DNA of 64,000 nucleotides from Styela clava (lineage: Eukaryota; Chordata; Ascidiacea; Stolidobranchia; Styelidae): assembly GCF_964204865.1 (NCBI RefSeq), contig NC_135257.1, positions 1,302,001 through 1,366,000 on the forward strand, written 5' to 3'. Positions 1 through 64,000 of this stretch are shown here, one piece after another; position 1 is the stretch's first letter; every line of letters begins with the position of its first letter. The notes beneath the pieces are model-generated. The model was not told where the DNA came from and ran no database searches. It saw nothing but the letters and a program-made list of their open reading frames with translations. The position numbers were made by a program, and so were the translations under genes.

Positions 1-1307
1 TTGTATTAGTATAGTCATGTAACTGTGTATATACAGTGTATATACAGGTATTTGTTTCGGTATTATCATACCATTAACTCTACCGCCATGTGTCACTAAC
101 CAAGTGCAGCCTTCGAGTTGGAGCAAATTTATTTATGGGAATTTGCTCAAACTAAGTTCACAACACGAAAATGATCCTCTGGTGAAGCTATGGGCTACCA
201 CCAAAATGTCAATTTATGTGATCATCATTAAATTAAATGTATAAAAAAGAGTGTTATTAATTAGGAATGGAATATGCAGCGGTATACCTAGTACTGATTT
301 GAGATAGATCTTACATTCTAGAATGATACACCTCTTGGAGCTTGACTCTATATACATGTGTATTCTATTATCTTCTTTTAAAAATTAATTTTGAATTTGA
401 GTTAAATTGCATTTGAGACAAAATCAATTGATCTGACATTTTTGCAGTGTAACCGTGAATTTTCTTTACCAGAACATTACATGCATTTATCTGAGTATTG
501 GTTTTGTTAATAATATATCTACTTCGGGAGGAGAGGAGAGCCAATAAGACATCAATCTAGTAGCTCCCCTCAGCGACTTGGCCTGTTAGCAGTCTTAGGT
601 AGGTGTAGGGAAAGTCACTTTATAATTGGAATATATCAGTCTTGCACCCTTTACACTTTCAAAGGGTTTCATTAAGTCACGATCAGCTTTCCTCACCCAG
701 TTAATGCTAAAAAAAATATTTTATTTCTTATTCATAACATATTGTTTATATTTTATCAAATATGTAGCTAGCATACTGAAAAACTAACATAGGAAACATG
801 TTTCAGTTCACACTGTCTTTATTTTGTTGCACTTGTGAATTTGTATATGAACAAAACAAGAAATGATTTCTAATGATATACCGGTTCTTGCCTCCTGCTT
901 GTTAGTGGCTTTCAGTATCCTATCTTAGAACATATCGTTTGTATTGTAGCAAAGTGGTAGTCTATTTGATAGAATGAAAACTGACATAGCATATTCATTC
1001 TAAATTTCAGTGGATAATGAATAATGCCTTTTTGAAGCAAATTTTTTTTTCATCCACAAAAATACACTCATGTGAAATGCAATCAGAAAACTCTTTCCGG
1101 AAAGATTTTATGTATGTTAAATATGAATTTTTATTCTATGCGGTATATTCCGTGATGAAAATTCTTCATGGGTGAAAATTTCGGGAGATGAATTCCTATT
1201 AAGTATTTTCTTGGCGCCAATTTTGTGTATCTTCTTTTGTTGTTACGTATTCTAAACCGCTTTATTATTTTTCAGTTTTTCAATTACCTAAGTGCAATAG
1301 TCTAATC
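1..1307. other. upstream flank of the aldehyde dehydrogenase gene, no gene seen
   Basis: AT-rich sequence without a convincing open frame. It should contain the promoter of the gene starting at 1308, but I see no unambiguous TATA box or initiator. A stretch near 525-690 has a higher-GC, repeat-like look. Confidence 0.4.
1262..1275 (+). promoter_or_regulatory. pyrimidine tract plus AG just upstream of the first ATG (possible 5' UTR or trans-splice acceptor)
   Basis: A T-rich tract ends in TTTTTCAG 32 bases before the ATG at 1308. This is a good 3' splice-site match. It could end a 5' UTR intron or, if the organism uses spliced leaders, be a trans-splice acceptor. A similar site lies 27 bases before the ATG of the gene at the right edge. 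Confidence 0.35.
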
Positions 1308-4300
1308 ATGACAGATCATATCATTGTGTCAAATTTTATTAACGGGGAGTTTGTCGAGCCGTTGAATAAAAGTTACATTGACAGCTTTAACCCTTCTACA
1401 GGACATGTACATGCAAAGGTAAGTGTAAAGACAGTGGAGGTCCTAGTGATTAGGGTTGGCATCACAGGGTAAAGATCATGTGCACCACTATGGTTTGATA
1501 AATTACTCATTTTTTCACTTATCACCATCGATTAGGGAGTTTTATCATGCTTTACTCTTGTATAACATGCACAATGTGAGGTTGTGTTACCCACTTAATA
1601 ATTTTATATCTCATATGAAATTCGAGCAATTTACCTAAATTTCCGTTGTGCACATCATTTTCCATAACTTAACTCTGAGATTAATAACCCCTCAACCTTC
1701 GTACTATGGTCTACCCTTTGTCAAATATCAGAAGTCAAATTTCCCCCTCGAATATCTTCCCCAGTATGCTGTCACTAATTACGAAAAAGAGGTACTGGCA
1801 TAGACAGTATTTTTAGTGAGAACTCGAGAGACGTCGTAATCCCAACAATAATGCAATCTGCTATGGGGTCAATGGCTACATTTGGTCAAACACTTTCTTG
1901 TATAAAGCGAGATTTACCGACGATTCAGATCAAATTGAATCATCTTATCAGTGTTCCTTTTCAAACGATAAATCTGAAATCCCGAGCAACACATTCTAAA
2001 TTCTTGCTTATCCATAACAGATTCCAGACAGTAATGAGGAGGATGTCAGTTTAGCAGTAGCAGCGGGTAAAACTGCTTTTCAATCCTGGTCTGATACAAG
2101 TATTCAGTACAGGTGAGGTTTTACATTGAGTTGTGCTGGTGTTGTGGTTGAGTGTTGGCCTACTCATTTTACGATCTCAGGTTCGAATTCTGGATGTGGT
2201 AGTTTCGGGACCTATGCTATCCTCATATTTTTGATGGTGGAAGAAGTAACTAATCAGCGTAATTTTGACGTAACCTAGGGAGTCCAACAATCTGCAAGGA
2301 TTATGGGAGTTTAAAATTGTTTCGATTAAGTACCATGTCCATTGTGACACATCCACACTCTAAACTCCATGCCCACCACCTCACCCAGGATGTAGCAAAA
2401 TGGGTATGCAATGCCCATTTTATTACTCGTATGTCCAATATGACGGTCAGATACAAGATTTATGAATCATATCCATTTAACATTGGACACCGTGTGTACA
2501 TATGGATCACTTGTTAATTTCTTGTTGTTTTGAGTCGTGTTAGAAATAACTTAGAATGCTTGGGGTTGTTGTTGTTGTGAAAATGAACCAACTAATGAAC
2601 CAATCAATTAATTTCAAAGTTTTCAGTACTGAAAGATATAAGAAGTTGTTTTATGTGTGGCTCATTCATTTTGGTCTGAACGAGGCCTTGTACAAATGGC
2701 CACTTATATCTAGCATTATGTAAGGAGATACTATTTATTGGAAGGTATGGAATTTTTTTCAGTTCGGAATTGTCTACCCAATTTATTACGCCATTGCCCT
2801 ACTAGATTGCGGTTACTTTTATTTTTTATATTTTAGACTTTCGCTCGAGTCTTGAGGGACCACCCGGTGCTTTTTTTTTATAACATATGAGTACACTCTT
2901 GTGTCTTCTCTTGTTATACAGATCAAAAATGATGCTAAAAATTGCTGACATCCTTGAATCAAAGTTAGAAGAATTTGCTGAAATGGAATCAAGAGACCAG
3001 GTAGGGAGAATGGATGTTTTCCAAAACTTCCTGTTCCTGCTTTACATTTATAATAATAATCAGTTCTCAATAAGTTAACCGTGATTTAATAAATTAAATT
3101 TAGACAATTTAGTTTTCTTCGATTTGAACAAGAATTTTTCTTAATTTTACAGGGAAAACCAGTTTCCTTAGCACGAGCAGTTGATATTCCACGAGCAATA
3201 TTAAATTTCCGATTTTTTGCGACTGCAATACTTCATATGCAAACGGATTCTGTTGTTCAAAAACTTCCTTGTGAAGCCGTGAACTATGTTCTTAGGCAGC
3301 CTATTGGTGTTGCAGGCTTAATAAGGTGAGTGTAGATAAGATAGAACTTTTTTTATTTATCATGGGTGAGAGGAAAATTGATAAGGCGGTTTAATCATAT
3401 GGCAAACTATATCCTTTCATCTGGTTGCCAGCCCATGATGGGTGTTGCATGAATAGTTGACTAGTTATTTGTTTCAGAGGCATGGACGTGATCATGGAGG
3501 AAGCCATAACTGACCATCGGTTATGTGAACCATCTCTTGACGACTGGAGCAAACAAAGTAAAACTGATAGATTGTCAGGGAATTTAAGATAGATTAATGA
3601 TATGATAAACCACCCCTTCTTGCTTGTTTGTCAGTATATGGCATGGAAATCTCTCTATGGGTCACAATGAGAGGAAAGGCAAAAATATAGATTGTGGTAA
3701 ACCATGGTCTCTTGGTTATTACCTGTCCATGTCGGGTATGGGAACATGGCTTGGGTTCTAAATAGCGACTGTCAGAACAGCAACTGTCATAATGGTGACG
3801 GCATCAAATCAGCGACTGTTATGATAGCGACCAAACTTTTTGTACACATACACGCACTCTTTCACCCCCCCACACACACACCTTCCATCCCCCTAAACCT
3901 AACTTTATTTTGTCATTCCTGTACAAATAGTTAAGTCGCTATTATAACAGTCCTGTTTTAGCGCGATCGCCATTATGACAGTCGCTGTTTTGACAGTCGC
4001 TAACCTGCCGGGATACAAACCGATATATCGGGCCGATATTGCGTGTTTGCCAATATATCATATTGGGCATAAACCGCCGATATATATCGGCCATACTCGG
4101 CAAGCGCTGGGCTGCGTGCTGCAACGACTCTCGCCCCTGCGTAACTGGTTTTCCAATATTTCTCTCGCTTTTATTTTGCGTTATAAAGGTGTCTCTCCTA
4201 ATTCCCCGGTGTTTTATGATTAGCCATTTCATGCATGGTCATAACTGACAAGTTATTATCTGCAGTAACAATGACGTTTTATAAAGTGACGTTTTTGAGA

Positions 4301-7300
4301 GAGTACACAATGAGAAAAAGGCAAATTTGGTAACTGCATTAAACGGTGGTTCTATAAATAGAATCGATTCGAAGCTGGTGAGTTAGTAATCATAGAAACA
4401 TGGTACAGGTAGCTCAAAGCAATCATGTCAGTTCCGAATTTGTGACCTCCCCAAATTCAATTTTGAATTTCTAGGGTCTATATTGATGGTTGTTTATCAT
4501 TTTGCTGAAAATTACAAAATAAAAACTCAATCCATTATTATTGACTAAATAAGGTATTAAGAGTCTCTGGAAACAAGAGTTATTAAAAATTTCACATGTA
4601 ACTGCACATATGCTATCACAATATCGAAGGATCATTATCACGATTCACTTTAAAATATATCAATTTATAATTTTTTAAGACCCTTAACATATGTCTATAG
4701 TTATATTTTAAAACGTCTAATTAACAATTTTTTTTCCTGAAGTAGCAGGAAAAGTTACAGAATAACATTTGTTCGAGAATTAACTAAAGTTAGTTGAATA
4801 AAAGTCTTACTGCCATGATAACAAATATCAAAATGAAACTACAGACTCACAAAGAGCATCATAAAAGCGTGGCTCAAAATATGATTTTTAAGAATATCGA
4901 CATTGCGATATCAGTATCGGCGTCAAAAAGTGATATCGGTCTAGCTCTACTGGGAACATTTACGCTATTATTCGTTTATTCAAAAACGGCTATGTTGAAT
5001 GTTTCAAAAATTTTGCATCACACATCCACAAATTTTATTCTGTAACATTTTGTATGATCGGAGTCCGACTTTGATTAACATCATTTCTGTGCCCGATCAA
5101 AGAGCATCTAATCGTGCTTGTTCACTTCTTTACCACATTGCTATCACAATGGTCACAAGCTTCAAGCCAGTTTAGAGAGTTTTTCATTATTTTTTCACTT
5201 ATGTTCATTTTTTATCACAATACTCCCAAGCTTAACTTCCAAATACAGAGTCTCATTTTATATTTATATCCATGTTTTATCACAAGGCTTTATCTCATAT
5301 ATATTTTTTTGTATAAATGTTACATACTGCTTGTCTGCGAAAACCTGACTTCAGTCAAACAAAACGTTACAGATTAAACTTGTGAAACAGTGATACATGA
5401 TGAACCACGCAATTAATATTTACCACTTCTTCCCAGTCCCATCACACCCAGGGTGTAATGAAGTGTGATTAGAAATGCCAAGCCAGGAAGGTTCTGGTCT
5501 TGTTCAAAAATAGTAGCCCATTATGTATCAGTAGCTGTTTATACAGAACCTTCTTTTGAAGTCAACAGTGTGTAAATTGCCATATTGTATTATTTACTGT
5601 TCTTTATCTATTTAGTCCATGGAACCTGCCTATGTATCTTCTGACATGGAAAATAGCACCAGCAATTGCATATGGGAACACTTGTGTGTGCAAGCCATCC
5701 GAATTCACTAGCGTAACTGCATGGATGCTGTGTAAAGTGTTTGTTGAAGCAGGACTGCCACCTGGTGTTGTAAATATTGTCTTTGGATATGGCCCAACTG
5801 CTGGAGAGGTAAGGTATCAACTCAGCAATAAGAACATGATGTAAATTGAGAATAAAAATATGTAGCTTTTTTGTCCCTAAGTTCATTCTTTTCAGGCAAA
5901 CTTGATTGTTATGTATAAGTAACTACCTGAATAGAGTCTTATTCTACATGGCTCGTTACATATCTGTGACTGCTTGTCTAGAGCCGTCTTCATAGTAGCT
6001 TCTTACATATCTGTGTCTACTTATTCCGGAACCTTATTGAGAAGTGTAGGCATGAAAACGCGATAATACAGTTATTGTCCAGTTCATATTTTTCAGCCAA
6101 TCTTGGTTCACCCCGATGTCCCTTTGATATCATTCACTGGAAGCACAGCAGTTGGGCAGCATATCCAGGAAGTAACTGCGCCATGGACGAAGAAATTATC
6201 GCTAGAACTTGGAGGGAAAAATGCTGCCGTGATATTTGCTGATGTTGACTTGGAGAAATGTATCGAGACGACTGTTAGATCAAGTTTTGCAAATCAGGTG
6301 ACACTTAACAAACGTTTTTTTGCGAGATGTTTATTTAATCGCGCCTTTCATGACACATTACCTTTATAAACAGAAATTACAACAATGAAAAACAAAATTA
6401 ATTATGAACATAATCATAATGCATACTTTTTACAACTGGAATCGACTAGTTTATATGTTGCTTTATTATTTCAGGGTGAAGTCTGTCTCTGCACTAGTAG
6501 AATATTTGTCCAACGTGAGATCTATGAAGACTTTCTGTCAAAGTTTCTGGAAAGAATGAAAAAAATAATCATTGGGCACCCTGACTCTCCTGATACAGTC
6601 ATGGGTGCTTTAGTGAGCAGACAACACTGGGAAAAGGTGAGAAGGGGGTTGGAATATATTCACCAGCGTGGGTGGTGATTATACCATCCTAACGTGTGGA
6701 GCTGGAAATTTCAATGAAAATACTCGGACCATATCGTAATAACATTTACTATGCTACAGAGGATTTTGCAATCCCAAAAATGTGTTGACAGCCATATTTT
6801 GATCATGTAATGTAAGGAAACCAGTAACTCAGTTTTGTAGTAGAGAAGAGTGTGAATTCCTTGCTTGCATTAACCCCCAAGAAAGGTCAAATATTTTTAT
6901 AACCTCAGAGCCATGTTACTCAGTCAGAAGTAAAGGAGATATATTTCTCGGCAAAGTTATGGGGAATCCCTGAAATGCCAACAGCTAATGCTTATTTAGG
7001 CCAATTATAGCTGTGAATTGTGCATTAATTAATGTTTGTCGCACAAGACTTAAAGCATGGAATTTCACATAATCAGGGAATTTCACATAACCAAAGTTCT
7101 TGGAGAACTTCTGACGGAAAATTAGCTTTTGTCTGGTAAGCACCGTGGTCGAGAATCCCTATAGCAATGAAGGTAAATTGTTTAATTCTACTTTTCAAGG
7201 TAACCAGTTACATAAACCTTGCGGAAAATACAACAGGAGTCAAAGTTCACACTATTGTTGAAAAGTCGCAGATTAAAATACCAGATAAGTGTCAAAATGG

Positions 7301-9772
7301 TTATTTCTTGATGCCAACCGTTATCACAGGTGAGATTTATGTGGAACTCCTAATAATATATTTTACACACATTTCACTTTGAACAAAACTCTGTACCAGA
7401 TCCACTGGCCAGGGAACCTATATTGCAGCATCTTAAACTCTCAGATTCAAATCTCACGCCCGCCACATTACCCAGTGTAACCAGTTGGCTAAACTTCGTG
7501 TTCAAATGGAAAGATTCTATCTAAAAATAGTAGCTTCTTATATAAGTGGCTGCTTGTCTGTAGCCCTGTTCAAAGCATCACAATATAGAAAATGGATATC
7601 ATTATCGTGCTACAACGTATTTTTGTGCAAAATGTTCCATCAATTATAAATTATGGTTCCACTTACTATTTTAGCAAGCCATTCGAAGAAATCTATTACT
7701 TTTGTATTTTTGAAATTTACTCTGACCATAATGTGAGTCATTCCCGTACCCCAAACTTGATGCGTTTATGAACGGCTGCGGAATCAGAATTTTCAATTTT
7801 CTGGAGCTAAAGCCGAAATATCGGACACGTTTCGTCAGGAAATCCAAAACTTTACGTTGTATAAGCGCTCTCAACAGACAAATAAAGAGGGCATGCATTT
7901 GTCAAATTTTTTGTTATCCAAGTTGATTTCTCAGATTTTGGATTCTAAGTCAAAAATTCCCTTAATCTGGAATTTGAGAGCTGGAATCGGAAGTTTTGTT
8001 CAAATGGAGTCTGGTATCATTTTTAACAGGCTCGGAGTTTGGAATTGGGTGAAGAAGGATTAGTGAAGTCAGTTATAGAATGCCTTAGAGTTTAGGGATT
8101 GTTTCCCTGATTCCAAAGCATTGGATATACGTAATGCTGTTTTATATACAAAGGAAGTTGCTCAAAGCAAGGTCAAACATGCGCTCATACAAAAGTAAAA
8201 TAATTCATCTCTGAGCAAAGTTACAGTCGACCACTGAAATGCTGAGAGCCGATGCACCTATATTGAAGTATGATAGTGCATAATGCACATTCACTCAGAA
8301 GTTTCCTCTGAAGGAAATTCATTTCTGAGCAAAGTTAAGGGCGAACACTGAAATGTCAACAGGTACTAAAATTATACAATACAGCTTGTAACAGCTGTGA
8401 ACAGCACCACGGTAAAAGCCTTAATTCAATTATTTCCCATCCTTTCTAGATGTCCATGATTCTTCACCTTTAATGCAGGAAGAAATATTCGGACCTGTAA
8501 CTTGCATCGTTCCATTCGATACTGAGGATGAGGTTGGTTGAGAGTTTCTTTTGTTTATTTTCGACATTTTAATGTCAGATTATTTGAGTGGGGAAGTGTT
8601 GGATGGTATTGTTGTATCTTCCATGGAATGTGGGATAACTTTGCATTTGTCTCCAAACTCGAAACCAGTTAGAAACGACTCCAGCTATGGGTTGATCAAA
8701 CTTTGACTGCAACCCTTGTCTCCAGATTGAAGTAAATTTTGACTCCTATCTTAAGTCCAGACTCTAATTTTGAAGTAATCTAGTCATAATTTTGGCACCT
8801 CCTTCAACTCTCTTTGGAAAAAGTTTATTTAATCAACCTAATGCATTTTGAGTCTCTGAAGGAAAATCTGATTTTGATAATTACCAATAATAAGTCTCAA
8901 ACCCCGCCTTCAAAGAATTCTGAATTTCAACTCCGATTCCTGGTAGTTTAAATATATTATGACTCTGTTCCGGATTTCACTATCAATAAGAACATGTAAA
9001 AGTTCGACTTCACAGTCCAGTTTAATATGATTACTATTTCATTAATGACTAGCAAACTTCTTGACACAGGTTATCAAGAGAGCAAATGATGTGAAGTATG
9101 GACTTGCTGCTTGCCTTTGGACACAAGATGTTGGCAAAACACACCGGGTTGCCAAGCAACTAGAAGCTGGTAAGTGTTTGATCTGGGTTGAAGCTGGAGT
9201 TAATATTGAAATTTTCTTGAACCCAAAGATGAAATCTTTTTTGATGGACTTTGGGTTTGGTTTCGGGTGCAACTGCACTGCAGTGATGAAAACAGCTAAT
9301 GCATTCAATCATAGATTGAAGTTGTATGGCACAATGATGATTGTAATTTTATTATGGTTGATAAAAGTGCACTCTGTTTGATCAAGACATTAAAATTTTG
9401 CAGTACTGAGTGTACCAGTAATAATAGATTGTTCAGGATAGCATTTCATCATTTATCACACAAGAGAGGTAGGACAATAATTGGCTAAATTATATGGCGA
9501 CCACAATAAGTTTGGTCACACAGCAAAACATCAAAATTGTACTTTTCAACACCTGCACTTAGATGAAAATTGCTCAGATGAGTAGTGGTTCGGAGAAATG
9601 ATCAGAAGTAAACAAATTGTAATTTACAGGCACAGTATGGGTAAATTGTTGGTTGGTTCGAGACTTGAGGATTCCATTCGGAGGAATCAAGATGTCAGGA
9701 GTTGGACGAGAAGGACAGAATGATTCATATGAGTTTTTCACCGAAGCAAAGACTGTCTGCATCAAATATTAA
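1308..9772 (+). CDS. ALDH8A1: ALDH8A1-like 2-aminomuconic semialdehyde dehydrogenase, complete, 11 exons, 488 aa
   Basis: NAD-dependent aldehyde dehydrogenase. The family oxidises 2-aminomuconate semialdehyde in the kynurenine branch of tryptophan breakdown, in the cytosol; retinal was once proposed as substrate. Exons: 1308-1418, 2021-2112, 2922-3000, 3153-3325, 5616-5808, 6097-6297, 6475-6636, 7200-7329, 8450-8532, 9070-9169, 9630-9772. They sum to 1467 bases, exactly 489 codons with the TAA stop, and all introns are GT-AG. Visible family landmarks are SPWNLP with the oxyanion Asn155, FTGST, general base Glu253 in LELGGKN, catalytic Cys287 in FANQGEVCLC (split over exons 6 and 7), EEIFGPV, and PFGGIKMSG near the end. 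These residue numbers coincide with those of the human enzyme (487 aa). The start is the first in-frame ATG and lines up with the family N-terminus. No signal peptide or defect is seen. The only plus-strand neighbour lies at the far edge, so there is no functional context. Confidence 0.95.
2120..2500 (+). repeat. tRNA-derived SINE-like repeat in intron 2
   Basis: A tRNA-like A box (GTGGTTGAGTGTTGGCC) is followed about 30 bases on by a B-box-like GGTTCGAATTC, the internal RNA polymerase III promoter of tRNA-derived SINEs. The sequence behind it (CACC..CACCCAGG) recurs in introns 4 and 8. Element ends are uncertain. Confidence 0.45.
3362..3620 (+). repeat. dispersed SINE-body repeat in intron 4
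   Basis: Matches 56110-56300 in order and orientation: both have GGTTTAATCATATG or CTTAACCATATG, TTATTTGTTTC, GGAAGCC and GCGGTTACGTGAACCA or a close variant. A related piece lies in reverse near 18000-18140. The 56 kb copy is attached to a tRNA-like segment, which suggests a SINE family. Confidence 0.45.
3763..4002. mobile_element. inverted-repeat MITE in intron 4
   Basis: The left end TAGCGACTGTCAGAACAG and the reverse complement of the right end, TAGCGACTGTCAAAACAG, match with one change. The similarity continues through AACTGTCATAATGG with few mismatches. Both ends finish in TA, as expected if a TA target was duplicated. There is no coding capacity. The superfamily is not certain. Confidence 0.6.
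5430..6040. repeat. dispersed repeat fragments at the intron 4/5 boundaries
   Basis: Two fragments, about 5430-5570 and 5920-6040, flank exon 5 (5616-5808). They share the AAAATAGTAGC..TATNTAT..GTNGCTG pattern and TGCTTGTCTAGAGCC with the repeat at 7390-7590. They look like copies of one short interspersed family that avoid the exon. Boundaries are approximate. Confidence 0.35.
7390..7590 (+). repeat. SINE-like repeat in intron 8
   Basis: AGATTCAAATCTC resembles a pol III B box. It is followed by CCACATTACCCAGTGTAACC and by AAAAATAGTAGCTTC, CTGCTTGTCTGTAGCC and GTTCAAAG, which recur in introns 4 and 5. Length and order fit a short interspersed element. Confidence 0.4.
8205..8400 (+). repeat. 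two diverged direct repeats in intron 8
   Basis: AATTCATCTCTGAGCAAAGTT at about 8201 and its near-copy at about 8317 are each followed by CACTGAAATG and a similar tail. A third, weaker relative lies at 6940-7010. This is a local duplication inside an intron with no visible function. Confidence 0.5.
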
Positions 9773-10435
9773 TAGAAAATAGGTGGGGCAAACTTTCGTT
9801 ATATATGTAAAGCAAGCCAGACGCAATGGTCCAGCACTTACCAAGGATGATTCAGGAATTATAATCAGTTCATGGAATGGTTTTTTTGGAAGGCTGTTTT
9901 GTGACCGCTGATGATTAACCTGCATTTCACATGGTTAGGATAATGCTCACTATCATTTTTCTGATTAGCGTTCGTTAATATGGGTATAGTGCCCATAAAT
10001 GATTTTTTGGGTCAATTGGATGGACTATCTCCTGTCACAGATTGATTCGAGGCCTGGTTATTTCAAACTATGTATACAATCATTCCCATACCCAATCAGA
10101 ACTGGGTACTCAATGAGTGTCGTTGGTATTCATATGATAAGCCATCTCATCACCATTTTCTTCTCCAAAATTAGTGTGCAATTTTATCCAGCGTGTCAAA
10201 TCTCATTTCTTCAGCATCAAAATTGTATTTCAAGTGATTAATATGTCAAGTATGTATATCCTATTTTAGCGATTAGGTTAACTGGTTAACTATTTACTAT
10301 ACCACCTCCGACTTGAATTTTCGACTGAACCATGGTCGTTGTTATCCATATGATTAAGTAATCATCTTTTCTCACGCATGAATTAGTATGAAATTTTATC
10401 GATTGTGCCAAATCTCATTTCTTCATTATTAAAGC
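9773..10435. other. intergenic sequence between the dehydrogenase gene and the array
   Basis: 3' flank of the dehydrogenase gene. I see no gene and no clear AATAAA signal close to the stop. The array similarity starts near 10436. Confidence 0.4.
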
Positions 10436-12350
10436 CTTCAAACCATTTACGAATTCCGGGCATCATTGTGGACATCATCTGGACTCGTATCTGCTCCCAG
10501 TTTTTAGGCTGTTTGACGCATTTTATTATGACCCCGGAAGACATACATGTGGGGGTACACAGCTTAGATACGATAGATAATTTAAGCGAGAGGTTGCTGG
10601 GCTCCTCACTATTGTTATATCTATTACGCCTTATATTAAGACCTCTGAAGACGTACCTTCGGCTGTGAACATATCATGTGAATAATTTATGTGGGCTCTC
10701 AATATTGTTAAATCTATGGCTGTTTTTCCGCTTCACATTGTACAAGGCTCCATCCAGACAGAGGGAAAGTTGGAAAATAAGTAATTTTACTAGGCCGACT
10801 CGCGATCGCGAAAATATTTTGAAAACGTTCGGTGTATAATTCCATGTGAATCTGTATTTATGACATAGTAATTTAACTATCAATAAATTCAAACAGTCGT
10901 CAGTCGTACAACAGATGGATGTTATTTGCTTGCATACAACATTCATATAGCGCTATGATGCCCGAATGCTAAAATTTTAAAAAGATTCTCAATTTTTAAA
11001 GTGGAGTGTATCGATAATGGGATTTTATGAGACCAACTAAAGAATAATCTCAAAATTTTCCAGTCTGTGACGCGCTAAAAATTAATACAAAGTGGCGACA
11101 CACTCATAACGGAATAAAGTTTCAAAACAATTTATTTTGATTTATTGCGTTGGATTTGCTTATTATTGAGAGTAAATAAGATTAAAAGAAGATTATACCG
11201 TCTACAACTGCATTTCTTTGTAAATTACAATATTTCCTATTTTTTTTGCGATGTTCAACTTACATAATACAGAATATAGGGCTACATATTGCCAGATGCA
11301 CAAAGATGCAAATGACGTTATTTTGATGGCTTTCAAACCAGCATTGAATTAGATTCGTAATCAGAAATCCAAATATCATCCATACTTTAGGGACTCAATG
11401 CTTGATTTGTAAAACTGTCTACCACCGAATATTGAAATCGCTTCATACATTCGTATCACCACTTGTCCCTACCGTTCCAGTCGTCTCATCCTTGTATCAC
11501 ATTGTCCCATTCGTATCAGTTGTTTACTTAACATCGTCATAAAGTAGTTAGTCTATTAATACAAAAATTAGATTTAGTTTCATTCATCTTCAATATAATT
11601 CTGTATTGATCTTTTTTGCCGATGCCTGTGTCTCGGAGATCGAAGACAGTTTCGCATTGGTATTGCATTGGAGTTTATTCCTTAATGCGTTACCGGCTTA
11701 AATCACATTATGCTATTCTTCTCCGAGTATATTCAGATCCGGAAATTTTTAAAGTAATTATTGAAGTCCTAAACAACTGCCATTCTTCATTTAATTCAAA
11801 TTCCCCCAAGTTATATGCGCTTCTAAATAATGAAGTGGAATCCCGCATTTTCTAAATGTTTCTTCAATAAGAATGCTGCACATGTTAAACAAGACACTTT
11901 TCGTACTCGAATTTTTCACTCAGCTAACAAGAGATCAACCCACGGAGTGACGTTTTCCGCTGCATGGAACTCTAGAGTCTAGGTGACTTGCTAAGACTTA
12001 AAATTATCGATGAATTATCAGCAGACAATGAAATCACCGTCACTTCTGTTTCAAGTCCTACTTACATGTTCTACTCGACAAGCGTTGGGATTTGTTGAAG
12101 TTGAGAGTCCGACAAGTTAGCTTATCTTAGGAAATTTTTAATGCTTAAAATATCTTGTCCAACAAAGAAAATCTTCCGAATCTCACCATACGATTTTATT
12201 ATATATTTCCATACACTTCACACGCATTAACACACAAATCAAACAAAATAACAAAATGCTTCAATCAATGTTAATAGGATTTGATAGTACATTGCAAATT
12301 GTTGCAACTTCCTTTGTCGAACAGTTTGTCTTTTTAAATAATTGAAGCGC

Positions 12351-12356
12351 TTTATT
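12351..12356 (-). terminator. poly(A) signal of YDDI-receptor copy 1
   Basis: AATAAA on the minus strand in the context AATAAAGCGC. The same hexamer sits at the matching place in all four copies. Confidence 0.5.
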
Positions 12357-12523
12357 TCCGTTCACATTTATTGAACTAACAATTAGATACTGCATGCGAC
12401 ATTCTCTATTTATGATATGAAGTTTACAAATAAATGAAATTTATAAAATATTACTCTCACATGATAAAAACACACCTTACTCTTCGTCTTTCATATTTGC
12501 TCTTTGACAACAAGCCCCAGCAG

Positions 12524-13142
12524 TCAGTCACCGTTATCATTTGGAGCCGACAAGCTCATTCGTTTTTGGCTTTGATCGTAAATAGAGGCGTAAGTTACTT
12601 TGCCTATGTCATCATACTCAGACAGGATAGGGGATTCGTAATTGTTTCCACTATGCGTTTTCGCATTAGAGTTGGAGCCGACAAGCTCATTCGCTTTTGG
12701 ATTTGATGTAGAGGCGTAAGTTACTACTTTGCCTATGTCATCATACTCAGACAGGATGTGGGGTTCGTAACTGTTTCCACTATGCGTTTTCGCATTGGAG
12801 TTGGAGCCGACAAGCTCATTCGCTTTTGGATTTGATGTAGAGTCGTAAGTTACTTTGCCTATGTCATCATACTCAGACAGGATAGGGGGTTCGTAATTGT
12901 TTCCACTATGCGTTTTCGCATTGGAGTTGGAGCCGACAAGCTCATTCGCTTTTGGCTCTGATGTAGAGGCAAAAGTTACTTCGCCTATGTCATCATACTC
13001 AGGCGAGATAGTGGGTTCGTAATTGTTTCCACTATGCGTTTTTGTCATTTGATTGAAAGTTCGGTCCCAATACTCACAAGAACCTACGAGTTCGTTATCT
13101 TTTTGCCTCTGTGTTAATTTAGGACCTTGTTCTCCGATGTCA
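12524..13142 (-). pseudogene. cut-off repeat tail of YDDI-receptor copy 1
   Basis: An open frame of about 205 codons follows the premature stop of copy 1 in another frame. It encodes five YDDIG motifs in 42-residue repeats (YDDIGKV, KANELVG, AKTHSG, NNYEPP) and ends in a C-terminus unlike that of copies 2-4. The break is a net 2-base deletion at CCTC-GTG compared with CCTCCCATG in copy 2. The long intact frame behind it suggests a recent event, an allele, or an assembly error. Confidence 0.8.
12600..13060 (-). repeat. 126-base coding tandem repeats, copy 1 tail
   Basis: GCCTATGTCATCATAC recurs at 12602, 12731, 12857 and 12983, a spacing of 129, 126 and 126 bases. Each unit is 42 codons and carries one YDDIG. 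The 129-base unit has one extra valine codon. Confidence 0.9.
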
Positions 13143-15362
13143 TCATACACGAGGCAACATAGGCAAGCTCATATCGTGCGCGTCATTCCTATTCATTGTT
13201 TTAAGGGGAGTTGACATACCTGAGCGTATTATCGGTGTCAGATATTGTTCAGAATCTAAGTTCATTCTTGGAGAAGGCGGTGTTTCTGGGTATATGTAAC
13301 TCGGTTCTGCGGCGACAACACTCGTAGTCGTAAACTCGCCTGGTATGTTAACCATATGATGTCTACTGTGTGGGTGTTGTATGGGCGATAGATACTGGCA
13401 TGAATCATTGGGTAGTGGGATGTGTGAAGGGTCGGCCGTATCAAAATGCATTGAAGAAGGATCACCCAGTGTTTGCGTTGTAATACTCCTGTTGTAAAAA
13501 CGCAAAGGGAACTTTTCTCTAAATTCATGCTGTCTTGGTTTTCTGAGAAAAAATTGAACAGTGATCAAAAAAAGTCAAGTGCGTTGGGTGTCAGCTAAGG
13601 CTAATCTCGTTAGGCTAAATTATGTTGACGTAGTAGATTAAATTATCGGGTTAGGTTAGAGCCTCATGCTCACCACGAAACTTAGGATGCTTTGCATTTG
13701 GTAATATATATGACGTAACCTACCTCTTTTTACTAGAAATACACACTCCTATCATAAACGCTATAACCACAAATGTTCCAACGGAACCCACAATTATCAG
13801 GATCAATTGTATGAACCCTGGCTCGGAATTCGGTTGTGTGGTAGCTCCGGAACGAGTAGTCGGATTGTTGTTTTCTGTGAAGACAAAAGTATTGAATAAT
13901 TAAAACTTGACAGAGTTCGGTGATTTCGTTGGAAATACGAGTCGCACCAGCAATAGTTTTAAACTATCACATCGTGCTATGTCATCGAGATTTAAATATA
14001 TATCGCCCATGCCGCCACCGTTGTATTTTTCAGATTTCTTTCAAAATTATTATGTGCCGCGATTCTTGAATTAATCTCATAATATTAATCGACACAAAGC
14101 GGTCAAATTGCGAAAATCTTCAATCCAAAACTACGCATATGGAACAAATCGAGTTGGCCAACCATTCTCATAAATGACCTGACCTAGTAAGCGTAGTTCG
14201 GATTAAATTTAACTGTTTTTTTTCTTTCATCTTCTCTGAATAAAATTGAAATTCAACTAGAGAATATCAAAAAAGTCATACCTGTCTTGCATCTACTGCA
14301 TTCGAACCCAAATAATGTCTTACCGAGGTCGTTTACCAAGTCCAAGGTCCATGACCCAAATTCAATCCATGGATTTGCACACCTGGCAACTAAATAAACG
14401 TATATCGACCTATTAATTTTTTTTATTGGACACGAAATGGACCTGTGAATCGTTTTTTTTTTATGTTGTTATGTCTTCTTCTTGTTGGCCTCCCTAACTA
14501 CTGGACCAATTGCTTTAAAATTTTCAGAATAAAGAATAAATTGTTGTTGACGCTTGAGGGCTATTACTTTTCATTTATTTCCTAACTTTTCTATGAAATT
14601 TAATACTTCATCCAAAATCTCGCTGTATTATTTTCATTCATGGGGACACGGTTTTTGACCAACCAAGCGTGACGGTTGTCTTCCAGTTTAATTTTGCGAA
14701 ATCGTGTGACGCGGAAGTCGGAGATTATTTGATACCGGTAGCACACGGTAGGTACGGTAAACTAAATCGTGTCCATATATTTGAGCATCGCTCTCACTCA
14801 AAACGTGGCCCCGAACTTATATTTAAACCTAGTATTGGCACTATAATGCAAAAAGATTTATTAATTTTCTTTCTTCTAACAAAGATATCAGTAGATAACG
14901 TTATACACGAAACAGTTCAATTTACATGGTACAATAGATGAGCCAAAGTCGATGAGTACGAGTCTCAAATTTAATATTTTTTAATTGTAGACGAGCTTGA
15001 TTAGGAGAAATTCTTCTACTCTACAACCCCACACTGATAACCTAAATGGGCGAAACCAAACACATTTTGATGTGTGAAGTTTTTAAAATTGAGTAAAATT
15101 TATTTTCAGTAGATTCCAGGATTTAGTCACTTCGAGTTCTATCTGTCATTTGGATATGAGTTGAATCACTTTCATATAAATCGATTCGTTCACTATAGTT
15201 ACTCGAGTTGAAATTAACCAAAATATACTAGAATATTGAAAAACGTATAATTCAAAACTAAATCAAGTAGTTCTCACAAGCCATAAGACAAAAACCAGTA
15301 AAAGGAAACATTAACCCACCTCCGATTAGACAGACAACTCCAATTACTTTAATGATCTCCAT
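13143..15362 (-). CDS. YDDI-receptor gene copy 1, tail truncated by frameshift, 233 aa
   Basis: Exons (read right to left): 15320-15362, 14282-14389, 13724-13874, 13143-13542. They sum to 702 bases, 234 codons with the stop. Exon 1 is a signal peptide (MEIIKVIGVVCLIG). Exon 2 gives the ectodomain with one shared Cys plus an extra CSRC pair found only in this copy. Exon 3 gives a Thr/Pro stalk and a single transmembrane helix (LILIIVGSVGTFVVI) followed by a basic stop-transfer SKKR. Exon 4 begins the cytoplasmic tail with the tyrosine motifs YLSP, YIYP and YLTP. A 2-base deletion then gives MLPRV and a TGA stop directly before the first YDDIG. The result is a membrane protein with a short tail. 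It could be a functional short form, a dead copy or an assembly error. No known family is recognised. Confidence 0.75.
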
Positions 15363-15399
15363 TGTTCTTACTTATTTCAAGCACAAAATTGTGTGAATT

Positions 15400-16620
15400 T
15401 TCTAGATTTTTCAAAGAATGGATTTAGCTTCAACTCGTCCAGCTACGTTTTACATTTATTACTAAATACATTCCGCATCCCAAGATGGTCTATGAGACTG
15501 CTGAACACAATCGGGTAAATACTAAACTAGATCACTTCCGACTGATCAAGTAAGGAGTACAGATGTGTTGTCCAAATAGGGAGTTGATCACATTGGTTAA
15601 TGCTCAAGTTTTCACCAGAGTTGGGACTATAACATTAAACAACAGAAAACGCAAGTTGATAGGCGCAATTTTCTAACAGAATCTTTTATTCTAGTTACGC
15701 ATGCTAAATTTTTCATGCATCAGATAAAATATTCCACTCAAAGTAAAATTTCAATATATATTCTGTATAGGGTTTTTCATATTTTCGTTTTGAACAAGAA
15801 AACACATGGAAATGCGTAACAGAGGATGGTTTGACTTGACGCGGAAAGTTTCATAAAATTTTATTTCATGCTGCAAAAAGTTTAGATGACGTCTACGTCC
15901 GGATGTGCCGACAGCAAGTTTACAACATTGCTGAGCGGACAAAAATGGTATAAGATAGCGAAGCTTTAAAAACAGACAATACTACGTGGATAGATATTGC
16001 GTCGAAAATTCTCTTTTTTCCTTCAGAATTTTATCCATATTTGATGCAAAACTTATACAAAAGATATGTCAGGATACGTAATAAATAGGCCACAAGTGTG
16101 ATTGCTGAATGTGAAACAAAAAATGGCTTGACTCATGATTCGGGTAAACCCGGCAACCTGAGCTGAACACCACACGCAATAGACATTGAATCCTCAAATG
16201 TTATAGATTCAGTCGTACAAAGTTTTGACACAGAATATAATCTAATTATAAAAAATACTTCTGCGCGGTGGAAATTGATTATTTCTATTTCTTTCATCTT
16301 CTCTTCTATACGGGGAATTAGATAATGTTTGTCGTTTTTGCGGGTATATTAGATTTAGATTTTCAGATTGCCTCAAATAGATCACTAACTGAATTGGTAA
16401 TCGCCAAATTAAATAAAAAAATACCGCGAATAACAAATGGACTGTAGAAAGTCAGAATATGTTGCCCACGAATTACTTATAATTACACGGCAGCAATTCA
16501 AGAATGGTTATTGAACGTTAATAGTGCGCATTCTGTCGCAATAATGAAGCAAATCAATATATTTTTGAAGTGGCTTCGGCTCGAAGCACTACTCCAGATC
16601 TATTGGAAATATGATAAAGG
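15400..16620. other. right spacer of unit 1, upstream of copy 1
   Basis: Close match to 50800-51790 in unit 4 and more distant match to 25660-26870 and 42030-43230. It should contain the copy 1 promoter. The open frames here are short and not shared between copies. Confidence 0.6.
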
Positions 16621-16624
16621 TTAT

Positions 16625-18180
16625 GTCAATATGGTTCCATTACATTTGAACCCACGTACATTTGAACCAACGACAATTGCACCTGCATACTATTGCAACT
16701 ATGGAATTTTTTTTTTGTTTTACGGATATTTGAACCCATACTAACCCTAACCCATGGGTTTTAGCACCCGCGGATATACACATATCCTATAGTACAGTAC
16801 TTTACTATACTCCTACTATACAGTACTTTATTAAATGTTTTTCAAGGTGTATTTTTTAAATATGATTTGAACAACACTTATATTTAAGAAAGTGTATAAT
16901 ATAAGAAAGTAGACCCCATCGCTTATCTCATATTGCCACAAGTATATGAAATGGTTTTCCATAATCATATGAGACAAGTTACTTGATGAAACTTTCCTTT
17001 TGAAATGAAATAGTAAACGTACGTCAATCTTGTTGAATCATATGATAAAATACAGGTTTAACAAAGGAGAACTTGATATTTTAAAAATTTTCACAATATA
17101 GGTTTTTCTATGTAAAAGAATCTCTGTTCTTATTTGTACATGTTGACAACTTAGTAAACGTCTTCGAATTTAAATAATCTCTTGCAGGATATTCACAAAT
17201 CGCAGAATAATACAAAAAAATAAAATTTCGAATCTACGCAATTCATTGATAATACTTTACTAGGCTGGTTCTCTTGTGGCTGTTCCTAACGAAGGTGGAG
17301 AAGAGAAAAAATACTAAAAACATGCAAATTTCATGCCTCCTAATTTATGCAAAACAATATCTTGGAATAGCCAATGACGTAGCATTTAGGAGATGGAAAA
17401 GACAAAACATATTAAATTACACTTCAAAGGACATACAAATGGCGGAAAAAGTTTATACACAGTGTTACAACCAATCAAGAAGTGATGTGAATGCACAAGT
17501 ATTTTCTTCCAAAATAACATGCACAAAATATCTGGGTTGACTATAGAAAAAAATTATCTGATATCAGAGCCTTCTTGGGGGATTAAATGTGGGGCTTTAT
17601 GTAAATAAGTACAGTAACCTAGTATGAGAATTATTTGAAGTTATAAACTGTACTTAAATTTATTACCATGCAGATAATGAGCAACTAAGTTAAAAAACAT
17701 GGTTTTACAAATATTATTGGCCCTCAGTTTACAAGGTTCACCGTATCGCTGCTTTTAAAATCAAAGCAGCCTTAGCTAGCTTTTTTGACGTAAAAAATAC
17801 GGTTTCAAATAAATTATTTTTAATTTTTTTTCACTTTTTTGTTGAAATCCCTCTCGCATCACCGCGAAACTATTACAAAACCGCCATCGCATCGCTTTAT
17901 CGCCAAGTTAGTACCTACATCAAAGTCATTGGCTTGGGCAATGTTTATCCGAGATATCAGAGATACGTTAGCTACGTAGGTTCAAAGTCCATGGTTGATG
18001 TGATGGGTGCGAGGTGATTGCTGGACCTCTTGCTGTCGCAGGGTGGTTAAAGCAACGACTTCCCGGTTACGACTTCCTTAACCAACCAGGCACGTGGACG
18101 CATTGTGCTACAGATTGAGAGGACGTGTACGGGCAAGTCATTGGTACCCGGGGTGTTCGAAAAGTGAATTCACAATAAAA
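16625..18180. other. sequence unique to unit 1 with ATTTGAACCCA motifs
   Basis: No gene seen. At 16645-16765 the motif ATTTGAACC occurs three times, close to CTAACCCTAACCC, which resembles two telomere-type hexamers. The rest is AT-rich with no open frame of note. Confidence 0.4.
18000..18140 (-). repeat. SINE-body fragment, reverse orientation
   Basis: The reverse complement reads TTAAGGAAGTCGTAACCGGG, then AACCACCCTGCG, then AGGTCCAGCAATC. It matches 56249-56315 (AACCACCCTACGGCG, AGTCCAGCAATC), so it belongs to the family also seen in intron 4 of the dehydrogenase gene. Confidence 0.4.
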
Positions 18181-18402
18181 GTTGATTAGACAAGTTTAAA
18201 AATCTATTTTTCTTGTTTTAACTTAAAACACTAACAAATGAAACAGCAATTTCAAACAAAACAAGTACGACAAACCTTAATTCAAGCAATTGTTTCAAAG
18301 CAACCATTTTTGGACATACAAATGTAAAATAATTCATCCAAAATGTTTGTATTATCACATTTCAAAATATCGTTTACCATTGCACCATCGATCGTAGTTT
18401 TT

Positions 18403-18504
18403 TCATTTATATATATCACGTGTCCCGTGTTCATTCAAGCCCAGACAATACCTGCTTAAAATCAAATGACAACTGAAAACGAAACGCACGGTAAGTGTAC
18501 TCAT
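18403..18504 (-). pseudogene. 5' fragment of the mini-exon gene, copy 1
   Basis: Encodes the same start as copies 2 and 3 (MSTLTVRFVFSC) but a 4-base insertion (TATA) shifts the frame and stops it after 33 codons. The downstream exons found in unit 2 are missing; similarity ends near 18240. A conserved TATA-like sequence lies at 18724-18732. Confidence 0.55.
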
Positions 18505-18960
18505 TTCCTTTTCTGAAAGCGTTTGTAAAGCCCCCCAGTGGTCATCATACGATATTAGAAATTTCTAATTACTGCGCCTCATTATCAAATCATATTCAGG
18601 GCGACGAGCGCAAATGAATTTCAATGTCATTTTTGTTCCAAATTTCTTGGTTCCAATGATTTAAAACTTTGAAGTAAACATGAACATGATACATGAACAA
18701 CGAAATTGAGCCAAAGCATCGCATTTTATATACTAGGTGTAAACGACGAAGAAACGATGAAAATACGAACGGATATATAATTGTTAAAACACTTTTTAGA
18801 TAAATACAACATCCAACGCAGGGGTGACGTACCTATTTGCTATCGCGAACGAACAACAACAAGTTTGTATATAAAATTTTAAAATGAACCAAAAATGAAG
18901 TACATTAGTGACTACCTTTCTTTGAATTGATAATTAACCACTACCGGTACCTGCACCGTT

Positions 18961-19555
18961 ACGGATTTTCTTTGCAACTAACCCCCAAGCCCTATTTTTG
19001 TGACCAAACATTCGATTCTGTCTATCCACGCTCTGTTCTACGGGAAAATCAGATAGATGTGCGTGGAGTCTGACTTTCTGAGAATCAAATTTTTAATTGC
19101 TTGCTTACGCCATGCCGATGATCATGACAATGGCTGATCCCGTTTGAGTAATTAATACAGTATTATATTTGACATTTATTTTCCTTTCTATATATCTGAT
19201 GAATTTATACAGTGCATTAAGTTGCATCGTTGGTTGTGGATTTTAAGAAACATGCTCATAACTGTAATGTTTTGCTTTTACAAACCACTCATGAAACATA
19301 TTTTTTAATATTTTGTTTTGCTTTTTTTCTTATAATATTTTTTGAAGTGTTTTGGTGTTTCATTAACTTTTTGTGCTCACTAACCTGAATCAGCGAGCTT
19401 TTAAGGTGTCGCTGCCTGAAGACCTTATGAGGTCCCTCGCGACTCCTGTCACACAACTTAAGTTAAGTTCATATTGTGTTTGAAATGTTTTTTTCTTATA
19501 ATACGTTTATTTTGTGCTGACGAATAAAATGATGATTGATTGAATATAATTTTTA
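18961..19555. other. unit junction with a LINE-like 3' tail
   Basis: Not shared with the other unit junctions, so probably an insertion. It ends with TGACGAATAAAATGATGATT and a short GATT-rich run, which resembles the 3' end of a non-LTR retrotransposon. No reverse-transcriptase frame is seen. Confidence 0.35.
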
Positions 19556-22500
19556 TTCATTTAATTAATTGTGTGTTTAAAATACTGGCGCTTCCGTTTT
19601 TCTCTGTACATTCCCTGAAGGTTTTTGACTTCACGCCAAATATACACTGCATCGACTGAATGCTTTGCGGGTCGCACGAAATCTTCGGTGGATTCTTCGG
19701 GGCTCCGTGAGATGTTTAATAAAATTTGACAACGGTAGCATCGAAATGCGGTAATTAAAACACGACATGATCTATATCAGGGTGTTGTGTTGTTGCGAGG
19801 TTGACGGGTTGTCATAACTTTTGAGAATGTCTCGCGGGTCGCAGTCGGATAAAACCCAAAATTGATCAAACAATCGCGAGTTTACTTACTTTAAAAATCA
19901 AGAACACTATTTACGAATTCCGGGCATCATTGAGCGGGAAGGATGTCTGGTCTGGACAGTTGTTTGACTGTTTGACGCATTAGGACTTCTGAAGACATAC
20001 CTGCGAGTGTACACAGCTTAGGTACGGTAGATAATTTATGTGAGAGGTTGCCTCACTATCGTTATGTCTCACTATCGTTATGTCTATTACGCATTTGACC
20101 ACTGAAGACATACCTGCGGATGTAAACAGATCACGTATAGATAATATATGTGGGATATTGTTTGACTCCTCACTATTGTTATATATGAGTCCACTTCACA
20201 GAAAAATGAAATATTTGAACAGTATATCATTCGATAGCACTTTTTCAACGTTGAATACTCGACGCAAGAGTCTTTCCATTGAACTGACTGGATTCATTAT
20301 GTGTGATGCAGATTACCCTTTCTGTTGAAACTAGAAAATAAGTATTTTCATGAGACTGACTCGCGACCACAGAGATATATAAATATATTTCCAGTTCAGT
20401 GCTCGCGACCGGCAAAAATATTTTAAAAAAGTTCTTTGTAAAACTCTTTGTAAATCAATATTTATGACTTATATAATTGAATTACCAATAAATTCAAACA
20501 AGCGATACAGCAGATGGATGGTATTTGCTTGCATACATTATTCGTATTGCGACATGATGCGCAAAAGGTGAAGTTTTAGAAAGATTCCCAATAGGCGGAG
20601 TGTATCGATAATAGGATTTTATGAAAACCAACTAAAGAAAGATCTTAAATTTTTTCAGTCTGTGACGCACTAAAAATAATACAAAGTAGCGGTAGACTGA
20701 TAACGGAACAAAGTATTCAAACAATTTAATTTGGATTTATTGCGATGAATTTTCCCACTGTTGAGAGTAGATAAGATTGAAATTATGTTGTCAATTCCAA
20801 TATGTCTTTCTTATTTTTTGCGATGTGTAACTTCCATAATGCAGAATACCCTATTGCAAAAACCACGAAAATGCAAATGACATTATTTCGATGGCTTTGA
20901 ATACAGCATTGAATTAGATTTGTAAGCAGAAAGTCAAAAATCTTTCATCCCTGAGGAAATCAATGCTTGGTTTGTAAAATTGTCTACACAAAGACTGCAA
21001 CTATTGAAAGCGCTTTATACACTCGTACTCGTAAATTCGTATCACCACATGTTCCTAACGTTCCACTGGTATCATTCTTGAATTGGTAGCGTCACGTGTT
21101 CTACTTTTGTTCCACTTGTATCATTTATCTCATGCGTCCAACACCACACACAATTGGATCTAATTTGGGATAAATAGGACTGGGACACGATATGTGCTTG
21201 GCTTCGTGCAGCTTTTTCACACGGAGTGACGTTTTCGGCTTCAGGAAACTCTGTGTCTTGCTGAGTGGTAAAATTATCGATTGTCAAACCAGATACCATC
21301 AGACAATGAAATCACCGTCACTCCTGTTTCAAGTCTTACTTACATGTGCTACTCCAGCGATTCTCAAAGTGGGCGAAAGAGATAAAATAGGGGGCGAAAA
21401 ATGCAAAGGGGTGACAGTGGGGTGATTGCTTATTCTCGAATAATCAAATATGGTTAAAATCGCCGAATGTTTTCTTCGGTATGACGTGGATATTCAGGCC
21501 GTGAACATCGGGATTACATCGGTGACCCATATTTCCGTAAATTCTCCCTATCTCACAAGTATTCCTCTGCACATGTGCCAGAGGACGTCGATAAAGAGTT
21601 TTCTTTATCGCCCGGAACTGTGCGTGAAGTATGATACAACCTCAGGATTGAATACGCAAATCCAATTTCCATTGAAAATTGAGGAAGTGAATATTAAGAA
21701 TTAAAAGCGGTGTCATAATATAACGGGAAAACCATAAATTTTGATTTTCGAATGCCGCGACAGATATAAACTGAATTTTAGACGTTGTTAAATCGCAAAA
21801 TTTGGGAATTTTTGATCGTAAACTATACCATAGTCACCTGAAGTTGATTCATTCCATTATCCATTATTAAATTACCGCCGGATCCCAAAACGACCTCTTT
21901 CCTTATTGTGATGATAATGCAATAATGTAAAATGTTGAATTTTATTGTCGATCTTGGGATTTTGCTATCGGCGTATTTTTGAAAATAACCGTGGGCGGTT
22001 TAAATTTAACAAATTACCAAGATCGGAAAAATGCGAATAAATTCTAATTATAATCGGGCAGTATACCATATATTTTTATAAACGCAGATTGCAGTATTTC
22101 AGAGCAATAATATTTTTATTTTGTTGTGAGTAGACGCAACGGCGAGTTACGTTGAGAATATTTAAATTAGTATGACAAATTCTTGTTAATACTCGTATCG
22201 GCCATGGACTGACTATTCTGCGCAACAAACAAATCATCATCGCTGAAAAAAATCGGCAATTTTAACGAAAGTCATAATCGCGAGCGAGGACTGTTTTGAT
22301 CGGAATTTCCATTTCCGATTTTGAATATGGAATATAATTTACTGAAAATATAGTGCAAGTTATCTGGCATTTTTGACGAAGTATAACTGTTAATTCTTTT
22401 GTTTTTAACATCTTATTTGGTAGAAACGGGGTCATCAAATCAAAGAATGATAATGATTTGAGATTGTATCTGACTAAATTTCTTCAAATAATAAATATCA

Positions 22501-22797
22501 AATATTCTACTCGATATGCGTTAGGATTTGTTAAATCTCGAAAGTCCGACAAGTTAGCTAATGTTAGACATTTCGTAATGCCTATAGGACAGTTTGTTCC
22601 ACAAAGAAAATCCTCCGAATCTCACCATACAATTGTAATATATATATCTATACACTTCACACGCATTAACACACATATACAATACAAAATAAGAAAATGC
22701 TTCAACCAATGTTAATGAGATTTGTACCTCGCAAATTGTTGCAAATTTCTTTATCGAACTGTTTGTCCTTCTAAATACTTGACGCGCTTTATTACCG

Positions 22798-22803
22798 TTC
22801 ATA
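22798..22803 (-). terminator. poly(A) signal of YDDI-receptor copy 2
   Basis: AATAAAGCGCG on the minus strand about 180 bases past the stop. It is conserved in copies 3 and 4. Confidence 0.55.
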
Positions 22804-22983
22804 ATTATTGAACTGAGAGTTAGGTACTGCATGCGAGACAAAGTTCTCTCTCCATGAAATATATAAATATCTATCTCACATGATGAAAAACACACAATAC
22901 TCTTCGTTTCTCAAATATGCTATTTGACAACAAGCCCCATCGATTCGTCAGTCATCGTCATTATTGGAGTTGGAGCCGACAAG

Positions 22984-25624
22984 TTATTCGCTATTGGCTT
23001 TGATGTAGAGGCGTAAGTTACTTCCTTCGCCTATGTCATCATACTCAGACGGGATAGGGGGTTCGGAGTTGTTTCCACTATGCGTTTTCGCATTGGAGTT
23101 GGAGCCGACAAGCACATTCGCTTTTAGCTTTGATGTAGAGTCGTAGGTTAGTCCGCCTATGTCATCATACTCAGGCGGGATAGAGGGTTCGGAGTTGTTT
23201 CCACTATGCGTTTTCGCATTGGAGCTGGAGCCGACAAGCACATTCGCTTTTAGCTTTGATGTAGAGTCGTAGGTTACTTCGCCTATGTCATCATACTCAG
23301 GCGGGATAGGGGGTTCGGAATTGTTTCCACTATGCGTTATCGTCATTTGGTTGGAAGTTAGGTCCCAATACTCATCAGAACCTACGAGTTCGTTATCTTT
23401 ATGCCTCACTGTTGGTTTAGGACCTTGTACTCCGATGTCATCATACATGGGAGGCAACATAGGTGAGCTCATACCGTGCCCGGCATTCATATTCACTGTT
23501 TTATGGGCCAGACCTGAACGTATTATCGGTGGCAGATATTGTTCAGAATCTAAGTTCATTCTTGGAGAAGGCAGTGTTTCTGGGTATATGTAACTCGGTT
23601 CTGCGGTGGCAACACTCGTAGTCGTAAACTCGCCTGGTATGTTAACCATATGATGTCTACTGTGTGGGTGTTGTATAGGCGATAGATACTGGTATGAATC
23701 CTTGGGTAGTGGGATGTGTGAAAGGTCGGCCGTATCAAAATGCATTGAAGAAGGAACATGTAGAGTTCGCGGTGTAATACTCTTGTTGTAAAAACGCATA
23801 GGGAAACTTTCTCTAAATTCATGCTGTCTTGGTTTTCTGGGAAAAAATCGAACGGTGATTTAAAAAAAAAGTGCGTTGGGTGCTGTCAGCTTAGGCTAAA
23901 CTCGTTGGGCTAATTTATGTTGGCGTTGTAGATTAAATTATCGGGTTAGAGCCTCATACTCACAACCAAACCTGGGATACATTGAATTTTGTAATATATA
24001 TGACGTAGCCTACCTCATTTTACTATAAATACACACTCCTATCACAACCGCTATAACCACAAATGCTCCAACGGAACCGACAATTATCAGGATCAATTGA
24101 ATGGAGACTGGTTCTGAATTCGGTTGTATGGTAGTTGAAATTTCACGCCTCTTTTCGGGACGAGAAGTCGGCTTGTTGTTTTCTGCGAAGACAAAAGTAT
24201 TAAATATTTAATCTTGTTCAGTGCTTTCGTTGGAGATACGAGTCACACCAGGTATAGTTTCAAACTATCACATCGTGCTATGTCTTCGAGATTTACTTTT
24301 ATCGCCAATGCTGCTACCCTTGTATTTTCCAGATTTATTTTAGTGAAAAAATTGTGTGCCACGACTCTTGAATAAATCCAATAATTTTATTTGACACAAA
24401 TCGGTCAAATTGCGAAACTCTTCAATCCAAATCTACGCATATCGAACAAATCGAGTCGGCCAAGTATTTTCATGAAGGATCTAACTTCGTAAGCGTACTT
24501 TGGATTAACTGTTTTTTCTTCTTTCATCTTATTTGAATAAAATTGAAATTCAACTAGAAAATACCAAAAAAATCTTACCTAGCTTGATCCCAAATAATGC
24601 CTTACCGACGTCGTAACCCAAGTCCAAAATCCTTGACCCAATTTTATTCCATGGGTCTGCACACCTGGCAACTAAATAAACGTATATCGACCTATTATTT
24701 TTTTTTATTAGACACAAAGTAAAGCTATGGATCGTTTTGATATTATATTGTCATTCTTCTTCTTGTTGGCCTCCTTAACTACTGTACCAATTGCTTTGAA
24801 ATTTTCAGATTAAAGATTGTTGTTGTTGCTTGAGGGCTATTACTTTTCCTTTATTCCTAAATTTCCTATGAAATCTAATAGTTCATCCAAAATTTTGCAG
24901 TATTATTTTTTATTCATGTGGACGGGGTTTTTAACCCGCCAAGCGTGACTGCTGTCTTCCGTTTTAATTTTGCAAAATCATTTGCCGCAGAAGTGGTTAT
25001 TCGATACCGGTAGCACACGGTAGGTACGGTAAACTAGATGTTGTCCATATATTCGAGCATCGCTCTCTTGTTTCAACTCAAAACGAGTCTCCAAACTTAT
25101 ATTTAAATAGAGTATTGGCAGAAGAGTTTCAAGCAACCACCATAATGCAAAAAGATTTATTGATGTTTTTTCTTCTAACAAGGATATCAGTAGATACGTT
25201 ATACACGAAACAGTTCAATTTACATGGTAGATGACAAAGTCGATGAGTACACCCTGGACGAAGTTAATTAGTAGAAATTCTTTTACTCTACAACCTCACA
25301 CTGATAACCTTAATGGGTGAAACCAAACACCTACAGATACGTGGGTAAATTGAGTAGAATTTATTTTCAGTAGATTCCAGGGTTCAGTCACATCGAGTTC
25401 TATCTGTCATTTGGAAATGAGTTGAATCACTTTCATATAAATCGAATCGTGCACTATAGTGACTCGAATTACAAATTAACCGGAATATACTTGAATATTG
25501 AAAAACGTATAATTCAAAACCAAATCACGTAGTTTTCACAAGCCATAAAACAAAAGTCAGTAAAAGGCTACATTAACTCACCTTCGATTAGACAGACAAC
25601 TGCAATTACTTTAATGATCTTCAT
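22984..25624 (-). CDS. YDDI-receptor gene copy 2, intact, 385 aa
   Basis: Exons: 25582-25624, 24579-24671, 24014-24182, 22984-23836. They sum to 1158 bases, 386 codons with the TAA stop, all GT-AG, with splice phases identical to the other copies. Layout: signal peptide (MKIIKVIAVVCLIEG); ectodomain of about 30 residues with a single Cys (CADPWNKIG); stalk rich in Ser, Thr, Pro and Arg; one transmembrane helix (LILIIVGSVGAFVVIAVVIG); tail of about 285 residues. The tail has YLSP, YIYP and YLPP, then YWDL, and four YDDIG motifs, three of them in 42-residue repeats. Acidic YDDI resembles the pY-acidic-acidic-Ile motif bound by Src-type SH2 domains, and YxxP resembles Crk-type sites; that reading is inference. 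Likely a plasma-membrane receptor or adaptor. No homologue is recognised. Extra alternative exons in the 0.9 kb intron 1 cannot be excluded. Confidence 0.8.
23029..23330 (-). repeat. 126-base coding tandem repeats, copy 2 tail
   Basis: GCCTATGTCATCATACTC starts at 23029, 23155 and 23281, exactly 126 bases apart. Each unit encodes one PEYDDIG or SEYDDIG followed by TYDSTSKLKANVLVG and AKTHSGNNSEP. In the last unit a 4-base difference from copy 1 changes the frame and gives the C-terminus NLRLYIKANSE. Confidence 0.9.
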
Positions 25625-25659
25625 TGTTGTTACTTATTTAAGGCACAGAATTTTTTGTG

Positions 25660-27365
25660 TGAATTATCTAAATTTTTGAAGAATAAAGTTAGCTTCAACT
25701 CGTCCAACTACATTTTACATTTAATACTAAATACATTCCGCATCCCATGATGGTCTAGCTAGGAGACTGCTGAACACAATTGGGTAAATATTGAACTATA
25801 TCACTTCCGTCTGATCAAGTAAGGAACACAGATGTGTTGTCCAAATAAGAAGTTGATCACAATGGTTAATGCTCAAGTTTTCATAAAAGTAAAGACTATA
25901 ACATTGAATAACAGAAAACGCAAATTGATAGGCGCAATATTTCCAACAGAATCTTTCATTCTAGTTACGCATGCTGAATTTTTGATGCATCAGATAAAAT
26001 ATTCCACCGAAGGTAAAATTCCAATATATTTGTATGGGGTGTTTTCGTTCTGATCAGGAAAACAAACGGAAATACAAAACGGAGGATGGTTTGACTTGAC
26101 GCGGAAAGTTCCATAGTCTACTGGAATATTTTATCTGATGCTGCAAAAATTTTAGCTCTCGTCTCAATCCGGATGCGCTGACAGCAAGTTTATAACATTC
26201 CTGAGCGGACAAAATGTGTATAACATCGCGAAACTTTAAAAGTAGACAACACTAATCGGTTACATATTGTGTGAATAATCAGGCCACAAGTGTGATTGCT
26301 GCTTGTAGTACAAAAAATGGCTTGACTCATGATTCGGGTAAACCCGGCAACCTGAGTTTCACAGCACAAGGAATGTTTTGCACAAACTGTTTCGTCTGAA
26401 TGGACATTGAATCCTCAAGTGTTATAGGTTCAGCCGTACAACGTTGCAATACAGAATAGAATACATTCATAAATAATTTGAAAATACATATACGGTGTAA
26501 AAAAAAAAGTTGGTTATTGGGCAACACTTTTATAACTACTTATTCACCTTTCGTTCTGCAGGGGGTGGAGATTCGCTGATAGGCTATATTAGATTTGGAT
26601 TCAAGATTGCCTCGAATCGATCTCTAATTGAATTGGTGACACATAAAAAATTTGAGTTTAAAATGCGAATAACAAATGGAAAGTAAAAAGTCAGTTTATG
26701 TGGCCCACGAATTAACCATAATTCCATGGCAGCAACTCAAGATTGGATATTGAACGTCATTGAAAAAGTGCGCATTCTGTGGCAATTATGCAAGCAATCA
26801 GTATTTTTGTGAAGCGGCGTCAAACTCGAATTTACACTTTTCTACAGATCTATTAAAAATAAGATGCAATTTTTGTCACAAATATTTAATGCGCGATTCC
26901 CAACAAGATTTAATTGAAGTACTTCCGCAGTGATTGTCACCTGTTATGTAGATGTAGACGGTAGAACTTTGGATCATCGTTATCATTGCCTTAAAGTTCA
27001 GAACTGAGTTCAATCCACGTTTCCACCTCGCTGCTAATGTATTCATATATTTCGTATCACTTTGTGGGTTAAATTGCTGGGTTGAAATGGAACAGCGATT
27101 TGTCATTAGTAGTTTATTTAAACTCTCTTGAAGGTTTGAACTTACGCGAAAGCGGAACCGCCACAAGGAACACAATTTTCAATATTGTGACTTCACCGCA
27201 CACAAAAGCGGATCTCACAAAAGCCGGAAGTTTTAAAAAAAATATAAGTAATATCCTTCTAACAAAAACTACAATCTTTACCACCAAAAGTTTCAAAGCA
27301 TTGGTTCAGTACAGTTAGTAAGTGATTTTTTAATACCAACAAGAAGAAAAAAATACCAACTAGAA
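25660..27365. other. right spacer of unit 2
   Basis: Closely matches 42030-43739 in unit 3. It should contain the copy 2 promoter. A 99-codon minus frame at 26876-27175 recurs at 43249-43548, but changes between the two are mostly replacements, so coding is doubtful. Confidence 0.5.
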
Positions 27366-28476
27366 CAGAGGTGTCAAACTTGCGGCCCACGGGTTGCATG
27401 CGGCCCCAGAGAACTTCCAATGCGGCCCGCGAACACTTGACAATAATTGTGTTATTTTGTAAGTTTTTTTTATCTAAATGTAATACATTTTTTTACATCT
27501 TTCGAAGAAGTGAAATTGATTATTCACACAAAAAACGACAATTTACTGAAAGTATTTTGGAAATTAAAATTTTCTTGTTTTCAATTTGGACCAGTTGTGA
27601 ATACACCTCAAAGCTAGCAAAAGAATACATGTGAAACACTTCAGGGATTAAATGAAGCGCAAAGTACATGAAGAAGGTGGAATTTTTGAAGAAAAATGGG
27701 AGTTGCAATGTTTCTGCATTTCTCAAAATTGAAAAAATACAATATAGGTAGACATTATCAGAATAAGCTCAGCAGTCAATATGACAAATTTATTGATCAA
27801 CTTCGAACAGAAAATATTTATGTGTTCGTATATTATTATAATTATACAACTACCTAGTTACTAAAAATCAATATCAATCATAACTCATGCGGTCCTTTAC
27901 CGCGCAAAGGTAGAAAATGTGGCGGGAAATGTCTGGTCCGAAAAGTCTGTAGTTTGTTTGTTTACTGATCTATACATGAAATAATAAACATAATATTTTT
28001 GCATTACATAAATTGATCAAGTATTCTCAACGATTCAAATTAACCGATGGTCACGTGACCTCGTTAATTAGAGTTGCTACTGTTAAATTATTTCAGCCTG
28101 ATATTAGTAAGCTGGTGGCACAAAAGAGATGCCAAATGCCAGGACATATGTAATAAAAAAAAACATTTTTTGTAGTATTATTGTAAATTTTAGGTCTATA
28201 TATTTAAATTAAATCATTCTTAGTATAAGTATTATTGTTTTCTTATCAAAACTTTGTTCAAAAATGTTTTGAGTAGTTGTACGTAAAAACTTGTGATTTT
28301 TTGCAATAAATACAGTAAATTGCAATAATATGCAAAAATTTGAATGGAAATGGCAACTATCTAAAATTATGCTCCAAGAATACATTATCAAAACATATCA
28401 AAAACTGTTTGCGGCCCGTTCCACAATTCCAAAAATGCAATGCGGCCCTTGAAAACCCACGAGTTTGACACCCCTG
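27366..28476. mobile_element. non-autonomous hAT element, complete
   Basis: Starts CAGAGGTGTCAAACTTGCGG and ends GAGTTTGACACCCCTG, imperfect TIRs of hAT type. It is flanked by a perfect 8-base target duplication, AACTAGAA (27358-27365 and 28477-28484). Subterminal GCGGCCC motifs occur at both ends. There is no transposase frame; length is 1.1 kb. A 3'-truncated sister copy sits at the matching place in unit 3. Confidence 0.85.
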
Positions 28477-28484
28477 AACTAGAA

Positions 28485-30188
28485 TAATAATAACAAAACG
28501 ACCCATAGGTTGAACGAATGGAGCATGTGTTACACTGTTGGTACGCTACAAAAATGTGACATGGAATACGCTTTCTTGTAATCAATCATTTCCTTTGCTA
28601 TAGGAGCTGCTAAACATTTGAAAGTAAATAAGATAATACAGTTTACAACAAATGATTGCGCATCTCAGTCGTTTGCGCTTGCTTTGTTTGCTGTTGACAG
28701 GACGTAGGGTGATGACCACTCAGATTCTGATCAAGTTCTGTTGAGATGCTGTCAGTGACCAGATATGAATACGCGTGCTGACCATGCTAAGATCACATCT
28801 AATTTGTGGGACCATTATCGCGGGGACGTTGCACAATGATAATTACTTTAGACATTTGGAGTTTATTTGCACGTGCTAATATATACAGGCTTATCCATGG
28901 GAAACGTCCCGTGGGATGGTATGGTACAACACACATTTCTATTTCCCATGGGACACGTGGGACACAATACCCATATGATTTTCAAGGACATGATGGTAAA
29001 ACAATTTGTTATGGACTTCGTATCCATATATTTAAGCATAGCTCTCTTGTTGGTTATGAAGACCAAAATATATTCAGCATTACCAATATACTTCGTGAAG
29101 GCGCTGATGGTCTGATGGACACATATATAATAGTTATGAATATAAAAATACCAAAGTCCGTCATTTTTTTGTTTTGCATGTACCTTCGTACATGTAGTCA
29201 GTCCTATTAGTAGACGCTCAACCTAAATTTAACAATTTTCATTTGAATTTTATTCCAAGAGAACCCCATGAGATGAGATGGGGCATAATTGCTATGGGAT
29301 TGGATGGACAAGCTTGAGTATATAGTACATGTGCAGTAATGTCTATAATCCGAATGAGCATAATAACTGATACAACTTACTGGATTGTAGTCTGAAATTG
29401 AATTCAAAGCTGTACGAGAATTCAAAAGTTGCTTATAGGGCAAAGATGAACTAAATCTGGGGCAATCGTTACAAATTTATCGATGTAAAATGGCACTATA
29501 GAATGCAGAGGATTTGAAACAACACGATCTTGCCTTTTTTGGTATTCAAACTGATGCTACAAAACAAGAAAACGTTCCCGGTATGTGCACAGTGAGTATT
29601 CCAACGTGGTACAATGAATTATATATATTATTGATTTTTTTTTTGAAAGTGCAGATGGAGTGCTCAAATGTTTTAAAAATTATACCATGGCCGTTTGCTA
29701 AGGCTGACTGCAATGCACACATTTATTTATTACGAAGGAAAATTGCTATGTGAAACTCGAATCTAGGTATTGCATAATATATTGTTCTGAAAATTTATGG
29801 TCATTTCGAAACGTCAGCAGAAAGACTCGAACCGTTAAAGAATTCCACATGTTCACGACAATACGGCCTGTCAAGATATCCTTTAGCGCGGGAACACTCG
29901 TATCCCCCTTCTGGCTTGCCCACTTCCCATCAGCTTTCTCTTCTTGGGATATCAATAAAAATACTACCTTTCAACGAGTACGTTGAGTCATATGTACTCA
30001 TTGCGGACTCCGAACTAACAACCATTATTCGTTCATGTTTCCAAAATAATTCGACATGCTTTAATCTATTTTAAAACACACTAGGTCGATAGAGCATCAG
30101 CATTTTACCAACAAAGACAAAAAGTTTCTACATTAAAAATATTTTTATTGTTTTATACTGTTGTCAACGTGGAAGTAGCACATTCGCA
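28485..30188. other. sequence between the hAT element and the mini-exon gene
   Basis: No convincing gene. The longest frame (28806-29210, 134 codons) lies in low-complexity CCCATGGGA/CGTGGGAC-rich sequence, has no family features, and is not repeated in other units. Confidence 0.4.
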
Positions 30189-31666
30189 CTAAAAATCCTT
30201 TCGAACTTCCAATCCAAATCCTGGCTTACGTTGTCCTTCTGTAATTGACTGCAAAAAGTAAAAAAAATATCTGAACAGTAAGAAATTATTTGCAATATAT
30301 ATGCAACAACAATAAAACTAATACAGACTACAAAGGATATTGCGCTTGATAATAACTTACAATGTGTCCCTTGATTTTGGTGTTTCCGTTATTCTGTGAA
30401 AATCAAAATATATGAAAATAAAAAATCTATATATATATATATATGATATTCTCTCTACATTCATCCTTTAGTCGTTTATTGCTATATATATGAAAACTGA
30501 ATAATATATATTGCACTGTAAATAGATGTCAATGTACAGTGCGCACAAAAAGAAAGTACCTTTTCAAAGCCGGCGTATCCGGTTATGGGTCCACCAGGAG
30601 GTGATGTCTGAACGAAATACCAAATATATTCATTTAACAATGATTTTTTTATTTTATGATTGTATTTAAATTAAAATATAATATAACTTATGCTATAAAC
30701 GCGCGAGCTCTTGTGCGCAGGGAGTACCTGGCATGTTATTTGATCTAAAATTGATTAATATTCTTGGGTTCAGTAGTTCACGTTCAAATTCAACAACCGA
30801 TAAACTTTCTATAACGATGAGATCGTCAATTATTTCACAATATATATATTCTCGGGTACATTTGAAAATTAGTGAAATAAATCCGATGTCTATTACTTTT
30901 ATTCCAATTGAACCAAAACAAATAATAACAACGAAAATACAAGTGAGCTACGCACAAATATATGGACACGTTAGATTAGAGCGAATCAGTCCTTACCGGT
31001 ACCTTTGACGCTACCGGTACCCTCAAAAAAGTTCTGAATTTCCAGTAGCAAGAATTTTGCAGAATCAAAACGTACAGCCAGTCATGACACTGACTAAAAT
31101 CCGTGTTCCCATGGATAAAAAATAATACAGCAAAATTTTAGACGAAATATCAAATTTCATAGAATTCACGCAAAATTTTGAAATAAATAAAAGTAATAGC
31201 CTTCTAGCGAAAAAATTAATCTTTAACCACTGAAAATTTCAAAGCAATTGGTCCAGTATTCGAAGAGAAAAGCGACTTTTTTAAAACGTGTCAAAGAACA
31301 AGAACAACAACAACAACATAATATTGAAACGATCGTTATGTCCACTTCGTGTCCAACAATAAGCTATACTCACTGCACCAGAAACGACGCCATCTCTTTT
31401 CGACTGATTTGTCTGGAAAAATTCAAATTTTTGGTTTCATAAATTCACACTGCAATTTGTCGCAGCGTTTCCATCATCATGCCACCTTTGGAACTTCAAT
31501 TCGAATAATGTAGTGAATACAACACTCGTACCTGCTGAGGTAAGGATGGAAGGCATCCGCCTCCACCAGACATAAAACCGCTGTTCATGTTTTGAAGTAT
31601 ATTCAAGGATCGCCAACTACAAGATTGATTTCCGTCCCCCCAAGCGACATTTATATAACAAACATC
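30189..31666 (-). CDS. mini-exon gene copy 2: five successive 3' exons of an unknown protein
   Basis: Five short exons, all joined in phase 0: 31532-31666 (45 codons; Cys-bearing CYINVAWGDGNQSC and GGGGCLPSLPQQ), 31374-31412 (TNQSKRDGVVSGA), 30560-30607 (TSPPGGPITGYAGFEK), 30361-30393 (NNGNTKIKGHI), 30189-30248 (GQRKPGFGLEVRKDF then TAG). Each has a good AG acceptor and GT donor. The protein would be Gly/Pro-rich with three Cys in the first of these exons, perhaps secreted. The frame at 32428-32646 may be its first exon, but no phase-0 donor joins them without an in-frame TGA, so the 5' end is open. Copy 4 of the same gene is broken. I do not recognise the family. Confidence 0.5.
30429..30444. 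repeat. (TA)n microsatellite
   Basis: Eight TA dinucleotides in an intron of the mini-exon gene. Confidence 0.85.
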
Positions 31667-32427
31667 CTTTGAGAAATAAACACAAATATTAATAATTAAA
31701 CGTAAATCTCAATTCTTAGATAGCGCGCTTAAGGAACCTCATTTAAATACAAGATTGCATGACTCAAACCCACGTCGCACAACAAGAATGTTCTTCTTGT
31801 GGCAACATTTATTTCTGGGACTTTTGCGAGCAAGCCACGGGAAACATTGAGTTACTATGGAAACGGAAACAAAGCGTATCCTTATCTGAATAAAATTTAA
31901 ATACAAATTAAAAACAATTCCCAACTGATTGTTTTTACGACAAATGATATTATATTCATATACCATCGTATATGTAATACTTAAACAGTAAGCAAACTTT
32001 GAGTAAATGCATGTTTTTAATGAAGTGCATATTTTACATACTTTCTAAAATTGAAGACATTCTTTATGTAAAGCAGATTGTTTTTCGGGTTCAATAGCGG
32101 GCAGGCACTTTTAGAGTAGGCGTTAAATTTCAAATTAGCACATATTTTTACATACAACAGAGTAACATAATTTAAGAACAATTACAAAGATAGCATTATA
32201 AGTAATAAGAAAATTCAATATACAACTTGCGTCAATGTTTTATTGTAATATTTTGAATTCAAATTATGATATTCAATACTGTGAACAACCTGGATCAGCT
32301 CTAATTGTGCTACCGCAAAAACCGCTATATTGGACATTTTTTACCAATATACCGGCGTCACAAATTAAGGTTACTGGAAATGTTCACAGAGGCAATTTTA
32401 AACAGAACAAGTAAGACAAACCTTAAT

Positions 32428-32646
32428 TCAAGCAATTGTTTCAAAGCAACCACTTTTGGACATACAAATGTAAAATAATTCATCCAAAATGTTTGTATTA
32501 TCACATTTCAAAATATCGTTTACCATTGCACCATCGATCGTAGTTTTTTCATTCATATTACGTGTCCCATGTTCATTCAAGCCCAGACAATACCTGCTTA
32601 GAATCAAATGACAACTGAAAACAAAACGCACGGTAAGTGTACTCAT
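32428..32646 (-). CDS. small 72-codon frame at the 5' end of the mini-exon gene, copy 2
   Basis: Begins MSTLTVRFVFSCHLILSRYC, a weakly hydrophobic start that could be a signal peptide, and continues with Cys-containing ILKCD, FYICMSK and GCF. The frame is shared with copy 3 until its deletion and with copy 4, which has TTG in place of the ATG; copy 1 is frameshifted. A GCTCTCAG or GCTTTCAG acceptor-like sequence lies 8 bases upstream of the ATG in all copies, and a TATA-like box about 220 bases upstream. An internal GTATGT donor before CMSK is an alternative end. It could be the first exon of the gene ending at 30189 or a separate small secreted protein. Confidence 0.35.
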   Translation of the reverse strand: MSTLTVRFVFSCHLILSRYCLGLNEHGTRNMNEKTTIDGAMVNDILKCDNTNILDELFYICMSKSGCFETIA

Positions 32647-32866
32647 TTCCTTTTCTGAGAGCGTTTGTAAATCCCCCCAGTGATCATCATACGATATTAG
32701 AAATTTCTAATTACTGCGCCTCATTATCAAATCATATTCAGGGCGACGAGCGCAAATGAATTTCAATGACATTTTTGTTCCAAATTTCTTGGTTCCAATG
32801 ATTTAAAACTTTGAAGAAAACATGAACATGATACATGAACAACGAAATTGAGCCAAAGCATCGCAT

Positions 32867-32875
32867 TTTATATAC
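32867..32875 (-). promoter_or_regulatory. TATA-like box of the mini-exon gene, copy 2
   Basis: TATATAAAA on the minus strand, followed by TGCGATGC. It is conserved at 18724 and 58571 and, slightly changed, at about 44458. Position relative to the frame starting at 32646 suits a promoter with a 5' UTR of about 200 bases. Confidence 0.4.
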
Positions 32876-33360
32876 TAGGTGTAAACGACGAAGAAACGAT
32901 GATTTAACGATGAAAATACGAACGGATATATAATTGTTAAAACACTTTTTAGATAAATACAACATTCAACGCAGGGGTGACGTACCTATTTGCTATCGCG
33001 AACGAACAACAAGTTTGTATATAAAAGTTTTAAAATGAATAAAATTTTTATTTATTTAAATAATTGTGTGTTTAAAATACTGGCGAGTTTATTTACTTTA
33101 AAAATCAAGAACACTATTTACGAATTCCGGGCATCATTGTGCCGGAAGGATGTCTGGTCTGGAGAGTTGTTTGACTGTTTGACGCATTAGGACTTCTGAA
33201 GACATACCTGCGAGTGTACACAGCTTAGGTACGGTATATAATTTATGTGAGAGGTTGCCGGGCTCCTCACTATCGTTATGTCTATTACGCATTTGACCAC
33301 TTAAGACATACCTGCGGATGTATACGGATCACGTATAGATAATATATGTGGGATATTTAT

Positions 33361-33512
33361 GGTGGCCCATCGTTTTCGCGCGTAAAATTGAAAATAAAAA
33401 TAAAATAAAAAACCGAAAATAAAAAAAATAGTTGTGAAAAAACATAAAAATGATTGAAAAAAAAAATGAAAAAAAAATTGAAATTAAAAATAAGAACGAA
33501 AAAAAAAAACGG

Positions 33513-33543
<31 letters not shown>

Positions 33544-34797
33544 AATTGAATAAAAAGAAAATATAAAGGTTGACAACGATGGTCCGCCTCGTGGCCCATC
33601 GTTGTCACGCGTTTTTATTTTTAGAAAATTTGCTCTTGCTTGGGACCAACGTTGTCAGACATAATCCTACGCGCACAAATGTGTTCCCTGGGTTTCCAAC
33701 TCACTACTGATTTTCCTGAGCGATATTCAATATGAAAATGTTCTATAAATTCTCCATGCTACAAGTTCAACAAGAAGTAATATATTTATAATAATGATAA
33801 GAGAATATAGAATTGAATACGAAAATTCGGAAAATTTGTTTTTACGTGTAGAAGGTAATTTAATTGAAGAATGCTGCTTAACTACTCAGTTGTCTGGACA
33901 CTCGCGATGCCGGTACCGTACCGTCTTACCAAATACCAATAGTCGGTTATAGTCGCTTTGCGTCTGACCGTACCGGTAGCCATGCGATCACTCATGAAAG
34001 AATGGGAGATACGGATAGTCTCGTAGAATATAGACTACTGAAACATTTTTATCAAACACCATTTATTTCAATCCATACCTCGATCCTAGTAGAATATAGT
34101 GAGATGAGATATGGATTGAAATAAATGGCTGAGCACGGGCGATTCATCATTTGTCTGGATCGGTAAGTTACGGCTTTACGGTATGGGGCAGGCCCAGAGC
34201 GTGTTTCAGTAGTCTATATTATACGAGACTATCCGTATCTCCCATTCTTTCATGAATGATTGCATGGGTACCGGTACGGTCAGACGGTACCGTACCGGCA
34301 TCGCACGAGTGTCCAGGCAACTGAGCAGTTAAGCAGCGTTTTCCAATTAAATTACCTTCTACACGTAAAAACAAATTTTCATATTCAATTCTATATTCTC
34401 TTATCATTATTATAAATATATTGCTTGTGGTTTAACTTGTAGCATGGAGAATTTATAGAACATTTTCGTTTTGAATTTATCGGATATTGCTCATGAAAAT
34501 CAGTAGTGAGTTAGAGACCCAGGAAACACATTTGTGCGTGTAGGATTAAGCCTGACAACGTTGGTCCCAAGCAGCATCAAATTTTCTAAAAATAAAAACG
34601 CGCGACAACGATGGGCCACGAGGCGGACCATCGTTGTCAACCTTTTTATTTTCTTTTACCCAAATTTTTTTTTAATTTTTTTTTTTTTTTTTAATTTTTC
34701 TTTTTTTTTTCAATTATTTTAATGTTTTTTCACAACTATTTTTTTATTTTCGCTTTTTCATTTTTTTTTTTAAATTTTTTGCGTGACAACGATCACC
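33361..34797. mobile_element. large fold-back element, ~0.6 kb inverted arms
   Basis: Left arm about 33361-34070 and right arm about 34190-34797 are reverse complements with modest divergence; examples are GGCGGACCATCGTTGTCAACC and CAAATTTTCTAAAAATAAAA. Ends are GGTGGCCCATCG and CGATCACC, with 8-base direct repeats ATATTTAT at 33353-33360 and 34798-34805. A-rich and T-rich tracts lie inside each arm. No transposase. Units 2, 4 and 5 lack it, so the insertion is recent. Confidence 0.75.
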
Positions 34798-35355
34798 ATA
34801 TTTATTGTTTGACTCCTCACTATTGTTATATATGAGTCCACTTCAGAGAAAAATGAAACATTTGAAAAGTATATCATTCAATAGCACTTTTTCAACGTTG
34901 AATACTCGACGCAAGAGTCTTTCCATTGAACTGACTGGATTCATTATGTGTGATGCTTCAGATTACTCTTTCTGTTGAAACTAGAAATGAAGTATTTTCA
35001 TGAGACTGACTCGCGGCCGGCAAAAATATTTTAAAAAAGTTCTTTGTAAAACTCCTTGTAAATCAATATTTATGTCTTATATAATTGAATTACCAATAAA
35101 TTCATATACTTCGCTTTATACACTCGTACTCGTACATTCGTATTACCACATGTTCCTAACGTTTCACTCGTATCATTTTTGAATTGCTAGCGCCACGTGT
35201 TTTACTTTGTTCCACTTGTATCCTTTGTCTCATGCGTCCAACACCACACACAATTGGATCAAATTTGGGATAAATAGGACTGGGACACGATATGTGCTTG
35301 GCTTCGTGCAGCTTTTTAACACGAAGTGACGTTTTCGGCTGCAGGAAACACTGTG

Positions 35356-38300
35356 GGTGGGGATCAAAAAGGTAGTTTAACCTCGAATCGGAGTTTAACT
35401 TTGGATCGGCGGTTTAAGTCCGGATCAAAAAGGTGGTTTAACTTTCTGTGACGTAAATCTCGACTTAAAATCGGCGATTTTTTAAACCTGGTCTGGAGGT
35501 GGTTTAACTCGGTTTGTCGAGTGCATTTGGATTGCGGCGCTTGTCGTGTTGGATGTTATCGCTTACCGTACAATCTATATTATATTCTGGGGCGACAAAT
35601 GGAGTAGCAGGGAGCTCTGTACAAGCGTCACGACGAATAAATAATTGTATACCTGTACCACGAGGCTGCGATATGTAGCATTTGCGGTGGTACCTGTGCT
35701 GTACCGGTACCTACCGTACTACGCCCGAACAAAAGTATTCACAACGGGGAATTGGGCTAGTAAGGTAAATACATACGGTACCTGGCGTATTGATATATTT
35801 CTGTATTTGCGTTTTTTTGATTTTCTTAGCAGTTTTTGTGAAGTTTTATTTTAGCTTAGATTGTAGACTACAGTTGTACCAGTAGTATATTGCTATATTG
35901 GTTCTTGTCATAAACAGACATAGGGCCCAGTATTTTAGTATAGTTTCGTTGGTAAGCAGTTGCGCAGTGGTACCGTCGAACAGATACTCCTAGTCCTAAT
36001 TCAGTAATATAAACTTCAAAATGTTTTAACAAAAATGATATATTTTCAGATATTTAGATCTACCAGTGCCCAAAATATTCCTCTTGGTTATATTTTGTGT
36101 ATGAGCTGAACTGAGATTTACCTACGATATCCATGTATCACTACTGCACTGTACCCCGGTGTATGTATCTTGTCATCGGCTAATTCACAAGTCTGCAAGT
36201 TCCCGAAGTTGGATAAAAAAAATAGGCGAGAAGCGAATAGATAGCAGGTTGGGTGGATATTTTGATATACACCAATGTAAAATCATATTGCATGTTATTG
36301 GTATGCTGTATGCACATATGTACGATATTTATGGTATTAATGATTCTGACTCTTGCTATATAAAATGAAACTAGAATATTGTAGTACCATGCCCATGAAT
36401 TTCACCAAATGCAGGAATGAGTATATTGATAACTATATATTGCCAATAACTTATTATTATGAATGCAATGGTTCATGCTATCATAACTATTTCTTTAATG
36501 TAACATTGTTTTCTGATTTTTCATTTATTTCTACAGCTGTTTCAAGTCAAGTAAACTGTCTGAGTGCCATGATGATGATCAATTTCATCAGCTCTATTGG
36601 AAGAGCAAATTTGTGAGTTTGTCACTATTTAAATGCCATATTATTTGTATGTGAACTGTCCTAAATTTATGTAGTATCAGCTGTTAAATGAAAATTATTT
36701 TTAATTTGTGTGTATATTCTGTATTATTCGTATAGTGTGAGGATACTTTTATTCTAGTCATTTCTTTTTACATGCAGGCAAAACTAGTATCACATGATTT
36801 TAGAGTAGAGCAAAGTTGTTCGACATGCAATCACAATCGAAGACAAAAGAGTTAATATCTGAAAACTAAGAATACTCTACTGTTTTACTTTTCCAAATTA
36901 TATAATTAAATATACATTGGATTTTACGTAATTCAAAACTATCATTTCAGAATACAAAAAATCTGTACAAATTCGAATACAAATCATTCGGTTTTAGTCA
37001 TTGCCTAGGTCAAATTTGCTTCTTTAATATCTAGCGCACTTCATCAATATACTATCTTTAACCCTGTATTTTTATTTTTATTGTTCAGGTCATGAAGACA
37101 AACAACTGTTATGGATAGAATTATAGTAAAAGTCAAGGTTGCAGCAGTGCTTTATTCTACGCCTCTGTGTCCAGCAAATATGTGGAACCCGGTTAACTTA
37201 AGCTTAACAAACAAATAATTCTTGCAATAATTCTAAAACATTTAGAGGAAACATAGTTATGTCAATTTTTCGTCACTTGGCGAGTCTTCCGCAGAAGAAA
37301 TAAATAAAACCTTCAAATAGCAACGAAAGCAACAACTATGATTGCACCTGTGTCTGTGTGCATTACGTTGACACATTCCTGTCTCAAAGCTGTAGATCCA
37401 GGATAAAATTTAGCACCTCTTCCGAATTGATTCTATGCTTTTCCATTTCTTGAATGTCAGTACATTTTAGCAGTCATTTGAACAAATGAATATTAGTTAT
37501 TTTTGCAATACAAATTTTCAAAATAATAAAATGTTAAATATGTAGAAGCCTGTGGCCCAGAACTTGCCAGGGATAGGTTATCAGCTGAAGTGTGTTCATT
37601 TCGTCTGTTTTCACTCTAAGTAGGATGTGGGTTCTGTAATTTAAGTCTGTTTGTTGTTACGCTGAGGTTTTAGGAGTAAAATATTAGATTCAGTTGGTGT
37701 TGTAGACCAGGGTCGTCCAACTCGTGGCCCGCGAGCAATATGTAGAAGCATTTCTAGGTGTTTGCAAAAATAGCCTGTCAAGACAGACCATAACTCATCG
37801 TGTTGAAGAGCTTGGGAATTCTAATGCGGGAATTTTAAATGCAGAAGCGGAAAATGTTTTTATCGTATTCCTTGGCGCTTGACGATGCGCTGACATTAAG
37901 TTTACTGCTCAGTTAGTGACTTGCTATCTTCTTGCGGGTAGTTAATGATGGTATAAAATCACCGTGGAGACTGCAGCCATTGCCCCTGTTAGGGGTACGA
38001 CTAGAGCTGTGATAAAAATGATCAAGCATCTTGTCTTTGGCTAAACTTTTGGGAATAACCACTGATGGCGCCCGTCAATGGTTGGAAAACAAGTTTTATT
38101 GTTCTAATAATTGGGAAAGTTTGATGTGAGGGTATTTTTTTTATTTTTAACCTGTAGTAGTGTAGCAAAACTAGATCATAACTACCATGTCAAGTGGCCC
38201 GCGCAATTATTTTTGAATCACGTGTCCCTTCGACCAAAAAGGTTGGATTTATGATAAATTGTTATTATTTTGACATTTCGGGTAATGCGCGTCAGCTCTT

Positions 38301-38614
38301 CGTAGGTCTGCCGCCCAGCTTGTTTTGCTTTGGCAAAATCAACGAAATACATCAAAAACCGACTTTGCAAAGACAGCAAATTACAACAAAATCGGGTTCG
38401 CGTTGTCATCGCCATGGGAATACGAGGTCAAAGAGCAACATGCCACGACGTTTTGATGAAATGCCTCGTGGCGTCGGACTTAAACCAGGATTAGTTAAGT
38501 AACCGCTAAACTGGGTTTTTGATCTCCGTTTAACTTTCGAAGTTAAACCGAGTTTAACTAATCCGAGATTAGTCTTAATCCAGGTTTAAGTTAAGTGAGG
38601 TTTTTGATCTCCAC
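35356..38614. mobile_element. 3.3 kb TIR transposon in the unit 3 spacer
   Basis: Ends are GGTGGGGATCAAAAA and TTTTTGATCTCCACC, inverted repeats with one mismatch, flanked by CTGTG on both sides (3-5 base duplication). The site is undisturbed in units 2 and 4 (GGAAACTCTGTGTCTTGC and GGAAACCCTGTGTCTTGC). Subterminal TTTAAC motifs repeat near both ends. At 36140-36235 on the plus strand broken frames CTVPRC and CKFPKLDKKNRREANR resemble a THAP zinc finger, found in some DNA transposases. The similarity is weak and interrupted. At 37709 a CAGGGTCGTCC..GTGGCCCGCG stretch looks like the left end of a hAT relic. Confidence 0.7.
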
Positions 38615-39594
38615 CCTGTGTCTTGCTGAGTGGTAAAATTATCGATTGTCAAACCAGATACCATCAGACAATGAAATCACCGTCACTCCTGTTTCAAGTC
38701 TTACTTACATGTGCTACTCCAGCGATGTGTGTATATTTGAAACAGAAAACCATAAATTTTGATTTGCGAGTGCCGCGACAGATAAAAACTGTATTTTAGA
38801 CGTTGTTAATCAAATTTAACAAATTACCAAGCTCAGAAAAATGCGAATCAATTTTAATTATAATCGGGCAGTATAATATATATTTTTATAAACGCAGATT
38901 GCAGTATTTCAGAGCAATAATATTTTTATTTTGTTGTAAGTAGGCGCAACGGCGAGTTACGTTGGAAATAATTAAATTAGTATGACAAATTCTTGTCAAT
39001 ACTCGTATCGGCCATGGACTGACTATTCTGCGCAACAAACAAATCATCATCGCTGAAAAAATCGGCAATTTTAACGAAAGTCCTAATCGCGAGCGAGAAC
39101 TGTTTTGATCGGAATTTCCATTTCCGATTTTGAATATGGAATATAATTTACTGAAAATATAGTGCAAGTTATCTGGCATTTTTGACGAAGTATAACTGTT
39201 AATTCTTTTGTTTTTAACATCTTATTTGGTAGAAACGGGGTCATCAAATCAAAGAATGATAATGATTTGAGATTGTACCTGACTAAATTTCTTCAAATAT
39301 TAAATATCAAATATTCTACTCAACATGCGTTGGGATTTGTTAAATCTCGAGAGTCCGACAAGTTAGCTAATGTTAGACATTTCGTAATGCTTATAGGACA
39401 GTTTGTTCCACAAAGAAAATCCTCCGAATCTCACCATACGATTTTATTATATATTTCTATACACTTCACACGCATTAACACACATATCATACAAAATAAC
39501 ATAATTCTTTAACCAATGTTAATGAGATTTGTACATCGCAAATTGTTGCAAATTTCTTTATCGAACTGTTTGTCCTTCTAAATACTTGACGCGC

Positions 39595-39600
39595 TTTATT
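39595..39600 (-). terminator. poly(A) signal of YDDI-receptor copy 3
   Basis: AATAAAGCGCG on the minus strand, at the same relative position as in copies 2 and 4. Confidence 0.55.
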
Positions 39601-39790
39601 ACCGTTCATAATTATTGAACTGAGAGTTAGGTACTGCATGCGAGACAAAGTTCTCTCTCCATGAAATATATAAATATCTATCTCACATGATGAAAAACAC
39701 ACATTACTCTTCGTTTCTCAAATATGCTATTTGACAACAAGCCCCAGCGATTCGTCAGTCATCGTCATTATTGGAGTTGGAGCCGACAAG

Positions 39791-41994
39791 TTATTCGCTA
39801 TTGGCTTTGATGTAGAGGCGTAAGTTACTTCCTTCGCCTATGTCATCATACTCAGACGGGATAGGGGGTTCGGAATTGTTTCCACTATGCGTTTTCGCAT
39901 TGGAGTTGGAGCCGACAAGAACATTCGCTTTTAGCTTTGATGTAGAGTCGTAGGTTACTTCGCCTATGTCATCATACTCAGGCGGGATAGGGGGTTCGGA
40001 ATTGTTTCCACAATGCGTTATCGTCATTTGGTTGGAAGTTAGGTCCCAATACTCATCAGAACCTACGAGTTCGTTATCTTTTTGCCTCAGTGTTGATTTA
40101 GGACCTTGTTCTCTGATGTCATCATACATTGGAGGCAACATAGGCGAGCTCATACCGTGCCCGCCATTCATATTCACTGTTTTATGGGATGATGCCAGAC
40201 CTGAACGTATTATCGGTGCCAGATATTGTTCAGAATCTAAGTTCATTCTTGGAGAAGGCAGTGTTTCTGGGTATATGTAACTCGGTTCTGCGGTGGCAAC
40301 ACTCGTAGTCGTAAACTCGGCTGGTATGTTAACCATATGATGTCTACTGTGTGGGTGTGGTATGGGCGATAGATACTGGTATGAATCCTTGGGTAGTGGG
40401 ATGTGTGAAAGGTCGGCCGTATCAAAATGCATTGAAGAAGGAACATCCAGTGTTCGCGGTGTATTACTCCTGTTGTGAAAACGCATAGGGAAACTTTCTC
40501 TAAATTCATGCTGTCTTGGTTTTCTGAGAAAAAATCGAACGGTGATTTAAAAAAGAAAAGTGCGTTGGGTGCTGTCAGCTAAGGCTAAACTCGTTGGGCT
40601 AATTTATGTTGGCGTTGTAGATTGAATTATCGGATTAGAGCCTCATACTCACAACCAAACCTGGGATACATTGAATTTGGTAATATACATGACGTAGCCT
40701 ACCTCATTTTACTATAAATACACACTCCTATCACAACCGATATAACCACAAATGCCCCAACGGAACCGACAATTATCAGGATCAATTGGATGGAGACTGG
40801 TTCGGAATTCGGTTGTATGGTAGTTGAAATTTCACGCCCCTTTTCGGGACGAGTAGTCGGCTTGTTGTTTTCTGCGAAGACAAAAGTATTAAATATTTAA
40901 TCTTGTTCAGTGATTTCGTTGGAGATACGAGTCACACCAGCAATAGTTTCAAACTATCACATCGTGCTATGTCATCGAGATTTACTTTTATCGCCAATGC
41001 TGCTACCCTTGTATTTTCCAGATTTCTTTTAGTAAAAAAATTGTGTGCCACGACTCTTGAATAAATCCAATAATTTTAATAGGCACAAATCGGTCAAATT
41101 GCGAAACTCTTCAATCCAAATCTACGCATATCGAACAAATCGAGTCGGCCAAGTATTTTCATAAAGGATCTAACCTCGTAAGCGTAGTTCGGATGAACTA
41201 ACTGTTTTTTCTTCTTTCATCTTCTTTGAATAAAATTGAATTTCAACTAGAGAATACCAGAAAAATCTTACCTGGCTTGATCCCAAGTATTGTCTTACCA
41301 ACGTCGTAACCCCAGTCTAAAGTCCTTGACAAAAATTCAATCCCTGGGTCTGCACACCTGGCAACTAAATAATCGTACATCGACCTATTATTTTTTTATT
41401 GGACACAAAGTAGACCTATGGATCGTTTTGTTATTATATTGTCATTCTTCTTCTTGTTGGCCTCCTTAACTACTGGACCAATTGCTTTGAAATTTTCAGA
41501 ATGAAGATCGTTGTTGTTGCTTGAGGGCTATTACGGGGTTTTTAACCCGCCAAGCGTGACGGCTGTCTTCCGTTTTAATTTTGCAAAATCATTTGACGCG
41601 GAAGTGGTTATTCGATACCGGTAGCTCACGGTAGGTACGGTAAACTAGATGTCTCCAAACTTATATTTAAACAGAGTATTGGCAGAAGAGTTTCAAGCAC
41701 CTAGAGATACGTAGGTAAATTGAGTAAAATTTATTTTCCGTAGATTCCAGGGTTTAGTCACATCGAGTTCTATCCGTTATTTGGAAATGAGTTGAATCAC
41801 TTTTATATAAATCGATTCGTGCACTATAGTGAATCGAGTTACAAATTAACCGGAATGAACTTGAATATTGAAAAACGTATAATTCAAAACCAAATCATGT
41901 AATCTTCACAAGCCATAAAACAAAAGTCAGTAAAAGGATACATCAACTCACCTCCGATTAGACAGACAACTCCAATTACTTTAATGATCTTCAT
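39791..41994 (-). CDS. YDDI-receptor gene copy 3, intact, 345 aa
   Basis: Exons: 41952-41994, 41272-41364, 40703-40871, 39791-40523. They sum to 1038 bases, 346 codons with the TAA stop. Same plan as copy 2: signal peptide (MKIIKVIGVVCLIG), ectodomain with one Cys, stalk, transmembrane helix, tail with YLSP, YIYP, YLAP, YWDL and three YDDI motifs, so one 42-residue repeat fewer than copy 2. One motif reads YDDIR instead of YDDIG. Relative to copy 2, the ectodomain exon has 11 replacement codons against 2 silent ones, while the transmembrane exon has about 3 and 3. Intron 1 is about 300 bases shorter than in copy 2, which argues against a required extra exon there. Confidence 0.8.
39836..40010 (-). 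repeat. 126-base coding tandem repeats, copy 3 tail
   Basis: GCCTATGTCATCATACTC starts at 39836 and 39962, 126 bases apart. This is the shortest array of the four copies. Confidence 0.85.
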
Positions 41995-42029
41995 TGTTGT
42001 TACTTATTTAAAGCACAGAATTTTTTGTG

Positions 42030-43739
42030 TCAATTATCTAAATTTTTTGAAGAATAAATTTAGCTTCAACTCGTCCAACTACGTTTTACATTTAATACTA
42101 AATACATTCCGCATCCCCTGATGGTCTAGCTAGGAGACTGCTGAACACAATTGGGTAAATACTGAACTATATAACTTCCGTCTGATCAAGTAAGGAACAC
42201 AGATGTGTTGTCCAAATAAGAAGTTGATCACATTGGTGAATGCTCAAATTTTCATAAAAGTAAAGACTATAACATTAAACAACAGAAAACGCAAATTGAT
42301 AGGCGCAATATTTTTAACAGAATCTTTCATTCTAGTTACGCATGCTGAATTTTTGATGCATCAGATAAAATATTCCACCGAAGGTAAAATTCCAATATTT
42401 TGTATGGAGTGTTTTCGTTCTGATCAGGAAAACAAACGGAAATACAAAACGGAGGATGGTTTGACTTGACGCGGAAAGTTCAATAGTCTACTGGAAAATT
42501 GTATCTGATGCTGCAAAAATTTTAGCTCTCGTCTCAATCCGGATGCGCTGACAGCAAGTTTATAACTTTCCTGAGCGGACAAAATGTGTATAATATCGCG
42601 AAACTTTAAAAGTAGACAACACTAATCGGTTACATATTGTGTGAATAATCAGGCCACAAGTGTGATTGCTGCTTGTAGTACAAAAAATTGCCTGACTCAT
42701 GATTCGGGTAAACCCGGCAATCTGAGTTTCACAGCACAAGCAATGTTTTGCACAAACTGTTTCGTCTGAATGGACATTGAATCCTCAAGTGTTATAGGTT
42801 CAGCCGTATAACGTTGCAATACAGAATAGAATACATTCATAAATAATTTGAAAATACATATACGGTGTAAAAAAACAAAGTTGGTTATTGGGCAACACTT
42901 TTATAACTACTTATTCACCTTTCGTTCTGCAGGGGGTGGAGATTCGCTAATAGGCTATATTAGATTTGGATTCCAGATTGCCTCGAATCGATCTCTAATT
43001 GAATTGGTGACACATAAAAAAAATTGAGTTTAAAATGCGAATAACAAATGGGAAGTAAGAGGTCAGAATATGTTGCCCACGAATTAACCATGATTCCATG
43101 GCAGCAACTCAAGATTGGTTATTGAACGTCATTAAAAAAGTGCGCATTCTGTGGCAATTATGCAAGCAATCAGTATTTTTGTGAAGCGGCGTCAAACTCG
43201 AATTTACACTTTTCTACAGATCTATTAAAAATATGATGAAATTTTTTGTCACAAATATTTAATGCGCGATTCCCAACAAGATTTAATTGAAGTACTTCCG
43301 CAGTGACTGTCACCTGTTATGTAGATGTAGACTGTAGAACTTTGAATCATCGTTATCATTGCCTTAAAGTTCAGAACTGAGTTCAATCCACGATTCCACC
43401 TCGCTGCTAATGTATTCATATATTTCGTATCACTTTGTGGGTTAAATTTCTGGGTTGAAATGGAACAGCGATTTGTCATTAGTAGTTTATTTAAATTCTC
43501 TTGAAGGTTTGAACTTACGCGAAAGCGGAACCGCCACAAGGAACACAATTTTCAATATTGTGACTTAACCGCACACAAAACCGGATCTCACAAAAGCCGG
43601 AATTTTTGAAAAAAATATAAGTAATATCCTTCTAACGAAAACCACAATCTTTAACCACCAAAAGTTTCAAAGCATTGGTTCAGTACAGTTAGTAAGTGAT
43701 TTTTTAATACCAACAAGAAGAAAAAAATACCAATTAGAA
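42030..43739. other. right spacer of unit 3
   Basis: Near-identical to 25660-27365 in unit 2. No separate gene is supported. Confidence 0.55.
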
Positions 43740-44090
43740 CAGAGGTGTCAAACTTGCGGCCCACGGGTTGCATGCGACCCCAGAGAACTTCCAATGCGGC
43801 CCGCGAACACTTGACAATAATTGTGTTATTTTGTAATTTTATTTTATCTAAATGTAATACATTTTTTTACATCTTTCGAAGAAGTAAAATTGATTATTCA
43901 CACAAAAAACGACAATTTACTGAAAGTATTTTGGAAAATTAAAATTTCTTGTTTTCAATTTGGACCAGATATGGATACACCTCAAAGCTAGCAAAAGAAT
44001 ACATGTGAAACACCTCAGGAATTAAATGAAGCGCAAAGTACATGAAGAAGGTGGCATTTTTGAAGAAAAATGGGAGTTGCAATATTTCTG
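43740..44090. mobile_element. 3'-truncated hAT copy in unit 3
   Basis: Starts CAGAGGTGTCAAACTTGCGG like the complete element at 27366 and follows it for about 350 bases, then stops at AATATTTCTG and continues directly in the mini-exon gene. The right TIR and second target duplication are gone. The insertion therefore predates the duplication of units 2 and 3, and a deletion followed. Confidence 0.85.
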
Positions 44091-44241
44091 TCACATCACA
44101 TTTCAAAATATCGTTTACCATTGCACCATCGATCGTAGTTTTTTCATTTATATCACGTGTCCCGTGTTCATTCAAGTCCAGACAATACCTGCTTAGAATC
44201 AAATGACAACTGAAAACAAAACGCACAGTAAGTGTACTCAT
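44091..44241 (-). pseudogene. mini-exon gene copy 3, 5' fragment fused to hAT sequence
   Basis: Keeps the first 51 codons (MSTLTVRFVF to ILKCD) and then runs into inverted hAT sequence, giving an accidental 100-codon fusion frame ending at 43939. All later exons are deleted. Confidence 0.6.
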
Positions 44242-47200
44242 TTCCTTTTCTGAAAGCGTTTGTAAATCCCACAGTGATCATCATACGATATTAGAAATTT
44301 CCAATTACTGCGCCTCATTATCAAATCATAATCACGGCGACGAGTGCAAATGAATTTCAATGACATTTTTGTTCCAAATTTCATGGTTCAAATCATAAAA
44401 CTTTGAAGTACACATGGACATGATACATGTACAACGAAATTGAGCCAAGGCATCGCGTTTTATATCCTAGGTGTTAACGATGAATATACGAACGGATATA
44501 TAATTGATAAAACACTATTTAGATAAATACAACATCCAACACAGGGGTGACGAACCTATTTGCTATCGCAAACGAACAACAACAAGTTTATATATAAAAG
44601 TTTTAAAATAAATTTAATTTAATTAATTGTGTGTCAAAATACTGGCGCTTCCATTTTCTCTGTACATTCCCTGAAGGTTTTTGACTTCACACCAAATATA
44701 CACTGAATCGCATGAATGCTTTGCGGGTCGCACGAAATCTTCGGTGGATTCTTTGGGGCTCCGTGAGATGTTTAATAAAATTTGACAACGTTAGCATCGA
44801 AATGCGGTAATTAAAACACGACATGATCTATATCAAAGTGTTGTGTTGTTGCGAGGTTGACGGGTTGCCATAGCTTTTGGGAATGTCTCGCGGGTCGCAG
44901 TCGGATAAAACCCAAAATTGATCAAAATATCGCGAGTTTACTTATTTTAAAAATCAAGAACACTATTTACGAATTCCGGGCATCATTGTGCGGGAAGGAT
45001 GTCTGATCTGGACAGTTGTTTGGCTGTTTGACGCATTATATTGAGAAATCTGAAGACATACTTGCGAGTGTACGCAGCTTAGGTACGGTAGATAATTTAT
45101 GTGAAAGGTTGCCGGGCTCCTTACTATTGTTATGTCTATTACGCATTTGACCACTGAAGACATACCTGCGGATGAAAACAGATCACGTATAGATAATATA
45201 TATATGTGAGAGATTGTTTGACTCCTCACTATTGTTATATATGAGTCCACTTCAAAGAAAAATAAAATATTTGAACAGTATATCATTTGATAGCAATTTT
45301 TCAACGTTGAATACTCGACGCAAGAGCCTTTCCATTGAACTGACTGGATTCATTATGTGTGATGCTTCAGATTACCCTTTCTGTTGAAACTAGAAAATAA
45401 GTATTTTATTGAGACTGACTCGCGGCCGGCAAAAATATTTTAAAAAAGTTCTTTGTAAAACTCCCTGTAAATCAATATTTATGACTTATATAATTGAATT
45501 ACCAATAAATTCAAACAAGCGATACAGCAGATGGATGGTATTTGCTTGCATACAATATTCGTATAGCGACATGATGCGCAAAAGGTGAAGTTTTATAAAG
45601 ATTCCCAATAGGCGGAGTGTATCGATAATAGGATTTTATGAAAACCAACTAAAGAAAGATTCTAAATTTTTTCAGTCTGTGACGCACTAAAAATAATATA
45701 CTGATACTGATATAATAATAACTGATAACGGAACAAAGTATTCAAACAATTTAATTTGGATTTATTGCGATGAATTTGCCCACTGTTGAGAGTAAATAAG
45801 ATTGAAATTATGTTGTCAATTCCAATATGTCTTTCCTATTTTTTGCGATGTGTAACTTCCATAATGCAGAATACCCTATTGCAAAAACCACGAAGATGCA
45901 AATGACATTATTTTGATGGCCTTGAATACAGCATTGAATTAGATTTGTAAGCAGAAAGTCAAAAATCTCTCATCTTTGAGAAACTCAATGCTTGGTTTGT
46001 AAAATTCTCTTCCACGAAGACTGCAACTATTGAAAGCGCTTTATACACTCGTACTCGTACATTCGTATTACCACATGTTCCTAACGTTCCACTCGTATCA
46101 TTTTTGAATTGCTAGTGCCACGTGTTTTACTTTGTTCCACTTGTATCATTTGTCTCAAGCGTCCAACACCACACACAATTGGATCAAATTTGGGAGAAAT
46201 AGGACTGGGACATGGTATGTGCTTGGCTTCGTGCAGCTTTTTAACACGGAGTGACGTTTTCGGCTTCAGGAAACCCTGTGTCTTGCTGAGTGGTAAAATT
46301 ATCGATTGTCAAACCAGATACCATCAGACAATGAAATCACCGTCACTCCTGTTTCAAGTCTTACTTACATGTGCTACTCCAGCGATTCTCAAAGTGGGCG
46401 AAAGAGATAAAGTAGGGGGCGAAAAATGCGAAGGGGTGACAGTGGGGCGATTGCTTATTCTCGAATAGTCAAATATGGTGAAAATCGCCGAATGTTTTCT
46501 TCGGTATGACGTGGATATTTAGGCCATGAACATCGGGATTATATCGGTAACCCATATTTTCGTAAATTCTCCCTATCTCACAAGTATTCCCCTGCACATG
46601 TGCCAGAGGACGTCGATAAAGAGTTTTTTCAACGCCCGGAACTGTGCGTGAAGTATGATACAACCTCAGGATTGAATACGCAAATCCAATTTCCACTGAA
46701 AATTGAGGAAGTGAATATTAAGAATTAAAAGCGGTGTCATAATATAACTGGAAAACCATAAATTTTGATTCTCGAATGCCGCGACAGATATAAACTGTAT
46801 TTTACACGTTGTTAAATCGCAAAATTTCGGAATTTTTGATCGTAAACTATACCATAGTCACCTGAAGTTGATTCATTCCATTATCCATTATTAAACTACC
46901 GCCGGATCCGAAAACGACCTCTTTCCTTATTGTGATGATAATGCAATAATGTAAAATTTTATTGTCGACCTTGGGATTTTGCTAACGGCGTATTTTTGAA
47001 AATAACCGTGGGCGGATCAAATTTAACAAATTTCCAAGATCGGAAAAATGCGAATCAATTCTAATTATAATCGGGCAGTATACCATATATTTTTATAAAC
47101 GCAGATTGCAGTATTTCAGAGCAATAATATTTTTATTTTATTGTAAGTAGGCGCAATGGCGAGTTACGTTGAGAATATTTAAATTAGTATGACAAATTCT

Positions 47201-47791
47201 TGTTAATACTCGTATCGGCCATGGACTGACTATTCTGCGCATCAAACAAATCATCATCGCTGAAAAAATCGGCAATTTTAACGAAAGTCCTAATCGCGAG
47301 CGAGGACTGTTTTGATCGGAATTTCCATTTCCGATTTGGAATATGGAAATGTAATTTACTGAAAATATAGTGCAAGTTATCTGGCATTTTTGACGAAGTA
47401 TAACTGTTAATTCTTTTGTTTTTAACATCTTATTTGGTAGAAAAGGGGTCAGCAAATCAAAGAATGATAATGATTTGAGATTGTACCTGACAAATAATAA
47501 ATACCAAATATTCTACTCAACATTCGTTGGGATTTGTTAAATCTCGAGAGTCCGACAAGTTAGCTAATGTTAGACATTTCGTAATGCTTATAGGACAGTT
47601 TGTTCCACAAAGAAAATCCTCCGAATCTCACCATACGATTTTATTATATATTTCTATACACTTCACACGCATTAACACACATATCATACAAAATAACATA
47701 ATGCTTCAACCAATGTTAATGAGATTTGTACATCGCAAATTGCTGCAAATTTCTTTATCGAACTGTTTGTCTTTCTAAATAGTTGACGCGC

Positions 47792-47797
47792 TTTATT
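47792..47797 (-). terminator. poly(A) signal of YDDI-receptor copy 4
   Basis: AATAAAGCGCG on the minus strand, at the conserved position. Confidence 0.55.
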
Positions 47798-47987
47798 ACC
47801 GTTCATAATTATTGAACTGAGACTTAGGTACTGCATGCGAGACAAAGTTCTCTCTCCATGAAATATATAAATATCTATCTCACATGATGAAAAACACACA
47901 TTACTTTTCGTTTCTCATATTTGCTATTTGACAACAAACCCCAGCGATTCGTCAGTCATCGCCATCATTGGAGTTGGAGCCGACAAG

Positions 47988-48545
47988 TTATTTGCTATTG
48001 GCTTTGATGTAGAGGCGTAAGTTACTTCCTTTGCCTATGTCATCATACTCAGGCGGGATGGGGGGTTCGGAGTTGTTTCCACTATGCGTTTTCGCATTGG
48101 AGTTGGAGCCGATAAGAACATTCGCTTTTAGCTTTGATGTAGAGTCGTAGGTTACTCCGCCTATGTCACCATACTCAGGCGAGATAGAGGCGACAAGCAC
48201 ATTCGCTTTTAGCTTTGATGTAGAGTCGTAGGTTACTCCGCCTATGTCATCATACTCAGGCGAGATAGAGGCGACAAGCACATTCGCTTTTAGCTTTGAT
48301 GTAGAATCGTAGGTTACTCCGCCTATGTCATCATACTCAGGCGAGATAGAGGCGACAAGCACATTCGCTTTTAGATTTGATGTAGAGTCGTAGGTTACTT
48401 CGCCTATGTCATCATACTCAGGCGGGATAGGGGGTTCGGAATTGTTTCCACTATGCGTTATCGTCATTTGGTTGGAAGTTAGGTCCCAATACTCATCAGA
48501 ACCTACGAGGTCGTTATCTTTTTGCCTCACTGTTGGTTTAGGACC
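47988..48545 (-). pseudogene. cut-off repeat tail of YDDI-receptor copy 4
   Basis: Same frame as the upstream exon, separated from it only by a TAA at 48546-48548 where copies 1, 2 and 3 have CAA. It stays open for about 186 codons to the usual terminal ANSK. It encodes four YDDIG and one YGDIG. Read-through would give a 426-residue protein. Confidence 0.8.
48033..48430 (-). repeat. mixed 126- and 81-base coding repeats, copy 4 tail
   Basis: GCCTATGTCA(T/C)CATACTC starts at 48033, 48159, 48240, 48321 and 48402, a spacing of 126, 81, 81 and 81 bases. The 27-codon units lack 15 codons (the AKTHSG part) and read LVASISPEYDDIGG. The shortened unit was then multiplied. Confidence 0.9.
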
Positions 48546-50763
48546 TTATTCTCCGATGTCATCATACATGGGAGGCAACATAGGTGAGCTCATACCGTGC
48601 CCGCCATTCATATTCACTGTTTTATGGGATGATGCCAGACCTGAACGTATTATCGGTGGCAGATATTGTTCAGAATCTAAGTTCATTCTTGGAGAAGGCA
48701 GTGTTTCTGGGTATATGTAACTCGGTTCTGCGGCGGCAACACTCGTAGTCGTAAACTCGTCTGGTATGTTAACCATATGATGTCTACTGTGTGGGTGTTG
48801 TATGGACGATAGATACTGGTATGAATCCTTGGGTAGTGGGATGTGTGAAAGGTCGGCCGTATCAAAATGCATTGAAGAAGTTACATGTAGTGTTCGCGGT
48901 GTAATACTCTTGTTGTAAAAACGCATAGAGAAACTTTCTCTAAATTCATGCTGTCTTGGTTTTCTGAGAAAAAATCGAACGGTGATTTAAAAAAGAAAAG
49001 TGCGTTGGGTGCTGTCAGCTTAGGCTAAACTCGTTGGGCTAATTTATGTTGGCGTTGTAGATTAAATTATCGGGTTGGAGCCTCATACTCACAACCAAAC
49101 CTGGGATACATTGCATTTTGTAATATATATGACGTAGCCTACCCCATTTTACTATAAATACACACTCCTATCATAACCGCTATAACCACAAATGCTCCAA
49201 CGGAACCGACAATTATCAGGATCAATTGAATGGAGACTGGTTCTGAATTCGGTTGTATGGTAGTTGAAATTTCACGCCTCTTTTCGGGACGAGAAGTCGG
49301 CTTGTTGTTTTCTGCGAAGACAAAAGTAGTAAATATTTAATCTTGTTCAGTGCTTTTGTTGGAGATACGAGTCACACCAGCTATAGTTTCAAACTATCAC
49401 ATCGTGCTATGTCATCGAGATTTACTTTTATCGCCAATGCTGCTACCCTTGTATTTTCCAGATTTCTTTTGTGTGCCACGACTCTTGAATAAATCCAATA
49501 ATTTTAATCGACACAAATCGGTCAAATTGCGAAACTCTTCAATCCAAATCTACGCATATCGAACAAATCGAGTCGGCCAAGTATTTTCATGAAGGATCTG
49601 ACTTCGTAAGCGTAGTTCGGGTTACCTGTTTTTTCTTCTTTCATCTTATTTGAATAAAATTGAAATTCAACTAGAAAATACCAAAAAAATCTTACCTAGC
49701 TTGATCCCAAATAATGCCTTACCGACGTCGTAACCCAAGTCCAAAATCCTTGACCCAATTTTATTCCATGGGTCTGCACACCTGGCAACTAAATAAACGT
49801 ATATCGACCTATTATTTTTTTTTATTGGACACAAAGTAAACCTATGGATCGTTTTGTTATTATTTTGTCATTCTTCTTCTTGTTAGCCTCCTTAATTACT
49901 GGACCAATTGCTTTGAAATTTTCAGATTATAGATTGTTGTTGTTGCTTGAGGGCTATTACTTTCATTTATTCCTAAATTTCCTATGAAATCTAATAGTAC
50001 ATCAAAAATTTCGCTGTATTATTTTTTATTCATGGGGACGGGGTTTTTAACCCGCCAAGCGTGACGGCTGTCTTCCGTTTTAATTTTGCAAAATCATTTG
50101 ACGCGGAAGTGGTTATTCGATACCGGTAGCACACGTTAGGTACGGTAAACTAGATGTTGTCCACATATTCGAGCATCGCTCTCTTGTTTCAACACAAAAC
50201 GAGTCTCCAAACTTATATTTAAACAGAGTATTGGCAGAAGAGTTCCAAGCAACCACCATAATGCAAAAATATTTATTGATGTTTTTCTTCTAACAAGGAT
50301 ATCAGTAGATACGTTATACACGAAACAGTTCAATTTACATGGTAGATGACAAAGTCGATGAGTACGAGTCTCAAATTTAATATTTCGTAACTCTGGACGA
50401 ACTTGATTAGTAGAAATTCTTCTACTCTACAACCCCACACTTATAACCTTAATGGGTAAAACCAAACACCTACAGATACGTGGGTAAATTGAGTAAAATT
50501 TATTTTCAGTAGATTCCAGGATTTAGTCACATCGAGTTCTATCCGTCATTTGGAAATGAGTTGAATCACTTTCATATAAATCGATTTATGCACTATAGTG
50601 ACTCGAGTTACAAATTAACCGGAATGAACTTGAATATTGAAAAACGTATAATTCAAAACCAAATCATGTAGTCTTCACAAGCCATAAAACAAAAGTCAGT
50701 AAAAGGATACAGCAACTCACCTCCGATTAGACAGACAACTCCAATTACTTTAATGAACTCCAT
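48546..50763 (-). CDS. YDDI-receptor gene copy 4, tail truncated by a nonsense codon, 240 aa
   Basis: Exons: 50721-50763, 49696-49788, 49143-49311, 48546-48963. They sum to 723 bases, 241 codons with the stop. Signal peptide MEFIKVIGVVCLIG, one Cys in the ectodomain, transmembrane helix as in copy 2, tail with YLSS, YIYP, YLPP and a single YDDIGE followed at once by TAA. Exon 2 is base-for-base identical to copy 2 (93 bases), while the sequence from the start codon upstream follows copy 1. The copy is therefore a mosaic. As in copy 1, the product would be a membrane protein without the repeat tail. Confidence 0.75.
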
Positions 50764-50799
50764 TGTTCTTACTTATTTCAAGCACAAAATTGTGTGAAC

Positions 50800-52769
50800 A
50801 AAATTCTAGATTTTTCAAAGAATGAATTTAGCTTCAACTCGTCCAGCTACGTTTTACATTTATTACTAAATACATTCCGCATCCCAAGATGGTCTATGAG
50901 ACTGCTGAACACAATCGGGTAAATACTAAACTAGATCACTTCCGACTGATCAAGTAAGGAATGCAGATGTGTTGTCCAAATAGGAAGTTGATCACATTGG
51001 TTAATGCTCAAGTTTTCAAAGTTGGGACTATAACCATAAACAACAGAAAACGCAAGTTGATAGGCGCAATATTTCTAACAGAATCTTTTATTCTAGTTAC
51101 GCATGCTAAATTTTTGATGCATCAGATAAAATATTCCACTCAAAGTAAAATTTCAATATTCTGTATAGGGTTTTTCATATTTTCGTTTTGAACAAGAAAA
51201 CACATGGAAATGCGTAACGGAGGAAGGTTTGACTTGACGCGGAAAGTTTCATAAAATTTTATTTCATGCTGCAAAAAGTTTAGATGACGTCTACGTCCGG
51301 ATGTGCCGACAGCAAGTTTACAACATTGCCGAGCGGACAAAAATGGTATAAGATAGGGAAGCTTTAAAAACAGACAATACTATACGTGGATAGTTATTGC
51401 GTCGAAAATTCTCTTTTTTTCCTTCAGAATTTTATCCATATTTGATGCAAAACTTATACAAAAGATATGTCAGGATACGTAATAAATAGGCCACAAGTGT
51501 GATTGCTGAATGTGAAACGAAAAATGGCTTGACTCATGATTCGGGTAAACCCGGCAACCTGAGTTTTGACACAGAATAGAATCTAATTATAAAAAATAAT
51601 TTTGCGCGGTGGAAATTTATTATTTCTATTTCTTTCATCTTCTCTTCTATACGGGGAGTTAGATAATGTTTGTCGTTTTTGCGGGTATATTAGATTTAGA
51701 TTTTCAGATTGCCTCAAATAGATCACTAACTGAATTGGTAATCGCCAAATTAAATAAAAAAAATAACGCGAATAACAAATGGACTGTAGAAAGTCAGATT
51801 ATGTTGCCCACAAAGGAATTGAACTAACAGTAGTTTGTTTGATCTCCCTTGAAGGGTTTGTGTCCACTTCGTGAACACTTTCGTATTATTTATCTAAGTA
51901 CTTTCACACACTACGTATGATTTTGATGGAAATTCGAAAAGAAAATTGATGGTCATTTCGACCGTCAGCAAAAATACGCAAAACCGTTGAAAAATTTTAC
52001 ATGTCTGTAAAACCTCAATTTTCGAAATTCTTGGGCATGTACATGGTTCTCCCTTCAGCCATTGTCCGAAGATACTAAGTTAACCAACAGTTGCAGAGTC
52101 GGCGAAAAGTCAGAAGAAAAACTGTCCCAACTAAGATTGCTTTTGTAGTTCTCTTATGTCGTATGTTTAAACCTAATTTGAAGTATTAGTAAATATTCTG
52201 AATATTTATATTTTATCCGTAAAAATTTTCGCTATTTCCTTGACAACTTTTCACAGCTTTTAAAAGTATTCGAGCCTATTTATATATAACTACAGTTTTC
52301 TATTTTAACTAATTGGAATACCAATCCCGGGTAATATTGTTATTGAAATAAAATAATTAGTACGATTGATTATCTATTAAATATATTCACTCAACTTATC
52401 AATTCAAAAATGGAAGTAGTGTGTTGCATCAGACGTTGCTCATAGTTAGCTCGCCTCAGGTGCCAGAACTAAGTCTGAAAGATTTTTATCAGCACTGGTA
52501 CAGCCGGAAATATTTTTACAAGATGTAAATCAGCCACTATGGCGTGCTAAGATAACCTTTAGCATAAAACACCTCAGAATATCAATGAAAATACTACCTT
52601 TCAACGAGTATGTTGGGTCGAGTATTTTTTCGAAAATAATTCAACATGCTTCAATTTATTTTAAAACACACGAAATTGATAAAGGAACAACATTTTACCA
52701 AAAAAGACAAAAAGGTTTTGCAATCAACATATTTCTATTGTTTGATACAGCTGTCAATGTGAAAAATCT
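50800..52769. other. right spacer of unit 4
   Basis: 50800-51790 closely matches 15400-16440 in unit 1. 51800-52560 is not shared with other units and shows no gene; 52570-52769 resembles the 3' flank of the mini-exon gene in unit 2 (about 29960-30180). Confidence 0.5.
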
Positions 52770-53169
52770 CTAAAATTCCTTTCGAACTTGAAATCCGAAT
52801 CCTGGCTTACGTTGTCCTTCTGATCAATTTTATATTGTTTACTGTATTTAAAGGCAATGTACCATGCGCATAATAAGACAATACCTTTTCAAAGCCGACG
52901 AATCCGGTTATAGGTCCACCAGGAGGTGATGTCTGAATGAAATATTAATATTATGTTTAAAATAAAATCTACCAAATGTATCTTATCTATTAATTTTTTC
53001 ATTTACCAATTTATATTATGATTTTGTTATTTTATGATTGTATTAAAATATAATATAACTTATGATACACGCGCTACGAGCTCTTGTGTTGAAGGAATAT
53101 CGAGCATGTTGTTTGATCTAAAATTGATTGATATGCTTCAAATTCGACAACCGATAACACTGTCTAGAC

Positions 53170-55458
53170 CAGTGGTTCTCAAACTTTTTTAGTCCCAGAG
53201 CCGCATTTCAAACCTCAAAGGTGTGAAGAGCCGCACACAAACAACGCAAGGTAAAATAGCAACAACCCTTAAGCGCGTAATTAAAATACCAAGTCATCGT
53301 AACAACAACACACGTAACAACTAGGGCTGGGCCAAATATTCGAATAATAAAATATTCGAATGGCATTTTGCTATTTGAATATCCGGTACCACGTGACCTG
53401 CACCGCTCTGCTTGGACACCAAACTCGAGCGTCTCCAACTCAATCGTGAATTGTGCGAGATTTCCCAATGGCGCTCGCTATGAGAAAAATTTGTCTTTGC
53501 GTTATGGTGTTATATGCTTATTTTTGCACTTATGGTATCCTTTCAATTCATCGTTTTGCAAAAAAAACGTACCGACCGTTCCGTAAATTTAGAAACGTCA
53601 AACCAGATTAGGTATTTAAAGTAAATTTCCCAGATTTAAACTCGGCATGCTTGGTGACATGTCATTAGCCATTTCTTGCATTACCGAACATAAAGTTGCT
53701 TAAAATTAAATGTTAAAATGACATTTCGGCGTTTCATTGTGAAAAAATGCGATTTTAGGTCGTTAAAACACTCTAGTTATGTAAATAACATGGATTTAAA
53801 AAATGACCAAAAGTTTTTCCAAAAGCTGGTATGAGTTACTTGTATGGAAAACATTCATTAAGTTGTAACCAGATAAGAAATGGCATGTCCTACTCCCGTT
53901 AAAGCACTTTGTATTAGCTCTTTAGTGATCCCTTCCATCCTTCGCCAAGTAATTTTTCGAATATGTAAACATTTTACTCGACCATGCATGGCCGTTGAGC
54001 CAAGAGTAGAACGTAAAATCAATCGTGAATTTGTTGTAACAATGCACACTGACTCGTTCACAAATTGTTGCGACTATTATCATCAAAAATGATTACAATT
54101 GTTAAATTTTGATGCATTTAGGCGTTAATAATTAAGCCATAAGGCATGATATAATCAAAATCATCAAGTGAAGTGCTGAATTTGCAAATTCCGTAAAGAA
54201 AATTGAGCATTACTGAGTAAGTATTTTAGCTATAATAACCATCGGGGTGTTGTTTTGTTGAAAAAAAAAACGTTAAAACTTGAAGTAATTAGGTATAATT
54301 AGAGTCTGACACTCTATTAGGCACAAAGGCCTAGAAATGCCTTTATTGACAATTTATTTAATCGCTATTTTAAATCAACTTTCAGGATTCACTCATTCGT
54401 AAATTTGCTAGGTTCATCTATCTAATACTAAAATACCACGAACACCATAGAAAAGCATGAGAAACTCAATTATCATTATAATAAATATTTCGGTTACCGT
54501 TCACTTGAAACAGGCACGGTTAATTTACAAGCGGTGATAAGGAAGATCGAATCCAAGGCAGAGGATAAAACTCAGAATATAATTAATTAGGTTTTGCAAT
54601 CAGTCCTTAAATGTATTCAACAGCTGTCGCTGATGAGAACGCAAGGGTATACTAGAAATATGGAATTTCGATATTTGGCGACCGCTTATTCTTGCAAAAA
54701 CGAGAAAGGGCGGAAATATAGAATACCAACTTTAGGATATCGCCGCCAAAACGATCGCGGTGACAATGACAATCAGCCATTATGATAAAATTAACCATTA
54801 AAAAACGCTTTATTGCCGACTATTCAATGTTTCTATTAATTTCCAAATGGACTATCGGCCTCCGACGTTCTGGATCCCTGTTATGTATAAAAAATATTCA
54901 AATTATTCAATTCGAAAAAATTTTCGATTTTTTGATTTGATTTAATTAGGCTTTGATTTCTAATAAGTTTGTCAAAACGGGTCGTAATCGTGGAGGATGC
55001 AAGGTGCAGTAGCTGCTTGAGATGATCGCCAGATTTTTCGGGACTATTTTCGATTGCTGGAACAAAATTAAAATGCTCTAGAAATTAAAACAATCATTGA
55101 GTTATTTGATTTATACATAAGATCTGGAAATGCGACACAAACTGAAAATCCACGAAAGCAAGCCAATGATTACAGCCATATCTGAAATCTTTCCAGTGAA
55201 AAGTGTCCGAGTGTCCGCAAAAACGCTCACTGTTGCGTCACTATTGTATCTTGTAGGTTAGTCAACGCTACGCAAATAAACACGGGGGAATCCATTCGAC
55301 TAACTAATAGACTTTAGCATTTTAATTTCGAGTCAATGATTAGTTTTCAATGAAAAATTTTCTTTGAAAATAATTAATTTTTAAAACATTAACGGGAGCC
55401 GCAGGGAAGATTGTTGAGAGCCGCATGCGGCTCTCAAACCCTAGTTTGAGAATCACTG
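53170..55458. mobile_element. hAT element A, complete ends
   Basis: Starts CAGTGGTTCTCAAAC and ends GTTTGAGAATCACTG, with a perfect 8-base duplication GTCTAGAC at 53162-53169 and 55459-55466. Subterminal AGAGCCGCA motifs occur at both ends. It is 2.3 kb with only short frames, so non-autonomous or decayed. Confidence 0.9.
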
Positions 55459-55473
55459 GTCTAGACTCTAGAA

Positions 55474-56818
55474 CAGGGGTCACCAACGCGTTGCCCGCGG
55501 GCACCAAGTCGCCCGCGAAGACCATATTAGTCGCCCGAAGGTCTGTTCCAAACTAAGCTTGATAAAGGTTCTTTTAAGTAAGCTACATCAATTATATTTT
55601 GTGCTGCTATTTTGGTATAAATCACACTTATATGGGAACTAGAAATGGCACTTTATTAATTATTGTAACCATCAACCTTATTTTTATTTGACCTCAGTAA
55701 TGTGACGGGTCAATTAACACTCTTCCAATTATGACATCACACTGAGATCACTTTCCACGAACCCGCGCTTTTTCTTGTCCGTTGGTTAGCGGAGCAGTAG
55801 TAATACAAATATTGATTAAAAAGAAAAATCCATCATTTTCACGATGAATGGGAGGTGGATATATTTATACCACCATGAAAACAGCCTGCGTGTGTCTCAT
55901 TAGTGGGGCGATTTTAGCGACGGCAAAGCGGAGAGGTATTTCACATCTTGTCGCGTAATCTTCCGCGCTAACTACACACTGGTCAGCACAGTACGGACAT
56001 AAAAAACCTCGCGATTCAAATCATACAGTAATCCTATTTTACGAGACCATCGTTTGTTTCAACCTATCCTTTCAAATCAACATTTTTGGCATAAATTCAG
56101 GATAGGAGATTTACATATTTATCCCGGGAGAGAAGATAGCCGATAGGACGGCTTAACCATATGATAAACCACGGCTTCTCGCCGGTTACCATTTGATGTC
56201 GGGTATGGAATTAGTTAGTTATTTGTTTCCGGAAGCCTGGACTTGATGGCAAAGGAAGCCTTAACCGACCAGCGGTTACGTGAACCACCCTACGGCGGCG
56301 AGGAGTCCAGCAATCCTTTTGCACAAAACAATCCCCGCATGGGATTCTAACCTGCGAACCTAACGCTTAACACGATGGGCCATAGCGCCGCGACTCACTC
56401 CACCAGGAACAAACATGGAACACGCCTCACTGATGAAAATCTGCAAGACTCGCTCAGAGTTACAGTGTCAAGTTACACGTCGGAGTATAATACTCTGCAA
56501 CATTCGATAGTACAACTGTTAAGTCCATTTTATCTTAGACTTGTGCAGAATGTTGAAAATCAATTTGAAAACACTCAGTTTTGAAATACAAGTGTAATTG
56601 ATAGAAATTTATTTGCAACGTTGTGATAATCGTTTGATTTCCTGAAGAATCCTAAAGTTTATTAGTGTCTATACTTCACTAAATACCAGTAATTATATCA
56701 ATAATTGAAGCTTAATCGAGCAACTGATTTTTTTAGAAGTGTACATTGAACTGGTAGCCCGCAGCTTAATCTGTACCCAAAAAGTAGCCCTCGGCTTCGA
56801 AAAGGTTGGTGACCCCAG
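55474..56818. mobile_element. hAT element B, complete ends
   Basis: Starts CAGGGGTCACCAAC and ends GTTGGTGACCCCAG, with a perfect 8-base duplication CTCTAGAA at 55466-55473 and 56819-56826. GCCCGCGGGC-type subterminal motif. It carries a SINE near its right end. Its left target copy overlaps the right target copy of element A by one base. Confidence 0.9.
56110..56402 (-). repeat. tRNA-derived SINE inside hAT element B
   Basis: On the minus strand, TGGCCCATCGTGTTAAGCG (A-box-like) is followed by GGTTCGCAGGTTAGAATCCC (B-box-like), as in a tRNA-derived pol III promoter. The downstream body matches fragments at 3362-3620 and 18000-18140. Confidence 0.55.
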
Positions 56819-58134
56819 CTCTAGAACGTCAAACCAAACATAATAGATCGTCACTAATTTCACATTATATATATTTACGTACGTAGTCTCTAGCAATTTC
56901 CTTATTACTGCAGATCAATTTGTGAATCAGTATAACACGTCGGATGTCTATTACTTTCATTTCAAATTAAACACATTTTAAAAGATATAATTATGTGGAA
57001 AATACAATAAAGCTATATTCACTGCACCAGCAACGACGCCATCTTTTTTGACTGATTTGTCTGAAAAAGTTCAAATTTTAATACTTATTTATTTATTGAA
57101 TATATACTGATGCTATATACTATTTTACCAATAAGATTTAATTGAAAAAATTTTTATTTGGCTTTACAAATTTACACTGTAATTTGTCGCAGCGTTTCCA
57201 TCATCTAACCCTTGAAACTTCAATTCGAATAATGAAGTGAATACAACACTCGTACCTGCTGAGGTAAGGACGGAAGGCATTCTCCTCCACCAGACATAAA
57301 ACCGCTGTTCATGTTTTGTTTGATTTCCGTCCCTCCAAGCGACATTTATATAACAAACTTCCTTCGAGAAATAAACACAAATATTAATAATTAAACGTAA
57401 ATCTCAATTCTTAGATAGCGCGCTCAAGGAACCTTATTTAAATACAAGATTGCATGACTCAAACCCACGTCGCACAACAAGAATGTTCTTCCTGTGGCAA
57501 CATTTATTTCTGGGATTTTTGCGAGCAAGCCACGGGAAACATTGGGTTACTATGGAAACGGAAACAAAGCGTATCCTTATCTGACTAAAATTTAAATACA
57601 AATTAAAAATAATTCCCAACTGATTGTTTTTATCACAAATGATATTATATTCATATACCATCGTATATGTAATACTTGAACAGTAAGCAAACTTTGGGTA
57701 AATGCATGTTTTTAATGAAGTGCATATTTTACATACTTTCTAAAATTCAAGACATTCTGTATGTAAAGCAGATTGTTTTTCGGGTTCAATAGCGGGCAGG
57801 CACTTTTAGAGTAGGCGTTAAATTTCAAATTAGCACATATTTTTACATACAACAGAGTAACATAATTTAAGAACAATTACAAAGATCCAGCATGGAATAG
57901 CATTATAAGTAATAAGAAAATTGAATATACAACTTGCGTCAATGTTTTATTGTAATATTCTGAATTCAAATTATGATATTCAATACTGTGAACAACCTGG
58001 ATCAGCTCTAATTGTGCTACCGCAAAAACCGCTATATTGGACATTTTTTAACAATATACCGGCGTCACAAACTAAGATTACTGGAAATGTTCACAGAGGC
58101 AATTTTAAACAAAACAAGTAAGACAAACCTTAAT

Positions 58135-58353
58135 TCAAGTAATTGTTTTAAAGCAACCATTTTTGGACATACAAATGTAAAATGATTCATCCAAAATTTT
58201 TGTATTATCACATTTCAAAATATCGTTTACCATTGCACCATCGATCGTAGTTTTTTCATTCATATCACGTGTCCCGTGTTCATTCAAGCCCAGACAATAC
58301 CTGCTTAGAATCAAATGACAACTGAAAACAAAACGCACGGTAAGTGTACTCAA
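58135..58353 (-). pseudogene. 5' frame of the mini-exon gene, copy 4
   Basis: Same frame as at 32428-32646 with several replacements (for example D for N, K for N), but the start codon is TTG rather than ATG. Frame otherwise open to the TGA. Confidence 0.45.
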
Positions 58354-58570
58354 TTCTTTTTCTGAAAGCGTTTGTAAATCCCCCCAGCGATCATCATACG
58401 ATATTAGAAATTTCTAATTACTGTGCCTCATTATCAAATCATATTCAGGGCGACGAGCGCAAATGAATTTCAATGACATTCTTGTTCCAAATTTCTTGGT
58501 TCAAATCATAAAACTTTGAAGTAAACATGAACATGATACATGAACAACGAAATTGAGCCAAGGCATCGCG

Positions 58571-58579
58571 TTTTATATA
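58571..58579 (-). promoter_or_regulatory. TATA-like box of the mini-exon gene, copy 4
   Basis: TATATAAAA on the minus strand, matching the unit 1 and 2 positions. Confidence 0.35.
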
Positions 58580-58750
58580 CTAGGTGTAAACGACGAAGAA
58601 ACGATGGTTTGACGATGATTATACGAACGGATATATAATTGTTAAAACACTATTTAGATAAATACAACATCTAACACAGGGGTGACGAACCTATTTGTTA
58701 TCGCAAACGAACAACAACAAGTTTATATATAAAAGTTTTAAAATAAATTT

Positions 58751-61700
58751 AATTTTTATTTAATTTAATTAATCGTGTGTTTAAAATATTGGCGCTTCCA
58801 TTTTCTCTGTACATTTCCTGAAGGTTTTTGACTTCACGCCAAATATACACTGAATCGCCTGAATGCTTTGCGGGTCGCACGAAATCTTCGGTGGATTCTT
58901 CGGGGCTCCGTGAGATGTTTAATAAAATTTGACAACGGTAGCATCGAAATGCGGTAATTAAAACACGACATGATCTATATCAGGGTGTTGTGTTGTTGCG
59001 AGGTTGACGGGTTGCCATAACTTTTGGGAATGTCTCGCGGGTCGCAGTCGGATAAAACCCAAAATTGATCAAAATATCGCGAGTTTACTTACTTTAAAAA
59101 TCAAGAACACTATTTACGAATTCCGAGCATCATTGTGCGGGAAGGACAGTTGTTTGGCTGTTTGACGCATTATATTGAGAAATCTGAAGACATACTTGCG
59201 AACGTACACAGCTTAGGTACGGTAGATAATTTATGTGAAAGGTTGCCGGGCTCCTCACTATTGTTATGTCTATTACGCATTTGACCACTGAAGACATATC
59301 TGCGGATGTGAACAGATCACTTATAGATAACATATGTGAGAGATTGTTTGACTCCTCACTATTGTTATATATGAGTCCACTTCAGAGAAAAATAAAATAT
59401 TTGAAAAGTATATCATTCGATAGCAATTTTTCAACGTTGAATACTCGACGCAAGAGTCTTGCCATTGAACTGACTGGATTCATTATGTGTGATGCTTCAG
59501 ATTACCCTTTCTGTTGAAACTAGAAAATAAGTATTTTCATGAGACTGACTCGCGGCCGGCAAAAATATTTTTAAAAAGTTCTTTGTAAAACTCTTTGTAA
59601 ATCAATATTTATGACTTATATAATTGAATTACCAATAAATTCATACAAGCGATACAGCAGATGGATGGTATTTGCTTGCATACAATATTCGTATAGCGAC
59701 ATGATGCGCAAAAGGTGAAGTTTTAGATAGTGTATCGATAATGGGATTTTATGAAAACCAACTAAAGAAAGATCTCAAATTTAAAAATTTCAGTCTGTGA
59801 CGCACTGAAAATAATACAAAGTAGCGGTAGACTGATAACGGAACAAAGTATTCAAATAATTGAATTTGGATTTATTGCCCACTGTTGAGAGTAAATACGA
59901 TTGAAATATGTCTTTCTTATTTTTTGCGATGTGTAACTTCCAAAATGCAGAATACCCTATTGCAAAAACCACGAAGATGTAAATGACATTATTTTGATGG
60001 CCTGAATACAGCATTGAATTAGATTTGTAAGCAGAAAGTCAAAAATCTTTCATCCCTGAGGAAATCAATGCTTGGTTTGTAAAATTGTCTACACAAAGAC
60101 TGCGACTATTGAAAGCGCTTTATACACTCGTACTCGTACATTCGTATCACCACATGTTCCTAACGTTCCACTCGTATCATTCTTGAATTGGTAGCGTCAC
60201 GTGTTCTACTTTTGGTTCACTTGTATCATTTGTCTCATGCGTCCAACACCACACACAAATGTGGGATAAATAGGACTGGGACACGATATTTTTGAGATAC
60301 CACATGAAAAGCTGTTAAATTGGAATACATTTGGTAGTTTCATTCGGCCATTTTGTTTTCATATTATGCATGCGAAGCTCTTGGACCCTAAATCCTTCTA
60401 CTCGACCACGAATTAACCCCCGATTAGTTACCACTCAGTCGCAACCTATATATTTTATTCATTATTGAAAATGTCTATTTTATGTTATAGGCTGTAGTGA
60501 ACAAGCTATGGGCTTGGCTTTGTGCAGCTTTTTAACACGGAGTGACGTTTTCCGCTGCAGGAAACTCTGTGTCTTGCTAAGTGGTAAAATTATCGATTGT
60601 CAAACTAGAAACCATCAGACAATGAAATCACCGTCACTCATGTTCCAAGTCTTACTTACATGTGCTACTCCAGCGTTTCTAAAAGTGGGCGAAAGAAATA
60701 AAATAGGGGGCGAAAAATGCGAAAGGGCGATTGCTCATTCTCGAATAGTCAAATATGTATGACGACCCGTGTTTTATCTGTTGAATGATGTCATGTGATA
60801 TTTTTTCCATATTTGGTATTTTGGTATTGGGGACACTGGGGGCGCTGTGACACTGTCAATCGTTTTTTTTTTTAGGTGTGGCCGGTTGGCGTGTGCTGTG
60901 GGTTGGCAGCAGTGTTCCCTCTAAGGTGTGCGCGTGTGCGCGCGCACACAGCTTTCAGAGGGTGCGCACACGCATAGATTTACTGCGCACAGACGTATTT
61001 CGATGTAATGTAACAATGTTCTCTGTTGGCAGGTTGAGAAAGTTTGTTGTTGGCCCACTTATTACCCCGTTAGAACGCCGAAATTTCTTCATTAGTTTTT
61101 GCACAAATATTAGTCATTTCCAAAAAAGTGCGCACATACCAAAATTTCTGCGCACACATACTACAAAAAAAAGAGAGGGAACATTGGTTGGAGAACAACA
61201 ACAGAACAACGTCTGCGGGAGTGCCTCTGGTCTTCGGTGGGTTATCGGGGATGATTGTCTGTGGTTGTGTGATTGTTGGATGGGGATTTGTTTGATGTTT
61301 TGTGCTGAACAGTGGGCTGATGTTGGGATCATGTTGTGGTATAAGTGCGATGCCATTGCAGTTCATTTGTGTTGTGATTTTCAGTTTTATCATGGAATTA
61401 GCTATCATGTATCATATCAGTACTGTTCAAATGTTGTGCACATAAAGAATTGTTTATGGTCTTTTAAAATGCCTGTCATAAAGTATTTGCAGCCTATTTG
61501 GCAAATTGTAGTAGCTCGTTTAGTGTACCTGATTCTAGGGGTCCGTTAGCTTCTATTGAGAGCGTCCTTGACTTCAGGGTCCGTCAGTGTTTTTATTGTG
61601 TATATGGTTTTTCTTGCATTGTGGTGCCTAATATTGTTATTTATATTGTATGCTTTCCATTGCTTTGGAGAGTTTGGTTGTATTAAGACTGATAATTAAT

Positions 61701-62085
61701 AAATAAAATAAAAAAGCAAAAAGTGAAGTGAATATTGGGGAGAAACTTGACGTCAGATCATATTGGAAGATATTCTGAACTTGGATAATTATTTCATAGA
61801 CTGTGGGTACGCTACATATGGTTAAAATCGCCGAATGTTTTCTTCAGCATGACGTGGATATTTAGGCTATGAACATCGGGGTTATATCGGTGACCCATAT
61901 TTCCGTAAATTCTCACTATCTCACAAGTATTCCCCTGCAAATGTGCCAGAGGACGTCGATAAAGATTTTTTTATCGCCCGGAACTGTGCGTGAAGTATGA
62001 TACAACCTCTGGATTGAATACGCAAATCCAATTTCCACTGAAAATTGAGGAAGTGAATACTAAGAATTAAAAGCGGTGTCATAAT
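58751..62085. repeat. tandem unit 5, left spacer only
   Basis: Matches 19560-21715 and 44631-46730, with short insertions (about 60285-60505 and 60758-61815). It ends at AAAGCGGTGTCATAATAT; no YDDI-receptor gene follows. This is the right boundary of the array. Confidence 0.75.
60758..61815. mobile_element. 1.06 kb insertion in the unit 5 spacer
   Basis: Units 2 and 4 read uninterrupted (CAAATATGGTTAAAATCGCC or GGTGAAAATCG) where unit 5 has this block. ATATG occurs at both edges. Inside, CAGTGTTCCCTCTAAGGTG and GCGCACACA-rich sequence at about 60909-60990 look like a hAT end, but no matching right end is seen. The 223-codon frame inside has no protein features. Confidence 0.5.
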
Positions 62086-62102
62086 ATATATATATATATA
62101 TA
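62084..62102. repeat. (AT)n microsatellite at the array edge
   Basis: Run of AT dinucleotides exactly where the unit similarity stops. Confidence 0.8.
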
Positions 62103-62601
62103 CAGAAAATTTGAGCAATGCGAATAAAATATATTTCATTCAAACTAGTTCATTCAAATGTTACTGAATCAGGATATTTTATGTGGAACTGCCACAGATT
62201 TGTATCGTCACAACATGAATTGATTTTTTGCGTGTATCCTGTGCGTCCTCTGACTCAGAGAATCTTCACCCAAATTATAAACAGTTCATTTTGACGTAAA
62301 GTAAACATAGAAGGATAGAACAAAACAATGAGTAAGATTCTACTCAAGAACAATGAAATGAAAAAGGGCCTTGGGAGGCATAAAAGCAGCACAATAGAAT
62401 ATAGACTATAGCAGCATTCACATTGCAGCTATGTGAACAACAGTTCATTCTATTTTTGGTTGTTTCATTGAAATAAACTTCTAATTTTTGATAATATAGT
62501 TGAGATGTTTTGAATAAGGCGTTTTAAAGAACCTTTGTTTGATACATATAATACAGATGAACTTTTATACAAAGCAAACCCATATACGAACAACACGTTT
62601 T

Positions 62602-62615
62602 CCTATTTGTTACAG
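62602..62615 (+). promoter_or_regulatory. acceptor-like pyrimidine tract and AG upstream of the right-edge gene
   Basis: TCCTATTTGTTACAG ends 27 bases before the ATG at 62643. Possible 5' UTR or trans-splice acceptor, comparable to the site at 1262-1275. Confidence 0.35.
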
Positions 62616-62642
62616 GTAAATTAGAAAAATCACGAAGCGTTT

Positions 62643-64000
62643 ATGGTCATAATGAGCATGATTTCAATTGTTGAATTACTCTTACTATTGTCATCAATTG
62701 CACTGATAACAAATGCAAGTCAGTTAAAGAAAAGCTGTATTTCAGAGGGCATGGAAATCGATGCTGGAAAGGTACGGTGGAGATGAAGATAACAACTCAA
62801 ATTGAGACTAAATTATAGAAGTGTGTTGAACCCACTTGTTTTTGCTGATTTTAATGAAAAACATGACTCTTTAAGTTAATATTAAAGTAATTACTCCCAA
62901 TTCGTTATTAGTCAAAACCATTTTTGTGTAACTAGTATTAAATTCTAATCAACCAATGCTAACATACACCGTGTTTCCCAAATATAAGACAGGGTCTTAT
63001 TTTAATTTTCTTTCGAAAAATAACACTAGGGCTTATATGGGAGGATGCCATTTATCAAAAACAAAATTACGAAGTAGAAAATTACGAGATTTTCAAATAT
63101 ACAAAATATGAAACCCATTGAAACTCATTGAACCTTTTCCTTTCTCACGCGTTTTAGTTTAACCATTTGAAACGTGTAAGAGAGATTTCTTGCCTTCGAT
63201 TAGGTCAAAACAAATTTCACGCTATCGGCTAGATCTTATTTCAAGGGTAGGGCTTGGATTAAAATCATTTTTAAATTTGGGCTAGGTCCTCTTTTCAGGC
63301 TATAGGACTTATTTTCGGGGAAACACCGTAATTTAGGATTTTCCCCATTTTGTAGTTATCAAAAACTACGTGGTATTCTGGACTGATGAAACAACGTCTA
63401 AGGTCTCCAAGTTGTTTCAAAGGAAAATGGGTCCAGGTAATTATTTGAAAACAAAAAGCAAAATCTACAGAGTATAAATGTGTTACAATAAGTAAAATAT
63501 TGTTGAAAATAGCTAAAATTAAGAATAAATTATTTACCTATAGTGATTCTTCTACATTTTCATATGTTGTTTAAATTACCAAATCTACCTGAGAACTCGT
63601 CCAAGAGTTACGAGTCTAAATCCTCGGATCTGATAGCATACTAATTAATAATGCTTTCCAATAAATTCTCGAAAAAACAATTATAAAATTAGATAACAGG
63701 TTGCATAGAAGGACAATTTTTTTAACACCGTTTTATTTGCCAGATATGTTGAATTTGAATTTCATGTTGACAATGAAGGAGATGGAACTTATCATATTAG
63801 GAAATCAGACGATGGTATGTTGTGCACACAAAATGTATCCCAATTGAATGCTTTCAAAACGTCGTGGAAAGTTATTGATTAGCATAACAATGAAAAGTAC
63901 TAGTAAACTCTTTTATTATTTTCCTTCTAATTTAAGACATTTGTTAATTTTTTGACACAAATTGAACGTTTGCAGAATTTATTCACCTCGAGCACGGAGA
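62643..64000 (+). CDS. 5' part of a secreted-protein gene, cut by the window edge
   Basis: Exon 1 (62643-62771, 43 codons) starts MVIMSM and has a clear hydrophobic signal peptide (IVELLLLLSSIALITNA), then a mature Cys. Further likely exons with good splice sites: 63356-63436, 63744-63814, and 63976 onward. Exon 3 in its most protein-like frame reads VEFEFHVDNEGDGTYHIRK and joins exon 4 (EFIHLEHG) in phase 1. The phase from exon 1 through exon 2 to exon 3 does not close: the phase-0 path hits TGA in exon 3. An exon is missed or a boundary is wrong. TTWYSG in exon 2 and the beta-strand-like exon 3 faintly suggest a lipocalin, but this is a guess. Confidence 0.5.
62966..63330. mobile_element. 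short TIR element in intron 1 of the right-edge gene
   Basis: Left end ACCGTGTTTCCCAAATATAAG and reverse complement of the right end ACGGTGTTTCCCCGAAAATA match with few changes. The inner motif AGGGTCTTATTTT also recurs in inverted form. It is a non-coding, 365-base MITE of a type seen in many animal genomes. Confidence 0.65.

Follow-up and report, generated by a model that had tools for sequence, protein, structure and literature searches.

Tyrosine motifs of the YDDI type are known from the tail of CD6, whose ectodomain is a large SRCR one, and from ADAP/FYB, which is cytosolic. A long CD6 peptide ending in NDDpYDDISAA (pY662) is described as binding the SH2 domain of SLP-76 with a KD of 0.3-2 μM (PMC5440646). 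In a study of ADAP, an adaptor with hSH3 domains and without a transmembrane helix, a central pYDDV pulls down SLP-76, NCK1/2, PLCG1, PIK3R1, RasGAP, CRK and GADS; Y771DDI is reported there, with data not shown, to have these partners too (PMC2908683). The vertebrate transmembrane adaptor proteins, or TRAPs (LAT, PAG/Cbp, LIME, NTAL, LAX, SIT and TRIM), are described as crossing the membrane by one helix, with a short part outside the cell and a long multi-tyrosine tail inside; LAX, SIT and TRIM are said to lack palmitoylation sites (PMC2803307). LAT, which serves as the membrane scaffold in lymphocyte signalling, is reported to be absent from ascidians (PMC12065747); it was not found in amphioxus either, for which an unknown membrane recruiter has been suggested (PMC5431462). 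The fester co-receptors of Botryllus are presented as type I transmembrane proteins of 520-610 aa from a variable cluster, with Ig and sushi domains and with a long tail carrying ITIMs, hemITAMs and core motifs of the form Y-x-x-I/L/V (PMC12065747).

Layout of the array

The window (the whole 64-kb stretch of Styela clava DNA analysed here) holds four homologous minus-strand copies, A-D, with start codons at 15362, 25624, 41994 and 50763. Their exon plan is identical: a signal-peptide exon with the start codon (15320..15362 in A, 25582..25624 in B, 41952..41994 in C and 50721..50763 in D, all exons being on the minus strand), an ectodomain exon encoding ~31 residues (14282..14389, 24579..24671, 41272..41364 and 49696..49788, in the same order), an exon for the stalk and transmembrane helix (13724..13874, 24014..24182, 40703..40871 and 49143..49311) and a tail exon. 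The exon phases are 1, 1, 2 in all four copies, every donor is GT (12/12) and every acceptor AG (12/12). The common exons and phases of four minus-strand genes, and the ectodomain exon of about 30 residues, are as originally predicted. Exon 2 of B is identical to that of D, while that of A is 15 nt longer than in B-D and adds two Cys; the stalk of A is 18 nt shorter.

The further claim that codon sums close in all four does not hold: B and C encode intact proteins of 385 and 345 aa, but two of the four supposed receptors, A and D, are truncated in the assembly. The intact tail exon of B (22984..23836) has four YDDI and three YxxP motifs, and that of C (39791..40523) has three YxxP and three YDDI, of which the first precedes an R. 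The in-frame tail of A (13143..13542), with YLSP, YIYP and YLTP, ends early as ...MLPRV* at 13143 through a 2-nt deletion that precedes every YDDI, and five YDDI lie in the out-of-frame remainder (12524..13168). In D, the in-frame part (48546..48963) has YIYP, YLPP and one YDDI, one YxxP having been lost; a TAA two codons past this first YDDI, after YDDIGE, ends the protein at 48546, and an open frame with 81-nt repeats, four YDDI and one YGDI follows (47988..48545). With no YDDI in frame in A, four in B, three in C and one in D, the range of 3 to 6 per tail given beforehand is reached throughout only if the lesions are ignored. In the reading preferred below, A and D would count as copies that are truncated or dying. 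The region 12524 to 50763, to which the array had been assigned, begins at the end of the out-of-frame ORF of A and ends exactly at the start codon of D.

No further significant gene copy was found by tblastn in the window. The flank of a fifth duplicated unit (57157..62088, no strand assigned) matches blocks that flank B, C and D; it begins at 57157, so that the array may continue past the window end, before which no gene copy of this unit was found. An intron-split aldehyde dehydrogenase in the same window and a CpG o/e of 1.02 suggest no more than an invertebrate animal.

By hydropathy alone, all four copies have a hydrophobic N-terminal peak and one internal transmembrane segment (peak 2.8-3.2), the core of which is without a charged residue. 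The predicted extracellular part, counted from the Cys that follows the signal region up to where the transmembrane segment starts, is 54-55 residues. A juxtamembrane CxxC is absent, and one Cys lies at the inner end of the transmembrane segment (95 or 96).

Tail motifs and their closest counterparts

The tails comprise 283 residues with 14 Tyr in B and 243 with 11 Tyr in C, and the in-frame tails of the truncated copies 132 residues with 5 Tyr (A) and 138 with 7 Tyr (D). The tail repeats have periods of 126 and 81 nt, both divisible by three, and 13 of the 14 repeat units carry an identical TATGATGACATAGGC. In the first YDDI of every copy, Y-D-D-I is kept with a synonymous Ile codon. An ITAM consists of paired YxxL/I motifs 6-12 residues apart; the YDDI motifs of B and C are spaced by 42-50 residues, and a plain ITAM is ruled out by this spacing.

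Src-type SH2 domains prefer pYEEI. The pY-acidic-acidic-Ile motif had been taken as a Src-type SH2 site; SH2 ligands are indeed documented with acidic residues in positions +1 and +2, but the CD6 and ADAP sites are closer to YDDI than pYEEI is (PMC5440646, PMC2908683). A YDDI docking site in the receptor tail is common to CD6 and the array, although B and C have three to four of them and no extracellular domain known to Pfam. With ADAP/FYB the array proteins share repeated YDD[V/I] sites; ADAP differs in its hSH3 domains and in lacking a transmembrane helix. With the fester co-receptors they share the type I topology, the variable cluster and tyrosine motifs in a long tail, but they differ in length, and no Ig or sushi domain was found in the minus-strand frames scanned.

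The closest match in layout is with the TRAPs, and the original statement that no described family has this plan must be corrected accordingly, although the searches linked the array by homology to no known family. An extracellular part of 54-55 residues is long for a TRAP. The array proteins further differ in their N-terminal signal-type stretch, in their tandem YDDIG repeats, multi-copy array and changing ectodomain and, from LAT, LIME, NTAL and PAG, in the missing CxxC palmitoylation motif. Nor was there a Pfam match above cut-off in tail ORFs or exon-spanning scans, or a PDB match to the B tail, the relation to TRAPs being judged by layout and by Pfam and PDB rather than by one-by-one comparison with TRAP sequences.

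Among six tail ORFs, Pfam matches stayed under the cut-off of each family; phmmer with the B tail alone gave nothing in PDB up to E 1, and Rfam gave 0 matches. Relatives of the B tail were sought in viral_contigs (1 pattern match, 0 confirmed) and genome_contigs (20 pattern matches, 0 confirmed), viral, bacterial and archaeal collections whose result is silent on animals. Among the matches listed for literature on YDDI/YDDV tyrosine motifs and SH2 ligands, none describes this family in its title or in the opening of its abstract.

Selection on the copies and rival explanations

The coding signal in the tails exceeds chance. None of 1000 dinucleotide shuffles produced an ORF as long as that of the B tail (284 aa); for the stretch of it that ends with the second YDDI (186 aa) 1 of 1000 did so, and for the corresponding stretch of C (188 aa) again none of 1000. 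Of the seven longest stop-to-stop ORFs in the window, six come from A-D. Exon 2 of C differs from that of B and of D at 14 of 93 sites (15%), compared with 4.8% and 4.0% in introns, an excess with p of 3.5e-4 (C vs B) and 6.5e-5 (C vs D) in a test chosen after inspection of the data. Twelve of the 14 changes are nonsynonymous. When polarised with A, eight fall on the C branch (six nonsynonymous) and six on the B/D branch (all nonsynonymous). Exon 2 of A shows no significant excess against the other copies (p 0.11-0.27). Part of the signal in C could be mimicked by conversion from a paralogue that was not seen.

The tail block HPHSR...RSG, which contains two of the three YxxP, differs by only 3-4% between A and each other copy, whereas introns differ by 13% (Fisher p 5.6e-5 to 2.2e-4); synonymous change is low there too, and thus the constraint need not be at the protein level alone. 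Coding gaps before the first YDDI are of 15, 18 and 6 nt, all three multiples of three, compared with 4 of 19 in the A/B introns; this count omits the 2-nt deletion of A, with which it is three of four, and a 4-nt difference near the C-terminus. Overall dN/dS is 1.22-1.51 for A against the others, 0.78 for B-C, 0.93 for B-D and 1.19 for C-D, values near or above 1 and thus without visible purifying selection across the whole protein. Amino-acid change does not fall short of the neutral expectation, and the probability of remaining stop-free by drift alone is 0.07-0.10, which makes the stop-free test a weak one.

These last values, together with the disabled A and D, speak for a decaying array, in which duplicates of a once functional gene drift neutrally and at most one or two copies are still useful. 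This is unlikely in view of indels that keep to multiples of three over most of the coding part, the conserved tail block, the kept splice sites, the intact B and C, and an exon 2 that has changed faster than the introns. The gene might also have been misjudged, the four exons being the 3' end of a larger receptor with ligand-binding exons further upstream, since 31 residues are unusually few for the ectodomain exon of a diversifying receptor; exon 1 with its own ATG and hydrophobic stretch in all four copies renders this highly improbable. Moreover, three minus-strand frames of 12001-41999 and 49000-63999 gave no Pfam match at E 0.01 to hidden ectodomain exons, whether SRCR (CD6-type) or Ig/sushi (fester co-receptor type), in scans that read through stops and that short exons can escape. 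On the plus strand, one frame of 49000-63999 was scanned, and the Aldedh exons were found by the same method as a control in two frames of 1-15000.

Other readings concern the tail. Every YDDI fits Yxx[ILVMF], as do YSKM, YQYL and YWDL in B and C, and as YxxPhi sorting signals they might bind clathrin adaptor complexes, with avidity rising with repetition, in an endocytic or lysosomal cargo receptor. One sorting signal, however, usually suffices for endocytosis, the conserved YxxP block is no sorting signal and the acidic +1 and +2 residues are those documented in SH2 ligands, so that sorting is quite unlikely. FcRgamma and DAP12 pair with separate ligand-binding receptors, and a co-receptor chain of this kind, with ITIM- or ITAM-like immunoreceptor signalling, would fit the tiny ectodomain and the single ITIM-like SEYDDI in B and in C (one match each to [SIVL]xYxx[ILV], with none in frame in A or D), and ITIMs and hemITAMs occur in the fester co-receptor tails of Botryllus; it is very unlikely given the uncharged transmembrane core and a YDDI spacing far from that of ITAMs. 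Least probable of all is a switch in which PPEYDDI and PPMYDDI bind WW-domain proteins of the Nedd4 type until tyrosine phosphorylation shifts them to SH2 partners: in-frame overlaps of PPxY with YDDI number three in B, two in C and one in D, but PPxY is absent from the final YDDI in B and in C, from all four repeat-unit sites of A and from three of the five in D.

A candidate family of membrane scaffolds

The copies are probably (at roughly 55%) tandemly duplicated, small type I single-pass membrane phosphotyrosine scaffolds with a TRAP-like layout and a fast-changing ectodomain. The sequence shows the common exon plan, a hydrophobic N-terminus, one transmembrane segment and a tyrosine-motif tail with a conserved YIYP/YLxP block, and likewise YDDIG units in tandem, copies gained and broken and an accelerated ectodomain exon; the accelerated exon of C, the conserved block with two YxxP and the fifth-unit flanks are new here. 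For B and C, judged by motifs alone, the originally proposed tail with several phosphotyrosine docking sites, set behind a tiny ectodomain, is still the best reading.

In such a scaffold, the ectodomain would contact a fast-evolving ligand or partner chain, and clustering would lead to phosphorylation of the tail by Src/Syk-type kinases. The pYDDI sites might then recruit SH2 adaptors of the CD6/ADAP set (SLP-76-type, Nck, PLC-gamma and PI3K), while the pYxxP sites, which match the preference of Crk/Nck-type SH2 domains, might recruit these, and the repeat number may tune docking valency. A bolder proposal, which we regard as doubtful, is that of an invertebrate functional counterpart of LAT/CD6, a tandem YDDI/YxxP SH2-signalosome scaffold whose ectodomain is selected as in self/non-self or pathogen recognition and whose valency is shifted by repeat expansion. 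Should expression and binding fail, the array would be one of ordinary decaying tandem duplicates. If the scaffold reading is true, a TRAP-like family with a fast ectodomain and a repeat-encoded tail would show how such scaffolds arise, and it would offer a simple system for relating the number of docking sites to signal strength.

Gene plan and surroundings of the array

Nucleotide self-comparison delimits four minus-strand units, A (12066-16162), B (22502-26272), C (39311-43251) and D (47508-51563), which share about 82-96% identity across their main blocks, are enclosed by larger segmental duplications, and each carry a copy of a small single-pass membrane protein gene. Four-way alignment and exon extraction give one gene plan for all copies: exon 1 (43 nt) with the start codon and a hydrophobic stretch, exon 2 (93 nt in B-D, 108 nt in A) for the ectodomain, exon 3 (169 nt in B-D, 151 nt in A) for the stalk and transmembrane helix, and exon 4 for the tail. 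The introns measure 587-932, 384-407 and 177-181 nt, with phases 1, 1 and 2, GT at 12 of 12 donors and AG at 12 of 12 acceptors, bearing out the original prediction of four minus-strand copies with common exons and phases. No further significant gene copy was found in the window by tblastn. Flank homology of a fifth unit extends over 57157-62088 in the self-comparison, with a break of about 1 kb at 60757-61816, and holds no gene copy before the window ends at 64000; judging from these flanks, the array may continue beyond.

An intron-split aldehyde dehydrogenase gene lies on the plus strand at about 1203-9760 (Pfam Aldedh in two frames, with E values of 1.6e-78 and 8.1e-12). One of its exons matches aldehyde dehydrogenases in the PDB, 2-aminomuconic 6-semialdehyde dehydrogenase being among the best hits, which suggests a gene that we take to be of the ALDH8A1 type. 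A minus-strand ORF (LQTLSEKE...SCHLILSRYC...) repeated in the duplicated flanks (32428-32706, 43939-44277 and 58135-58413) is a candidate gene or mobile-element remnant. CpG is not depleted in the window as a whole (observed/expected, 1.02).

Intact copies, broken copies and evidence for coding

Codon sums had been predicted to close in every copy, with 3 to 6 acidic tyrosine motifs (YDDI) in each, but this fails in A and D. Copy B is intact with 385 aa and 4 YDDI, and so is C with 345 aa and 3 YDDI. In A, a 2-nt deletion directly 5' of the first YDDI shifts the frame, so that the 233-aa product ends in MLPRV* and keeps no YDDI, and in D, a TAA after YDDIGE at the first YDDI leaves 240 aa with one. 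Since the frame stays open downstream of the lesions (214 aa in A, 185 aa in D), these look like recent losses or may be assembly errors.

The whole B tail ORF was equalled by none of 1000 shuffles; for the tail segment that reaches to the second YDDI, the count was 1 of 1000 in B and 0 of 1000 in C. Gaps between copies 5' of the first YDDI are 15, 18 and 6 nt; of 19 A/B intron indels, by contrast, only 4 have a length divisible by three, and the lone 1-nt exon entry of this count sits where the alignment was trimmed. Neither the 2-nt deletion of A nor a difference of 4 nt close to the C-terminus is a multiple of three, and both fall outside the stretch before the first YDDI. The tail repeats have periods of 126 and 81 nt. 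A stop-free frame has a probability of 0.07-0.10 under simulated drift, which alone is weak support for coding. Counting against coding, dN/dS 5' of the first YDDI (A-B 1.22, A-C 1.51, A-D 1.48, B-C 0.78, B-D 0.93, C-D 1.19) reveals no purifying selection across the protein as a whole.

Uneven change and recombination

This average masks two regions of opposite behaviour. Among eight segments compared, the tail block HPHSR...SYIYPE...EQYLxP...RSG differs at only 5/159 (A-B), 6/159 (A-C) and 5/159 (A-D) sites, where introns differ by 13% (p values, 5.6e-5, 2.2e-4 and 1.3e-4), most of the other segments are near the intron rate, and the block preceding the conserved one differs, with its YLSP, at 4/81 sites between A and each other copy (p 0.026-0.036). 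Synonymous change is low in both blocks too, so the cause may not lie in the protein alone. Exon 2, picked for testing after inspection of the data, shows the reverse: it differs at 14/93 sites between C and B (introns, 56/1160; p 3.5e-4) and between C and D (introns, 46/1150; p 6.5e-5), in effect one comparison because B and D are identical there. With A as outgroup, the C branch has 8 changes, 6 of them nonsynonymous, and the B/D branch 6, all nonsynonymous; A differs from B-D by 17-19% against 13% in introns, which is not significant (p 0.11-0.27). The identity of B and D in exon 2 despite a 4.3% intron difference (p 0.03) suggests conversion. Upstream of exon 1, the closest pairs are A-D (2.8% difference) and B-C (3.3%), whereas in the gene bodies B, C and D cluster together; these conflicting groupings make the array a recombination mosaic and place the point of crossover or conversion close to exon 1.

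Tail motifs and proposed function

Fifteen bases, TATGATGACATAGGC, are identical in 13 of the 14 repeat units, the exception being a YGDI in the unreadable part of D. In the first YDDI of every copy, Ile is encoded by ATC and not by ATA, a synonymous difference that keeps Y-D-D-I, and the next codon is GGA (AGA in C). B and C also contain YLSP (lost in D), YIYP and YLPP or YLAP; in both, some of the YDDI motifs have an overlapping PPxY, and a single SEYDDI resembles an ITIM. ITAM spacing of the tyrosine motifs was not found. Through the 4-nt difference (12524-12616, 22984-23043), B and C end in EGSNLRLYIKANSE, as does the open remainder of D, and A ends otherwise, its last YDDI being followed by YASIYDQ.

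The SLP-76 SH2 domain binds a long CD6 peptide with pY662 at a KD of 0.3-2 uM (PMC5440646), and ADAP pYDDV pulls down SLP-76, NCK1/2, PLCG1, PIK3R1, RasGAP, CRK and GADS, like partners being reported for Y771DDI of ADAP with data not shown (PMC2908683); the SLP-76 SH2 domain and the ADAP pYDDV set are the documented ligand class of pYDDI/pYDDV. Vertebrate transmembrane adaptor proteins (TRAPs) are described as having a short ectodomain, one transmembrane helix and a long multi-tyrosine tail (PMC2803307). B and C share this layout but lack CxxC, and neither a profile search against Pfam nor a search of the B tail against PDB found homology; the family is therefore not classed as TRAP. No title or abstract opening among the literature matches listed describes it. 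The pYDD[I/V] ligands and the TRAP layout lead us to interpret B and C as TRAP-like, either scaffolds or receptors, and that they work like a TRAP is the leading hypothesis, which presumes an ectodomain ligand, a kinase, SH2 partners and expression. SLP-76 itself is reported absent in ascidians (PMC12065747); if the animal is an ascidian, partners of the Nck, PLC-gamma or Crk type would be more probable.
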